Positions 1 through 64,000 of a stretch of DNA of 64,000 nucleotides are shown piece by piece. This DNA is from Tribonema minus (taxonomy: Eukaryota > Sar > Xanthophyceae > Tribonematales > Tribonemataceae): NCBI GenBank assembly GCA_017506865.1, contig JAFCMP010000057.1:1178001-1242000 (forward strand), read 5' to 3'. A model generated the notes under the pieces. It worked only from the letters and a program-made list of their open reading frames with translations, made no database searches and was not told the DNA's origin. The position numbers were made by a program, and so were the translations under genes. How positions within the stretch are numbered: position 1 is the first letter of the stretch; every line of letters begins with the position of its first letter.

Positions 1-1126
1 GGGTGTGTGGGGGTGTCAAGCGCTGTTGCAATGTGCGCTCGCTGTACTGCAGGGTTTACTGCAGGGTGTAGAGCGAGTAAGGCTGCAGGTGTGCTCTGCG
101 ATGCATTGTGGACTCAGCAGAACGTCGTGGCGAGGACGCATTCACTGCAGCCGCAGCCTGCGCCGAGCGCTGCGCGCTGGCCGTCGCTGTCAACTTCCAT
201 TGTTTGAAATGTCCTCTGCAACACCAGTGCCTGTGGGGTTTTTGAAGCGCCAGGAGGTCGGTGTCCCGGCGTGCAGGCTCCAACATCGCGGGCCACTTTG
301 CACGTAGCGGTGCTCAGGCCAGCAGCTCTGACCCTATGCCAAACCCTAGCCCTAACCCCAACCCGAATCCTAGCCCTAGCCCTACAGTTACAGCGTAGTC
401 ATTACCCTAAATCTTACCCTGATCCTAACCCTACCACCCCTGTTGCTATGACGTGTCAACGCTCGCAGGACAAGGCAGGCAATCTGTGCGTTAACGTAAG
501 CGCCAACCCTAACTCTAACCCTACCCCTACCCCTTACCCCCTGTTGCTATGATATTCCAACAATGCTTGCAGGACAAGGCAGGCGATCTATGCGTCAACG
601 TGAGCGCCATCAAGTCAACGCTGCGCGCGGCCGCGAGACAGCTCAACCCCCTTCAGGTGCACAAATGTACATTCTTTCAAAGCGGTGGCGCTTAGTTGTG
701 TTGCCGTAGTTCAGCGAACAGATACCCGAGTATGCTCACTGAAAGGTCCGTTTACCCTAACCCTAACCCTCACCCAACCCCTAAGATTACACTGCCATAA
801 AGCAACTGCAATCTCGCCAAGGTGCATGCAGCAGAACGGGCGGCAGCGCTTGCAGCACCGGGATAACCTAGTCCTAACCCCAAAATGCGCATTCTAAGCA
901 TCATTCGATCTCGAATAGTAGGCGCAGGCTGCATGCAGTTGCGACAGCAGCGGCCGCAGCAGCAGCAGCAGCAGCACTACCACCAGCATTAGTGCAACCA
1001 CGAGCAGCAACAGCAGTATTAATAGCAATGCGCCAACGACACTACTGTACAACATCCGGTCAACCACCAACTCCCACCGACAATGCCACTCACGCACACG
1101 TCATGCACTCTACGACTGTCCCACAG
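1..1126. other. Upstream region with no supportable gene; telomere-like repeats
   Basis: I see no convincing exon here. The stretch holds degenerate CCCTAA-type strings (about 337-440, 505-540, 750-790 and 865-885) and a GCA-rich run near 948-1010. The first exon of the IQ/p25-alpha gene follows a possible acceptor (AG at 1125-1126), so this may be an intron of a gene whose 5' exons lie outside the window, or its promoter region. Confidence 0.5.
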
Positions 1127-1129
1127 GAC

Positions 1130-4100
1130 ATGCGCGAGGCGCGCGCAGCAGTGCTCATCCAGCGCATCTGGCGCGGCCACGCGCAGCGGCGCGCGCTCGC
1201 GCGCCTGCGCAAGTCCCGCGCGGCGCGGCGGCGGCGCGAGCGGCGCGCGGTGGCGGCGGCGGCGGCGGCGGCGCTGCAGCGCGGCTGGCGCTGCGCCGTC
1301 GCGCGGCGCGCGCTGGCGCAGCTGCGGCACGGCATGCACGCCACCGTCATCCAGGTACCTACCAAAAGCAGGATCTCAGGTGATGGTTCGCACTGGCTGT
1401 TTGAGAGGCGTGCCAGCGGGGGAGGTCAGAAAGGCCACGCATTACTGCAGCAACGGTGGCGGCGCTGTTCATGGTGCTTGACTTGCGTGCCTGCTGAGGA
1501 CGTCAGAGAGGTCATGCAGTACTGCAGCGGCTGCGATGCGTCTCGGCGTGGCGTTGCAGCGCTCGGCACCGCCAGCAATGCACCATGATGACCGCCTCGC
1601 TCTTGGCGACTTCCCATTCATCCTCCTTACGCATCAGTGGCTGATGTGTTGATCGCGGTGTGCTTGTGTACGCGCCGCTGTCGTCCCCGTGAGCAGCGGC
1701 GGTGGCGCGGCGTGCTGGGGCGGCGCTGCGCGCAGCACCGCTGGCAGCGCGCGGCCGCGGCAACGGCGCTGCAGCGGCGCGTCAGGGGGTGGCTCGTGCG
1801 GCGCCGCGCGGCGCGCGCGCGGCAGCGGGAGGCCACGCTGGTGCCACCAGCGATACGCGTGCAGGTAGGCGCCTGTTCTGATGTCGAAAATAGGTGCATG
1901 TACCGCGCTTTGTGGATCCGCAAGTAATTGCTGGATGAAAAAGGGGGCCTTGTAAGTACGGCAAAGGGTGCGCAGGAATCCTGCAGTTGGTGCCGCTGTC
2001 TAAACGTATATGGGCATGAGAGGGCAACGTGCATTCCTGACCTGTTCCTGCTGGCGGCTGTCCGGACCTTACGCCAGATGTGAGTTTGCGTGCTTCCAGC
2101 TGTGGCGTCGTGCAATAGACAAGGTTCCCTGGACCCATGCGTGTGCGTCGACGGCATCTGCATGCGCAAACGCGCAAGCGGCCACATCCCAGCTTCTGCA
2201 CACGAGTGACAGCTGAGGTCTGCCATGCCTTGACTGCACAGCCCGTGCAGTGGCACGGTCAGCTGGCATACCGCTGGGATGAAAACGTGGTACACGCGCA
2301 CAGACTGTGCCTGGCCTTGCTCACACACACCCTGTAGCACGCGCAACTGCCCAGTCACGTCCAGCCTCGGACGCACGCTTACACTCCCCACAAAGCGCTG
2401 CAGTCAGTGCGCGGCAATCGCTTCACGCCCTCCCCCCCTCGCGCCGCGCAACACACAATCATACGAACGCGCAGGCGCGGTGGCGCGGCTGGCTGGCGCG
2501 CCGCGCGGCACAGCGGCGCCGCGTCGAGACGCGCCGCGCGCGCGAGGTCCGCGGCGCCGCCGCCCTTGCCGCCGCCGCCGCCGTGCAGCGCGTCGCCGCC
2601 GCGTGGGTGCTGCGCTGCTACGCGCACAGCGACGGCAGCAGCAGCAGCGGAGCCGGAGGCGGAGGAGGCGCGGCTGTCAGGTCACAGGGCGCGGCGGCGG
2701 CGCGCGGCGCGGCCTGGGAGGGCCCGCTCAGAGACCTGTTTGACGCGGTCGCCAAGGGCGGGAGGCTGGACGGCAAGGGCTTTGCGAAGATACTGAAGGC
2801 GGCGCCGGGGCTGTTCCGGCCGGGGGCGTTCACGCCCGCGGACGCGGACCTCCTGTTCATGCGCACAAAGGTGAGGTCGGGGGGGTGTTGTAAGTACGTG
2901 GGAGGTTATGATGGAGGTGCACGGCGGCGCGTGCGCGCGGCGGGCGGCGGCGGGGCCGCGCTGCTGTGTGCGGTTCGTCGCATGCAGTGCCCCTGGTCGA
3001 GGATAGGCCTGGTGCCTCCAGAGTGCGTCGATGTTGTTTTGTGCGTTCCCTACTTGGCTGACGCTGAACCTGGGCCTGAAGCTTGTTGCGGAGGCGCACG
3101 TGAGCATACCCAGCCAGCCCGTCTCCTGCGCGCCGGGAATATGCGTGGCTGTAGCTGGTTGCTCCCCCCCCCCCCACCGCCATCACCTCCCTCCCCCCCC
3201 TTGCCACCCCCCCTTGCCGCCATTGCGCCCCGCAGGGCGGCAAGGACGAGCGCACGTGAGCATTCCCAGCCAGCCCGTCTCCTGCGCGCCGGGAATATGC
3301 GTGGCTGTAGCTGGTTGCTCCCCCCCCCTCCCACCGCCATCACCTCCCTCCCCCCCCTTGCCCCCCCCCCTTGCCGCCATTGCGCCCCGCAGGGCGGCAA
3401 GGACGAGCGCACCATCCCCTTCCCCCTCTTTGTCGACGCGCTCGACAGGATCGCCGCGCAAATCTACCCCAGAGCGCGAACACATGACGCAGCGCCGCCG
3501 CGCGTCAGCGCTCGCCAGGCGCGCCTCCTGACCCTCGCGCTCGGCCACGTGCTGCGCGGGGAGCTCGGGCGCGCCGCGATGGCGCCGGCGGAGGCGGCGG
3601 CGGCGGCGCGCGTCGGCGGCGCGGCGGCACGCATCCAGGTCAGAGGCGCCGCGATATCGCTTTCTGCCGCGCGCTGCCACTTGAGTGCACATGTGTCTTG
3701 AATGGAGGCAGCTATAGAAGTCGCCAGTGGCGGGCGATAAAGATACCGCGAGATGGCGTTTCGCCGCTTGGGTGCACATGTCGTCGATAGGCGGGCAAGC
3801 GCTCCTGCTGTGGCAGTCGCTGGTGGTGGGCGATTGAGGTCAGAGGGGGCGCGAGATTTGCCTCCTGATGCTGGGGCGGCCGAGCTGGTAGTTGGCGTCA
3901 GGGGTGGTGGATAGAGTGCGGTGACGGGGAAAGATACGTAATGAGGGGTTTGTCGATGGCGGCCGTGTGTCTGCCTGAGTGCCTGGGGAGTCATGCGCAG
4001 TCGGGGGGGCACGGTACGCGTGCGGGTCAGAGAGGGCGCAAGATTGCGCATGCTGATTTCGGGCAAGTGGTCCCACTCAGTCGCCGAGGGCGAGCGAGTG

Positions 4101-7100
4101 CGATGTTTGGTATCGGCGCCGCGACAGAGCACACATGCTGCGGTGGCGCTGTTGGCGCGCGTTGCCCTTGCATGCCGGGGCAAGTCACCCCGCGGGAGCA
4201 GGCACTCGTAGCAGAGGGATGGGGTCAGGGTCGGGATGAGATCCTGATGGCGGCGTGACAGCGGTATTGTGGCGGCACTGTCTGTGCCCGCTGTGCTTGC
4301 GCACAATCGTGGTGGCATTGTCTGCGCGCTTGCAAGTGCGCATGAAGAGAGAGCTGTGGGTGTCGATTCATGCCCCTGTCTCACCGGTCGTCACGCTTGT
4401 ATGCCGACAAGCACCTGCAGTGCATTCGAACCGCTGGATATCACATTTGCATATTTAGGCACTTTGGGCCTGGACCGCACACTACGTACATGTGAAGACG
4501 CTCTGACCGGAGAGGCGCATGACCAGCTTTGCTGGATTCCTGTGTTTCTCAAAGGCGAAGCATGTCACTCAGAACCATGGGCTGATGACAACAACGCTGC
4601 ATATATATCACGTACACATTCAACAGCAGCATTGGAATTGGTGAAACCAATGGCACTGTAGCAGTCACGATGTACTCTGGGATCATTACCGGCTCTGCGT
4701 CTCGTGTGCTGTTGTCGCTAACGATGCAGGCGCTGTACAGGGGCGTCATCGGGCGCCAGATGTCACTGCGGCGGCAACACGAGCGCAGCGCTGCTCAGGT
4801 ACAAGTGACTCAACCGCCTGGATCAGAGCCATCGCTCAGGTTGCTGAACCAGTTGCTTGAGTATCAGGCATTTGCTGATTATTGTGCAACTCCAGTGCTG
4901 CTCGCTCTGACAAGAGGCACCAGATGCGCTTCTCAGCACTCAGGCGGATGTGCCGTCCTGACCGTAACTTAACCCTAACCCTACTTAATTCTAGCCCTAA
5001 GCAGCAGAGTGCACAGGCTCTCTCGCGGATGGCACCAGCGCCAGGTGCCAATTGCGGCATGGGGCGCAACGAGACTCTGACTGATGACTCTGAGTGATGG
5101 CTGCAGCGCAGTCTGCCGTGAATACGCTGTGTGCATCCTGCTTCGATAAGCTCAAACCGCATGCTGTTTCGCAGATCTCTGCTTGTGACAAGATGTTACC
5201 CAACACATCACAAACAGGCAACGTTGTCTGAATCGCAGAGAGCTGCTGACCCCCCCCCATTCAGGTCCCCACTTGGTATCTGTGTACTTTCCTTGCTTCA
5301 TGTCTATCCTTTGTACTCAAAGCCCCCCCCCTTTTTCCCCTCTGTGAGCACTTGTGCTCAGCGCGCCTTGCTTGCATCTCACCCAGCAACAGCCAGACCA
5401 GAAAGCACCGCTGCGACATTCGCAGCGTGCGAGGGCCACGATCAAGTTGCATCCCACCAACAGTAGACTTAGGGCTGGGGTTAGGGTTAGTGTCTGGTGA
5501 AGGCGAGGATTAGGCACTCGCTGTGGAGCGCGCAGCTGACTCAGTAGACCATAAAAACGAATTGCTTGCCCGCTCAGCCTATGCTGTGATGTTGTCTGAA
5601 CAATTGCACCCCGCGTATGCCGCCGCCTCCCTGATTGTCACCGCAGCTGCTCGCGAAACGAGCGGCGGCGGCACTGCAGGCGCAGCGCGTGTGGCGCGGG
5701 TGGCGCGCCCGCCAGCGGACGCAGGCATTGGTGAGCGCCTGTTTGCTGAGCACTGCTAGAAATTCTGCTGATAGTATTGACATGGTGCTGCGCGTGTTTG
5801 AATGATCTTGACATGCGTACAACACCTGATGCGAGTCATAGTGCGCGCTGTGCGACTGCGCTGCAGTGCGTGCGGGGTTTGAGGTGAGGGGGTTAGGGGC
5901 AGGGTTACGCATACGTACCTACCTTGGGAGAAGCGCGTCGACCCGCACAGGGGCTCAAGGCGCCGCCAGTCAAGCACCAGCAATGCACCATGTATTTTGC
6001 TCCTTCGGGTGCTCTTTCAGGCTGCGGGTCCGATGCACTGTTCACTGTTGGCTCTTCAGGATTCGCAGTCAAGTCTGCGTCATTGGTTGCCAGTATCCCG
6101 CTCCAGTACGTACCTCCACCAATGGTCACCCGCCACTCCACTCATGCACACGCCACGGAAGCGTTCCGCATCAACATCGCGCGGCGCTTAAAGCGGTATT
6201 GGCACTAGCCCATGCACCACACACTCTGCCCCCCCCGCCCCTCCCCCCCCGAATGATCTACCAGGCGCAGATGCCACCATCCCATTTACCCCCCCTTCCC
6301 CCCCCCCCATTCCCCTTCCCCTTCCCCCACCTCCCCTCCCCCCCGCTCGCAGTCCCGTTCCCTCTACAAGAAGTACATTGAAGCAGGCTCGAAGCGCCCA
6401 TACTGGTGCCTACGCGACGACGGCGGCGCCGCCGTATGGGCCAAGCCGCGGAGCCTAGGGCGCGGCGACGTCGCGCGTCCCGTGCCGCTGCCCGTGCGCC
6501 GCGAGGAGTACCTGCCGCGCTGCAGCCTGGGGCGCTGCCGCCGCCGCGGCGGTGGGTGTTGCCTCTCTGTGTAGTCTTCATGTTGGAGTATGACCGACAA
6601 TTGTGAAGTGGGCGCGGCGACGTCGCGCGCCCTGTGCCGTGAGGAGTACCTGCCGCGCTGCGGCCTGGGTCGCTGCCGCCGCCGCGGCGGTGCGTGTTCA
6701 CGTGTTTGTGTATGCTTCAGGTTGAAGTATGAGCGCTGCCCGCGCGCCACGAGGAGCGCCTGCCGCGCTGCAACCTGGGGCGCTGCCGCCGCGGCGGCGG
6801 CGGGTGTTAATGCATCGTGCAGTCTTCATGTTGAAGTATGACCGTCAATCGTGAAGTAACCACGGCAGCCTGCGTCACGAGACCACCTTGCCTCCATCAC
6901 AGATGTCTGCCGCGCTGCAGCCTCGGGCGCTGCCGCCGCCGCGGCAGCGGGTGTTCGCACGCGCAAAGGCGTTTGCGCGTTCTTCACATTGATGTATGGC
7001 CGTCAAGTTAGCAGTGAGCGCGGCAGCCAGTGAGAGCGCCTTGCCTCCGCCTTGGGTGTCTGCGCCGCTGCAGCCTGGGACGCCGCTGCTGCCGTGGCCA

Positions 7101-8997
7101 TGGGCGCCACGCACACATGCTACAGATTGCATGTAGAGCTCAAACTCGGGCATATTTCTGGATTGACGTCAGACCATTCGTTGTTTGAATATGGAATGCG
7201 GGGCGACACACAGCACCTTGCCTTGATCTCTGATGTCTGCTGCGCTGCTGTCTGAGGCGCTGCTGCCGTCGTGGCGGCGTGAGCCGTGGGCACGCAGAGT
7301 TGTCCGCGGTGCATTTGACGTCGACATCTATGCCCTGTCACCAGGTGCATTACAATGAACACGTTGAAAAATGCGAGCGCAGCAGCTGCCCAACCCCAGA
7401 GGCAGGCTTTCCGCACATGATACGCTGACTCATGGAGCCCGTGCTCAACTGCACATGTACCGAATGAAAGGCCTTGTGCAGGCGTTCCATGGACACTGCG
7501 CTTACTACTACTTAGACTCACCCGGTTTCAACAATGATGCCCATGATGAACATGCTGCAATTCCGCGCGCAGGGGACGCCGCCGTCGTCGCCGTGGTGTG
7601 CGTACCCTGCGGCGACAGCTACTGCGCGGCGTGCTTCGACGCGCTGCACCAGCGCGGGGCGCGGCGCGCTCACGCCAAGGGGGGCAAGCAGCCAGTGTCG
7701 CACTGCGTCGTGTGCCAGTACCAGGTGCGGCAGAAGCGCGAGCGCGATGCGTTGGTGCTGTGTGGGGCTGCATGTGGTACAAGACATCTGTGAGCGTCGC
7801 CACTTGCCCTTGCGCCAACTGTTGGCATAACTTCTCTTTGCATACTGCATAGTCCACCCCTGTATCGTGCCGGGCCAACTCTTTGCAAAGGGGAGACGAT
7901 CAGTTCTCGACTCTGGTTGGTAGGCGCTGTGTAGTATCATGTGGTCCTCTTGCAATCTGAGTGGCAGCGCTACTCAAACGCCGCTGCCAATGCGCACGCA
8001 TGCCGTTCCGCACCGCAGCTGGCTACGCGCGTGTGCGGGACTTCGCACACTGCAGCGCTTGCAATTGGACAATTGATTGATTGTCGCACGACAGCGCCCA
8101 CTTCACCCTCTCACTGCGGCGCATTGACAACGATCGATTTCCGTGTTCGCGCTCCCGCACCGTGCAGCTGGCCACGCGCGTGTGCGAGACGTGCACGCTG
8201 CGCCGCGGTGGCGGCGCGCGCCGCCGGCAGCACTTCTGCGATGTCTGCTTCTTCTTTGAGCACCCCGCGCTAGACCCTACCGGCGACCCCCTGGAAGCGG
8301 AGCTACTGGCCATAGGGGGGGCGGGAGATGGGGGAAAGGTGCGGAAAGCGCAGGGTTCGGGAGTGTCGGGCGTCTGTGACGAGTGCTAGGTGCCACGTTT
8401 GCATTTGTCAATCTGCTTGTCTGCTTGGCGGAATCGCATGTTGAGCCGCGGGAGTGCTGCGCATGCGCTCACCAATCAACAGTTCCAGAGCGGAACCACG
8501 CGCTGCCGCCACACGGCGCCGCCCCGCCCTGGCACGCAGCGCTGCCACGGCTGCCGTACGTCTGCCAGCACAAACGCCCTCCTGACCGTCACTGCAAGCT
8601 CTGAGCGGCGCGTCCACGTATCGCCCTAACCCTAACCCTAACCCTAAGCAGCACCTGTATGGCTCGGCCAAGCTATCACCCGTTCTTCGCCCCTTTCACC
8701 TGCATGCCGCAGCGTCGTCGTTGGTCCGCGCCTCCGCCGCGTGCCAGACGCAGCAAAGGGCATCACCATTCCAGCAGTGCGCACACGCGCGTTGCGCCGC
8801 CCGCCCCGCACTCACGCGCGCGCGTCACTGCGCCTCCGCACATCCGCCATGTGCCCCAGGGCCATGTCTGGAGCGCCCTCGTTGTCGCGTGCGCACACTG
8901 CCGCAGGCTCGCGGCGCGCTGGCTGTGCGGCGCGTGCGGCGGCGACGCGCTGTGCGGCGCGTGCCTGCAGAAGGTGCACGGCGGCGCCGGTAGCGGC

Positions 8998-9028
<31 letters not shown>

Positions 9029-12000
9029 GTGGCGGCGGCGGCACGGCGCAGCACGACCCCGCGCACCTGTCGTACTACACGATCGCGATGCACATGCAGG
9101 TATGCGTGTAGGCAGCTGTGCTGCAGTCCGCTGAGGCGTGATGGATGCCAGCTGCGCGTGGTGTGCGTACAAGGACATTGTTGCCATGCGGTACACCCAT
9201 TGTGCCAACGGCGATGCATGCATGATGCATGGTCTGCCAAGACTGCTGGCTGCAACTGGGTGAGCGCTGTCACCGCGCCAGCTGGCGTCATTCACGTTCG
9301 ACCGCTCTCCACCAATCCCTGCGTTTGCGCTCCGCGACGCCCTGACCCTCGGGCGCCAACCAGGTTTGAGCACTGACATGTGCGTACTAGTCGATGTCAC
9401 TAACGTATGCGCACTAGTCAATGACGCTGACATCTGCATACTGGTCAATATTGCTGAGCGCTGCCATGTGTGCGTGTGACACGGCTCAGGAGGAGGAGGA
9501 CCGCCTGGCCGACGTGCGCGCTGCGGACCGCGAGCGCCGCCGCGTTCAGAATCTCATCGGGCGCGACGCCGCGATGCGCAAGGTGCGTTTGCAGGAGTAG
9601 GTGTGCTTCTCCACCTCTGCAGCAGCGGTGCATGACTAGGGTTGCCAAGCGGCTTTCCGACTCGACCTTTCGACAGAAGATTTCGAGGGCTGCGTTGACT
9701 CCGTCACGGCCATCCGCCCGTGAGCAATTAGATGTATACTGCAACCTCAAATCCGCGATACGCGTCATTTGCTACATGCATATTGGGTTCCTCTGCGCAG
9801 GGTTCATGATCCTCATTGGATCCTCCTGTTCAGAGTCAAGAAGCTGATGATGTGGTCCCGGGCTCCAGCTTCAAGCCCTAGGTGCAAGCTTTGAGTCAAA
9901 ACCCTAAGTGGAGTGTCACCACCACCCGCATCAGAGCATGCACAAATACAAGATTGACAATAGCAGCTGTGCCATCAGCATGTCCCTTGGTAAACCCAAT
10001 GTTACAGCGTGCTGCGCAACCTACATCTCAGAGCGCTGAGTGCTGCCGCCTTTGCCCCTGCGTGACACCGCTTTGCAGGCAGCGGTCACGATACAGCGCT
10101 ACTGGCGCGGTTTCCACGGGCGGCGCGTCGGTGGCGAGTTCATACGGTGCGTCACACGTGCGGTAAATGTTGAAGTATACACCTTCCGGCTGAGCATCAC
10201 CGCGGACATGAGTGCCACAATGCACACTGGCCTTGAGAACAGTACCGCACGTTAGAGTTGCGCTCTACATGATGTAGAGGTTCGGGGATCTGTAAGCGTG
10301 CAGGAGAGGGCACGTCACTTGTTGAAGTTACCCCAGAACAGAGGACTGCGCCAACGGTTAAAATCTGAGCACACCGATGCGCAGCACCTTGAACACAGCT
10401 GTCTGGTAGACACAGAGCGGTGAGTCCGCTACATTGGTGACGTTATGGTGTCGGCACACTAGTCAGCATTGCTGACACATGCACACAGGGGGGAAGTGCA
10501 GGCTACGGCTACAAAAGCAGTGTTTACCACGTCCCCCTCTGGGTTGCCTTTCTCTGCATTCACCTTCTCTGCATTGATCAGAATTGGCCTGCCTCTCAAC
10601 ACCCCGTGTGGTGAGCGCTGGCGTCAGAGAGCACACGCACACGATAGCAGCATGCCTATGAGCGGTTCAGCAGCGCGTTGTGAGGGGAAAATGTCGCTCG
10701 GGCGTGCTTCAGGCAGATACTCTCCAATTCTTGAACTTCAGATCACCAAACCAGTACTCTGCTGCTGGATGTCACGTGCAGCACGGAGCGGCGGCGGCAG
10801 CGGCGGCTGCAGCAGCTGCGCCGCAAGCAGGACAAGCAAGTGCGCTGCAAGCTGTGGTACAGGTGAGAAGATAAACTTCAACTTCAAGTCGGTCAGTTGC
10901 GCTTGGTTGCTTGTCCACACGCATGTGACAGGTGTGGCGGCACTGCGATGGCGATCTTAATTCCGCGGTGTACATGCAGACACTGAAACCGGCCCTCACC
11001 TTGAACCCTCACCCCAATCCTACCCTGAAGCCTCAGACGACCTTTCATATTCTTACGAGTGCTCCAGCATGATCTGAACGCGCTGCTGAGTTCTCTCTGC
11101 AATGCCAGCCCTTCTAGTGACGGACGCAGCGTGCGTGCGCGTCAGAAAGTACCGACTGCACGCCCTGTGCGAACACCGCACGCCATGCAAACAACACTCC
11201 CGCCCGCTTGCCGCAACCGTCTGCACCCCCTATCCAGGGGCCTGGACACCCTGGGCCTGGCGCCCGCGCTGGAGTCGGACACGTTCCCCGAGAGCGTTCT
11301 GCGGCGCGTTCCGCGGCACCGGCGCAGGCGCGCGCTGCGCGTCATCGGCCTCAACAAGGAGGACGAAGGGTGGCGGCAATCGAGCGCGGAGGCGGAGGAC
11401 GGCGCCGGCGGCGAAGACGCACCGGGGCCGCCGTCAGCGCTGGCAGCCACGGGGTGCGCGCCTGCGTCTGTGTGCATATGTGCAGATCAAGACCCGCTGG
11501 CGCAGTATTGAATGAGGATTGCGGCAGGCATGTGCCTGCGCGCTTCGTGCGTGTCTGGACATGCCAGCGACGCGCGCCTCGGGCGTGTGCGCGCGAGGTT
11601 GTTGATGCGGCGGCAAAATTGCGGCGCTGGCGGCGAAGACGCACCGGGGCAGCCGTCAGCGCTGGAGTCCGCGGGGTGTGTGTCAGCGTCTGCGTGCGTG
11701 CGTGCTGTGCAGGACGCGTTCGCATCTGTGTGAGATGTGTCGGCACAGTAAGTAAACGAGTGCTGCGGCAGGCGTGTACCTGGGTGTGACAGCAACGCCT
11801 CGGGCGTCTGTGCGCGCGAGCTTGCTGTTGTCGCGGTGGCATCACGGCGACGACGACGACAGCGTGCAGGGGCAGCCACCAGCGCTGGAAGCCAAGGGGC
11901 GCGTGTCTGCGTGCGTGCGCGTGCGCAGCGGAAGATGCTTCGGCGTACGGCGTACGCAACGCCGCGGCGTGCGCGCGCGTGAGCCAGCGATGGGACGCTT

Positions 12001-14309
12001 CGCGCGTGTGCGCGTGACTTCTTGTGCCCCACGTGCCTGTCACAAACACGCCACTTGCTAATTATCTTGAATGCAGCAAAGCGCTGGCATTTCTGACTTT
12101 CCGCGGATGCGAGTCTTCAAAGTTAGGGTTAGGGTCAGGGTTAGGGTTGGGCTTAGCGCGTCGTGGCGTCGGGTCATGACTTTGTCGTTGCATCCCACTG
12201 GTGCTGCGGTGAGAGCAGCACAGACTGTCAGTGCGGTCCATGGACCGTGCGCGGGCCTGCTTGCCGTGCTGAGAGATGACGTCTGCTGCACACAGTCCGG
12301 TACAGAACGCCGTTGCAGGGACGCCGAGCAGCAACGGCACCGGCGGCAGCCAGAGCACGTTGAGGCAGGGAACACCAGAGAGTACGGGCTGCACCATCTT
12401 CCGCCAACCTCAACATCACTGATCTCAGCGCCCATACACACCCTGCTCGCATCTACACGCGGCCCCATCATGCTCGCTCTCCGCCTGCAGAGCGCCCCCG
12501 GATCAGCAACAGCAGCCGCAGCAGCACCCGCCGCGGCAGCGGCAGCGGCGCTTCAAGCGCGGCTTCCGCGTCGGCACCCCGGACGAGCTCGCGGAACAGG
12601 CGCGCCGCGGCGGCCTGCGGCTGCCGGGGCGCCACCGCCTCACGCAGGGCAGCCGCGACGTGGCGGCGGGCTGGGACCTGACGCGCGTGCTGCGCCGCGG
12701 CTCGTTCGTGCGCGTCGGCGCGCACTGGTACCAGGTGGGGCGGGACTTCAAGTTGAAATTAGGAAAGGTGCAGTGTGATGGCGGCGTGCGGCTGCGCAGC
12801 CCGGATGAGGTGCTGCTGGTGTTCCAATGCACGTGCACAGAATCACTGCTCGCTTCTTGTGTGAACGTCTGACTACACTGTTCTTTCTTACATAGCCACC
12901 AAGTGCGGACTGCGATCGGGCCTCAGACGCCCCCATTCCGTGCTCATACTTCTAGAAGTTCTTGAACAATGCGAGCAATTCGTCTGGGCTCCCGTGCTAG
13001 TGCTCAGCCACTTGCACGAGCGCCTTGATGCTTCGAGACTGGCGCTTTGCATTTCCTCGAGCAGCGCTGATGCCACCGTCTCCATGTACCCGCACGCGTG
13101 CCTCCCGCCCCGCGCGCGCTGCAGCTCCTCGCGGTGACGCCGCAGACCCTCGCGCTCGACCGCGTCTGGCGCGAGCCCAGCGCCGCCGCGGCAGTGCTCT
13201 ACAAGCTGCGCGCCTCCGCGGCGGAGCGCGCGCTCTGGTCCGCCGCGCGCGCCTGCGTCCAGTCGGCGCCGTTCCAGGCCGGCGTCATCGCGGCGCTGCT
13301 GCTGCGGCGGCGCGTCGCGGCGCCACGCGCCGAGCGCGCGCGCGCCGCCGCCAAGGAGCTGCGCGACCGCGGCGCGTACGACGCGGCGCGGCGGCGCGCG
13401 GCGGCGCTCGCCGCCGGCGACGCGCGCCTGCGGCTGCTGCTCAACGGTGCCAACCGCATGCGCAGCGGCGGCGGCGGCGAGGGGGACGGCGAGGGTGGCA
13501 GCGGCGGCGGCGGCGGCAGCGGCGGCGCTGGCGATGTGATTGACCTGCAGAAGGCCAAGGAGGAGAGGATTATGAATGCGTACCTCGGCGGGGATGCTGT
13601 CGCGGGATGGTCGCAGCGCGAGGACGGGCTGTGGGTGAACGCCAATACGGGGCAGGTGAGTGGGGTCACGGCCACAGGCACCGAATCAAGGGGTATGTAA
13701 GGTTGCTGCGTGTAGTGTGCGCCTGCGACGCGTGCAGTGAGGTGCACTGCGGCTTGCAGCGCCTGGACGCGTTGACTGCGCAGCCTTCGCGCAATCCGCA
13801 TGCCATGGCTGCCTTACACCTGTACATCATGATCCGGAGGCTGCACATTTCTCCGTGCCTCTCTGCACCTCCCGAAGGTGCATAATTCTGCTTGAATGCT
13901 GTGAGCGCTGACAACACCAACAATGTCAAAAAACACATCGGTTGCTAGTTGGTGCTTCAAAGTTGCATATTCAGCGACAACGACAGCAAGTGACAATGCA
14001 TCGCAGGCCCGTGTGCTAAGCAGTGAATGCGACGTGATTCTCCGCGGCCACTGCCACACAGAGTCCGAAAAAGGGCGTGCAGTGCCCCTGCTGTGACAAA
14101 AACGCGCTCACCACAATGCCATGACCCGTGCGCTCGCGACTCACTGAGCGCTGCTGCGCGTGTCGTCGCCCGTGTCCGTGCGACAGTCCCAGTGGCAGAA
14201 GCCAGCGGGTGCAAAGGAGGCGGAGGCGCTGGCGGACGACATCGAGGGCGCCAAGCTCAGGCTAGCGGCGCGCAAGCAGCGCGCGGCGGCGGCAAAACGG
14301 CGGCACTAG
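1130..14309 (+). CDS. IQ-motif / p25-alpha (TPPP) / zinc-finger / WW multidomain protein
   Basis: Seventeen exons fit in phase: 1130-1354, 1697-1864, 2475-2870, 3393-3638, 4730-4798, 5647-5730, 6353-6551, 7573-7724, 8168-8338, 8860-9099, 9490-9582, 10079-10146, 10782-10862, 11238-11453, 12491-12734 (or -12767), 13125-13655, 14187-14309; about 1,100 aa. IQ motifs (for example LIQRIWRGHAQRR, LQRRVRGWLVRR, LQAQRVWRGWRAR, TIQRYWRGFHGRR) predict calmodulin binding. Residues ~215-290 match a p25-alpha domain, known in tubulin-polymerising proteins, with motifs LDGKGFAKI and RTIPFPLFVDALDRIA. A WW-like segment lies at ~411-428. Cys/His-rich exons from 7573 to 9099 resemble B-box fingers. A second WW segment, WVNANTGQ then SQWQKP, is split by the last intron, whose joining restores it. 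The sequence suggests a microtubule or flagellar scaffold; that role is inference. The true start is uncertain because ATG 1130 directly follows a possible acceptor. Confidence 0.85.
3094..3412 (+). repeat. Tandem duplication of an intron end and acceptor (2 copies)
   Basis: A 157-bp unit occurs twice, starting near 3094 and 3251. It carries the last part of the intron, a C-rich tract, the CGCAG acceptor and the first ~20 exon bases. The downstream copy leads into the real p25-alpha exon at 3393. The upstream copy repeats the acceptor (exon-like bases from 3236) and is followed at once by a GTGAGC donor-like site. Confidence 0.9.
6462..7290 (+). repeat. Six-copy array of exon end plus donor
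   Basis: The 3' end of exon 6353-6551 (encoding EEYLPRCSLGRCRRRGG) and the start of its intron recur at about 6610-6689, 6731-6811, 6907-6950, 7057-7110 and 7232-7289, each more diverged than the last. Most copies end in a GT that could serve as a donor. The intron part of the unit, with a TTGAAGTATGACCG-like string, is repeated too. The spacing is ~125-180 bp. Confidence 0.85.
8018..8215 (+). repeat. Duplicated acceptor of zinc-finger exon
   Basis: The acceptor and first ~40 bases of exon 8168-8338 (GCAGCTGGCCACGCGCGTGT) have a diverged copy about 140 bp upstream, near 8024-8085, with its own CAG acceptor. Confidence 0.75.
8617..8648 (+). repeat. Short intronic telomere-like repeat
   Basis: About four consecutive CCCTAA units lie inside the intron between 8338 and 8860. 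They are far from any chromosome end visible in the window. Confidence 0.9.
11399..11905 (+). repeat. Three-copy array of exon end plus donor
   Basis: The end of exon 11238-11453 (GGCGGCGAAGACGCACCGGG and following) recurs near 11622-11676 and, more diverged, near 11842-11903, a period of about 220 bp. The following intron sequence (GCGGCAGGC...GTACCTG, then GTGCGCGCGAG) is also repeated. Confidence 0.85.
12119..12150 (+). repeat. Short intronic TTAGGG-type repeat
   Basis: Four to five TTAGGG-like units, some mutated to TCAGGG or TTGGGC, lie in the intron between 11453 and 12491. They are in the opposite orientation to the block at 8617. Confidence 0.85.
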
Positions 14310-14949
14310 GGGGCCCCCGGGCGTACGCGCTTTGTCGTGTGCTTCTATTACGGTGGTTGCGGCAGCAGATGGTGTCAGCTGAGGTGTAGAGGGGCCTTTG
14401 GGTCGAGACTGGCAGTGCAAGGCAGGCCGCCTCGTGGCGCTGAGCAGTGCTGCTGGCACACCTGAGTGGAGCATCCTTGCCTGAGCAACTGTGGTTGACA
14501 GGGGATCTCTCTCGTATGTATACATATAAATTATATGTGTATGTTGGTGGAAGCATGGTTTAAGGTTTTGCAACAGCAATGGCTGCTGCACCGGAGTAGA
14601 AAATTACCTTCGACGCATCTACGTGCATGTTATCATGTCGCTTCTGCTTTACATGAGATTGATTTCTGATGTCACCTTGAAGTGTGCGCGTGTAACAGGC
14701 AGCGGTGTCTTGATTGAAGTGTGTCGGTTGCCATCGTCGCGACCTGGCGTGTGGTGTCACTGCGCTACAGCCACAACTTTCGTGTGGATGTTGCCAGCAG
14801 TATCACACCAGCCTCACGCACAAGTCCATCGCTGCCGCAAATGCGAGCCAGCAGTCAGTGTCAGTTCACGAGTCTGACTCAGAAGAAGTTGAAGCCGTCC
14901 TCGCCCCCCGCTCTGTGCTGGGCGCCTCGTCCGTGAGCAACCCGGCGAG

Positions 14950-16140
14950 CTGACACCGCTGATAGACCTCCGTGAATACCGCTTCATCAAAGTCATCGTC
15001 AGCCAGCCACCCTAAAGTTTCGAGCCTCGGCCACCCGGTGCGCACCTTCCTAGGCAGCCCTCGCAAATGCCGAGCTGCTACAGCATTTGAGGCATGAATG
15101 CCTGGTCGTGACTGCCGACAAAGTGATCACCACCACCTGCGCAGCCTTTCTAGGCCTCAACATATTTCAGAGTTGGCCGTCGCGGGTCGACGCTGCAGTC
15201 CGAGTCCCTCGCAGTCAACGGCTACTTGCTGCGGGCGTCTTATGCCGCGGCAAGACACCCCTGGGGAGTGGCTTGCAGACGAACACGGCAGTCAGCAGTA
15301 GGCACCTCGCGTCATCGACATCCAGCAAGACTGCACAACCAGCGTACGGCATGTGTGCGGGCGCTACGGCCCTGCTCACCTGCGGCACATCCCCCGCGCA
15401 CTTCGCCAGCGCAACGCTGCGCCGATTCGAGCCTGAAGCAGGCGACATCCGACGTGGAGGTCATTGTGCTGTTTACTTGTTGTGAATGCACAACTGTCCA
15501 CCGCTTTGCGGCCAGCCTCGCCCTCATGCGAGGACTGCCCGACTTTGCTGCGCACGAACTGCCGGCACAGCGACGTGGCAAAGCCTGGCAGTCCCCGCAT
15601 GAGGGCGAGGTTGGCCGCAAAGCGGTGGACAGTTGTGCATTCACAACAAGTAAACAGCACAATGACCTCCACGTCGGATGTCGCCTGCTTCAGGCTCGAA
15701 TCGGCGCAGCGTTGCGCTGGCGAAGTGCGCGGGGGATGTGCCGCAGGTGAGCAGGGCCGTAGCGCCCGCACACATGCCGGACGCCGGTTGTGAAGTCTTG
15801 CTGGATGTCGATGACGCGAGGTGCTTACTGCTGACTGCCGTGTTCGTCTGCAAGCCACTCCCCAGGGGTATCTTGCCGCGGCATAAGACGCCTGCAGCAA
15901 GAAGCCGTTGGCTGCGACTGCCAATTTGAGTGCTGGAACTGCAGCCCGAGTGGCGGCGATCACTTTGTCTCCAACAAACCAGGCATCCATGCCTGAAATG
16001 CTGCAACAGCTGGGCGTTTGGGGACGGCTCCTGGGTGGAGGGAGGGGCACACCGGGGGGGCGCGAGGTGCGAAAGGTGGCAGGCTGACGACGGCTTTGAT
16101 AGAGCTGTGTAGCACAGGTCTATGAGCGGTGTGGTCACGG
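14950..16140. mobile_element. Large imperfect palindrome (foldback element)
   Basis: The arms 14950-~15558 and ~15573-16140 are inverted copies, highly similar in the inner ~330 bp and more diverged outward; the left arm has a ~35-bp insertion near 15160-15205. Matching landmarks are GACACCGCTGATAGACCT (left) with its complement near 16112-16135, and the reversed pair GTCATTGTGCTGTTTACTTG / CAAGTAAACAGCACAATGAC near the centre. Both arms carry the same broken open reading frames. On the minus strand, 14873-15066 reads plausibly as a protein tail (WLADDDFDEAVFTEVYQRC) with no intact frame upstream. This suggests a foldback transposon or an inverted duplication of a decayed gene. No target-site duplication was established. 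Confidence 0.8.
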
Positions 16141-16391
16141 ATGAAGCACTCGGTACAGAGGGAGTAGCAAGGGGCGCGGGCCCTTATAGCAAGCTACGCG
16201 CAGCTGCCTCTCCACGAAAGTACAACTTCAACGTGATGGGCGAGAGAACTTGATGTTCGTTTGACCATAAAAAGAGAGCAGTGACTGTGCAGGCATAACC
16301 TGTCGTTCACCAGGATTTGAGTCGTTCTGCACGCCCCCTGCTGAGCCTTCAGAAGCATCAATCAGAAACACGTCCACAGCGTGGCACTACC

Positions 16392-18510
16392 ATGAAGGAC
16401 GATGAGCACGTGCAGCTCCCAAAGACGCTGGAGGAGAAATGCGAGGGCAGGAGAGTGGTGGTGGTGCTGTGGAGAGCTTCTCTGGAGACGGTCAAAACGC
16501 GGAGAGGGGAATTTCAGCTGCTAAATTGCGATGATCACAAATCGCTGATCACCAAAAAGAGCGGCAAGGACCCTGCTGATTTGAGACCTGACATCGTTCA
16601 TCAGGAGCTCCTGGCGTTGCTGGACAGTCCGCTGAACAAGGCCGGACGATTACAGGTGAAAAAATGCTATTACTTGCAGGCAAATAGATTGGAGACATGA
16701 TGCATAGAGTCGCTGTACCTCTGCAAAGTTAGCACTGCTGACGGCACGGCACTTACTGTTTAATAAGACGAATAGTTTGAGTGCATGCAAACTGCAAAAA
16801 GACATGGCAAGAAATGCAGCACAGCACTTGATAGCCTAGCTGAGACTCAGCAAGACTTGATGTCCGCATGCGCCGCTGTGTATAAAGCAGCAGGCACTGC
16901 GGGGGGTCTTGCCCTTGTGCCGCCAATTGCGAATGACGGCACCACTCGGCCAGCCTGCTGTTGCCGACTCTACTTGGCAGTCAGTGCTCAGCAGCGCGCC
17001 TTCCTTCAGCTCGCATGCCAGCCTAGTTGTCTCTTTGTCCACGCCAGCACACAATTATTATAACTGCAGCAAGCTGTGGTATGCTCATTCCTGATGGATG
17101 AAAAAAAAATAAGCACAACCTGATGTGTACGGCCACATTCGACTGTCGCCCGCTTTGGCACGCAGTATCACGACCCCACGCAGGTAAGTTGCCTTCGCCT
17201 TCATCGTCCACAACAGCCCCCCCAGAATGGAACAGATCCATCACCTGGATACTGTTCCTGGCCCCTTCACCCAGCACGCGCAACTACACCTGCGCTATCT
17301 CCCACCCCGAGGACTGACAGACGTGTTGAGTCATGTGATTGGTGCCCCCTAGGGGTATAGTAACTGCCCCTGCTGCACACTTGAAGTAAGCCCCCGAAGC
17401 TCAACGCGAAACGCGCGTCAACATGCCTCAACTCAATCAGCTGCCCCCGCTCGCTGCACCGCGCCGCCGCCGCCGTTGCGCCGCTGCCGCCGCCGCCGCC
17501 GCCGCACCGCTGCGCCGCCGCGCAGGTGTACGTCCACACCGGCAAGGGCGTGCTCGTGGAGGTGAGCCCGCAGACGCGCATCCCGCGCACCTTCAAGCGC
17601 TTCAGCGGGCTCATGGTGCAGCTCCTGCACAAGCTCAAGATCCGCGCCGCCAACTCCAACGCGACGCTGCTGCGCGTCGTCAAGAACCCCGTGACGCGCC
17701 ACCTGCCCGCGGGCGCGCGCATCTACGGGATGAGCGTCGTGGTGAGTGGTTGAAGTTTTAGACTTGAAGTTTGCACCATCGGAGCGTCACTGCTGTTCAC
17801 GCTTGCAACGCGGCAAGCAAAGGGTGGCGTAGCGCTTGTGTCGGTGCAGTGATTCTCGGTGACCTCGACGGATGTGGACTGCGTTGCGCTTGAAACGCAC
17901 ACCAAGGACGGATTGCGATTTGTCGCAGCTGACATGCAGCAGTATACACACATTCCACGCAAGCAGTGCGGTCCGTGGAAGTTATTGCAGGCACTGTGGC
18001 TCTCTGCCGTGGCGCTGTTGCTGACCCCATCTGCATGTGACAAGCTCTCACACCAGCACAGGAATTGCATAGTGTCAGCGCCGTGCAGGCGCTTGCAGAT
18101 GATGCAGGCCGAACGCTTTTCATCAAGCGCTGTTCATCACTCGTAACACCGCCCTACACACCTCACCGACAGCTGTTCATTGCCATGAACCCATGCTCAT
18201 TGACAGCGCGCGCACCAAGTCAAGTGCGCAGAGCGCTTGGTATTGCATATGCCCCTCCTGAATGGTTCGTAACCCAGCTATCTCATGACCTCTGCAGGGA
18301 ACGCTATACAATCCGCGGCTTTTTGCGGCGCAGCTGCCAGAGGACGTCCCCATCGTTCTCTATGTCGGAGCCATGGCGCAGGGTCACCTCACCATCGCAG
18401 ACCACCCTGAAGTCGAAGAGATGATCAGCGTCAGCGAGTATCCGTTGAGCGGTGCTGCCGCCATCGCGCGCGTCCTCGGCGCGATAGAGAGCGAATGGGG
18501 CATCGTGTAG
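16392..18510 (+). CDS. EMG1: 18S rRNA pseudouridine N1-methyltransferase Nep1 (SPOUT family)
   Basis: Three exons, 16392-16655, 17526-17741 and 18298-18510, join in phase 0 to give 230 aa, the usual Nep1 length. EMG1/NEP1 methylates a hypermodified pseudouridine of 18S rRNA in the nucleolus and is required for small-subunit assembly. Diagnostic segments are [73 protein letters not shown] and, in the last exon, VGAMAQGHL then [13 protein letters not shown], which form the C-terminal SPOUT knot that binds S-adenosylmethionine. The first in-frame ATG at 16392 is chosen; upstream codons in the same frame have no ATG. The gene runs in the same direction as the preceding one, from which the foldback element separates it. 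Confidence 0.97.
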
Positions 18511-19517
18511 CGCGCGCACTTTCAATCAACACAACATCAAATGCCACTATTTTACAAGGAATGAGAAGAGGTTTCAGCGTGCTTGTGGCGATGCGCCCGT
18601 GTTTTCACCGCAGTGCGTTGCGTGCTCAAGCAATCACAGACAAAGATCACAGCAACGCCGCAGAAGGCAACTGTGAGCATCATGGTGAACTGTTCAAGTT
18701 GCATTTGTGTCTGTGATGATTTGTGTGAACAGACGCTGCGGCTGGCCCTGCAGCCTGCATGTTGCGCTGGTGGCGCAGCCTGTAACTGCAGTTCAGGCCT
18801 GGATCAAGCCAGTATGCACACCGTTGCGTAAACGCATTCGCGCGCTGCACGCGCAAGCCAAGCCGCCTGCGCCTGCATGTATCCCGGGCTCCAAGAGCAT
18901 CAGTCCAGTGCCACATCGCACGAGAATGTGTAGTGGAATGGTGCATCTTGACACACGCGCAGGGCAAAGTGTGACTGCCATTTCCGGCAGGCAGTAACCC
19001 CTTCTGTGGCGCCCCAGCGGTGCCAGAAATACACCACTTCGCCGTGCCTCATCTGCTCTGTGCTGCTATGGTCGCCAGGCCTCTGCAGGTGCTGTAAAGC
19101 GTGGCAGGCAGATTCCTCATGCGCCAAGCACAATTCACGTTGCTGGTTGGTGCCGCCGCCGCTCTGCTGCTGCTGCCGCAGTGCCATCCATGCGCGCATC
19201 AGTGCTCAGGCAGTGCATGGCGACATCTTTCATTGACATCGCAGTGTGGGACCTGTGGCTACTCTGCCGGGCGAGTACAGCTGCAGACCGCAACGCGGTG
19301 TGCATGCGCGGCGGCGGTGCCGCTAGAGCATCACAGCATCTCATCCTCCCCCCCCCCCCCACTCTCCCGGCTGTGCGCCACGTACAGCGCGCAGGTGCGC
19401 CGCAACAGTGCGCAGCAGGCAGCATCAGCAGCAGAAAGCAGCCGCCGCTGCTTCAACTGCCGCCGCTGCTGCCGTCGCTTGCGCCGCTGTCGCTGCTGCC
19501 GCGCTGCTGCCGCTGGC
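18511..19517. other. Intergenic region between convergent EMG1 and MRE11
   Basis: I see no supportable gene. It should hold the 3' untranslated ends of the two convergent genes. Small open frames here lack homology or splice support. Confidence 0.5.
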
Positions 19518-22500
19518 TCACTCCCACTCATCGGCGATGGAGGAGCGCATGCTGTCCTGCGCGCTGGCCGCCTTGCCGCGCTTCGCCGTGCTCGCTGCTG
19601 CAGCGGCCTTGCCTCGCGCGCCGCCGCCGCCGATGGTCGGCAGCTTCCGCCGACCTGATGGCGTGGCATATGACACGCACGTCCTTTGTATTCAGTGCTG
19701 GTGGCAAGAACAGGTGCTGTTGAGCATGCGTGATGTCACAAGGCTCCTACGTGTATGCACTTCTGACGCGACACAGAGGTTAATTGACACCTCCAGGCAT
19801 GCTACACGAGCGCTGGCGCCATCTAACTTCAATGTTATGCAAACTTCAACTTCAATGCACTGTGTGCCATCGGGGCCAATGCCTTCGAGGCAGATGGCAC
19901 GCATGAGCACAGGGCGTATGTGCAGCGCCTACGTATGAGAACTGCCAATCAAGTGATTGCTTCCATGTTGACGTACAAGGTTTTTGATGCGACACAACCA
20001 GAGTTGCAGTGTTCTGTGGTGAACCAGCTTTCAGACCCTTCGTCAGATCTTAGGCTGAACCCAAATGCCAGCAAAAGTGACGCAAAAGCAGCAGCTGATC
20101 ACAGCGCTGCCGTCCGCGCACCGTCAGACCCGCTCCAATGGTCATGCTTTCTAATGGTGCTTTCTGCAATTACAATGTTGCTGAGGCACTACTCTCGCTA
20201 GCGATTCGCGAATCATTGTTGCTGCTGCTGCTGCTTGCGCTTGTGCTGCACTTGCGCTGCAGCGGCGCTCATCACTTGCGCTGATCTCGCAGCCCCACCT
20301 GTACTCGGCGCCGGCGCCGCCGGCGGGTTGGCAGCTCTGGCCGCCGCGGGTTTTGCAGCGGCGGCGCCGCGCGCGCGCTTGGGAGCGGGCGTCTCCGCTG
20401 GCGTCTCATCATCGTCCAGCAGGCTGTCGTCTATGTAGTCCTCGTCCTCCTCGTCGTCGGCAGTGCGGCCGCGGCCCTGCGAATCGCGACAAGGCTGATC
20501 GCGTTACACTTTGGCACCAAGCACACGAGGCGCGGAAGCAATCACGGGGAGGGCAGCGATGCGCCCGCTGCTCTGGGGAGAGTCACAGCTTGCAGTTCAT
20601 TGCAAGAAGAGGCCACTGTTGTGATTGCAAGGAATGTGCGCGCATGGCAAGGCGCCACTCAGTGCCAGGCCTCAGTGCGGTCGCCACAGTCGCGACAGCA
20701 GCACACATCATCCGTGCCGGATGCCGTTGCGATGCCAGGCTATGCACAACCAGTGGGCCATTGCTCGTTGCCCTGACAGTACGGCACACAACTCCACGGA
20801 TGCCGTTGAGCAGTCGTCACCGTCGTCATCAACGACGCAGCACACGGCTGGTGGCGCACTACAAAAACATGACCAAGCGCGAGCACTGCTGCAATGCATT
20901 CGTGGCTGATGTCCATGCCGCCATTGCGCTGCACAATGCCAACGGTTCCCCGTGGTTGGTCGCAGCGCGTTCCTCCGCAGCCGCCAACCAATCGTCATCA
21001 AACCACGAACGACAGCCACACCTTTGCGCATGCGCACCTTGAACTACATGCACTCCCTCACAAGCCGCACCACAACGGCCAACAAGCAGCGAGCCCAAAG
21101 GTCGCAGACCGCGCAGCCGCAGCCTGCGACATCAACCTCACAAAGCCACCAACACCCATGCGCACACCGCCCCCCATTGAACTACCCATATGAGCCGCGC
21201 CGCGATGGCTGACGAACAGCGAAAAGCCTTGAAGCCTACATGCCCCCACAGGTACTAAGAAGGGGAAGGGGAGGGGCCCAGGGGACAATGACAAGCCCAC
21301 ACGTTGTGATTTTCTTTGAAATCGTGGATTGGATATATTTCAAAGTTGTGAGTTACTGAGGAGCGAGACTTTGTTATCACTTTTGAATTCAGAGTTTTTC
21401 GTTGCATCCGGTAATGATTCTGAAGGTCGTTTAGTAGATTGAATAGAGCGGCACCCACCGGCAGCGTCAGCGGCGCGCCAGCGCTCAGCGACAGGTCGTC
21501 ATCGTCGTCATCCAGCAGGTCCTCCACGACCATGGACGCACGCGCCGTGCGCCCCAGCGCGCCGCCCGCCGCCGCGGCGCCGCCGCCGCGCTTGCGCTTG
21601 GGCGGCGGCGGCGGCATGTCGTCGTCGAGGTCCTCCAGCTCGTCGTCGTCTGGCGCGGCGCAACGTGCGTGCAGAGTTGAGCACTGCTGCTCGGGATTAC
21701 GGCAAGAGCTTGACGCGCTGATGTAGAACTCGTCTGGCGTGGCGTGAGTGAGAGTGTGGGTGGCGCCGCGTGCACAATTGAGCGCTGCTGCTTGGGAAGT
21801 AGCGGGCAAAGCTTGACGCGCCGACGCGGGTGAGAAGGGGCTGCTGATATAGGTGTGGCGGCCCGCCGTGGGTGCGCCGAGGCATGTCGTCATGGAACTT
21901 GAAGTCCTTGCCGCCTCGGTGCGAGAGTATACAGAGCGTTGCGTTAACGCACGGTGCGCAAGGAAGCACGCACTTCACGTTCACGCCCGAGTCTGGGCTG
22001 AGTCTGCCACACGCCGATGGCTGGCATGCCTCACTTGCACTGATGCGGATGCACGCAGCAGCTTGGGCAGAGCGAGCTTGGCCGGGCACTATTGCTTGAC
22101 ATTCAGCATGCTGCCACGCCCGAGCATCACGATGCGTGCACTGCATCATGTGCATTCAGTGCTGATCTGCTGAGATGCATCACAAATCACACTAGTGTGA
22201 AATGGCATCTGCATAATCTTGAGTACTCTGTGCTGTGGCGCCCTCGCATTTGAAGTTGTGCTGTCCCGCACGCCACCAGCGAGCGAGACCGTTGCTGGTC
22301 TTCAACACTGCTGCGTATACACGAATGGCCTCCCAATTGAGTCACGTCCAAGCCCAAGGCCCAAACAATACTGGTGCGCATAGCATTTTATTCTGACCTG
22401 ACAGTGCCTGCGCTGCGGCTCGCTTCCGCGCTGGCGCCTTCGCCTTCCCCTTGCCCCCCCTCCCCGCCGCAATGCCCGCCCCCCTGCCCACCCTCCTCCC

Positions 22501-25500
22501 CCGTCCGCCTCTCGAACCCGCTCCCCGCCCCCTCTTGGGAGCCTCGTCCTCGCTGATCTCATCGTCATCTGACGCGCCGCCGCCGCCGCCTTCGTTGAAG
22601 TCCCCGTCGTCGTCGTCTTCGTCGTTGTCGCTGCCGGCGGTGGCGCGCCTCGCAGCTGCGGGGGTTGCGCACGACGAGAGATCAGGGTGGATGTGAGGGT
22701 ATGTCGCTATGGTGTGGGAATGCGCATGCTGGTAGCATCATGCCCCAGCTTGACCGGCCGCCGGTTCACCGACCACTGCAGGGGCCCCCAGCCCATCACG
22801 CAGCGACGCATGCGCAAGCGCCGCTGCAGACCCCCCCCCGCGTGCGCCGCGTCGCGACCTGCAGCACCGCGACGGGCGGTCCATCAACACCGCAGAGACT
22901 TCTGTTGGAGCACATGGCAGTTACAGGCTCAGCCGTTTGCACGCTTGGCGGTTACGGCAGTCAAACCTGCCAGTAGACAGACTACAAAACGTTTACATCA
23001 AGCAGCGCACGACTGGCGTCGGCACTCTATGGCATCGGCCATCTTGATGTCGATCTTTGCCGGCGTAGAGCAACAGGGCAGTGAGCAGCAGCTCTCTGTG
23101 CTGCTTCAATGCGCAATGCGCGCGAATGTACGTGCCTTTCGATTTCGCCGTCGTCGCGCGCGCCCGCCCCTTGGCCTTGGTGCTCTGCGCGGCCGCGCGG
23201 CTGCGCGAGAACAGCGGCGCCTGCCCCAGCGTCGCGCCGTCCGCCTCCTCCTCCTCCTCGCCATCGCCACCGCCGATGCCGTCCAGAACCAGGCGCGCCT
23301 GCGTCGCGGCGCAGAAAGGGTGGGTCACACCCATCAGCGTTCCTCCACAGTGTGGTAGAATTGGAAGCGCCTGCGCTCAGTGAGCACTGTCGAGCTGCGC
23401 TCGAGCCCGTCTGCCACTGCTTCGCGGCTCCTCTCGCCAAATCAAGAAATGCGCGCGTGCTTGAGGTACTTCAAATGCACAGATGCTTTCAAGCAGTGCC
23501 TCAGTGCTCGCCTGTGCAAACATCCTCCGCTGCACGGTCCTTCTCGCCGCATCAAGGAATACACAACTTCAACTTAATACTTCAACTTCAAAGCCCGTGC
23601 AGTTAAGTGCTCACCAGTCTGCATTCGACTTCAAGGGCCTTGCGATGCTGCCACATTTGCCTCAGTGCTCACCCGTCTAAACGCAGACTCCGCGTCTGCC
23701 ACCTCGCAGTCCTTCTCGCCGCATCATCAATCGTACACACCTGTACTTCAATTTCCTACTTCAACTTCAATGCTCTTGCTGTGCCTCAGTGCTCACCCGG
23801 CTACGCATGGCCTCCGCGTCTGCTGCCTCGCGGTCTATTTCGCCGCATTGAGTCTTGTATATGCACGTCAATTCCTCATAAAACTTCCAAGCGCATGCTG
23901 TGCCTAAGTACTCACCCGCCTACGAGCGGCCTCCGCGTCCGCCGCCTCGCGGTCTTTATCTCTGCTCCCCGACACAACCTTACTTCAATTCCTACTTCAA
24001 CTTCAGAGCTCTCGCAGTGCTTACCCGTCTACGCGCAGCCTCTGCGTCTGCCGCCTCGCGGTCTTTTTCGCCGAGGCGCAGCACCTCCTCTTCAATGATG
24101 GCCTCGCTCGCCACCGACTTCTGCTCGTACAGGCGGTGCTGCGTTGTGTGCAGGTGCTCCTCGACCAGTTTCGGGATGGAGTTAATGTTCTGCAGGGGGG
24201 CGGGGGGGGAGCAGCGGCAGGGTGTGTGTGTGTGTCGGTGTGTGCGCGCGTGCATTGCGGCCATTGGTTGTGAGCAGTGGCGATGACAACAGTCAACTGA
24301 TCGTGATGCGACATGCACCTGCAGCTCACGAACGCAACAAGCCCTGACAATGCTCAACGTTTCCAAATTTGACAACTCAGTTCTCGCTGGCAATGTAGAG
24401 CGCTGTATGTAGGCACCTGTTTGTCGACAAAGTCCTCCAGCGCCAGCGCCAGCCGCTTCTCCTGCAGCAGCTGCAGCTTGGACTGGGCGACGTCCAGGTT
24501 GTCCTGCACCAGGTGCTCCACCTGATGACGCGCGCGGACAGGTGACTCGCACAGTGAGTCGTGAATCTCATAGTGAATCTCACAATGAGTCGTGACTCTG
24601 ACAGTGAGTCATGGTCACAACGGCTTCCTTTGCTCTGGCACAGCTCAGCAATGGCGCCCACATATCCATTTTTGTTCAGTCGCACTTGGCTTAGCGGATG
24701 TCATCATGACAGGAACGTTCACTCAAGCCAGCTCCCATGAACACGGCAGCACGCACTGTGACGGCTCTCACCAAGTCCGACATGTACTTGGACTGCCGCA
24801 TGCTACACACACAACGTTGGCCGCGGCTACCCGCTGCACAGGCAGCGCCAGCGCAGCAGCTCCTGTGCCAGCAGCAGCTACTTAACCCTAAATCTAACCC
24901 ATGCCTTCTCAGGCACGTCCGCAAGTAAGCTACTGTATGCCTCAAGGCGTTGCGATGAAACGCTAATGTGCTGCTGTTGCTGCTGCTGCTGCCGCTTTTG
25001 CTGCTGTTGGCTCTGCCGGCGCCTGAGCCGTGCCACTGCCCTAAGGTCTGATGCATCGACATCCACAGCGACGACCTTGCACGCGCAGATATGATTACAG
25101 TTGGGGTCTTGCTCCAGCATGGCGCGCATGCCAGACAGACACCGAATCACACGCCTCTACACAGGCCTTCCCTGTCCTCCGCGTGGCGAGACCAAACTTC
25201 ACCTTGATGTCGTCCATCGCGTCTGGCTGTATCGGCAGCGCAAGCGCGGCGCTGCCGGCGGCGGCGCGCTTGGCGGCGGCGCCCGTGAGCCCCGCCGCCT
25301 TGCGCGCGCGCCGGAACAGCAGCATGTCGCCCGCGTTGGCGACGCGCCCGAGGAAGCGCGCGCCGAAGCGGCTGTTGCTGAGCGCCGGGAAGCCCGTGTG
25401 CTCCACGACGAGCCGCACGAGCACCTGCTCGGGCCTGGAGGGGGGGGGGGGGGGGGCAGTTGGATGATGCGCTTTTGAGACGTGTACGGGGCTGGGCAGA

Positions 25501-28500
25501 GGCGGGCGCGCGGGAAAGGGGGGGGGCGGGGGTTTGGAGGGAGGAGTGGGGGAGGGAGGTGGGGCCACTGCTGGAACGTGTGTCAGCGCTCACGCAAAAT
25601 GTGTGTGACATCTGGGCGTTGCACTCACTTGAGCACCGAGAACTTGACCCCGGGCGGCGGCGGGTTCGCACGCCCTAACCTTAACCCCACCCTGTCCCTG
25701 AAATCGGTGGCGAGTAGACCTGTAGCTAAACCGAGTGTTCAACGCTGCAAGTCCGCTGCGTACGCGCAAACGCGACTCACTTGAGCACCAAGAACTCGGC
25801 GCCGGGCGGCGGCGGGTCCGCCGCGGCGTGCGCGCGCCACTCCTCCGTGGCGTCCGCAATCATGCGCTCCACGTGGCTCGTCAGCACGCTGTTGATGGCC
25901 TCCTCCACCTTGGGGTCGCCCGCATCCAGATCGTCCTCCTGCAGTGGCGGCGGCGGCGATGGTGATGGTGCGTGGTGGGGGGGGAGAGGGTCAGCGCGGT
26001 TGCCAAGTCGCAAGCAGAGCTTGAGTTGACGATGACAGTACGGGCAACCGCTGAAGTAAGATGAGCACGCCGTACAGTGTCTTTCGGGGGTCCCACGCAG
26101 CGAAAGCTGCAGCAGTTGCCACGTGTGCATAAAGCCAGTGGTGGATGCAGTAGGCGCGGCTCGGTTGCAGTTGAAGTTGAGGAACGGCTTTATGTGATGA
26201 CAGCATCGCACTTTCAGCATACCAGCTTCCGCTTACGTGCAGCCAGGCCATTTAAGTAGCAGCTCTCTTTGGGCTCAGCGATGTGCGCAGAATGCCAGCC
26301 TGGAGCGCTGCAGCTGCAACGCATGTTGCGCTGCCTACACCATCGCAATAGATCATCCAGCTCTCTGACACGGAGGCTTTGTGATGCGCCATAGCACAGC
26401 GATCATCTGCAACGACTGTTGCGCCACCGACAACATTATGCTTCTGGCAGATGGTTGGCGACCTCTGCGCACGCCGACAAGGGCATAAATGACGCACAAC
26501 GGACATGCAGGTACAAGCAAATCACATGGTGGCACCCTCAGGACTCACCTCTGAGAGGGCTATCTCCTGAATCGCGAAAGCTCTGACCTGCAGGCGTCCA
26601 ACAGCGACAGCGTCATACTTCAGGACACTGTATCATCAGCATCAGCAGTGCATTATTGATGCAGGAGGCCGCACGAGGGTGCCGCTCGCGCACCAGTAGT
26701 ACCAACAAGCAGGAGTGGCTGAATCCGTGTCGTTGGCCAAGCCTGATGTCACGCGACCGGCCACCGCCAAGACGCTGTCACTATGCCGCTGCGGCAGCGC
26801 GTCTTGGCACAGACACACTGTCGCGCTCGGCCGCGCCCCAAAGTGCATGTGTGCGATACCTCGCTGCCACCAGCGTGACCTGCTCGCTGGCGGCGACGCG
26901 CTCGCGCATGTGACAGACCGTAGCGGCAGGCGAATGCACCGGTGATCTGCCTGAATGGATTTGCAGATGCGCAGATTGCGATGGCATGGCCGCTAACAGT
27001 CTGCTCACGGCAGCGAGCATGCTGAAGGCAGCATGCCAGAGTCACTGCCGCAAAGTGGAGAGGATCCCACTGCTGTTATGCTCAGCGTCGGCGCTCACCT
27101 GCGACAGCTGCACCCACTCCGCCTTGAACTTGTCGCGGTACACCTGCAGCAGCACGACGTGCTTGGGGCGCGCCTCGCCCGGCACGAGCGACGTCGCGAC
27201 GCTGCTGCCGGGCTGCAGTATGCGGTACGACCCCACCAGCGACTCCTCCATCGTCCCCTTGCTCTCGTGCTCGTGCCCCCACACCACCACGTCCATCCAC
27301 TCCGGTATCAGCTCCTCGCGGATGTAGTTCTGAGGGGGGGGGGGGGGGGAGGGGGCAGCGCTACCGCGTGAGCATGACTGCAAGCATGACTGCAGTGATT
27401 GAAAGGTTTGAGTTGGCACCGTGGCGGTGACGACGTCGCGTATGGTGTTGCAAGGCTCGCCCGTCTCCGGATCGTCTCTCATGCTTGCAGTGCAAGTGAG
27501 CAGCGAGGGCTTGCGCGTGCACTGCAAGACACAGCATCTGGAGTGCACTCGGCAGCCACACACAGCTAGACGGCCATCACATTGGCGCGTTGCAGCGCGT
27601 GGCGGCAGCCGACGCAGAGAGTCGCAGCGGGGGAGCAGCGCAGTGCAGCGCGGCAGGCAGGCGCGACCCACCTTGGCCATGCGCTTCACGCGGTTCTGGT
27701 GCAGCACGAACATGTTGAACCACTCCTTGACGGGCGGCTGGCCGTCGCTGTCGCTGCCGCCGCCGTCGCCGCCGCCGCGCGCCGCCACCGCCTGTGGCAG
27801 CGCCCTGAACTTGACGCGCCCCTCCTTCCACATTCGCGTGAGGCGCTCGTCGCGCATGTTGCCGAGGCCGTACATAGCCTGCGCGCGGCGGCGCGGGGGG
27901 GGGGGGGGGGGGGGGGGGCGGCAGCAGCGCTCAAATGAGGTCGCGGCAGGAGCTACCATCGGGTCAGGCGGCAGGGAGGCGCGCAGGCGGGGGGTGCGCA
28001 GCCGTCTGCCGCGTGACGACAACAGGTGGATGCATACTGTATTGCTGGTTCTGTGCGAGGTACGAGAATGCTTTGACTGGTTCGTCGAGAAGTAAGCGAG
28101 TGCGATGCTACAAACATGGCTGCAGGCGCTGTGAAGGGGAGGGAGGGGGGGGGGCAATGCTCAGGAGATATCGTGGCAGCCAGCCGCCGAGCTGCATCAC
28201 CTCACTCGCAGCTGAGGTCGCGACCGGTGTAGCATTCAACAGCACTTGCGGTGGCAGCAGAGGCATGACTGAAGGTGGTACTGTCATACATCACGTACGA
28301 CGTCAAGCTGGCGCGCGCCATTAGCGTAGCGTGCGGCGCGCCCCGCTATCATGATGCAGCCACACACCTCATTCGCAGTCCGCACCGGACAGCGGCCATG
28401 ACATACTGCCGCAGCAGGCACCCCATGAGGTTCCATGTTCAATTTTGCCAACTTCAGGACGACAGGGCGCAACGGCTCACCAGCTTTGTATTGCCCTTCT

Positions 28501-30024
28501 GCATGAGCACGGGATTGATGGCGACCTCGTCCACCTCCGGCACCTGCCCAAAGTAGTTCACCAGTCCCGCGCAGTGCAGCAGGTCCAGCGAGCACAGCTC
28601 CGGGCCGCCCGGCTGCAGGGGCGGAACGCACGCACGGTGCGCGCCGTCAGCACACTCGTGCAACAGAATCCGGCAGTGCGTGCGCACGATGCACGCAATC
28701 AGCATACTCTGCAACAGAATCAGGCTGCAGGGGGCAGAGCGTACGATGCACGCAATCAGCACTCTCGGCGACAGAAATCCGAGCAGGGCAAGGCGCACAA
28801 CATGTGAGCACGTCACTGGAGCGCACCACTGAGCAGCCAATGAGCATGGTGACTCGCTGCACGAGCACAGCACGCGCGTCACGCGCGCACGCTCACGCTC
28901 GCGGCACACGCATCGAGGCTCACCCCGTTGGCGCTGCCGCCGCCGTCGCGGCCGGGGTCGTCGTGGTTGCCGTGTATGCTGAAGACGGCGAGGCCAACGT
29001 TGAAGTTGCCGTCGTCGTAGTTGGCCCACCCGAAGTGCTTGGGGAAGTGGCTCGCCTGCTCGCCGACGATCTGCAGGCGACGGAGGCACGCACGCGTCGT
29101 CATGGGCTGAGGGGTGCCACGAATCGGGCGAATAGATTGAAACACTTGTGCAGCGGTGGCGTGCAGTGCTGCCGAAGACCAGTGCCGGCACGAGGCGGTA
29201 GCGTTGAGGCGCTCGGTGCAGGGAGTGTACGTTGCCACGCTCACACGTTGGGTGGCGATGAGCAGGTGAGCAGCAAAACTGCGCAATGCACATCAGGAAC
29301 ACATTGTTACTGGATTGACTGTCACAGAACCCTGAAGAGGTTAATGGCGACTAAATGCTCAGGGGTTCCTTCACATCAGACAGCTGCTGCCGAAATGTAC
29401 ATTACCTTCACGTGTATCGGGTCGTCGCCCATGCAGTGCTTGCGCAGGATCGCCATGGTGCGGTACAGGCAGCTGCGAGACGGCTTGCTCTCATGGAACA
29501 GATCCCCCGCTTCATGTTTGACGTTACCACATGAGACGCACAGGCAGCAGACAGCCACAACAAAAGAGCAAGCGTAATGCGGAACTTCAACTTCACGGGC
29601 AAAGGAGGTGATGATGAAGCACCGTCCGGGTTTGCCAGTCACGTACGCTGGCTCCAACAGAATAACACCTTTCAAGCAAGCAACGAAAATGCAATGATCC
29701 CCTGCATCGCGTCATGTTCGCTGCGATCCTGGCAGGATATTTTCAAATGTTGAGACTGAAAACCTATCACACACAGGGCAACGGTCGCTTCACAGCAGCA
29801 GAATGTGCCCCACTTCAGTTGAATGAAATCTTACCCAGCAGCACGAAGTCCGCCTTGGACGCCTTGGCCCGCACCAGCACTTCCTCGAAGGCCGCGAATG
29901 AGTCCATGCCTCTCACAGGATCCCGCTCCTCGTAACCCAAGTGCGAGTCCGTGGCTATCATGATGCTGAGGATGTCGCCCGGATCAGCGGCACCATCGGG
30001 CTCTCCCTCGTCCGAGTGATCCAT
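19518..30024 (-). CDS. MRE11: Double-strand break repair nuclease MRE11
   Basis: Sixteen exons in minus order, all phase-consistent: 30024-29835, 29509-29406, 29070-28924, 28612-28481, 27878-27672, 27329-27099, 26587-26549, 25938-25781, 25434-25203, 24521-24417, 24189-24025, 23298-23132, 22648-22398, 21649-21459, 20476-20299, 19654-19518; about 877 aa. MRE11 is the Mn-dependent nuclease of the MRE11-RAD50-NBS1 complex. Phosphodiesterase motifs are intact: DSHLGYEERD, GDLFHESKPSR, GNHDDP, FVLHQNR and VWGHEHE, followed by LQPGSSVATSLVPGEARPKH. The capping region (VRLVVEHTGF, RVANAGDMLLFRRAR) and helical tail (VEHLVQDNLDVAQ, LVEEHLHTTQHRLYE) follow. The C-terminus is a Gly-Arg-rich patch (KRGRGAGSRGGRGRR) plus acidic Asp/Glu clusters. 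If the last donor at 20298 were not used, translation would stop at 20213. Exon 22648-22398 has the least certain acceptor. Confidence 0.95.
23379..24062 (-). repeat. Array of decaying copies of an MRE11 exon end
   Basis: The end of exon 24189-24025, encoding DREAADAEAARRR and its donor, recurs at about 23911-23956, 23791-23836, 23669-23711, 23501-23556 and 23379-23440, a spacing of ~115-165 bp. The nearest copy is almost identical, stays in frame and has a GTGAGT donor stronger than the GTAAGC of the assigned exon. Units also share TTCAACTTCA and GCCGCATCAA strings. Confidence 0.9.
24541..24612. repeat. Short imperfect repeat of GTGA(G/A)TC units
   Basis: Imperfect repeats such as CAGTGAGTCGTGAATCTCA and its variants lie just upstream (minus sense) of the acceptor of MRE11 exon 24521-24417. 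Confidence 0.7.
25627..25815 (-). repeat. Duplicated exon end and donor in MRE11
   Basis: The last ~30 coding bases and GTGAGT donor of exon 25938-25781 (PPPPGAEFLVLK) have a copy about 152 bp further into the intron (PPPPGVKFSVLK, 25629-25665) with the same donor. Confidence 0.85.
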
Positions 30025-31694
30025 AGCTCTGTGCAAAGTGGCAGCCTCGCTGCCCGGCTTCGCGCCAATTTCTGGGAATCGATAATGATCGAGTTTAGTC
30101 GATCAACTGCGCTGCGGTGGATCGGGTTGTTCGATGGCTGTGAAATCTCAAGAATGCGTGGACGCCAATCCTGTCCATCATCCGACGCTGACGTAAGCTC
30201 GTGCTATAACTGTGCGTGCACGGCCCGCAACCACCTGTGTTGCTCGTTTTACTGACAACATGTTGCATGACGTTGTGAAGCGCAAGTCATCTACCTCTGC
30301 ACGCATGCTGTGCGTTCAAGATCACAAGAGCACCAACCCTGACGCGTCTGACAGGCGCCGTCTCGATCTGAGTGGTGGTGGCAGTTTTTCAAAGGTCAAG
30401 CAGTGCTCAGGTGACGTCAAGAGAGAAATCCTGTACCCGCGATCGTGCAGCAACTCGCGTCCGAGCCGCCTGCGTGCATTGCCTCGGGCGCGCCAGACAC
30501 CGTGGCTGGACAACTCCGACCCACACATCTTGCAGTGCATCCGCTTGTCATTGCCGCTGGCAGCGCATTCGCAGATTGAGTTGAGCGCTGGCGCAGGGCA
30601 ACGGCTCACGAGGCGACCAAGGCCAGGCTCGGCGCGATGCACGCACGCAGCGAGCGCGTGACGTGTATGCAGACACATCAGCGCATCTCTGCAGCTGGCA
30701 CGAAGCAACGACAAAACATGCAGCACGGCTTGCAGTATCTCCGCCGAGCAGCTGCAGCGCAAACAGCAATGAGGCAGGAAGCAGACAGCGCGATGGGCCA
30801 TGTGCAGAAGTAATCGACATTTATTTACGCCAGGTGTCCATTGCCGCGTCGCTCAATTAACTCATTTACGATTGCCGCATCCAGAGCCGCTTTGTAATGA
30901 TGCTCTCTATACGCGCACGAGCAGTGCGCCGGGGCACGCGCGCCCCCCCCGCCCCCCCCTGTCAGGGGGCCCCCGTTGCGGGGGTGCTGCAAGAGAGGGC
31001 ACGAGAACGTTAAACGCGCCCGCCCCGCACACCGCCCGGAACACCGCAACGACAGAAAGCCAAGAAAAAAACACGCCGCGGCCGCGCTGTGCCGACGCAC
31101 CGCACCGCACCGCGCACCAGCAGTAGGTGGTGATGCTCAACGGGCAGCGGCGCCTCGCGGCCACGGGTCACACACACAGTACGATCTGTCACGCGCACAC
31201 ACAAAACCAAATCTGATGACGCGGTCACCAAGTGGGCCCGCCCCCCCCCCCCCCCCCCGGCGGGTGCGACCGCGCTTGCTGTGCTGGCGTGAGTACAGCG
31301 CGGGGGGGGGGGGGGGGAGGGGAGATGGGGGGTTGATGAACAGGGGGGGGTTTGGGGGGGGGGGGGGGGTCCCTGCCGCAGGGTGGAAGTACTCACAGGC
31401 AACGAGCGCGGCAATGTGGCCGTGACTTATGGGCAAGAGGCGCGTGAGCCTCTTTGCACGGCCCCTTAGGTGGGGGTTGCGCGTGCATCAGCGAGGGGGT
31501 TATTGTGTGTTCGGGGGCGAGTGGGCGGCGCGGCGGGGGCCGCTTTACTGGGTGAATACCCCCCCCCAAAGTATTTATGATTGGTGTGTGGAGTAAAACA
31601 CGACAGAACATGGTGTGGGGGCTGGTGGCACAGGCGGCACGACCCCCCCCCCCCCCCCCCAGGGGGGGGATGCCGAAACGTCGATGCCCAGCGC
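30025..31694. other. Region between MRE11 start and MAP2K end; homopolymer tracts
   Basis: It contains the MRE11 promoter and the 3' side of the kinase gene. A short minus-strand frame ending at ~30837 (tail LIERRGNGHLA, then AATAAA-like bases) could be a terminal exon but joins to nothing I can support. Long C and G homopolymers occupy 31233-31370. Confidence 0.45.
31233..31370. repeat. Long C tract followed by two long G tracts
   Basis: A C run at ~31242-31258 is followed by G runs at ~31301-31317 and ~31352-31369. They could pair into a hairpin or form G-quadruplex / i-motif structures. Run lengths may be affected by sequencing error. Confidence 0.85.
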
Positions 31695-34600
31695 TCAGCT
31701 CTCGATCCAGCTGCGCACGTTCGCACGCGCGGCGGCGCAGCTGGTGGCGCCCCACTTGGCCATCCACGGCGCGCCGAGGAGGACCTCTGCCTTGAGGCGC
31801 TTGTCGTGGTCCTTCTGCAGGCAGCACTCGATGAACTGGGGGGGGTGCGCGTGTGTGCAAAAGGGGGGGGGGGGGGGTGAGCACCTGAGGTCCTGAGCAC
31901 ATGTAGGATTGAGCGCCTGGGCGCATGTTATGTACAGCGGCAAAAGCAGGTGCGGCGAACAGCGGCACCTGCAAAGTGGGGCGGGCAGGCTGGAGGGGGC
32001 AGCGGAACCTTGCGGAACCTGGCCAACTCTGCGTTGACTGACTGACGGTCAGCAAAAAACACGTGAATGCGCAGCAGTACCCCCGCAGTGCCGAGTGGCG
32101 GACCGCCGATACCAACTAAGGACTGAAGCGCTGAGGCGCGCGAAAGCACACGCGGTGATGCTCAACAGCCATATGCGCTACACGCCGCCTACACCTCGCA
32201 TATGGGAGGTCAAGGGCAGCTGCGGAGCCGCTGCCGCGCGCGCGCTTGCCTCACCTGGCAGAACTCGGCGGAGAACTTGGTCTTGTCGGCGCGCGGCGCG
32301 TCGTTGTCGAGGATCGTCTGCGCGGGAACGGCGGCGGGCGCAGCGCAGGGCGGGAGGTGTCAGGGGAAGGCGATGTAGTGCGCGGTTGCGTACAGCTTTT
32401 GGCTGGCCCAGGGGTTGACAACTTGAAGGTCTGCCGGCGGTGCTGTTGTGAGGTGAGTAGCATGGCTACACAACTGCCTTTCACCTCATATGTGCTGCAT
32501 TAAGGCCAGGTCAACAGTGCAGGTGCCAGGCAGCAGGCACCTGGGCTGGATTTGTGTCACATGCAGCTAGAGTGAGACGTACAAGCGGTGGCAGTGTTGA
32601 CCTCCGCCCTGATTGCTGATGAGTCACTTCAAGGCATCCTTGCAAAGTGTTCTAGGGCATTCGCTTCACCAGCACACCTTGATCGCTGCACCCTTCCCCC
32701 TAGCCCAACATAGAATGATCAACCGCCATGCTGATCGCTGACGTGTCCTGCGCGAAAGGGTACTGCCACACGGCAAGGCATGTCCAAATGGCGAGGCATG
32801 GCGCTCATCTACGCCCAACCTCAGGCGGCACATCAATCTTAACCCGAACCTTGAAGTCCACCACCCACTGGCACTGTGGCGGCTTCATTGCAAGCCTCAC
32901 CCCGAGTGGCGCCGCGACCCAACCCTAATTCGAACCCTAAATCAGCAGCGTACCTGCACCATGGCGATCGCCGACGCGTCCTATGCGTACGGGTTCTGCC
33001 AAATGGCGAGGCAACACACTCATCTACAACCTCAAGCGGCACTTCAACTTTGACGAACGCTGAAATTACCACACACCTGCACTGCGGCGCTTCAGTGCCA
33101 CCCTCACCCAAACCCCAGCCCTAAAGCTACCCCTCCAAAATCAGCGACCTCACCTGCTTCCGACGCGTCCTGCGCATAGGGGCACTGCCAAACGGCAAAC
33201 CTGCGAGCTGCGTGGGTGCTTCATCCTACACCCAACCTCAAGCGGCACTTCAACCGTGACCCTGGGACCAACCACCCACTGGCACTATGGCGGTTCCTTT
33301 CACCCCTGACTCAAACCCTCACCCAACCCTCAGTTTACCGCTCACCTGCACCATGGCGATCGCCGAGGCGTTCTGTGCGTACGGATACTGCCAGACAGCG
33401 AGCTCGCGCGCTTTCCTACACCCAACCTCAAGCGGCACTTCAACCTCAACCCCTAACCCTGAAAGCAGCCCTCACCGGCACAGAGGCGCTTCCGTGCATC
33501 CCTGACCCAACTTAAACCACCCTAAGAACCGGCAAACCGCAGCTCACCTGCACCATGGCGATTGCGGACGCGTCCTGCGCGTACGGGTACTGCCCCGTCG
33601 CGCACTCGAGGATGACGAGGCCGAGCGACCAGATGTCCGAGTCGTACGAGTAGCGCTCGCTGCGCATGCGCTCCGGCGACATGTACTTGAACGTGCCCAC
33701 GAACGTGCCGCACATGGCCATGCTGTTCTGCAGCTCCGCGCTCACGCCAAAGTCGGTGACCTGCGGCAGAGGCAGGGGGGAATAGGGAGGTGTGAGTGAG
33801 CGTAGTTCGCTCACAGATGGGGTTCGCGTTGCTGGTGATGGCGGGCGATGCAATGGTGATCTGAGGAGGCTGTGGTCGGGTGGCAGCAATGTCTTTCGCC
33901 TGCTGCGGCTGCAGAGTGCTGAGTGAGAGGAGCGATAAGGGGTGGGGTGGATTGAGCGCAGGTCACGCAAGTCAGGTTCGCAATGCTGACATCGGCTCTC
34001 GATGCAAGCGTCATGCGCAGAGAACCCTTATTCCTGCGGCGCGTGCGGTCGCCGGCCGCACATCATAGCAGAGCGCTGCTGCTTTGACCGCGCGCGCACG
34101 CGCACGAGGCCCCCCCCCCCCTCATGTTGACCTGCCCAGCAAGTTGATGAGGAGGCCGCACAAAAAGCGGAGCGGTGCTGCTTCGAACAACGTGCGTGCG
34201 CTTGAGGCGCCCGCAGTTTTTCCTGTCGCTTACTGTGACCTGCCCTAGCGAGTTGATGAGGGGCTCAGAGGGCTTGACGTCGCGGTGGACGCGGCGCTCG
34301 TGCTCGCATCATAGCGGAGCGCTGCTGCTTCCACAGCGCCCCCGCCCACCACCACCACTCACATTGACCTGCCTCAGCGTGTTATCATCAAATGAGGGTG
34401 GGGGTTACCCCCCCCCCAGCGCTCACCTTGACCTGCCCCAGCGAGTTGATGAGGAGGTTGGAGGGCTTGACGTCGCGGTGGACGCGGCGCTCGTGCTGCA
34501 TGTACGCGAGCCCCCACAGGATCTGGTACGTGATGTTGGCCAGCGCCCACTCCGGCATCAGGCCCACCTGCGCGCGGCGCGGCGCAGCGAGAGCACGTGC

Positions 34601-36484
34601 GTTCAGCGCGATGTGATGGCGTAGGGGACAGGAGAGGTGGGGACGTAGCGAGATCTCGTGCGTATAGCGACGTGCTAGCGTAAGGACGGGAGAGGCGGCG
34701 ACGTAGGAAAACGGCACTGCGCTCCGGTGTGTGCACGCAAATACGCATATGAAGGTACGGTGCTGGCCACGGCACACGGCGAGCAGGGCGCTGGCGCAAT
34801 GCGCGAACTGCCCATGAAACCAGTGCGCCGGCCCAAAGCGGCTGCTGCTGGTGCTGCTGCGCCGCGCCTGTACACGCGACAAGCCGCACTGTACAATGCC
34901 AGCCCAATCAGAAGCAGTGTCGGTCACAGCCTCACGGCGCCGTGTCGTGGTGCGCGAGCCACGCAGCAACACAGCAGCTCTCAACGGCCTCGCGAGCACA
35001 CGAGGAGGAAAGCGCGGTGCGTGGGGTACTGACCTGGTGCAGCACGTTCTGGAGCGACCCCCCGTCCATGTACTCCAGTGCGATGGTGATGGCGCCCTCG
35101 CGGTAGAAGGCACCGTAGAACTTGATGAGGCTGCGAGCGAGGGCGAGGCGCATTCGCAACACTTGTTTCTGTCCGTGCGCGCGTGTAAGCACAGGCCGCA
35201 GCGCAGTGCTCATCTTTGCTGAGCAATGCGGTGCCGTTGCGTCGCCGTCGCGCAGCGGTGAGCAGCGCAGCGGCCCGCGCGCAGGCGCCCAGGCGGAAGG
35301 AGCGCGCGCACTGGAGCGGCGGCACCGCATTGCTCAGGATCGAGAGCACGTGCCTGGGCACCACACGACGACGAGGGGCGCAGCGTTCAAGTGCAGGAGC
35401 AGAGCGCTGGCGCGGGGGCTCACCTGTCGCACCGCGCATTATAGAGGGCGTTGATCTCGCGGATGAGCTGGTCGCGCTTGCCCTTGTCAAACATGTTGAT
35501 CACCTGCGGGCAGCGCGCCGGCACGCAAAGGTAGAGACCAGTAAAGCCGCTGCAAATGCGGTTTGAGCGCCTTGGAGTGCGCAGTGATGAGTCGTACAGT
35601 GGTGCAGTGAAACAAAGCGTACCAGCCATGCCAGCGGCAGCCAAGGCTGAAGGATGGGCAGGAGCCACATTCATCACCAGCACCCAAGCCGTGTTGAATC
35701 CTGAGCAAGTGCTTGAGGCGGCAGAAACACAGCAAAAAGCCAAATTCCTGACCAGCATTCAAGCCATGATGAACCCTGAAGTAACGCTGACTTCATTCAT
35801 AGCTGAAGCACTTGCCAAAACACGAGCAGGCAGCCGCTCACCTTGAGCGCCAGAGGCGTGTTGGTTCCAGCATGTATAGCATGGCAGACAAAGCTAGAAC
35901 ATCCTCGTCCAATGATTTCGCCTTTTTCCAGATCCTCGTAAACAACCTGCACCTCGGCAAGCGAGCAGCACAGCAGCGATAGATCAGTGCGCAGCGCAGC
36001 GGACGGCGACTCTGGGCAAAGGGCGCGACGGGTACATGACAGAAGGCAGGTGCATGCTGATATGAAAGTAATATGAAGACGACGTATATGAGAAGTGCAG
36101 CACAACACAGCTCGCTGGCGTCACGCACCGTAAACCGTTTTTCTTCGCCCTCTTTGACCACCCCTGTAGAGTGTATCGCAAGGTCGCCCTTGCGGAAGAC
36201 GTCACCTGCGACGCGTATCAGCAGTGCGGACGCATATGAGTGCGCGTGACGCTTTGAATAATGTACACACCATCTTGATAACCCTGGCCGTGCACACGCT
36301 CAGCAGTAGACCTGCTGCACTGTGTCAAACGAGTGCAGCAAGGTTGAAGGTACACGGGATTTTCTGAGACGCCGTAGCGCGTGGAGCACACCGGCAAAGG
36401 CTCACCTCCACCATCTTCGAAAGATAGATCGTATGATGACTCGAGCGAGTTGCCCACCGCCACCTTCAGCCCACTGCGGCTCAT
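31695..36484 (-). CDS. MAP kinase kinase (STE7/MEK family)
   Basis: Nine exons in minus order, all in phase: 36484-36406, 36205-36129, 35946-35842, 35503-35424, 35130-35034, 34567-34427, 33760-33548, 32317-32255, 31835-31695; 331 aa, typical of MKKs. It is a dual-specificity kinase that phosphorylates a MAP kinase. Seen: glycine loop [12 protein letters not shown]-site Lys in LALK, catalytic [16 protein letters not shown], and activation loop [12 protein letters not shown] giving an S-x5-T phosphosite spacing, as in plant and protist MKKs rather than the animal S-x3-[28 protein letters not shown] and [14 protein letters not shown] follow. The N-terminus ([12 protein letters not shown]) resembles plant group A MKKs. 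The start is the first ATG after an in-frame stop. Introns 6 and 7 carry splice-site repeat arrays. Confidence 0.95.
32725..33612 (-). repeat. Five-copy array of MAP2K exon end plus donor
   Basis: The end of exon 33760-33548 (encoding [14 protein letters not shown] and the donor) recurs at about 33337-33405, 33148-33200, 32955-33010 and 32725-32785, a period of ~200 bp. The units also share AACCTCAAGCGGCACTTCAA and CCTAACCC-like strings and the phrase CACCCACTGGCACTGTGGCG. Confidence 0.88.
34128..34505 (-). repeat. Array of MAP2K catalytic-loop exon end plus donor
   Basis: The end of exon 34567-34427, covering the HRDVKPSN segment and donor, has a strong copy at 34239-34310 and shorter fragments near 34128-34160 and 34360-34390, all within the following intron. 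Confidence 0.85.
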
Positions 36485-36905
36485 GACTTGGCTCAAAGCT
36501 CCTTTGCTTTTGGCAAAACGTGTTCAAGCTCAGATGACAGGCGTCCGACTTCTGCAGCTGCCGCCGAGCCGGATCTCCAGGTAGCGCTGCCTTCGACAAT
36601 GATCACCTGAGCGCAAGCGCCATCTCCTGTTACAGCTCACTCTTGTTAGGGCGAAAAAAAATTCGGGAGCGCTGATACATACCGTTTCTGTCACCCTACA
36701 GTTGAAGTTTGCCGATGGAGTGAGAAGTTGTTTGTCGAAGCTGGCTACTGTGGCGCGGCTCGGCTGCTGAACATTGCGTTACGAGCTGCAGTTCATAAAA
36801 GTATTGAGATATATCGTTTTGGAACCCCAACCTTCGAACGGTTGAAGGATCCATAAGATACGTTCAGCCAGAACATCTTTGTTTCGCAAGCAGCGCCGAT
36901 CGCCG
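36485..36905. promoter_or_regulatory. Divergent promoter region, MAP2K and plastid lyase
   Basis: About 420 bp separate the start codons of the minus-strand kinase and the plus-strand lyase, so both promoters and 5' untranslated regions should lie here. No convincing TATA element is visible. A short A-rich patch is at 36653-36663. Confidence 0.45.
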
Positions 36906-39900
36906 ATGCGCGTGCCTCTTGCTTTACTAGGTCTGTCACTCCTCAGCAACCCTTGCACGAGCTTCTCGCCGCTGCCTGGGCACAGCTGTCGTGCGCGCAA
37001 TGGCGCAAGTCCGACCAAGACCCGAGCTGCCAGCGCAAGCGGCGCACCGCGTCTGAGCAACACTGGTAAGCTGCGGGAGCTGCTGGCTGAGCAGGAACGG
37101 ACTGGAGAGGCACTCATCATGCCCTGCTGCTATGACGGGCTAACGGCGCGGCTCGTTGAACAGGTGCGTACTCGGAGACTCGACGCACATACGCATAGTT
37201 CCAGTAGATGTACTTTAAAGTGCATGCCATGCTTGCAGCGGTTGTGCTGCAGCGTACAGCGTAGACGCTCACAGGCCTTGCACTGCGTGCAAGCTGATTC
37301 ATGCAAATGTTGTCAGCGGATGTCCACGTCCCCCCCCATGTCTTCTTTGCACTTGAAGTTGAAGTTGCACCCCTGACCAGTTCTTACAAGATCACAAAAA
37401 GATCACGCTCTCACCCTGCCCTGGCGGACGCCACGTGTGTCCACAGTGAGAATTGATGAACAATCTCCTTAGTGCAGCGTGCAATAGAGCACCCGCACTT
37501 ATCCTGCCGTGGCTCGCCACGTGCGTCCGCAGGGCGGCTTCCCGCTGACCTTCATGACGGGCTTCGGCGTCAGCGCATCGCACGGCTTCCCCGACACCCA
37601 GCTCATCAGCTACGCGGAGATGCAGCAGCGCGCGCTCGAGATCATCGCGGCGCTCGACAGCATCCCCTGCATCGGCGACGGCGACACGGGCTACGGCAAC
37701 GCCGTCAACGTGAAGCGCACGGTGCGCGGCTACGCGCAGGCGGGCCTGGCGGCGATCATGATAGAGGACCAGGTGTCGCCCAAGAAGTGAGCCAGCCGCC
37801 AGGCGGTGGAGTGTGTGTAGTTTGTAGACGAAGCTGTTTCAAGGGTGCAGTGCCGTTGGGATGTGGTATGAGGTCACGTGAGACTGGCGCCGATGCAACG
37901 CTCAAACTCTTTGTCTGCTGGTCATGTGTTGACAATCGGGACCTGGACTTATGTCAGGTCTTCATCTGCTCAAGGTCTGTAGGTTTTACGTGGCACCCCC
38001 CTCTTAAAACCGTGTGCGATTTGTACATTCTGTGCATTCTGCTATGAATCATGTGCAGCACCAATCGTCCTGCCACAAGCGTGCGGGCGCCATCGCGGGC
38101 ACTTCTGCGCAACGCTCAAGCCTCGCTAACCGAACGGAACGCACGCAGGCTCTGGGCCGGGAGGCGCAGCGTTGCCTTCCTAGCATGCCGCCGCCTTGTC
38201 TGCTTGGCATTGTCAGTGTCGCCAGCGCATGCGGATGCACTGCCGGCGGCAGCACCTTCTCAACTGACCGCACTCTGCGCGCACCGCTGCCCGCGCGATC
38301 CGCAGGTGCGGCCACACGCGCGGGAAGGACGTGGTCGGCCGCGCGGAGGCGCTGGCGAGGGTGCAGGCGGCGTGCGACGCGAGGTGCGTGCGCAGGCGTC
38401 GGGGGCATGGCGCAGGGGGCTTTGTAGGTGGTGCATGACTTGGCGTCAGGTACTGCGCTTGATCTGCCGAGCGGTCACGGACGCGGCAGTTGGGGTGGAA
38501 TACATGCAGGGCTTGGACAATGCGCCGCACGTGCAGGCGCTGCTGCGGCCGTGCTCAGCACGCGGTGACTGCCGTGGCATCGTGAGGAGGCGGTGAGCAG
38601 AGGGCGGTTCTTGCTCGAGGGCAGGTGCCAGTGTGCACGGTGCGCGTCAGGCAGTGCTCCCGCTGCACGCAACCGTCCAGGTGTGGCTGCGCTGCGTCGG
38701 CAGAGATGGCCGTTTTGCGCGCGCAATCGACAGGTCTGGTCGAGTTTGAAGCTGTCGCTGCGCGCGGCGGCGGCGCGCCTGCGTCCTGTCCTGTCGGCCG
38801 TGGTGCATGGCCCCCGCCGCAGGGCGAGCCGCCTGCGCACACTGTGCGTCGACACACGCACCATCGGGCGCCTGCGCTCCTGATATCAGTCTCGCATCTC
38901 ATCCTTTCTTTGATGTACTCGCGCGAGGCGCTTGTGAGGATGGCAGCGCGGGCGCTGCGCCGCCGCGTCAGTCCAGCCACCGCCAACAATGTCCTGAAAA
39001 CCTCTGCCCACCGCTGCCGCGCGTGACGCGCAGACGCGAAGTGTGATTCACTCACTCACTCACTCACTCAGTGCCCCGCTGACTCACCGCTGCTGCCCCC
39101 CCCCCCCCCCCCCCCCTTCTTAATGGGGCAGAGATGAGGGGGCGGACATACTGATTCTGGCGCGGACGGACGCTCGCGGTCCGCTGGGCATGCGCGAGGC
39201 GCTGGAGCGGTGTCAGGAGTTCAAGCGCATAGGCGCGGATATCATCTTCCTCGAGGTACGCGTGGCGCCTCGCTGTTGAAAGGGACTGTTGGTGTTGAAC
39301 TTCTCATGAACTTCAAGTGCTGGCAGCTCGTAGCGGTGTCTGATGCTGTTCGCCTGAGCCTTCCCGAGCGTCGCCGTTTTCATGAACCCACCACTGTGTT
39401 ATCCATCGCATTCAGTGATAATGTAGCAGAGAGCGCCTAAGCATGCTAATGGCGCTCCAATGCTTGTCGCCACCACTATCCGGCAGGCCCCCGAGAGCGT
39501 CCAAGAGATGCAGCAGTTCTGCGACGAGGTGCCCGGGCCCAAGCTGGCAAATATGCTGGAGCACGGCAAGACCCCCATCCTGTCTCCTAAGGTGAACTCG
39601 CACACAGACGTCTTTGACTAGTGTGGATATGATAGCACTGTTTGACTCGTGGCCAATGACTGCAGCAGCAGCGACCACGGTTATTGGTGAATGGCACATG
39701 CGGCTAACCACTCCCTGTCACCAATGTAGAGCTCTACGATCTTTTGATTCGTTTCCGTGAAAACGGCCCAATCTTGTCTGACGAATCGATTGGAGAGCTG
39801 GCCACGCTGATCGCTGCCTTCAGCAATAGGCCGCGGAGCATGCGGGACACACATAATTTTGTGAACGTCGTTTGACGAATCGACTGGAGAGCTGGTGTAC

Positions 39901-41230
39901 ATTGGCTGATGCCTTCGGCGATATGCTGCGGATCGTGCAGGACACACACCGTATGCGTGTAAGGAGCGTTGACGTGACGCGTGGCGGCTCTGCTCAGTCA
40001 TGTCGTTGCTTGGCGTGTGCGCGCCCCGTTCCCCTCATGGATCTCAAGAATGCACGCTGGAATTGCAACTTCATTAATGCACTTCAACGTGACGCTGTCG
40101 CTCACGCCCGACGAGCGCTACCGTCATGTCTGCCGTCATGACTGATGAGGCGTGAAGTATGCGCTGCTTCCATGCCTGTCACACGAACTGCTTCGAAGAA
40201 GCTATACCTGCGCACAAACCATTTCCGAGGGACATGCTTCTGAAGTAGCTGAAGTAGCTGAGGTGTGTGGCTGCCTACCATGGGGACATGTGGCGAGTTA
40301 TGATGATGCGCACCGTGCGCATTCCCCAAGATCTCAGCGTTCACAAGAAATGGCGCCACTAACCGCATGCAGCAACAGGTCCACTGTGTTGCCTGCCTGT
40401 GCCTGCCTGCCTGTGCCTGCCTACCTGCCTGTCTTTTACCTTTCCTTCAAGCCCAAGTGACCGGTGCTTGCGACAACACTGTTGTGTCCTCTGCCGGTGT
40501 CATCTGGTTCTCTGCGAAAAGCACTTCAGCAGCGAAAGATAGCGCCGCGCACTCTTGTATACACTGCCAGCGCCCTGATCTCCCGCCCTGATGCTGCGCG
40601 CAACTGCCTTGAAACAGGAGCTCGGCGCGATGGGCTTCGCGATCGCGGCGTACCCGCTGACGCTGCTGAGCGCGAGCATGCGCGCCATGCGCTTTGCGCT
40701 GCAGCGCCTCAAGGCCGGCGAGAGCTGCGACGACCTGCTGCTGCCCTTCCAAGAGGTGCGCATGCAGCGCGAAATGTGTCGCGCGTATTGCCTGGCAGCA
40801 TGGAAACGAATCAAAAGATCGTAGAGCTCTAGGTGACACGGTGTGGTTAGCCGTCGAATTGAATGCCTTCCACCGATAGCCGTGGGCGCCGCTGCTGCGG
40901 CAACAGGCCATGAGTTGTTTGCATGGCAGCGCTCTGATGGCGCACTGCTGGCTATGGCCGACTGCACTGCCCATGGTGGATCTCGATTTGTGTACGCGAA
41001 GCACGCGGATGCCGTGTTGGTGCACGCGACTGCGTGTCGTGCAGCATTGCGCTTCAAAGCGCAGGCATGGCTTCCGCATGGCCGACTGCAAACACTTGAT
41101 GCGCATCATCATGCGCGCTTCTTCTCGCCTGACCTAACGACGTGCTCGCTCGCCTCCTTTGAACAAGCAGGTCCAGGCCGGCGTCGGCTTCCCGGACTAC
41201 TGGGCGGAAGAAGATCGGTACCGAACGTAG
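36906..41230 (+). CDS. Plastid-targeted isocitrate lyase/PEP mutase-family lyase
   Basis: Seven exons in phase: 36906-37163, 37533-37786, 38306-38387, 39139-39255, 39487-39591, 40618-40755, 41171-41230; 337 aa. Residues 1-~23 form a signal peptide ending ...NPCTSF-SPLP, followed by a basic, Ser/Thr-rich stretch, a bipartite leader for a complex plastid. The mature part resembles plant chloroplast 'carboxyvinyl-carboxyphosphonate phosphorylmutase' / petal death protein: MTGFGVSASHGFPDT, metal-binding IGDGDTGYGN, IEDQVSPKKCGHTRGKD with the lyase catalytic Cys, LILARTDARG and GADIIFLE. Enzymes with this KKCGH signature cleave 2-methyl-malate-like or oxaloacetate substrates, so a C-C lyase is likelier than a true PEP mutase; the substrate is not predictable. 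Exon 38306-38387 uses the second of two overlapping GTs, since the first would cause a stop. Confidence 0.93.
39049..39118 (+). repeat. (TCAC)n microsatellite and C homopolymer before an acceptor
   Basis: About six TCAC units (39049-39070) are followed by a C run of ~20 bases (39096-39116), 20 bp upstream of the acceptor of lyase exon 39139-39255. Confidence 0.85.
39634..39758 (+). mobile_element. Dispersed ~120-bp repeat, copy 1
   Basis: It starts with GCACTGTTTGACTCGTGGCC and ends with GAGCTCTACGATCTTTTGAT plus TCGTTTCC. It lies in a lyase intron. Copies 2-4 are at 40801-40920 (minus), 43731-43853 (plus) and 56330-56400 (minus, partial). Confidence 0.85.
40801..40920 (-). mobile_element. 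Dispersed ~120-bp repeat, copy 2
   Basis: This inverted copy of the 39634 repeat lies 46 bp after lyase exon 40618-40755. It shares the tail GAGCTCTACGATCTTTTGAT and the middle GGTGGAAGGCATT block. Confidence 0.85.
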
Positions 41231-41923
41231 CGGACACCAACTTCAACTTCAACTTCCATCTCACAAAACTGCAGGGCGAGCATCCCTGCAACCAGGCGAA
41301 CAAACGCTGGGCAGAGGACTGAGTTTTGTCAGCACGAGCCCAAGGCTTGTGCAGGGTGCAGCCGGTGGTTGATAGCATCGGTCACCTAACGGTTCCGCTG
41401 CGCTGCGCGAAGGGGCAGCCATGTGTCCAGATTATAATGTTGTGTTGCTGTCAACCCATGGGATCGGCGACACCAGTTCAGTTCAAGTTGTGTCACCGGG
41501 GGCCAGCACCACCATCACAATCACATCACCCTTCCGGTTTCAACGCTTCCGGTGTGCGCTGTTGTGTCAAACTCATATGGCCTGCATTTGTCTGCAGTAC
41601 TGCCCCTCCACACAACGAGACCAAACTTGCATAAAGTCTTCCATGTCTCTGCCAAGCTGGGAAAAGAGCTTTTTGCAGGCTGGCCTCGTGTGCAACAGCG
41701 CGCAGTTCTTCGTGTTTGTGGAGAGTCCGGGTCACTCACTCGTGTCACGCTTACAAAAAAAGACCGTGCGTGCTCTTACGATTGGCTTCGCGTTTCTGTG
41801 TGCTACAGCTGAAAGGCGGCTGCAAAGAGGCTCATTAGCTCGTCTGCGCAGCAGGCCGCCGCCTGAAGGCGTAGCAGCTTGGTACGTAGTGGCTTGCAAC
41901 AGATATCGTTAGAACGATTGTAG

Positions 41924-42102
41924 ATGCACCAGGCACAACAGCAGCAGGTAGGAGGAGGAGAGGCGCCGGAGGCGGTGATGGCGCAGCCGCAGCAGCAGGC
42001 TGAGGGCCTTCAGGCATTCTGGAACCCCAGCGCGAGGCTTTCACCATCAACATCGGCCGATGACGCCAGCGGTGGAGGACACAGGCTACCTCCGCATCAC
42101 CT

Positions 42103-42134
<32 letters not shown>

Positions 42135-45100
42135 GCCACCACCACCAACCGCACCAGCAGCAGCAGCAGCAGTGGGTGGGCTACGCCTCTGAGCAGCAGG
42201 CGCAGCAGCACCAGGCGCAGCAGCACCACCAACTCCAGCACAATCTGTATTTGCAGTATCATCAGCCACAGCAGATGCCTCCACCTCCCATGGGGCCGCC
42301 GCTGCAGCAGCAGCAGCCCCAGCAGCAGCCAGGCGGGCCCCTCCTCAGGCCGCACCAGCAAAAGCAGGAGCAGCAGCACCGGGGCTGGCCCGCCAAGATC
42401 GGCGGCATGATCTCCCACAGAGGTGGCAACGGGAAAGGCAGAATGGCTTCCGCGTCCCCCGGCACCGTCTTCAGCCGGTTCGGCAATAGGAAGGTGGACA
42501 ACGGCGGCGGCGGCGGCGCTGGCTACGAGCACCGCGCCATCACCGCCTCCGTCTCCGCCGACTCGCTGCACGCTGGCATGGCGGGCCTGAGCCTCGGCGG
42601 CGGTTCGGGGCTCGCCGCGGGGTACGCGCCCCCGCCCATTTACGCGCAGCACTCGTTCCCGGGCACCTTCGGCGCGCCGCTGGCGCCGCCGCCGCAGCCG
42701 CAGCCGCCGTCGACCGCGCACCTGGGCTCCGCCGCGCCGTCCACCACAACTTCAAGTTCAATCATCGGCGTCGGCGGCATCCCCCTCACGTTCAGCGCGG
42801 AGGCCATGTCGCGCGTGCTCATCCCGAACGCCAAGATCGGCGCCGTTATCGGCAAGGGCGGCGCGATCGTCAAGCACATCCGCGAGTGCTCCGGCGCGCG
42901 CGTGACCATCTCCGACGCCGGCGACGACGCCGGCTGGGCGGGCGGCGGCGGCCCCGGCGGCGGCGAGCGCCTGCTGCACATCATCGGCTCCTTCTTCGCC
43001 GTCGTGACGGCGTTCGGCGCGATCCTCGCGCACGCGGAGACGCCGTCGAACGGCGACCCGCTGCCCGGCCTCGCCGCGCTCGTTGCGAGCGGCATGCTCA
43101 GCGGCGAGGCGACCAGCGCCGCGGCGCTTGAGGCCGCGCTGCCGCTGCCGCCGAGCGGCTTCCGCATGCTCATCTCAAGCGCCAAGGCGGGCGCGCTCAT
43201 AGGTGCGTACGCGTGTTTGTACATAGGTAGGGCTAGGGTCAGCGTTGGCATTGGTGATTAGTACGCACTCATGTAGGTAGTGTCTGTGGGGGGGGCACGG
43301 ATACGCACCCCCTGTTCTGCGACAGCGCACCTGAGACCCGCATCCTCTCCAGCGCAGGGACAGGCATGCGTAACGATCCGTGGCGTGGGGGCAACAGCAG
43401 CAGCGCTCAGCTCACACTGGTTGCGCCGGCGCGAGCTCGCCGCTGCGACAAGTGCGCTGCTACGGAGGGCGCGTCAGGGGCGAGCGGACGCGGCCCGGCG
43501 CAAACGCTGCAGATCACCTCCTGTCTGCGCTATCGCGCCAAACACCACACCACACCATAGCGCGCAGGCAGCCCGGCGGCATGTGTGCACTGCATCCCCC
43601 ACTGCCCTCTCTCCCCCCCCCAACCCCACCCGCACGCGTGCGATGCCGCGGCAACCCGCGCCGCCAGCGCATGCGGTCCGCGGCTCCAACAGCGGCAGCA
43701 CACAACCACGCGCACCTTCACCAAAGTACGGTGGCACTGTTTGACTGGTGGCCAATTGCCGCAGCAGCGGCGACCACGGTCATTGGTGGAAGGCATTTGT
43801 GGCCAACCACACCTTGTACCTGGAGCACTACGCTCTTTTGATTCGTCTCCACCGCCATCGCCCCCCCCCCCCCTGCAGGCCGCGCCGGCGCCACCATCAA
43901 GGCCATCCGCGACGCCAGCGGCGCGCGCATCGACATCTCTTCGCACCTTGCGGGCGGCCTGCCGGTGCCGCCGGGGGGCGCGCCGCCGGGCGGCGGCGGC
44001 GGCGGCGGCGCGCCGCCGACGCCCGCGGCGATCGCCATCGCGCTCAGCATGGACCGCGTCGTCGCGGTGTCGGGGCCGTTCACGGCGTGCGTGCGCGCGC
44101 ACCACCTCATTGTCGCCAGCGTGAGTGCTCTTGAAGTTTGCTATACGGTACTTCAACATGCGCCGGGGGGGGTCGCGGGGCCGTTTGGCGGCGGCGCGTA
44201 CGCGCATGCGCATCGTGTGCTGCCTGTGCGAAGTGTACTCTTGAAGTATGCTGCTGCACCTCAACATGCCTGGCTGTTTGCATGAATGTCGGGGCCGTTC
44301 ACGGCGTGCGTGCGCGCGCACGACCTCATCGTCGCCAGCGTGAGTGCCGCTGCTGAGCATTGATGACGCAGGGTTGTGCGCACGTGCTGCTATGTACGAT
44401 CGGCGGTCTTCTGCGCTGGTGTTTTGGGTGGGGGGCGAGGGCGATGCGAACTTCAACGGTTTGATCTGCTTGAGTTTGGAAGTTTGAGGGGGTGGGCATG
44501 GATTTGGATTGTGGATTGGAGCCAAAAGTGTTGGTGCAGTTTGGATTGCAGACAGACGTGTTTGCACAGTCATGGGCTGTACGCAGCGCAAGTCGGCTTG
44601 TAACAGCACACAAAGTGACCAGGGGGGGGTCCTGAGAGCTTGGATGATGCTGACTGAGCTCAGTCTCTGTGTTTGCATTTTGAGAAGGGTCTTTTTCCGT
44701 GTACCCCCCCGCCTTAGCAGTACCTTCCTGGTCAATACGCATTGAAGGGCCTCTAACCCCCCTTCATCGCCACGCCCTGCCATAAACCATGCGGGGGGGG
44801 GGGGGGGGGGGTCTGAATTGCCATCGCCTACGCAGCACCTGATGTGCGTGCGCTGCAGATGGCGGAGCCCCACCATGCTGCAGCTGCACACGTGCCGCAT
44901 ATCGCTGTCGTGGCATACGTGCTGATGTATGCGCATGCCTGCATACCTTTCGTCTTTCGCGGCTGTCGTGGCGTACGTGCTGATGTATGCGTATGCCTGC
45001 ATACCGTATCGTCGTGTTCGCGCTGCGCCGCAGAGGATGGAGCCCACCGTGCTGCAGGTGCGCACGCGCCGCGCACTGCTGTCGTGCCACAAGCGCTCAT

Positions 45101-48056
45101 GTATGCGCATGCCTGCATACCCCCTTCCCCCCCTGCAGATGATGGAGCCCAACATGCTGCAGGTGCACCCGCCGATACCGCTGTCGCTGTCCATGCCCGC
45201 CATGAGCGGCAGCAACGTGACGTCGTCGCCCACCACCAGCGGCAACACCACGCCAGGTGCGCATTCAGCGTTGGGGTTAGCAGTAGGGTTAGGTTAAGGG
45301 TTGGAGTTAGAGCTAGGGTGATGCCGTGCGTGCGTCAGGGCTGTGAACTTAGGGTAGAGATCACGCGGGGTGCACGCAAGAACCAGGATCAGGGCTAGGG
45401 CAGGCGCCCACCACCAGCGGCAACACCACGCCAGGTGCGCAGTTAGGGTTAGGGTCAGGATCAGACATAGGGTTTAGGTTAGAGTTTGGGTAATGGTGAT
45501 GCGGCGCGCGCATTAGGGCTGAGCGCACAGGGCCAGCATCACGCGGCGGGCGCGTTTGGGGGCTGTGTATTTAGGTTGAGGTTATGCAGAATGCACGCTA
45601 GGTGTAGAGTTTGGGCTAGGGCAGGTGCGCATACGCCGCCTCAGCGTTGCACGTGTGCACTCGTCGCACATGCAGAGCATGTCGCAGAGTGTCCCTACGG
45701 CATCAGGTTTCAAGCGCGGTGCTTTTCTTCAGACAACACCTACGGGATGCCAGACAGACCGGGAAGCACGCCACACCTCAAACGTGAAGGTCCTGTTGAC
45801 CACATTCCCTGCGCCATAGCCAATGTGACCTATGGACTGATGCCGCCTCACTCTCAAATCGGCACCTTGTGCCAGGCATGTCGCCGCTGCAGCCCCAGCT
45901 GCGCTACACTTCAACAGTTTTCTGTTCCTTGGAGAGCGGGCTAGGGGGCGTGTTAAGTGGATTGTTGAAGTTTTGTGGTATGTTGAAGTTATATGGAGCT
46001 TGTGCGCAGACTCGGATGCCATGTTCTGATTGAGCCTGGAGTCGTCCTCGCTGGTCGTACATGCGGCACCACTACTTCGCAACTCACAGCATCCACACAT
46101 GCTGCAACGGCCGTCGCCGTGCGCTCGCCTGCGCACACTCAACATCAACGTGTTGAACATGTGCGCGCACATCAAAGGTGAATATTTGCGCACATCCTCC
46201 TAAATTGCCCCCCCCCCCCCCCCCCCCCCCCCCGTGCTGCGCATACCCCCCCCCCCCCCCAGGCTACCTCATGAGCCGCGTCGGCACGGGCAGCTTCGAC
46301 GGCTTTGGCAACCCGCACGTGATCGCGCACTCCTCCTCTTCCTTCGAGTACATGGACGGCGGCGGCGGCGCGGCGCCGCTGCCCGCCGGCGCCTACTACG
46401 CGCTGCCCCCCGGGGGCTCGCAGCAGGTGGAAGAGCTCAGCAACTTAAGGGGCGGCGCGCCCAAGGCGGAAGCGAAGGCGCCAGGCGGTGGCCTGTATAT
46501 GGGCGGCGGCAGCAGCAGCGGCGGCGGCGGTGCCGCCGCCGCGCAGGGCAAGGGGGAGGCGGCGGGCGCCGCTGGCGGCGGCGGCGGCGGCGACGGCGAC
46601 GGCGATGGCGGCGGGGCGAGCATGCGCCTGACGGTGGAGGTGAGCGCGCCGCGGATGAGCGCTGAGCTTGGGCTTGCTGCTGCGGGGTGCGATGCGCGCG
46701 CGCCGCGAGGGGGGAAGCACGCTAGCAGCAGCAGCAGCAGCAGCAGCAGTGCTCAGCCACACACAGGCGCGGCAGCAACGCTCAGGCATCACCACAGTGT
46801 GTACGGCGCAGTACGGATGCAGCGCTGCCGCAGCAGCGGGAGGCGGCGAGGCGGGGGATTCCCGGGGGAAGGTGGCGCGCGGCGCTGATTGGCGGGGGCG
46901 CAGGGGCACCACGGGCGGAAGCGCTGCTGACTCAAAAGCGCAACTGCATATACTTTGAGGTCATGCGTTAGGGTGGGAGTTGGAGCTGAACCCTAACCCT
47001 AGCCCTAATCGGTAGATACGCAGGGCGGGGCACTGAGGTGCTGCCCCCCCCCGTTGCATCAGCCACACAATGGGGCGGCGTGCTTGCGTGGCGGCGGCAG
47101 TGGCGGCTGCGCAGACTCGTGTGTGTGAAGCACCTGCCCAGCTGCCGGAATTGAATCATCTACATGCTGGAGCTCTTGAAGGTTCTCATGCTGTGGGGCG
47201 CCTGGCGCAATACGCGGGGTTCATGCGATGCGTAAACTGGTTTTGGAAGCGCGCACGAGGTGCTTCGCCGTAGACCCGCTGCAGTTGCTTGTCGAGCGGA
47301 GCGATGGGAATAATGCAGTGGTCAAAGCACGCGCCTGCTCATCTCGCTGTGGCTCTGCTGCGGCCGCGCCTGCAGCAGCAGCAGCCGCTGCTGCTGCCGC
47401 CGTGCCCGCCCGCGCATGAGCAAGCACCACATTCCAGCAAACCCATGCAGCTCTTGCGACTGCTGAAGTTGCCACCGCCACCGGCTGACACGCTCAGCAG
47501 TACAAAGTTTGTTGCATCTTGCACCCCTACACCGCCGCCAACAGCTCTGTATGCATACCTTTTGCATACCTACTACGGTCTCAACCAACAACGACGTCCG
47601 GCAGCCTCTGATCACTCATCGCCCCTGCGCTGTTCCATGCATGCGGCAGCGCTCACCCCCCCCCCCCCCCCCCCACCCCCCTTCCTCGGCGTGCAGGTCC
47701 CCTCCGGCGAGCTCTCCGACCAGGAGCTGGAGCGCAACATTGCGGACATCATGCACCTCTCGGGCGCGCTGCTGGAGGCAGTGGACGCGCACGGCGGCGG
47801 CAGCGGCAGCAACGCTCAGCTGATGGACCCCGCGGCGCCCGCCGACGAGCAGCCGCAGGACAGGGGGCAGGAGAAGGGCAGCGGCGGCAGCGGCGGCGGC
47901 GGCAGCAGGGGCGGCGCGCCGCTGCAGCTGTCGATCACGGGCACCGCCGAGTCGGTGCAGCTGGCCGAGTACCTGGTGCAGACGCGCCTCGCGCGCTCCG
48001 CGGCGGCGGCGGCGCAGCAGCAGCAGCAGCCGGCGCTCTCCCCCGCGCTGCACTGA
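41924..48056 (+). CDS. KH-domain RNA-binding protein (PCBP/NOVA-like)
   Basis: Five exons in phase: 41924-43202, 43879-44120, 45139-45256, 46263-46639, 47697-48056; 791 aa. The N-terminus is rich in Gln (CAG tract near 42101-42165) and Pro. KH1 (~289-332) has VLIPNAKIGAVIGKGGAIVK with GxxG = GKGG and SGARVTISD. KH2 begins at ~412 and is split by intron 1: LISSAKAGALI then GRAGATIKAIRDASGARIDIS, with GxxG = GRAG and a Gly/Pro insertion of ~25 residues. A third KH-like fold (MRLTVEVPSGELSD...IADIMHLSGALLEAVD...LQLSITGTAESVQLAEYLV) is split by intron 4 and lacks GxxG, so it may not bind RNA. KH proteins of this type bind C-rich or YCAY single-stranded RNA and act in splicing, stability or translation; which one applies here is inference. 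It follows the lyase gene on the same strand. Confidence 0.87.
43731..43853 (+). mobile_element. Dispersed ~120-bp repeat, copy 3
   Basis: This copy ends at CGCTCTTTTGATTCGTCTCC, only ~25 bp before the C tract and acceptor of KH exon 43879-44120, so the repeat abuts a working 3' splice site. Confidence 0.85.
44074..44345 (+). repeat. Duplicated exon end and donor in KH gene
   Basis: The last ~47 bases of exon 43879-44120 (TCGGGGCCGTTCACGGCGTG...CGCCAGC) and the GTGAGTG donor are repeated 220 bp downstream at 44287-44340, nearly identically. Confidence 0.92.
44848..45440 (+). repeat. Acceptor and donor copies flanking KH exon 3
   Basis: The start of exon 45139-45256 (CAGATGATGGAGCCCAACAT) has upstream copies near 44852 and 45035 (MAEPHHAA-like, MEPTVLQVRT-like). 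Its end (CACCACCAGCGGCAACACCA plus the GTGCGCA donor) has a downstream copy at 45406-45436. One exon is thus flanked by arrays on both sides. Confidence 0.88.
45270..45500 (+). repeat. Degenerate TTAGGG repeats in KH intron 3
   Basis: Many GGGTTAG, AGGGTTAGG and GGTTAGAG strings are interspersed with copies of the upstream exon end. Orientation is TTAGGG on the plus strand. Confidence 0.85.
46204..46262 (+). promoter_or_regulatory. C-homopolymer polypyrimidine tract at an acceptor
   Basis: Two C runs (about 25 and 17 bases) separated by GTGCTGCGCATA precede the CCAG acceptor of KH exon 46263-46639. Confidence 0.8.
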
Positions 48057-49718
48057 GGCGGCGGCGGCGGCGGCGGCGGCGACAGCGCAGGAGCGCTCGC
48101 GCGCGCTGACGCCGTGGCTGCGCGCACCACGCCGGTGCGCCATCGGCGCAGCGCGACGGCGCTACGAAAGGCCGCGCGCAGCGCGGCTCAGGAACGCTGA
48201 GGCGCAGGAACGCTGAGGGCCATGCGCAGACACCACAGACGCGCGTCCCGATCTGTCGTGCGAGCGGCTGCAGGGAGGGGGGAGAGCCCTGTCAGGGGCG
48301 AACCGGGGGGGGGGGGGGGGGTTGAGGGGGGGCAAGGGGGTCGCAGCTGGCTGGGGGTCACAGCGGCAGGTTGCTCTGTACCTCAGCAGGTGTACCTGTG
48401 TTGATTGCGTGACAACTCGCTGCACGAGCGGTGAAGTCACAGGATGTCATTGAAAACTGGGAAAATGGGGGCACGATATTCAAGCGTGGCTTTGGCGCAC
48501 GGGGGGAGGGGGGGGGGAGATCAGCCGCGCGCGAGGTTGCCACATGCAATCCGCGCGTTTCGCTGTGCAAGAGGGGGGGAAGGGAGGGGGGCAAGGTAGT
48601 ACACCCCGCTCACGGCGTGCCCCGGAGGCAGTACGCTGCCGCCAGAGGGAGGGCGCGAGTGCGCCGCCGCCGTGAGTGTAATCTTTTCTAGACGGTGCTG
48701 CAGCGGCGCGCGCGGAGTGCGCCGCTCGGCAAGCGGCTGTGCAGACTAAACGGGCGCGAGCGGGCGCGGTCGAGGGCGGCGGAGGGGGAGAGAAGGCAGG
48801 GGGTACTAAGGGGGGGGGGGGGGGAGGGGGGGGGACAGTGAGCGTGAGCGTTCGCGCGAGCGCATCATGGGTACAGTTTCGACGTCACGTTAACGGCCCC
48901 CGTTTGAGCAGAGAAGTGGGTGCATACTTGCACAAGCGCCGCTAACGAAATGGGCTGCCCTTGCAGCGCGCATTACACGGCCACATGTGATGTTTGTCTG
49001 CTGTTTTGTGCCGGGCACCTGTGTCTGCAGAATCCTCTCCTTGTCTCGGCCAGTGAACAGGCTCTTCAAGGTCGCTTGCTGCACAGGCTTGCTGAGCACT
49101 GCGGTATATGAGAGTGTCGGTGGCAGTTGTGAGTTTGTGCACACCTCCGTTATGCCACATAGCTAGGACGCGGTTGCACTGACACGCAGCATGTGCTGTG
49201 AGAGTCTCTTGTGGCCGCCTATGCACGGACAACAATAACATGCCTGGTCAGCCCCTGTCATTCACAAGTGGTCTTGGCTTTCGATAGGGACAGTGCATGT
49301 AATGCAAGTCCGATTGTGACCGTATTGGCAGGCTGCTGTGAATCGACAGGACGTCTGCTTGCATTTTCTGCATATTCCCTCACTATATCTTCGTCTGGTC
49401 TTCCTGACAGTCACATATGACAAGTTGCTGTCGACCTCCTGTGCACGTGGCATACACTGTATCACTGCGTGGTGTGATATGTATCAAGACAATGGCAATG
49501 TGCGATGATGTTGACTCCAGAGTAACATTACTACATTTACAGTAAAAAGTACGTATACTATGTAGGCATACATTCGTTTCACACTTTTGGTGTGTCACCT
49601 CGTTTGCCTTTCTTGCCTTTCTTGAAGTTCACATCTTCCAGAGGGGGTACGGGTACGTGGCAAAAGCCTGCAACTTCTCGCCTGCACCCTCACGCGATAC
49701 ACACTGTGAGAGACAACA
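48057..49718. other. Intergenic region between KH gene and MBL-fold gene
   Basis: I see no supportable gene. G runs occur at 48307-48322 and 48809-48836. The 300 bases before 49719 should contain the promoter of the next gene. Confidence 0.5.
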
Positions 49719-52700
49719 ATGCCTCGTGCTGTACCGACCGCAGCTGCTCTGGCGCTTCTATTGTGCGCCCCCCTCCACGCGTTCGTGGTCACGTGCCCTG
49801 CTACGACTCTGGCAGCAGCGCGTCAGGCATCTGCGCCGATTGGACGCCAACGCCAAACACAAAGCTCTGGGATTAGCCCCAGGATGTCTTCCACATCAGC
49901 TACTGAGCAGGATCAGAAGCAGGTACGCACCTGGTCCCAGCCTGGTGTCTATCAGCCATTGTATTGTCGCAAGCGCAGTCGATCTTTTTCCAGGTTTAGA
50001 ACCTTTTTGAGTCAGAGCAGTAGGCCCTGCATGATGCCCCGCTGTGTCGTTGGCGCTCCTTGCGCATGCCCATCTCTGAGTCGCGCAACGACTGCTGCTT
50101 GTTGCACTCACTGAGTGCCGCTTCTCCAGCTGCTGTTGGAACCAGCTTACTTTTTTTGATGATCTACACGTCGCCCTTATTGGTGTGGTGCGCCTGCTTG
50201 CTTGGCCTCATGCAGACGCTGCACGCCTCAGAAACGGGGGAGCCGAGCGTGACATGGTTCGAGGGGAACTCCTGGCTATGGACCATCGGCGGCGTCACTT
50301 TCCTGGTGGATCCGATTTTCGACACGCTCGACTTCGGCATGCCGTACTTCTACAAAGCTGACAAGCGGGTCTTCAGCGACTACAGGGTAAGAGTGAAGAG
50401 TGACGCAACTGATTCCCCCACAGAATTGCGCTTGATTGCATGTGCTTAGCAATTCTCCCATCCAAGGCCTCTTGTGGGGGAAGAAGGCAGAGGTCACAGG
50501 AATGAAACTACAAGAGCAACAGTTTTGCAAGAGTGGCATTCCATGGTGTGCTCCAGATGACGCCGCGTGACAATGTGCTGCACGTTCACATTGCACATCC
50601 GTGGCAATCAGCAGGGGTGACTTCAACTTGCCACCAACGCACCGCTGGTGCTGCCTCCAACTGTTCTCTGCTGCACGCTCTCTCCTTCTCCTCTCTCGTC
50701 AGCGCTGCTCGCAGCTGTCATCCACTGCCCCTCAAGCTTCGACTCACTCGCCGCTTGAATCTACCATTGCAGGCGCTGACGGAGCGGATGGCGCAGGAGG
50801 CGGAGCACATCGTCATCACGCAGGGACTTCCTGATCACTGCTGCGAAAAGACGCTGCCTAGGCTGGCCAAGCTCATGAAGCCCACGGCGCGCGTCATCGC
50901 GCCGCCCAGCGCCAAGGACATTGTATCGGTGCGTCACCCGTGTCTCTGCCGTTTAACTGTATAAAACTTCAACTGTTGGTGATGACCACCTCTACCTGCT
51001 TCGGACGCGCCGTGGCAGTGGCAAAATGTATGTTTACGACGGCCTGAAGGGCAGCCTGTGCGTCATCCCTAGCAGTGAGGTGCTGTTCCGGATGCAAAGC
51101 ATCCATGCTGGCATGACGCACATCACTTCAATGTACAACAATGTCAAAATTCAAGTGTAGTGGAAACTTCGAATTGTAGTGAAAAATTCAAGTGCAGCGA
51201 CGCGACGCTCCAACCACGGCACATGCTTGTGCACTGAATCTACTTCAGCCGCCTAGCAGCAGGCCTTCAGCGGATCGCTCTGTCGGCGATTGCATCCGCG
51301 ATGTGACACTTCGCTCGGCCTCAATAATCGAAGCCTTCAGCGCACATGCGCGCCAACTGCGCATGCGTGTGCGACACGCACTGTGTGGATGAGGGGGGGG
51401 GGGGGGGGGGTGTCAGGCGTGTCCTACTGAATGCAAGTAGCGCCCGCACGTTCTTTGGCGGGTGTCGGCATCTGTGACCGCCGATGCGCATGCCACTTCA
51501 ATGCGTGCAGTGCGCTCGGAGGACTGCGATTCGATGCAGCACTGCCGGTCTCTCGCTGCGCGTCAGTACGCGCCGGCTTCAAGCCTGAACCCCGTGCAGC
51601 AAGCAACGCTGCGCAGCCGCCTAGCCCTAACCCTACATAGTCTGATCCTAGCATACATCTATTTTTCCACCTCCTACTGCCTTTCATTGGTGCATCCTGC
51701 CCACCAGTACTACCAGTTCACCATGTGCCTCATGCCGTGCGCGTAGCCCCAATCTACACAAGGGTTAACTTCAACTGCTGTTGGCATTGTGCTCTCTTCG
51801 CCAAGCAGCGCTTCTTCCCAGACGACCGCGTGACATATGCCAAGCCTGGTGACAAGGTGGTACTCAAGGGCAGCGGCGGGGAGGTGGAGCTGGCGGTGAT
51901 GCCTGGCTCAGTGGTGGGGCCGCCGTGGCAGGTACGATACGGTATGCATGAGATGGTGTGGCACCGTGGGGGACGGGGGGGCGGGGTGCATGAGGGAGTA
52001 CTGGGGGGGAGGAGGGGGGTTATTTATGAATGAGGAGGTGGAGCTGGCGGTGATGCCTGGCTCAGTGGTGGGGCCGCCGTGGCAGGTATGTATGGTGTGC
52101 GCGAGGAGTTATAGTCACTATACTTGGGGGGGGGGTATATGACAAGAATGGGGCTGCCGTGGCAGGTCTGTTGTGGTGTATTTGAGGGACTGGCAGTAAC
52201 TTTACTGGCATCGTTTGCTTGACGGGGGGTGGTGATGTATACACGAGGTGGCGCTGGCGGTGCTGAGGTGCTATAGTCATGATACTGATATCGTACGCGT
52301 GTTTGGTTGTTGGGGGGGGCGGGGGTCATGTATGACGAGGAGGTGAAGCTGGCAACGCTGCCGGCGTCCGCAATGGGGCTGCTGTGGCAGGCCTGGTATT
52401 GTATGCATCTGAGGAGGGGGGGGGGGGGGCATGTGAGTATATCATACATGTCGAGGGGGTCTGTATAGATGAGGAGGAGGTGGAACTGGCGCTGCTGGGA
52501 TCAGCGGCGGGGCCGCCATGGCATGTAGGGTATGTAGTGTGTGGGGGGGTAGCCATAGATGATAATATGGCAGGTATACGCACTGTGTGGGGGGGGCGCG
52601 CTTGTGAGGGAGGAAGGCTAACCCTAACCCTGACCCTGCATCGTGCCAGCAAGGCAAGTGTTCTGCACGCATGCACCCTGTCTCAAGCAGCAGCAGCGGG

Positions 52701-55068
52701 CTGCGGCTGGTGCTTGAGCGATGGGGGGCGGGCGGATGGGGTAGGTATAGATGAGGGCACGGCACGTCAATGCTTGGGCCGAGTGTGCTCGCATGAGGAG
52801 ACGGCTCCACACGCGCCAGCAAGGCAGGCGACGAGTGCGCACACGCTCTGTCCTGCGCCCTGTCCTGAGCAGCGGTGTGCTGCGGCGTCGCGTGAATGCG
52901 CGGTGCGGGCGTGCGCCGCCACTTCAAGTTGAAGTATGTGCGTGCAGAGGCGGCGCTTGCTCTGCGCGCCGCGCTAGTGGGCGCCGCCGTGCCTGTGGCG
53001 CAGGGGCCTTTGCATACAACAGTTGTCGTGGCCGACAGCCAGGGCACGCGCGGGGCTCCACTTGAACCGCCTGCGCGCCGTAATTGTGGTCACGCATCGG
53101 TTTGTGTGCTGAAACGTGGCAATTGCGTGAGCGCCGCAGAGCGCGCCACCTACACATCAGCATTACGGATCGGCACACTGCAACGCTGACCGGCACCACC
53201 GCGCCAGCCGCCCCCCTTACCGAACTCCGCTGCCACAGCAGCTGCTGCCGCTGCCTCATTCAGTGAGTTGCAGTTACGAACGCTAACTGTTTCATTTGCA
53301 TACATACCCTGGCCTAGTAACTACGCTGTCAGGCAACTCAAGACCTCCTTCTGCTACCGCTGCTGCTGCGGCCGCCGCCGCCGCCGCTGCTGCCGCTGCT
53401 GCTGCTGCCGCTCTGCGACAGGCGCCCGAGAACGCGTGCCTTGCGCGGCCGCGCGGCGCAACGGATGGCGGCGTCTTCTACGAGCCGCACTGCATGTGGT
53501 CGACTAAACATCTCCTGCTGCTGCCACTGTCAGGCAACTAAAGATCTCCTGCCGCCGCCGCCGCTGCTGCCGCTGCTGCCGCTCCGTGACAGGCGCCTGA
53601 GAACGCGTACCTGGCGCGGCCGCGCGGCGCAACGGATGGCGGCGTTTTCTATGAGCCGCACTGCATGTGGTCGGAGGACGCGATGCGCAGCGTGCGCGCG
53701 GACGCCATCGTTACGCCGACGTACGGCCAGCGCATGGGGCCGGAGGCGCTGCACTACACGATCCTCAACAGCGGGTGCGTGACGACAACTACTTAGATTG
53801 CAACACTCGAGAGTGAAGCAGGACTTGGTCTCTGGCATGTGACGTGTACTGATTGTAACATGTGACATGCACTGATTGAGACGCCATCGTTACGCCCACA
53901 TACGGCCAGCGCATGGGGCCGGAGGCGCTGCACTACACGATCCTCAACAGCGCGTGCCAGTTGCTCTTCGTTGAAATGAACGCACGAGTCAAATGTGATC
54001 CGGGAGTGCACGCTGAACTATTGCGTGAACAGTGGGTGCGTGCGCCGGGAGCAGCAATCGCCAGGAGGCACAGGCGCACATTATAGGGCGCGAGGTTTTG
54101 GCGGAGAGACTGCGGGCAGGAGCGTTGCCATCACTTGAAGTTGTTGATGAAGTTGTTGAGTTGCAGCGCTGGGCAGTTGTAGCAGGGCTTGAGCTGCTCG
54201 GCAACATTCGCCAGGAAGGGTGCATCATCTGTTGGCGACGCACGGTCGCAGCGCGCGTGGCATCGCTGCGCAGCGCTGCGCCGCAAAGCGTTGAGCTTCG
54301 ACGGCGAGAGGGCGCAGCAGCAGCGCCTGTGCGCGCTCGCTGCGTCATTTCGGAGCGGGGCGTGCGCTGTCTGCGTGTGCAGAGCAGAAGGCGCTGCACG
54401 CGATGGTTGTTGCATGCTTGCGGTCGTCTTGAGGCTGGTGCATGCGACCCGAACGTCAACATGTGCGTGGTGGTTCGCTTCACCTCGTTGTGAGGGCCCT
54501 GACACCTTGCGGTCACAGACTGAGGTTGCGGCGATGGCAAAGTGCGCCAGCGCCAGTAAAAGCTCCTCGATTGACTGGTTCAAGCTTTGCTGTGCTGGCG
54601 CATGCTGCGTGCGCATAACGGTTGCGCAAATGCCGCCTCGTCGGCATCACCAAGCCCCACACCGCGAAAGGCAGCACAAGGCCGGGAAGCGTTTTCAGTT
54701 CTCAGCACTGCGTCGGCTTCTCGCACTCAGGCAGCAGCGATGATGAACGTGTCTAATGCGGCATTCGAGCACCTAGCATGAGCATGAGGCAGCATGCGTG
54801 GACAGGATGACGCACGGGCGCCACCTCTTAACCCCCCCCCCCCCCTCTCCCCCCCTCCCCCTCCCCGTCCAGCGAACGCGCGGTAGAGCTGGCAAAGACC
54901 GTCGGCGCGCGCCGCATCATCTCCTACAACAACGTGGACCAGGAGTCCACCGGCGTGCTCAACCTGATCGTCACGCGCACGGGCGATGCGGAGGAATTCG
55001 CGCGCCTCGCTGCGAAGGCAGGCATTGAGTACGTGCAGGTGCAGCCGGGGACGCGCGTGGCGCTGTGA
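49719..55068 (+). CDS. Plastid-targeted metallo-beta-lactamase-fold protein
   Basis: Six exons in phase: 49719-49922, 50216-50386, 50773-50928, 51809-51931, 53593-53774, 54873-55068; 343 aa. Residues 1-~20 form a signal peptide (ALALLLCAPLHA) followed by Phe and a basic, Ala/Ser-rich transit-like stretch, predicting a complex plastid. The body matches plant and cyanobacterial MBL-fold proteins: VTWFEGNSWLWTIGGVTFLV DP (core strands, here split by a space), IVITQGLPDHCCEKTLPRL, RVIAPPSA, RVTYAKPGD, GVFYEPHCMW, IVTPTYGQ and a last exon starting ERAVELAKTVGARRIIS. The usual HxHxDH metal motif is replaced by TQGLPDH, a known variant of this subfamily, so ordinary two-zinc hydrolase activity is doubtful. 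Substrate unknown. Acceptor 50216 is chosen because it keeps phase 0. Confidence 0.9.
51880..52530 (+). repeat. Array of exon end plus donor in MBL-fold gene
   Basis: The end of exon 51809-51931 (GAGGTGGAGCTGGCGGTGAT...GCCGTGGCAG) is repeated almost perfectly at 52030-52085 with a GTATGT donor. More diverged or partial copies lie near 52147-52166, 52240-52265, 52335-52391 and 52475-52526. Each unit also carries a GGGGGG run and a TATGTATGA-like string. Confidence 0.9.
52617..52638 (+). repeat. Short CCCTAA run in MBL intron
   Basis: The string CTAACCCTAACCCTGACCCT lies inside the 1.66-kb intron, directly after the splice-site array. Confidence 0.8.
53417..53960 (+). repeat. Both ends of MBL exon 5 duplicated into flanking introns
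   Basis: Exon 53593-53774 has a ~95-bp copy of its acceptor and start 177 bp upstream (53417-53510, with ACAGGCGCC and GGATGGCGGCGTCTTCTACG). It has a ~75-bp copy of its end 180 bp downstream (53880-53956, with GACGCCATCGTTACGCCCAC). The flanking TCAGGCAACTAAAGATCTCC string is repeated too. Confidence 0.92.
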
Positions 55069-55207
55069 GAGGGGGCGCATATCACGGCAGCGCTCAGCAC
55101 GTATCCACACACACATAAAATGCTTGCGCGCGCGCGCGCACACAGCGAGCGGCTCGCATGTTGCGCAGAGGAGGAGGTGTGGTGGCTGGCCGCCGCGCAC
55201 TCTAAGG

Positions 55208-55543
55208 ATGTTTCAAACTTCAAATGAAGCGGTCACGTTAGTGCTTCAACTTCAAAGGATTGACGTACCGGCAGGGCCAGCTGCAGCAGCTGCAACAGAG
55301 GCGGCAGCTGCAGCGACCCCAGACTTGCAGCCTCGGCTTGATTGTAAGTAGTCGCCGCAGCTTCATGTGCGCGTTTCTATGTGCATACGCCATACACTAT
55401 GTACGCAACCAACGGCAGCAGCGACAGTTGAACTTGAAGTAGATGCACAAAAGTACTTGCCCAATTTTGCCGCTCGCCTGCGCAGTGAGGGATCGCTTGT
55501 TCGCCGGGATGGCGTGGCGTCGCAGAGGCTGCAGCGCTGGTAA
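55208..55543 (+). CDS. Possible small two-exon gene (tentative)
   Basis: Exons 55208-55343 and 55440-55543 join in phase 1 to encode ~79 aa: an Ala/Pro-rich middle and a tail NFAARLRSEGSLVRRDGVAS ending in Trp. The second exon has protein-like codon use. The acceptor (CTTGAAG) lacks a pyrimidine tract and the first exon contains the intron-type motif TTCAACTTCAA, so it may be wrong. I do not recognise the protein. Confidence 0.22.
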
Positions 55544-56329
55544 ACGGTGACGGGGCAGTGCGCATGCAAGCGTTTGGAGAGCGCTGCTGCTGCGTGCGGG
55601 TTTTGAATCTTGCATTTCTGTCATCACAGGGCTCACAACGACAGAGATGTCTCCGAGTTTTGTCTCTTCAACTGCTGGATTGCCCCACCGCTCAGTAATG
55701 TCAACTGAAGTTACAGCATGCGCCAGGTGTTGACTCTCCTTGCCCTGTCGTGCACCGCGCATCCAATTGGCCCGCCAGGCTTGCTGCATCATTAAATGAC
55801 TGTGTTCGCTTTACGCTACTGCACAGCTGCTCCCCAAAGTGCATGCGCGTTTTCCTGCTGAAACACAGCACAGCATATACAGGCTCGGCACTTGGCGTGT
55901 TTCCGTGCTGAACAGAACTTCGGCTTCGCGATGCATGGCGCGTCCGCAGCACCCACAGTTGTTGCGCTTACACACGGTTCTGATTGTGCACCTGGGGGGT
56001 GACTCTCCTGATCACTCTCACCTTTGCAGGCCCAGTATGTATACGCCATGTACTTTTTAGTAATATTCGCTCAGGGCGCGAAAAAGCCCAGATGATTGGC
56101 ATCTAGCTGTACGGAATCTACATGTCGTATGACACCTGAAAGTGTCGTAATGACAACCACTCATGTACATTGCCCGTTGCTAAAGCATCACGCTTGTGGC
56201 GGCTTAACTGTGGTTTTTTATAAAGCATTCAATTTATGCACGTTTGATGGGACATGAAGCACAACCGCAAGAACTTAGCCTGACCCTTTCAACCCAACCG
56301 TTACTCCAGAGTATAGACTCATGAATGAA

Positions 56330-56400
56330 CACGAATCAAAAGATCGTAGAGCTCTAGGTGACATGTTAAAGCAGCTGCCACACAGCAGCGTTGCAAGCAG
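56330..56400 (-). mobile_element. Dispersed repeat, copy 4 (partial)
   Basis: It keeps the ACGAATCAAAAGATCGTAGA and GCTCTAGGTGACA terminus seen at 40801 but diverges beyond it, so only the end of the repeat is conserved. Confidence 0.8.
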
Positions 56401-56937
56401 AGGGGCTGTGCTCGCACCATCACACTCAGCCAATTCATGAAGCACTTGTCTAATTCACATGTCAGAAGAGAGAAAAAAAGCAACGAACTGTGAAAGTTGC
56501 CCACCCCGCAGACGGTTTAGACATCTCTGTGATCCATTCGCAGGCATCCAGTCACATCACACCGCACGGACAACAACAGATTTGCGCTGCGTACAGAACG
56601 CAGCAGCGCCGCGCACAACGTACCTACCACATGTCTTGCAACTGCCGTATCCCACTACCCTCTCTAGTCATGGTAAAAACACTCCTGACACCGCTGCCTT
56701 GCCACGAGCCCCCCCCCCCTCCCACCCCCCCCAGTCCCCCCCCCTAAGCTTCACCAGCCCCCCCCTCCGTGTCACCTTCCACGCCGTTGACAAACGCGAG
56801 GCGTCATGAGCGGCGGCTGCTGCAGCAGCGTTTGGCAGCACATTGCGCAGCAGCACTGCTCAGCAGCGCTGCGTGGCAGTGCCCCGCGCAGCTCAGCGGC
56901 AGCGCTCCGCAGCAGCGCACGCAAGAGTCCCACACGG

Positions 56938-59900
56938 TCAGTCGGTGTGCGGCATCCTGTACATGTCGAGGAAGTTGGGGTTGTACCTGCAGCAGATCTG
57001 CGCGCGAAGGCGAGGGAGAGGGCGGCTGAGTGCACAGCACGCAGGCGGGCGGTGAGATGCTAAGGCTGCGTCCATGGCATGTAGTTCGGGGCACACTGCG
57101 TAACCGCGCGCTGCCGTCACCGGGTCATTGAGCAACAGCGCCGTGTATCACACGCGCCGCACGCAGGACGCCCAACACAGAGATAATGATTCGTGATTAA
57201 TGGAGAGACGGTATGTTCGCAGCTAGGGACTGGCTTGATGTGTGTGCGTAAAGTGCTCAGCGCCCTTCCTCATTCTTTCTGAGCAACAACTGGTGCAGAG
57301 TGGCCAATGCTGCCGTGGCGCGCGTGGCGTGCGGCAGCGCTCCACCGCAGCGCGCTGCGCCTCTCTCCGCACGCGTGCACACGGACGAGACGGCGGGCGG
57401 CGCACCGTGCGCACGGCAACACGAGCTGAGCACTACCCCGCAGCAGCAGATGGCGGCAGCGACGCCGTGCCCATGTATACATTGCCAGCGCCCCCCCACC
57501 CCCCCCCTGACGTACGCACCTCATTCGCGTTGCGGCACGCGCCGATGGACGGCGCGACGCACTTGAGCGCGTCGACCTTGTCGGCGAGCGTGCGCAGCGC
57601 CGCCGCCCTCTGCGCCTCGATCGCGGACAGCGCGGCGTTGCGGCGCGCCTGCGCCGCCTCGTCGCTCTCGTCGGCGCCGGGCGGCACGCCGAGCGCGAGG
57701 GCGCGCGCGTCGCGCCAGCGCAGCTCGAGGCATGTCAGCGCGTCGCAGGTAGCGACGCACGTGCCGCCAACGTCGTCGCAGGAGGGCGCGCGCGGCACGC
57801 AACAGACCTGGCGCACGAGAGCGGAGGGGGGGGGGCGGTGTCGCGTAATCAGCAGCGCTCAGAATGAAGGATGGGTGGTGTCAGCGAGCGCAAGTGGGGA
57901 TTGTCTCGTGATCAGCAGCGCTCCGCATGATGGTACAGCAGAGCGGCACGCGCCGCCGACGTCCTCGCATGAGGGCGTGCGCGGCACGCAGCAGACCTGG
58001 TGCACGCAGGGGGGGGGGGGCGGTCAGTGGTATGATGATGACACTGCGTCCGACGTCCGACATCCCAGCGAGCATCTTCTGAACCTCTGCGAGTACTCGA
58101 AGGCATGGCACGCATCGATTTTAGCCGGGCTGTGCCCACAGGCCTCTCATGTCACAACAAACACGCCATTCAGCAGCGGCAGATGCGGTATCATTGGCTG
58201 ACCTTGCCGTCGTCGCAGGCGCCGTCCGCGACTGAGCACTGCATGTTGGACAGGAAGATCTTGCGCGCGGTCACCGCGAGCCGCTTGCAGCCCTTGGTGC
58301 ACGCCACGCAGTCAGACACGCACCTGAGGGCGGCGCAGCGGCAGCAGCAGCAGCGGCAGCAGCAGCAGGTCTGAGCTTCACTTGCAGAGAGGTATGGCGG
58401 GCCAGCAACGGTTGAAAGGAAGCAGCATGCGGTGCTCGGCTCACTCAGAAAGGAGGAGCGGAGTCGCATGTGCACACTGTTCGGCGGTTGGAGCACAGGA
58501 GCAGCGACAGCAGCACACGGTTATATACGCGTTACCTGCCTGGCGCTCAGGGATGCCTCATTGGCGTGCATGACAGTTGACGCAGTGGCCGCATGCACGT
58601 GCGCATATGCAGCAGCATTGTGAGGCGCTCAATGGCATTTTCAAGACTTCAAAATACAATCAGCTGCGCAGGTGCAAAGTGCTGGGTGACCTCAGCAGCT
58701 GCGCACTCAGGAGTGGCCGTGGCGGGCTGCAGTGGTGCACCGTGTAAGGGGCCTACAGCTTCTCTGCGCGTCAGCTCGATGTCCAGCGAAGTGCATGCTT
58801 GTCTGTGCTCAGGGTTGACTAAGGGTAGCTCTTGCTCGCAGACGAGCCGTCGCCGGTTGCTTTAGGCCTGCCAGTAATGGTTGTGTCTGTACTTATTAGG
58901 GTTGCTCAGGCACACAAGGCACAGTGTCTACTTTGCACCTCGTTGCTGCACGAGACGCTGGCCTAAGCTTGGTGGGCGTTGAGCGCCGCTGCCATGTGCG
59001 ACTTACGTTCCGCCGAGCTTGTCGCACTGTGGCGCGGGGCACTGGTCGCACGAGGCCTGTGGAGAGCGGCGGCGCAGTCGCGCACAGTGAGAATGCTGTT
59101 GATTGTGCACTGCAAGGCAGCGGAGAAACTGTGCCGGCGGCGCTGCAGTCACTCGCCCCTGCTGCTGCGACACGCCATAATCGGCAGGTCGCACGGCAGC
59201 GCGCGCCGCCGTTGTGCGGTTCGGTGTCGTGTGCAGCGCTTTCAGTGCAACTGCTGCGCTCGGATGAGTGCATGAAGCATTTTCAGGCAGTTGCATGCAC
59301 CAGGACCAAATGCCGCTGCCATGATCCCTTGCATAAACTTCAACACGTGATGCATCTCGTGGCAGCCAGATTGGAGGCAGAGGCGGGGGTTCGGTGCACT
59401 CTGCCAGTATTAGGCTTTGATGAAAATCAGCAGACAAGAAGTAAGAAGTGTTGGAGAGTGGATCACAATAGATTCTATTTCGAAGTATCCTAAAGAGGAA
59501 CTAAGCAAAGCTGCAGTCGTGCAAAGGCTCAGCATTTGCACATTTCCAAAGACGGCACTTTGGGTGTCGTGTCTGTTCCGTTCGTGGCCTAATGTTCACA
59601 TCCAGACCGCCACAAGGGCAGACCGTCGCACGTAGGCAACAAGGCGGCAGAGCACTATGCGAGAACCGCAACAGACAAGGCAAGCTAGCAGCCCTTCCTT
59701 GCAAGACATTGATCCCTGTCGCAACGGAGGCCACTTACATCTCCTCCGATGGTGGTTGCAGCGACGCAGTCCGGCAGATTCTCATTCCAGCTGTCATCAT
59801 ACTGTAGAAGCAGATACAGAATCAGCGAAGCAGCAAAGATACACGATGGCGCGGTGATCGACCGTATGAGTCTCGGAACCATGTTCCCAACAACGCGATG

Positions 59901-60154
59901 CTGGCAATCATTGCTACTACACGCAATGCTGCAACTCCATCGCCAACAGAGAAGTAGGGCATCTGACTTAGAGCAAATGTGCTTCAAGTTCATCTGACTC
60001 GACGACAGCCTCACACCTTGCAGGTCCTGATCTTAGTTTGCGCGGCAGTAATGAGCTCCCGTGCGTCTCGTTCGAGGTCCACGACGCACTTGCAGTGATT
60101 GGCGGAGGCGCATCCGGCAGACGCCAAGAACAGCATGAGCGCTGCCGTCCTCAT
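56938..60154 (-). CDS. Secreted Cys-rich protein of unknown function
   Basis: Six exons in minus order, phase-consistent: 60154-60017, 59801-59739, 59056-59007, 58323-58203, 57807-57520, 56997-56938; 239 aa. The N-terminus is a clear signal peptide (MRTAALMLFLASAGCASA) followed by NHCKCVVDLERDARELI. Many paired Cys residues follow: PDCVAATT, SCDQCPAPQCDKLGGT, CVSDCVACTKGCKRLAV, NMQCSVADGACDDGK and VCCVPRAPSCDDVGGTCVAT. An Ala-rich helical stretch (ADESDEAAQARRNAALSAIE) and a short last exon CCRYNPNFLDMYRMPHTD complete it. The pattern predicts an extracellular or lumenal disulfide-bonded protein. I do not recognise the family. The exon 59056-59007 to 58323-58203 join is supported only by phase. 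Confidence 0.72.
57790..58012 (-). repeat. Duplicated acceptor and exon start
   Basis: The start of exon 57807-57520 and its acceptor (CAGGTCTGTTGCGTGCCGCG) have a copy ~190 bp upstream in the minus sense (57945-58003, CAGGTCTGCTGCGTGCCGCG), with shared flanking ATCAGCAGCGCTC strings and a G/C run. Confidence 0.88.
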
Positions 60155-62416
60155 GATTTTGAAATGAAGTCTTGCAAGGACTGCTTGCTGTTTGCTAGCC
60201 CGGGGGTGTTGCTGTTGGTTTTGGCGAGCATTCGAGTTGCAATAGGCAACTTCATGCGGCAGTTACATTTTTACGTTTCGACGAAACCGTCTTGGTGTGG
60301 AGTGAGAGGCGAGGCTGTGCTGGTGGGTGGGTGGCCACCATGGTGCAGAAGAACCTTGCCCCACAGCCATTTTGCCAAGGACAAGTGGCTGATGTATGTT
60401 TCGGAATCAATACCGTAGCCGACCTCTGCAATGCCCGCTGGAATCAGCGACTCATAAGGGTGATCACTGATCAAACCACCAGGACCAGACGTGGGAACAG
60501 CCATCATGTCAGTTACCTGACAAAAGACGATAGCTATACAGCTGACGTCTCCGTAGTCAAATGCGACAGCAGCAGAGAGAGCGCCGGTCATCAGCAAGCA
60601 TGGCAGAGGTTGTCGTCAGGGCCGCGACCTGCACGTGCCGGCATTTGCCCATGCCATTGCCCCGCGCGCACGGTGTCTACGAAACAGCTGACCAGGCTTG
60701 GTCGCTACTTGTGTCGCTGCCGACGATGTCGTGGCGCAGGCCTCACTCTCCCTGCATCAACGCCTCCCCCCTCCCCTTTGGCTTGACGCCAGTGCCACCT
60801 CGGCTGGCGATAGATAGTCAGCGTGGCCATTGTTGATCATGCCTACCTACTTTTGCCAGGGTTTGTTTGTGGTGTTGAGCCAAGTCATCAAGGAAAGACC
60901 TGCGTGAAACAGGAATTTCCGTACCAGGCCACAGCAGTGACATGGCGGCGGCAACACTGATGACCCTGAGCAGGTTCTTCCGTAGACACTGTGGATGCTC
61001 TGCAATTGGCGAAGCCTGCAAGCGCAGGCCGCGGCTCTCAAGACAGGACTCGCCATGCTTGCCGCTGTCCCTGCCGATGACCTGTGCTCTCACTGCAGGT
61101 GCTGCTGCAGAGATTGCCTGCCGTGCTGCTGCTGCTGCCTGGTGATGACACCATGTTAGTTGATCATGCCAGAATGGGTCCTGGCGGTCCTCCAGAGGTC
61201 ACGTCAGGTCTGATGGTTTGATGGGCTGGCAGCTGCTGGAATGGGCTCCAGCGGACCATGGCAGACGTTGACACACAAAGTTCTTTTGTGAAACATCAGC
61301 AAACAGCCTTGTAGCAGGAGGGGCGGCAGCTGTGGCAGTTTCAGTTCTTGCTGATCCCCTGGGCGAGCATTGGGGCAAGCACGTCACTCACTTTCACATT
61401 CACGCCTCTCCCTGTGAAGCAGTTGAGTTGAACCTGAAGTTTACGCTTGAAACAGAAGTTCAAGTTGAGATGTCGTGTGCAGATCTGTTCTGACCTGATG
61501 ATGATGACGTTCTGTTATCATGGCACTTGGCATGACATGTTGGTGATGTGTGGGTCCTTGCTAAGTTCCCAGTGCGCGAGACGCCGTCTCAGGCTCAGCT
61601 TGCAGGAGGCCACACAGGGCCCGAGGGGGTCAGGTAGAATGCTACAAAGCCATATAGGCTGGACTGTTGGCCGATCCACCTACATGGCCAGCTGAGCCGC
61701 TGCGGGCCCGCAGCGTTGACAGATTACCCAGCGGTTTCATGTGTGCGCTTGCATCAGCCAGCCTGAGAAAGCACCGCTCCGCACCAGCGGCATAGGACTA
61801 CAAAAGTATCATTAAAGCGCAAAAAAAAAAGAAGTGTCTCAAACATCAGCTTCTTCCATTGTCACGCTGGACATGTGTTGCGCTCTTGGCGTACAAACAA
61901 CTGGACACAAAGTTATTTCACCAGCGACGGGGGACAAGAGACGCGGGGCGTGAACACTGAAGCCAGCCTCGCACCTCCCCCCCCCATCGGCCCTGCAGGG
62001 CGCTATATATGTACCAATGGCAGCATGGACTGTGCCCCCTCCCCCCTCCCTCTGCTCCACTCTACATGCCGCCGACAGGGCGCAGCACAGGGGCTTCCTC
62101 ATCTCCCGCGCCTACATGGCTTCCTTATTTCCCGAGCCTACATGCCGGCACGCACCACACAACAATAATCTCTCTCTCTTCCGCGCACGGGCGCTGCCGT
62201 GTCGGGGATCACAGCCGCACGCAACTCATCAGTCATTGGCCCACACCCCCCCCCCGCAGCTGTCGACCGCCGCCAGTCTGTAGCCGCCGCCGCCGCCGCC
62301 GCATGCGCGCCCCGCTCCCGCTCCTGCGCGCGCGCCGCCGCGGCACCGCACGCGCGCTCCGCAACGCCCGCCACCCCCTTCCTGCACACCGAGAACACAC
62401 CGCGCAGCAGCAGCGC
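60155..62416. other. Low-GC stretch with one uncertain gene
   Basis: Apart from the uncertain minus-strand frames at 60271-61056, nothing supportable is seen. TTGAAGTT-type motifs cluster at 61420-61465 and a poly-A run is at 61820-61831. Confidence 0.4.
60271..60575 (-). CDS. Hypothetical open frame, possible terminal exon
   Basis: The frame reads VPTSGPGGLISDHPYESLIP then EVGYGIDSETYISHLSLAKW and ends HQDGFVET before a stop at 60271. Its composition looks protein-like, unlike nearby frames. Another minus-strand frame with ATG at 61056 (MASPVLRAAACACRLRQLQS) looks like an organelle presequence and could be its first exon, but I could not join them with certain splice sites. Function unknown. 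Confidence 0.35.
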
Positions 62417-64000
62417 CTACTTGTCCCAGAACGCCAGCGCCGCGCCCTTGTCCCACGACGTGGCGACGGCAGCGGGCGCCGGCGGCGCGGCATCCGCAGC
62501 GCTGCTCAGCGGTTCCTCCTCCTCGGCAGCAGCGGCGGCGGCGGCCTTGACCGGCGCGCCGTTCTCCTCAGCGGCGTCGAGCGGCGCCGCCGCGTCGGCG
62601 CCGGCGTCGCCGGCAGCAGCAGCAGCGGCGGCGCCGTCATCAGCAGTGCTCAGCGCCGCGACCGCGCTGCTCAGCTCCTCGGCGGCGGCGGCGGCGGCAG
62701 TGGCGGAGGCAGCGGGCGTGCTCAGCATGGCGGCAGGCTCCGCCTCTGCGGCGGGCGCTGCCTCGGCGGCGGGAGGGGGGACGGCGGCAGCGGCGGCGGC
62801 GGCGGGCGGCGGCGGCAGCACCGCGCTGCCGCCGTGGTCGGCGTTGAGCGTGATGCCCGTGAAGCCGGAGCGGTTCTCAGAGCGCTCCATGATGCCGCCG
62901 GAGCCCATGCCTGGGGGTGCAGTTGGGGCGGGGGTGTAGGGGGCGGGGGGGGGCAAGGTGAGCTCCGTTCGGTACGAGTGAGAACGGGGTGCAGCAGGGA
63001 TGGTGGTGAATGTCGATGGCTTCGGTCGCGAGCGCGCAGAGCGCGCGCGTGCGCACAGAGGGCTCGTGCGCGTGTTTGCCTGCCATGCGCATCGGCATCC
63101 TCACAGTCGCGCACCGTCCGCTGCGGCCGCGCGGTGCACGTCGCATTTGCCATGTGCCGCTCGAGCCACTTTGAAGCAAGTGTAACTGCAGCATGAACTT
63201 GGAAGCAGCGCTAAACAGCGCGGGCGCGCGCGTCAGTGCTCAACGCTTGGCTTGCACGTGTCGCAGCACACTACTGGCGCTTGGTGGCACGCTCCGGCTT
63301 TCACCGAATGTGCTTGCTCGTGCAAGCTCACACATGCCTGTGTATGGACAAATCAACGCGCGCTTCACCCGACAACTCTGACGCACGAATGACTTGCACA
63401 CGCCGAAGCGTGCCACATACGGCACACATTCGCGTCAGCGCACGACGCACACACGCGTCCGCGCCCCCTCGCGACCCCCTTCCCCCCCCCCCGCCCCCCG
63501 GCATACCCCCACCCCTCTACCAACATGCCCCCCAGACTCACGAATGCCCACAGGCAGCGCACTGCACGCCACGGCACCATACGCACGCACAAACCCCCGT
63601 AAGCAACAAGACACTGCGTCAGCACTCGGGACCACACATGTGAACGCCCACTGCGATGCCGCGGACGGCATCAGCGCGCACTCTTCGACTTGTACAGAGC
63701 ACACTTGCAATGCTCCACTACAGGGTCCACATGTGCCTCTACGCGTTGGCTACATCAGAGCAGACACTTGGTTGTCAGACTCCACCTCGCTGATTCGCAG
63801 CGCGCGCTGCCGCTCATGTGTGTGTATCTGTACCTATACTTCAAAAGTTGAAGTATAGCGTACTTCAAAATTGAAGTATAATGCACATACCCGTGAGCGG
63901 CACGGAGTTTGCGTCCGCGCCCGGACTTGCATATGTCAGCGCCCGTGGTGATGCCGCTCGCGGGCACCTCCTTGCGCTCCATGATGCCGTAATGATGCTC
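62417..64000 (-). CDS. Ala-rich protein, 5' end outside window
   Basis: The last exon 62910-62417 begins GMGSGGIMERSENRSGFTGI, runs through long Ala/Pro/Glu tracts and ends SWDKGAALAFWDK before TAG. An upstream exon reaching the window edge (64000-63891) encodes HHYGIMERKEVPASGITTGA and DICKSGRGRKLRAAHG. Both carry a GIMER(K/S)E motif, so they very likely belong together, but the two splice sites differ in phase and an intermediate exon must be missing. I do not recognise the family; the repeated short motif in a disordered protein suggests a binding or microtubule-associated role, which is inference. Confidence 0.5.

Follow-up and report, generated by a model that had tools for sequence, protein, structure and literature searches.

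The window, that is, the whole 64,000-nucleotide stretch of the Tribonema minus genome that was analyzed, contains genes whose splice boundaries were predicted using a codon-usage gene finder that required GT-AG ends and open frames. Ten of its exons were compared with Pfam: five scored above the family cut-off (a kinase twice, KH, PEP mutase, and B-box), one stayed below it (beta-lactamase fold), and four were without a match. The genome also shows an FCP-type light-harvesting protein, CCCTAA-type repeats, and a high GC content, a combination that points to a chlorophyll a/c alga such as a haptophyte; Phaeocystis genomes, with a CCCTAA telomere and 64.6% GC (PMC11347835; see also PMC12480563), are compatible with this without being decisive. 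A self-BLAST of the window returned 37 direct repeats less than 2.5 kb apart, among which were all 13 intervals where an initial sequence-only reading had described exon ends copied, together with their splice sites, into the adjoining intron. Such copies were found at all 13 places, corresponding to 15 junctions in six genes and, relative to the gene-finder models, to 10 donors and 5 acceptors. A strict search gave 1 to 5 copies per junction, and the copies sit inside introns whose outer splice site is retained.

Junction arrays in the window

Gene G1 (+ strand) has arrays at acceptor 3393 (3094-3412; upstream copy 3094-3255 of 3250-3412, period 156-157, 98% alike), donor 6551 (6492-7277; five intronic copies at 6630-6697, 6740-6807, 6907-6954, 7039-7104, and 7237-7277), acceptor 8168 (8008-8201; 8155-8201 copied at 8008-8053), and donor 11453 (11400-11925; two more copies, period 222). 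On the - strand, the arrays of G3 lie at donor 24025 (23665-24073; copies 23960-23908, 23845-23789, and 23721-23665) and donor 25781 (25623-25821), where similarity between the exon end and its copy at 25669-25623 stops 6 nt inside the intron. The kinase gene G4, also on the - strand, has junction-bearing copies of donor 33548 (32726-33594) at 33392-33340 and 33000-32946, further copies of the exon part only at 33189-33162 and 32767-32726, and copies of donor 34427 (34121-34501) at 34383-34358, 34309-34227, and 34155-34121.

In G6 (+ strand), which encodes a KH protein, donor 44120 (44068-44347) is copied at 44287-44347 with 51/53 matches in the exon part and similarity that stops 8 nt inside the intron; its spacer is common to the paralogue C148. 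Acceptor 45139 of this gene (44849-45186) has upstream copies at about 45030-45084 and 44853-44910, and the copy of donor 45256 (45227-45554) starts at 45405 (exon part 30/30, intron part 81/120). The G7 arrays (+ strand) concern donor 51931 (51880-52532; copies 52034-52088, with an exon part of 52/52, 52336-52391, and 52476-52532), acceptor 53593 (53374-53673), whose upstream copy at 53374-53502 comprises the pyrimidine tract, the AG, and 81 nt of exon, and donor 53774 (53701-53957), copied at 53880-53957 (exon part 71/74) with similarity ending 4 nt inside the intron. Finally, acceptor 57807 of G8 (- strand, 57757-58024) has an upstream copy at 58024-57946. In a check for intronic minisatellites, TRF reported 2 of the 15 junction arrays at about their own period (3094-3414 and 6483-6768); one more row (44904-45022, period 58) lies inside the array of acceptor 45139.

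Over-representation at splice junctions

The wider sample consisted of 34 further stretches of the 158-Mb genome, containing 174 Pfam-supported junctions. Local duplicates spanned 45 of these junctions, compared to 11.2% of deep non-exonic positions, and in the window 15 of 78 curated junctions, compared to 8.0%. The proposal that arrays are a general feature of the introns is thus supported, in the sense that roughly one junction in four or five, not every junction, has one. Of two local duplicates in the single random 10-kb stretch (L076), one crossed the start of a predicted exon. Arrays also coincided with junctions more often than expected by chance: a predicted junction was present in 86 of 120, whereas placing the arrays at random gave 45.8 +- 4.7. 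The count of 86 is inflated because the gene finder can call intronic copies exons; in the window alone the figures were 15 of 19 against 6.8. Examples of copies scored as exons are C5 353397-353552 and C135 208580-208185.

These proportions bear on the idea that tandem duplication is purely neutral, strikes anywhere irrespective of junctions, and involves no conversion, the arrays at junctions being visible only owing to the coding constraint on one copy. In neutral simulations that included this detection bias, with indel, age, and unit-size settings of our own choice, 33% of the detected arrays contained a junction, well below the 86 of 120 found overall and the 15 of 19 in the window. A duplication spanning a junction should be tolerated, its copy lands beside the exon, and, with one copy constrained by coding, it can be recognized for longer, so that part of the excess, as well as the polarity, would follow from neutrality; such tolerance does not explain why exon-derived parts are better kept than intron-derived parts. 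On balance, we consider a purely neutral origin unlikely. The coverage by duplicates climbs over the last 50 nt of the exon and is then rather flat for about 250 nt of intron, without a sharp peak at the junction. Of the suggestion that intron growth is anchored at junctions, over-representation at junctions stands; mutational anchoring, or a targeting of duplication to splice sites, is hypothetical.

Geometry and drift of the copies

Over all loci, the offset of the nearest copy at 84 junctions had a median of 150 bp (5-95% range, 92-279 bp), and at most 6 copies were present per junction. The exon part measured 30-75 nt in 31 of 41 donor-side cases and was longer in only 2, which is shorter than in the neutral simulations (quartiles, 43/71/103). 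The reported decay of copies with distance from the exon holds on average: of 32 multi-copy junctions, 23 had a first copy that resembled the exon more than the last copy did, 6 had the reverse order, and 3 were tied (Wilcoxon p=0.0014). Distances between copies amounted to 0.74-0.79 of the summed exon distances; the copies are partly of shared descent, and a pure star phylogeny is ruled out.

For the 69 pairs whose copy falls in no predicted exon, the three codon positions had 67/52/137 mismatches, the pattern that a neutral copy should show against a constrained exon. Remainders of the offset with respect to frame were evenly spread (27/22/20 in these 69 pairs and 29/32/23 over the 84 junctions), use of the nearest copy would preserve an open frame in just 6 of 82 cases, and splice dinucleotides were retained near the neutral level (34/41 GT, 20/28 AG). 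All of this agrees with the neutral account of the copies. It also makes it very improbable that they serve as exons, whether alternative or mutually exclusive, or as decoy splice sites under selection; the intact frame and coding constraint of tandem or mutually exclusive exons were not seen in the copies. The point that favors such a role is the strength of the donor copies. Their median score was 6.3 bits, whereas true donors reached 8.8 and GTs as a whole -1.7; the GT was kept in 72 of 90, and 49 of 90 exceeded the top-5% limit for GTs in general; acceptor copies were weaker (median, 1.3 versus 5.7 bits for true acceptors; AG kept in 47 of 59). The arrays thus do create decoy sites, as had been supposed, and the inner copies are probably unspliced and mere decoys. 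The possibility that they are cassette exons with an AG at the left end was abandoned, since the boundaries, inspected by eye, had no consistent AG.

Spacer homology and possible gene conversion

Flexible alignment of 78 nearest pairs showed the spacer to be duplicated along with the exon edge in 48 (z>=4), which is in line with tandem duplication, including its neutral form; 14 pairs were doubtful and 16 had no detectable spacer homology. A separate class of exon-only copies, initially deduced from truncated alignments, shrinks to these 16 pairs, since several members gained homologous spacers under flexible alignment. Among them are G6 donor 44120 and G7 donor 53774, with exon parts of 96-98%; a near-intact exon part without spacer homology is unlike the product of plain tandem duplication.

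These 16 pairs may also be read as the work of a mutational hotspot at splice junctions, where, for example, breaks or template switching copy exon edges into introns and spacers are partly filler. Donors 25781, 44120, and 53774, which belong to the 16, lose similarity 4-8 nt past the donor, and the telomere-like TTAGGG and TTGAAG hexamers occur at 3.4% and 4.2% in donor spacers, compared to 0.8% and 2.0% in copy-free donor starts. The 48 homologous spacers argue against such a hotspot, and the exon-outward telomeric orientation failed the control with hexamers of the same composition; we rate it as distinctly improbable. Filler produced by telomerase or chromosome healing was discarded, since composition-matched hexamers were similarly asymmetric and the asymmetry was not significant for perfect 10-nt runs (Fisher p=0.45). 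Likewise, ACTTCAA/TTGAAGT showed no association with copy boundaries (inner 3/69, outer 1/69; background 2.1%).

Among 56 pairs with an exon part of at least 90%, the intron part was at background level in 34%, compared to 4-9% in neutral simulations, and among 23 copy-copy pairs in 43%, compared to 16-23%. Intron parts are therefore over-diverged given the exon identity or, in other words, the conservation of exon-derived parts exceeds the prediction of neutral duplication. The KH paralogues provide a further example. G6 44056-44345 aligns with C148 118196-118483 at 81% over 299 columns, suggesting that the array is older than the split of the paralogues; the G6 segment also matches other C148 array units, in weaker alignments (68% and 76%), so the orthology of the copies is a best-match assignment. 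Yet four copies in C148 are 92-98.6% like their own exon. At one diagnostic base, the G6 exon and its copy carry one nucleotide, whereas a different one is found in C148, both in the exon and in the four copies that are clear; a second site (ATT/ATC) departs from this within-gene pattern. Essentially a single diagnostic site in one paralogue pair hints that copies may have been re-homogenized with their exon.

Intron length in paralogues

The notion that arrays lengthen introns is borne out by two paralogue comparisons. The plastid Cpn60 paralogues have five exons of equal length (236, 238, 141, 300, and 207), with total intron lengths of 2,434 bp (116 bp in local repeats) and 6,743 bp (3,587 bp in local repeats). 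For the five shared introns, the values are 2,434 bp (116 bp) and 6,098 bp (3,103 bp), and the excess consists mostly of local repeats. An additional intron in C516 (695202-695846) may represent either a gain or a loss. The LHC paralogues C1 and C79 have exons that are about 90% alike; C1 has three arrays and C79 none.

Discussion

Introners of Micromonas and Aureococcus are dispersed elements that create introns. Like them, the arrays described here alter algal intron content en masse, but the copies are local and gene specific. That mobile elements, introner-like or of another kind, inserted at junctions and left long target-site duplications is highly improbable, although these introns do hold dispersed repeats: a genome-wide search, which skips simple and very common words, matched the array segments 51880-52530, 44121-44290, and 53700-53990 to themselves, and the second also to the KH paralogue, and dispersed near-identical copies at unrelated sites were not found for these three segments. 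An assembly artefact is less credible still. The redundancy of contigs C70 and C489 (99.94% over 8 kb) speaks for it, although comparing the two says nothing about arrays; the copies differ in substitutions and indels, a divergence by drift that makes an artefact unlikely, and paralogous arrays have common spacers.

We consider it likely that introns grow by serial, junction-spanning tandem duplication, probably accompanied by gene conversion from the exon. The unit that is duplicated, locally and repeatedly, would typically include the splice site with 30-75 nt on its exon side and about 40-175 nt on its intron side. The outermost copy, attached to the exon body, would provide the splice site still in use, and inner copies would become intronic, drift neutrally, and persist as decoys. 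As older copies are shifted inward whenever the exon edge is duplicated afresh, the mean decay with distance would result, and junction-spanning arrays would outlast purely intronic ones because their exon-side copy is constrained. Exon-derived parts would be kept nearer to the exon than drift permits, probably through repeated gene conversion events in which the exon is the donor that survives. A more far-reaching version, put forward tentatively, is that the exon edge may act as a genetic anchor: exon-end copies would be rewritten repeatedly by gene conversion and opposite conversions removed by selection, so that a neutral process would maintain permanent near-perfect decoys near many exons while introns grow outward from their junctions genome-wide.

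The arrays share with the AGGT model of intron gain by tandem duplication that a direct duplication arises nearby and contains splice-site sequence, but in the window no new intron between two copies was found; the Cpn60 paralogues have five introns in common that differ in length. In a potato RdRp gene, one tandem genomic duplication across an intron-exon boundary gave rise to a new intron (PMC4974935). As here, the segment spans the boundary and carries the splice signals along; however, that was a single event, whereas here existing introns lengthen at roughly one in four or five of the junctions examined, and as many as 6 copies occur. In Drosophila, introns were gained where an exonic AG/GY proto-splice site was duplicated in tandem (PMC2891723). 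That process is similarly local and intronizes one exon-derived copy, but it duplicates exonic sequence and yields an intron as long as the duplicated segment, whereas the present unit is part exon and part intron and requires no new intron. Polyubiquitin genes have arrays of dual-specific splice sites, likewise in series within tandem repeats (PMC10809524); those repeats are coding and used in splicing, and the inner copies here are non-coding and drift. Our literature search found no report of serial exon-edge arrays.

To our knowledge, intron lengthening without transposons is poorly documented. For annotation the arrays are a hazard, as intronic copies receive coding scores and some were called exons by the gene finder used in this work. 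Furthermore, a single genome offers many intron-growth events, with less expanded paralogues serving as controls, and true and decoy sites that have an exon edge and consensus in common provide a natural direct test of how the spliceosome chooses the outermost site.

Results

Exon edges repeated at splice junctions

The sequence-only reading had placed serial duplicates of exon ends and their splice sites at 13 places in introns of the window. All 13 were recovered as repeats by self-BLAST of the window, and alignment to the gene models showed that each contains a predicted donor or acceptor, giving 15 junctions (10 donors and 5 acceptors) in six genes. At the donor at 51931 (gene G7), the exon part of one copy is identical (52/52), and at the donor at 44120 (G6) it matches at 51/53 positions, the likeness stopping 8 nt inside the intron. 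At the acceptor at 53593 (G7), 81 nt of exon and 42 nt of acceptor tract were copied, and the acceptor at 3393 (G1) lies in a clean 163-bp duplication of 98% identity. The assembly comprises 158 Mb in 554 contigs, the window has a GC content of 56 to 70% in 2-kb steps, and an FCP-type light-harvesting protein (LHC) and CCCTAA-type repeats are present in the genome, which fits a chlorophyll a/c alga. Gene models with GT-AG ends came from a codon-usage gene finder of our own, whose training set was 6,550 codons (GC3 0.85) from stretches that match Pfam; of 10 predicted exons tested against Pfam, 5 scored above the family cut-off, 1 below, and 4 had no match.

Spread through the genome and test against chance

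In the window and 34 merged stretches picked by gene family (249 kb), 86 of 120 local arrays contained a predicted junction, against 45.8 ± 4.7 under random placement, a count that may be inflated by the gene finder taking intronic copies for exons. The curated window counts are unaffected by this: 15 of 78 junctions were spanned, versus 8.0% of deep non-exonic positions. In the other stretches, 45 of 174 Pfam-supported junctions were spanned, versus 11.2%. Junction arrays remain detectable for longer because one copy sits in a conserved exon; with the same detection, simulated random tandem duplications were junction-spanning in 33% of cases (geometry alone, 28%), below what was observed. A single random 10-kb stretch held two local duplicates, one of them across the start of a predicted exon. 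Whole-genome Pfam searches gave 56 Cpn60 and 132 kinesin matches; visual inspection showed that these include six or more additional partial matches that repeat the exon start or end of a neighbouring match (C5 353415; C51 21979 and 22169; C135 208473; C246 701357; C511 562024). Stretches on C70 and C489 are 99.94% identical across 8 kb, either because the contigs are redundant or because a duplication took place very recently.

Nature of the copies

Of 87 aligned pairs, 69 had a copy located outside any predicted exon; in these, mismatches in the exon part fell 67/52/137 by codon position, splice dinucleotides were retained in 34/41 (GT) and 20/28 (AG) cases, and offsets modulo 3 were 27/22/20. 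Among nearest copies, the offset was divisible by three in 29/82, and the frame would be left open in only 6/82. Coding use of the copies was not supported by these data. Donor copies scored a median of 6.3 bits versus 8.8 for true donors, and 49 of 90 exceeded the top 5% threshold of all GTs. The copies are best read, from their sequence, as drifting decoys.

Formation of the copies

The copies probably form mainly by tandem duplication across the junction, because spacers were homologous in 48 of the 78 nearest pairs, with 14 doubtful and 16 without detectable homology. The proposed decay of copies with distance also held on average: the first copy resembled the exon more closely than the last at 23 of 32 junctions, with the opposite at 6, which is the expectation if new units are always added at the exon.

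The exon parts are kept better than neutral simulations predict. In 56 pairs with exon parts at least 90% alike, the adjoining intron parts had a median identity of 0.68 and 34% were at background, against 0.87 to 0.91 and 4 to 9% for the same quantity in the simulations. A reason is offered by the paralogue of G6, a KH protein gene, on C148. Exon tail, spacer, and copy of G6 (44056-44345) align at 81% with copy, spacer, and copy at C148 118196-118483, which suggests that the copy-spacer arrangement is older than the split of the paralogues; the G6 segment can also be aligned, less well, with other C148 units (68% and 76%). The C148 copies are 92 to 98.6% like their own exon, and one base common to the G6 exon and its copy differs in the C148 exon and its four clear copies; a second variable site departs from this pattern. 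The pattern gives a thin hint of gene conversion from the exon, which would explain both it and the excess likeness of exon parts.

In the non-coding sequence of the window and loci, the telomere-type TAACCCTA was 85-fold and AACTTCAA/ACTTCAAC 17- to 23-fold above Markov expectation, and ACTTCAA/TTGAAGT was most frequent within 50 nt of the intron start, with 17 and 13 occurrences in the two 25-nt bins there and 2 to 9 in each of the next ten. Neither telomere-end orientation nor motif-bounded copies were supported, nor were dispersed elements as spacers in the three array segments searched. Dispersed repeats do occur: approximately 197 bp of a G3 intron (22900-23097) has at least 40 matches on other contigs at 78 to 86% identity, and an element of approximately 115 bp lies at 39643-39759, 40799-40915 (minus strand), and 43742-43851, 28 to 52 nt from predicted splice sites, and also on C5, C51, and C516. 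The segment 56047-56163 has two matches on C7 (82% and 92%).

Intron growth in paralogues

C511 and C516 each carry a plastid Cpn60 gene, and the two paralogues agree in five exon lengths. Their introns total 2,434 versus 6,743 bp, with 116 versus 3,587 bp of local repeats; for the five shared introns the figures are 2,434 bp with 116 bp of repeats versus 6,098 with 3,103, all local repeats being counted, junction-spanning or otherwise. The C516 gene has an additional intron (695202-695846), missing in the C511 paralogue and with exon-edge repeats on both flanks, which is a candidate gain or loss. In the LHC paralogues on C1 and C79, whose exons are approximately 90% alike, the C1 gene has three arrays, two of them at predicted acceptors and the third at a donor, and the C79 gene has none; the matching intron measures 966 versus 660 bp.

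Discussion

Our literature search found no report of serial exon-edge arrays as a common intron state. Published work on potato RdRp (PMC4974935) and Drosophila (PMC2891723) describes single tandem duplications, across an exon edge or within an exon, that give rise to a new intron, whereas in T. minus the exon edges form serial arrays.
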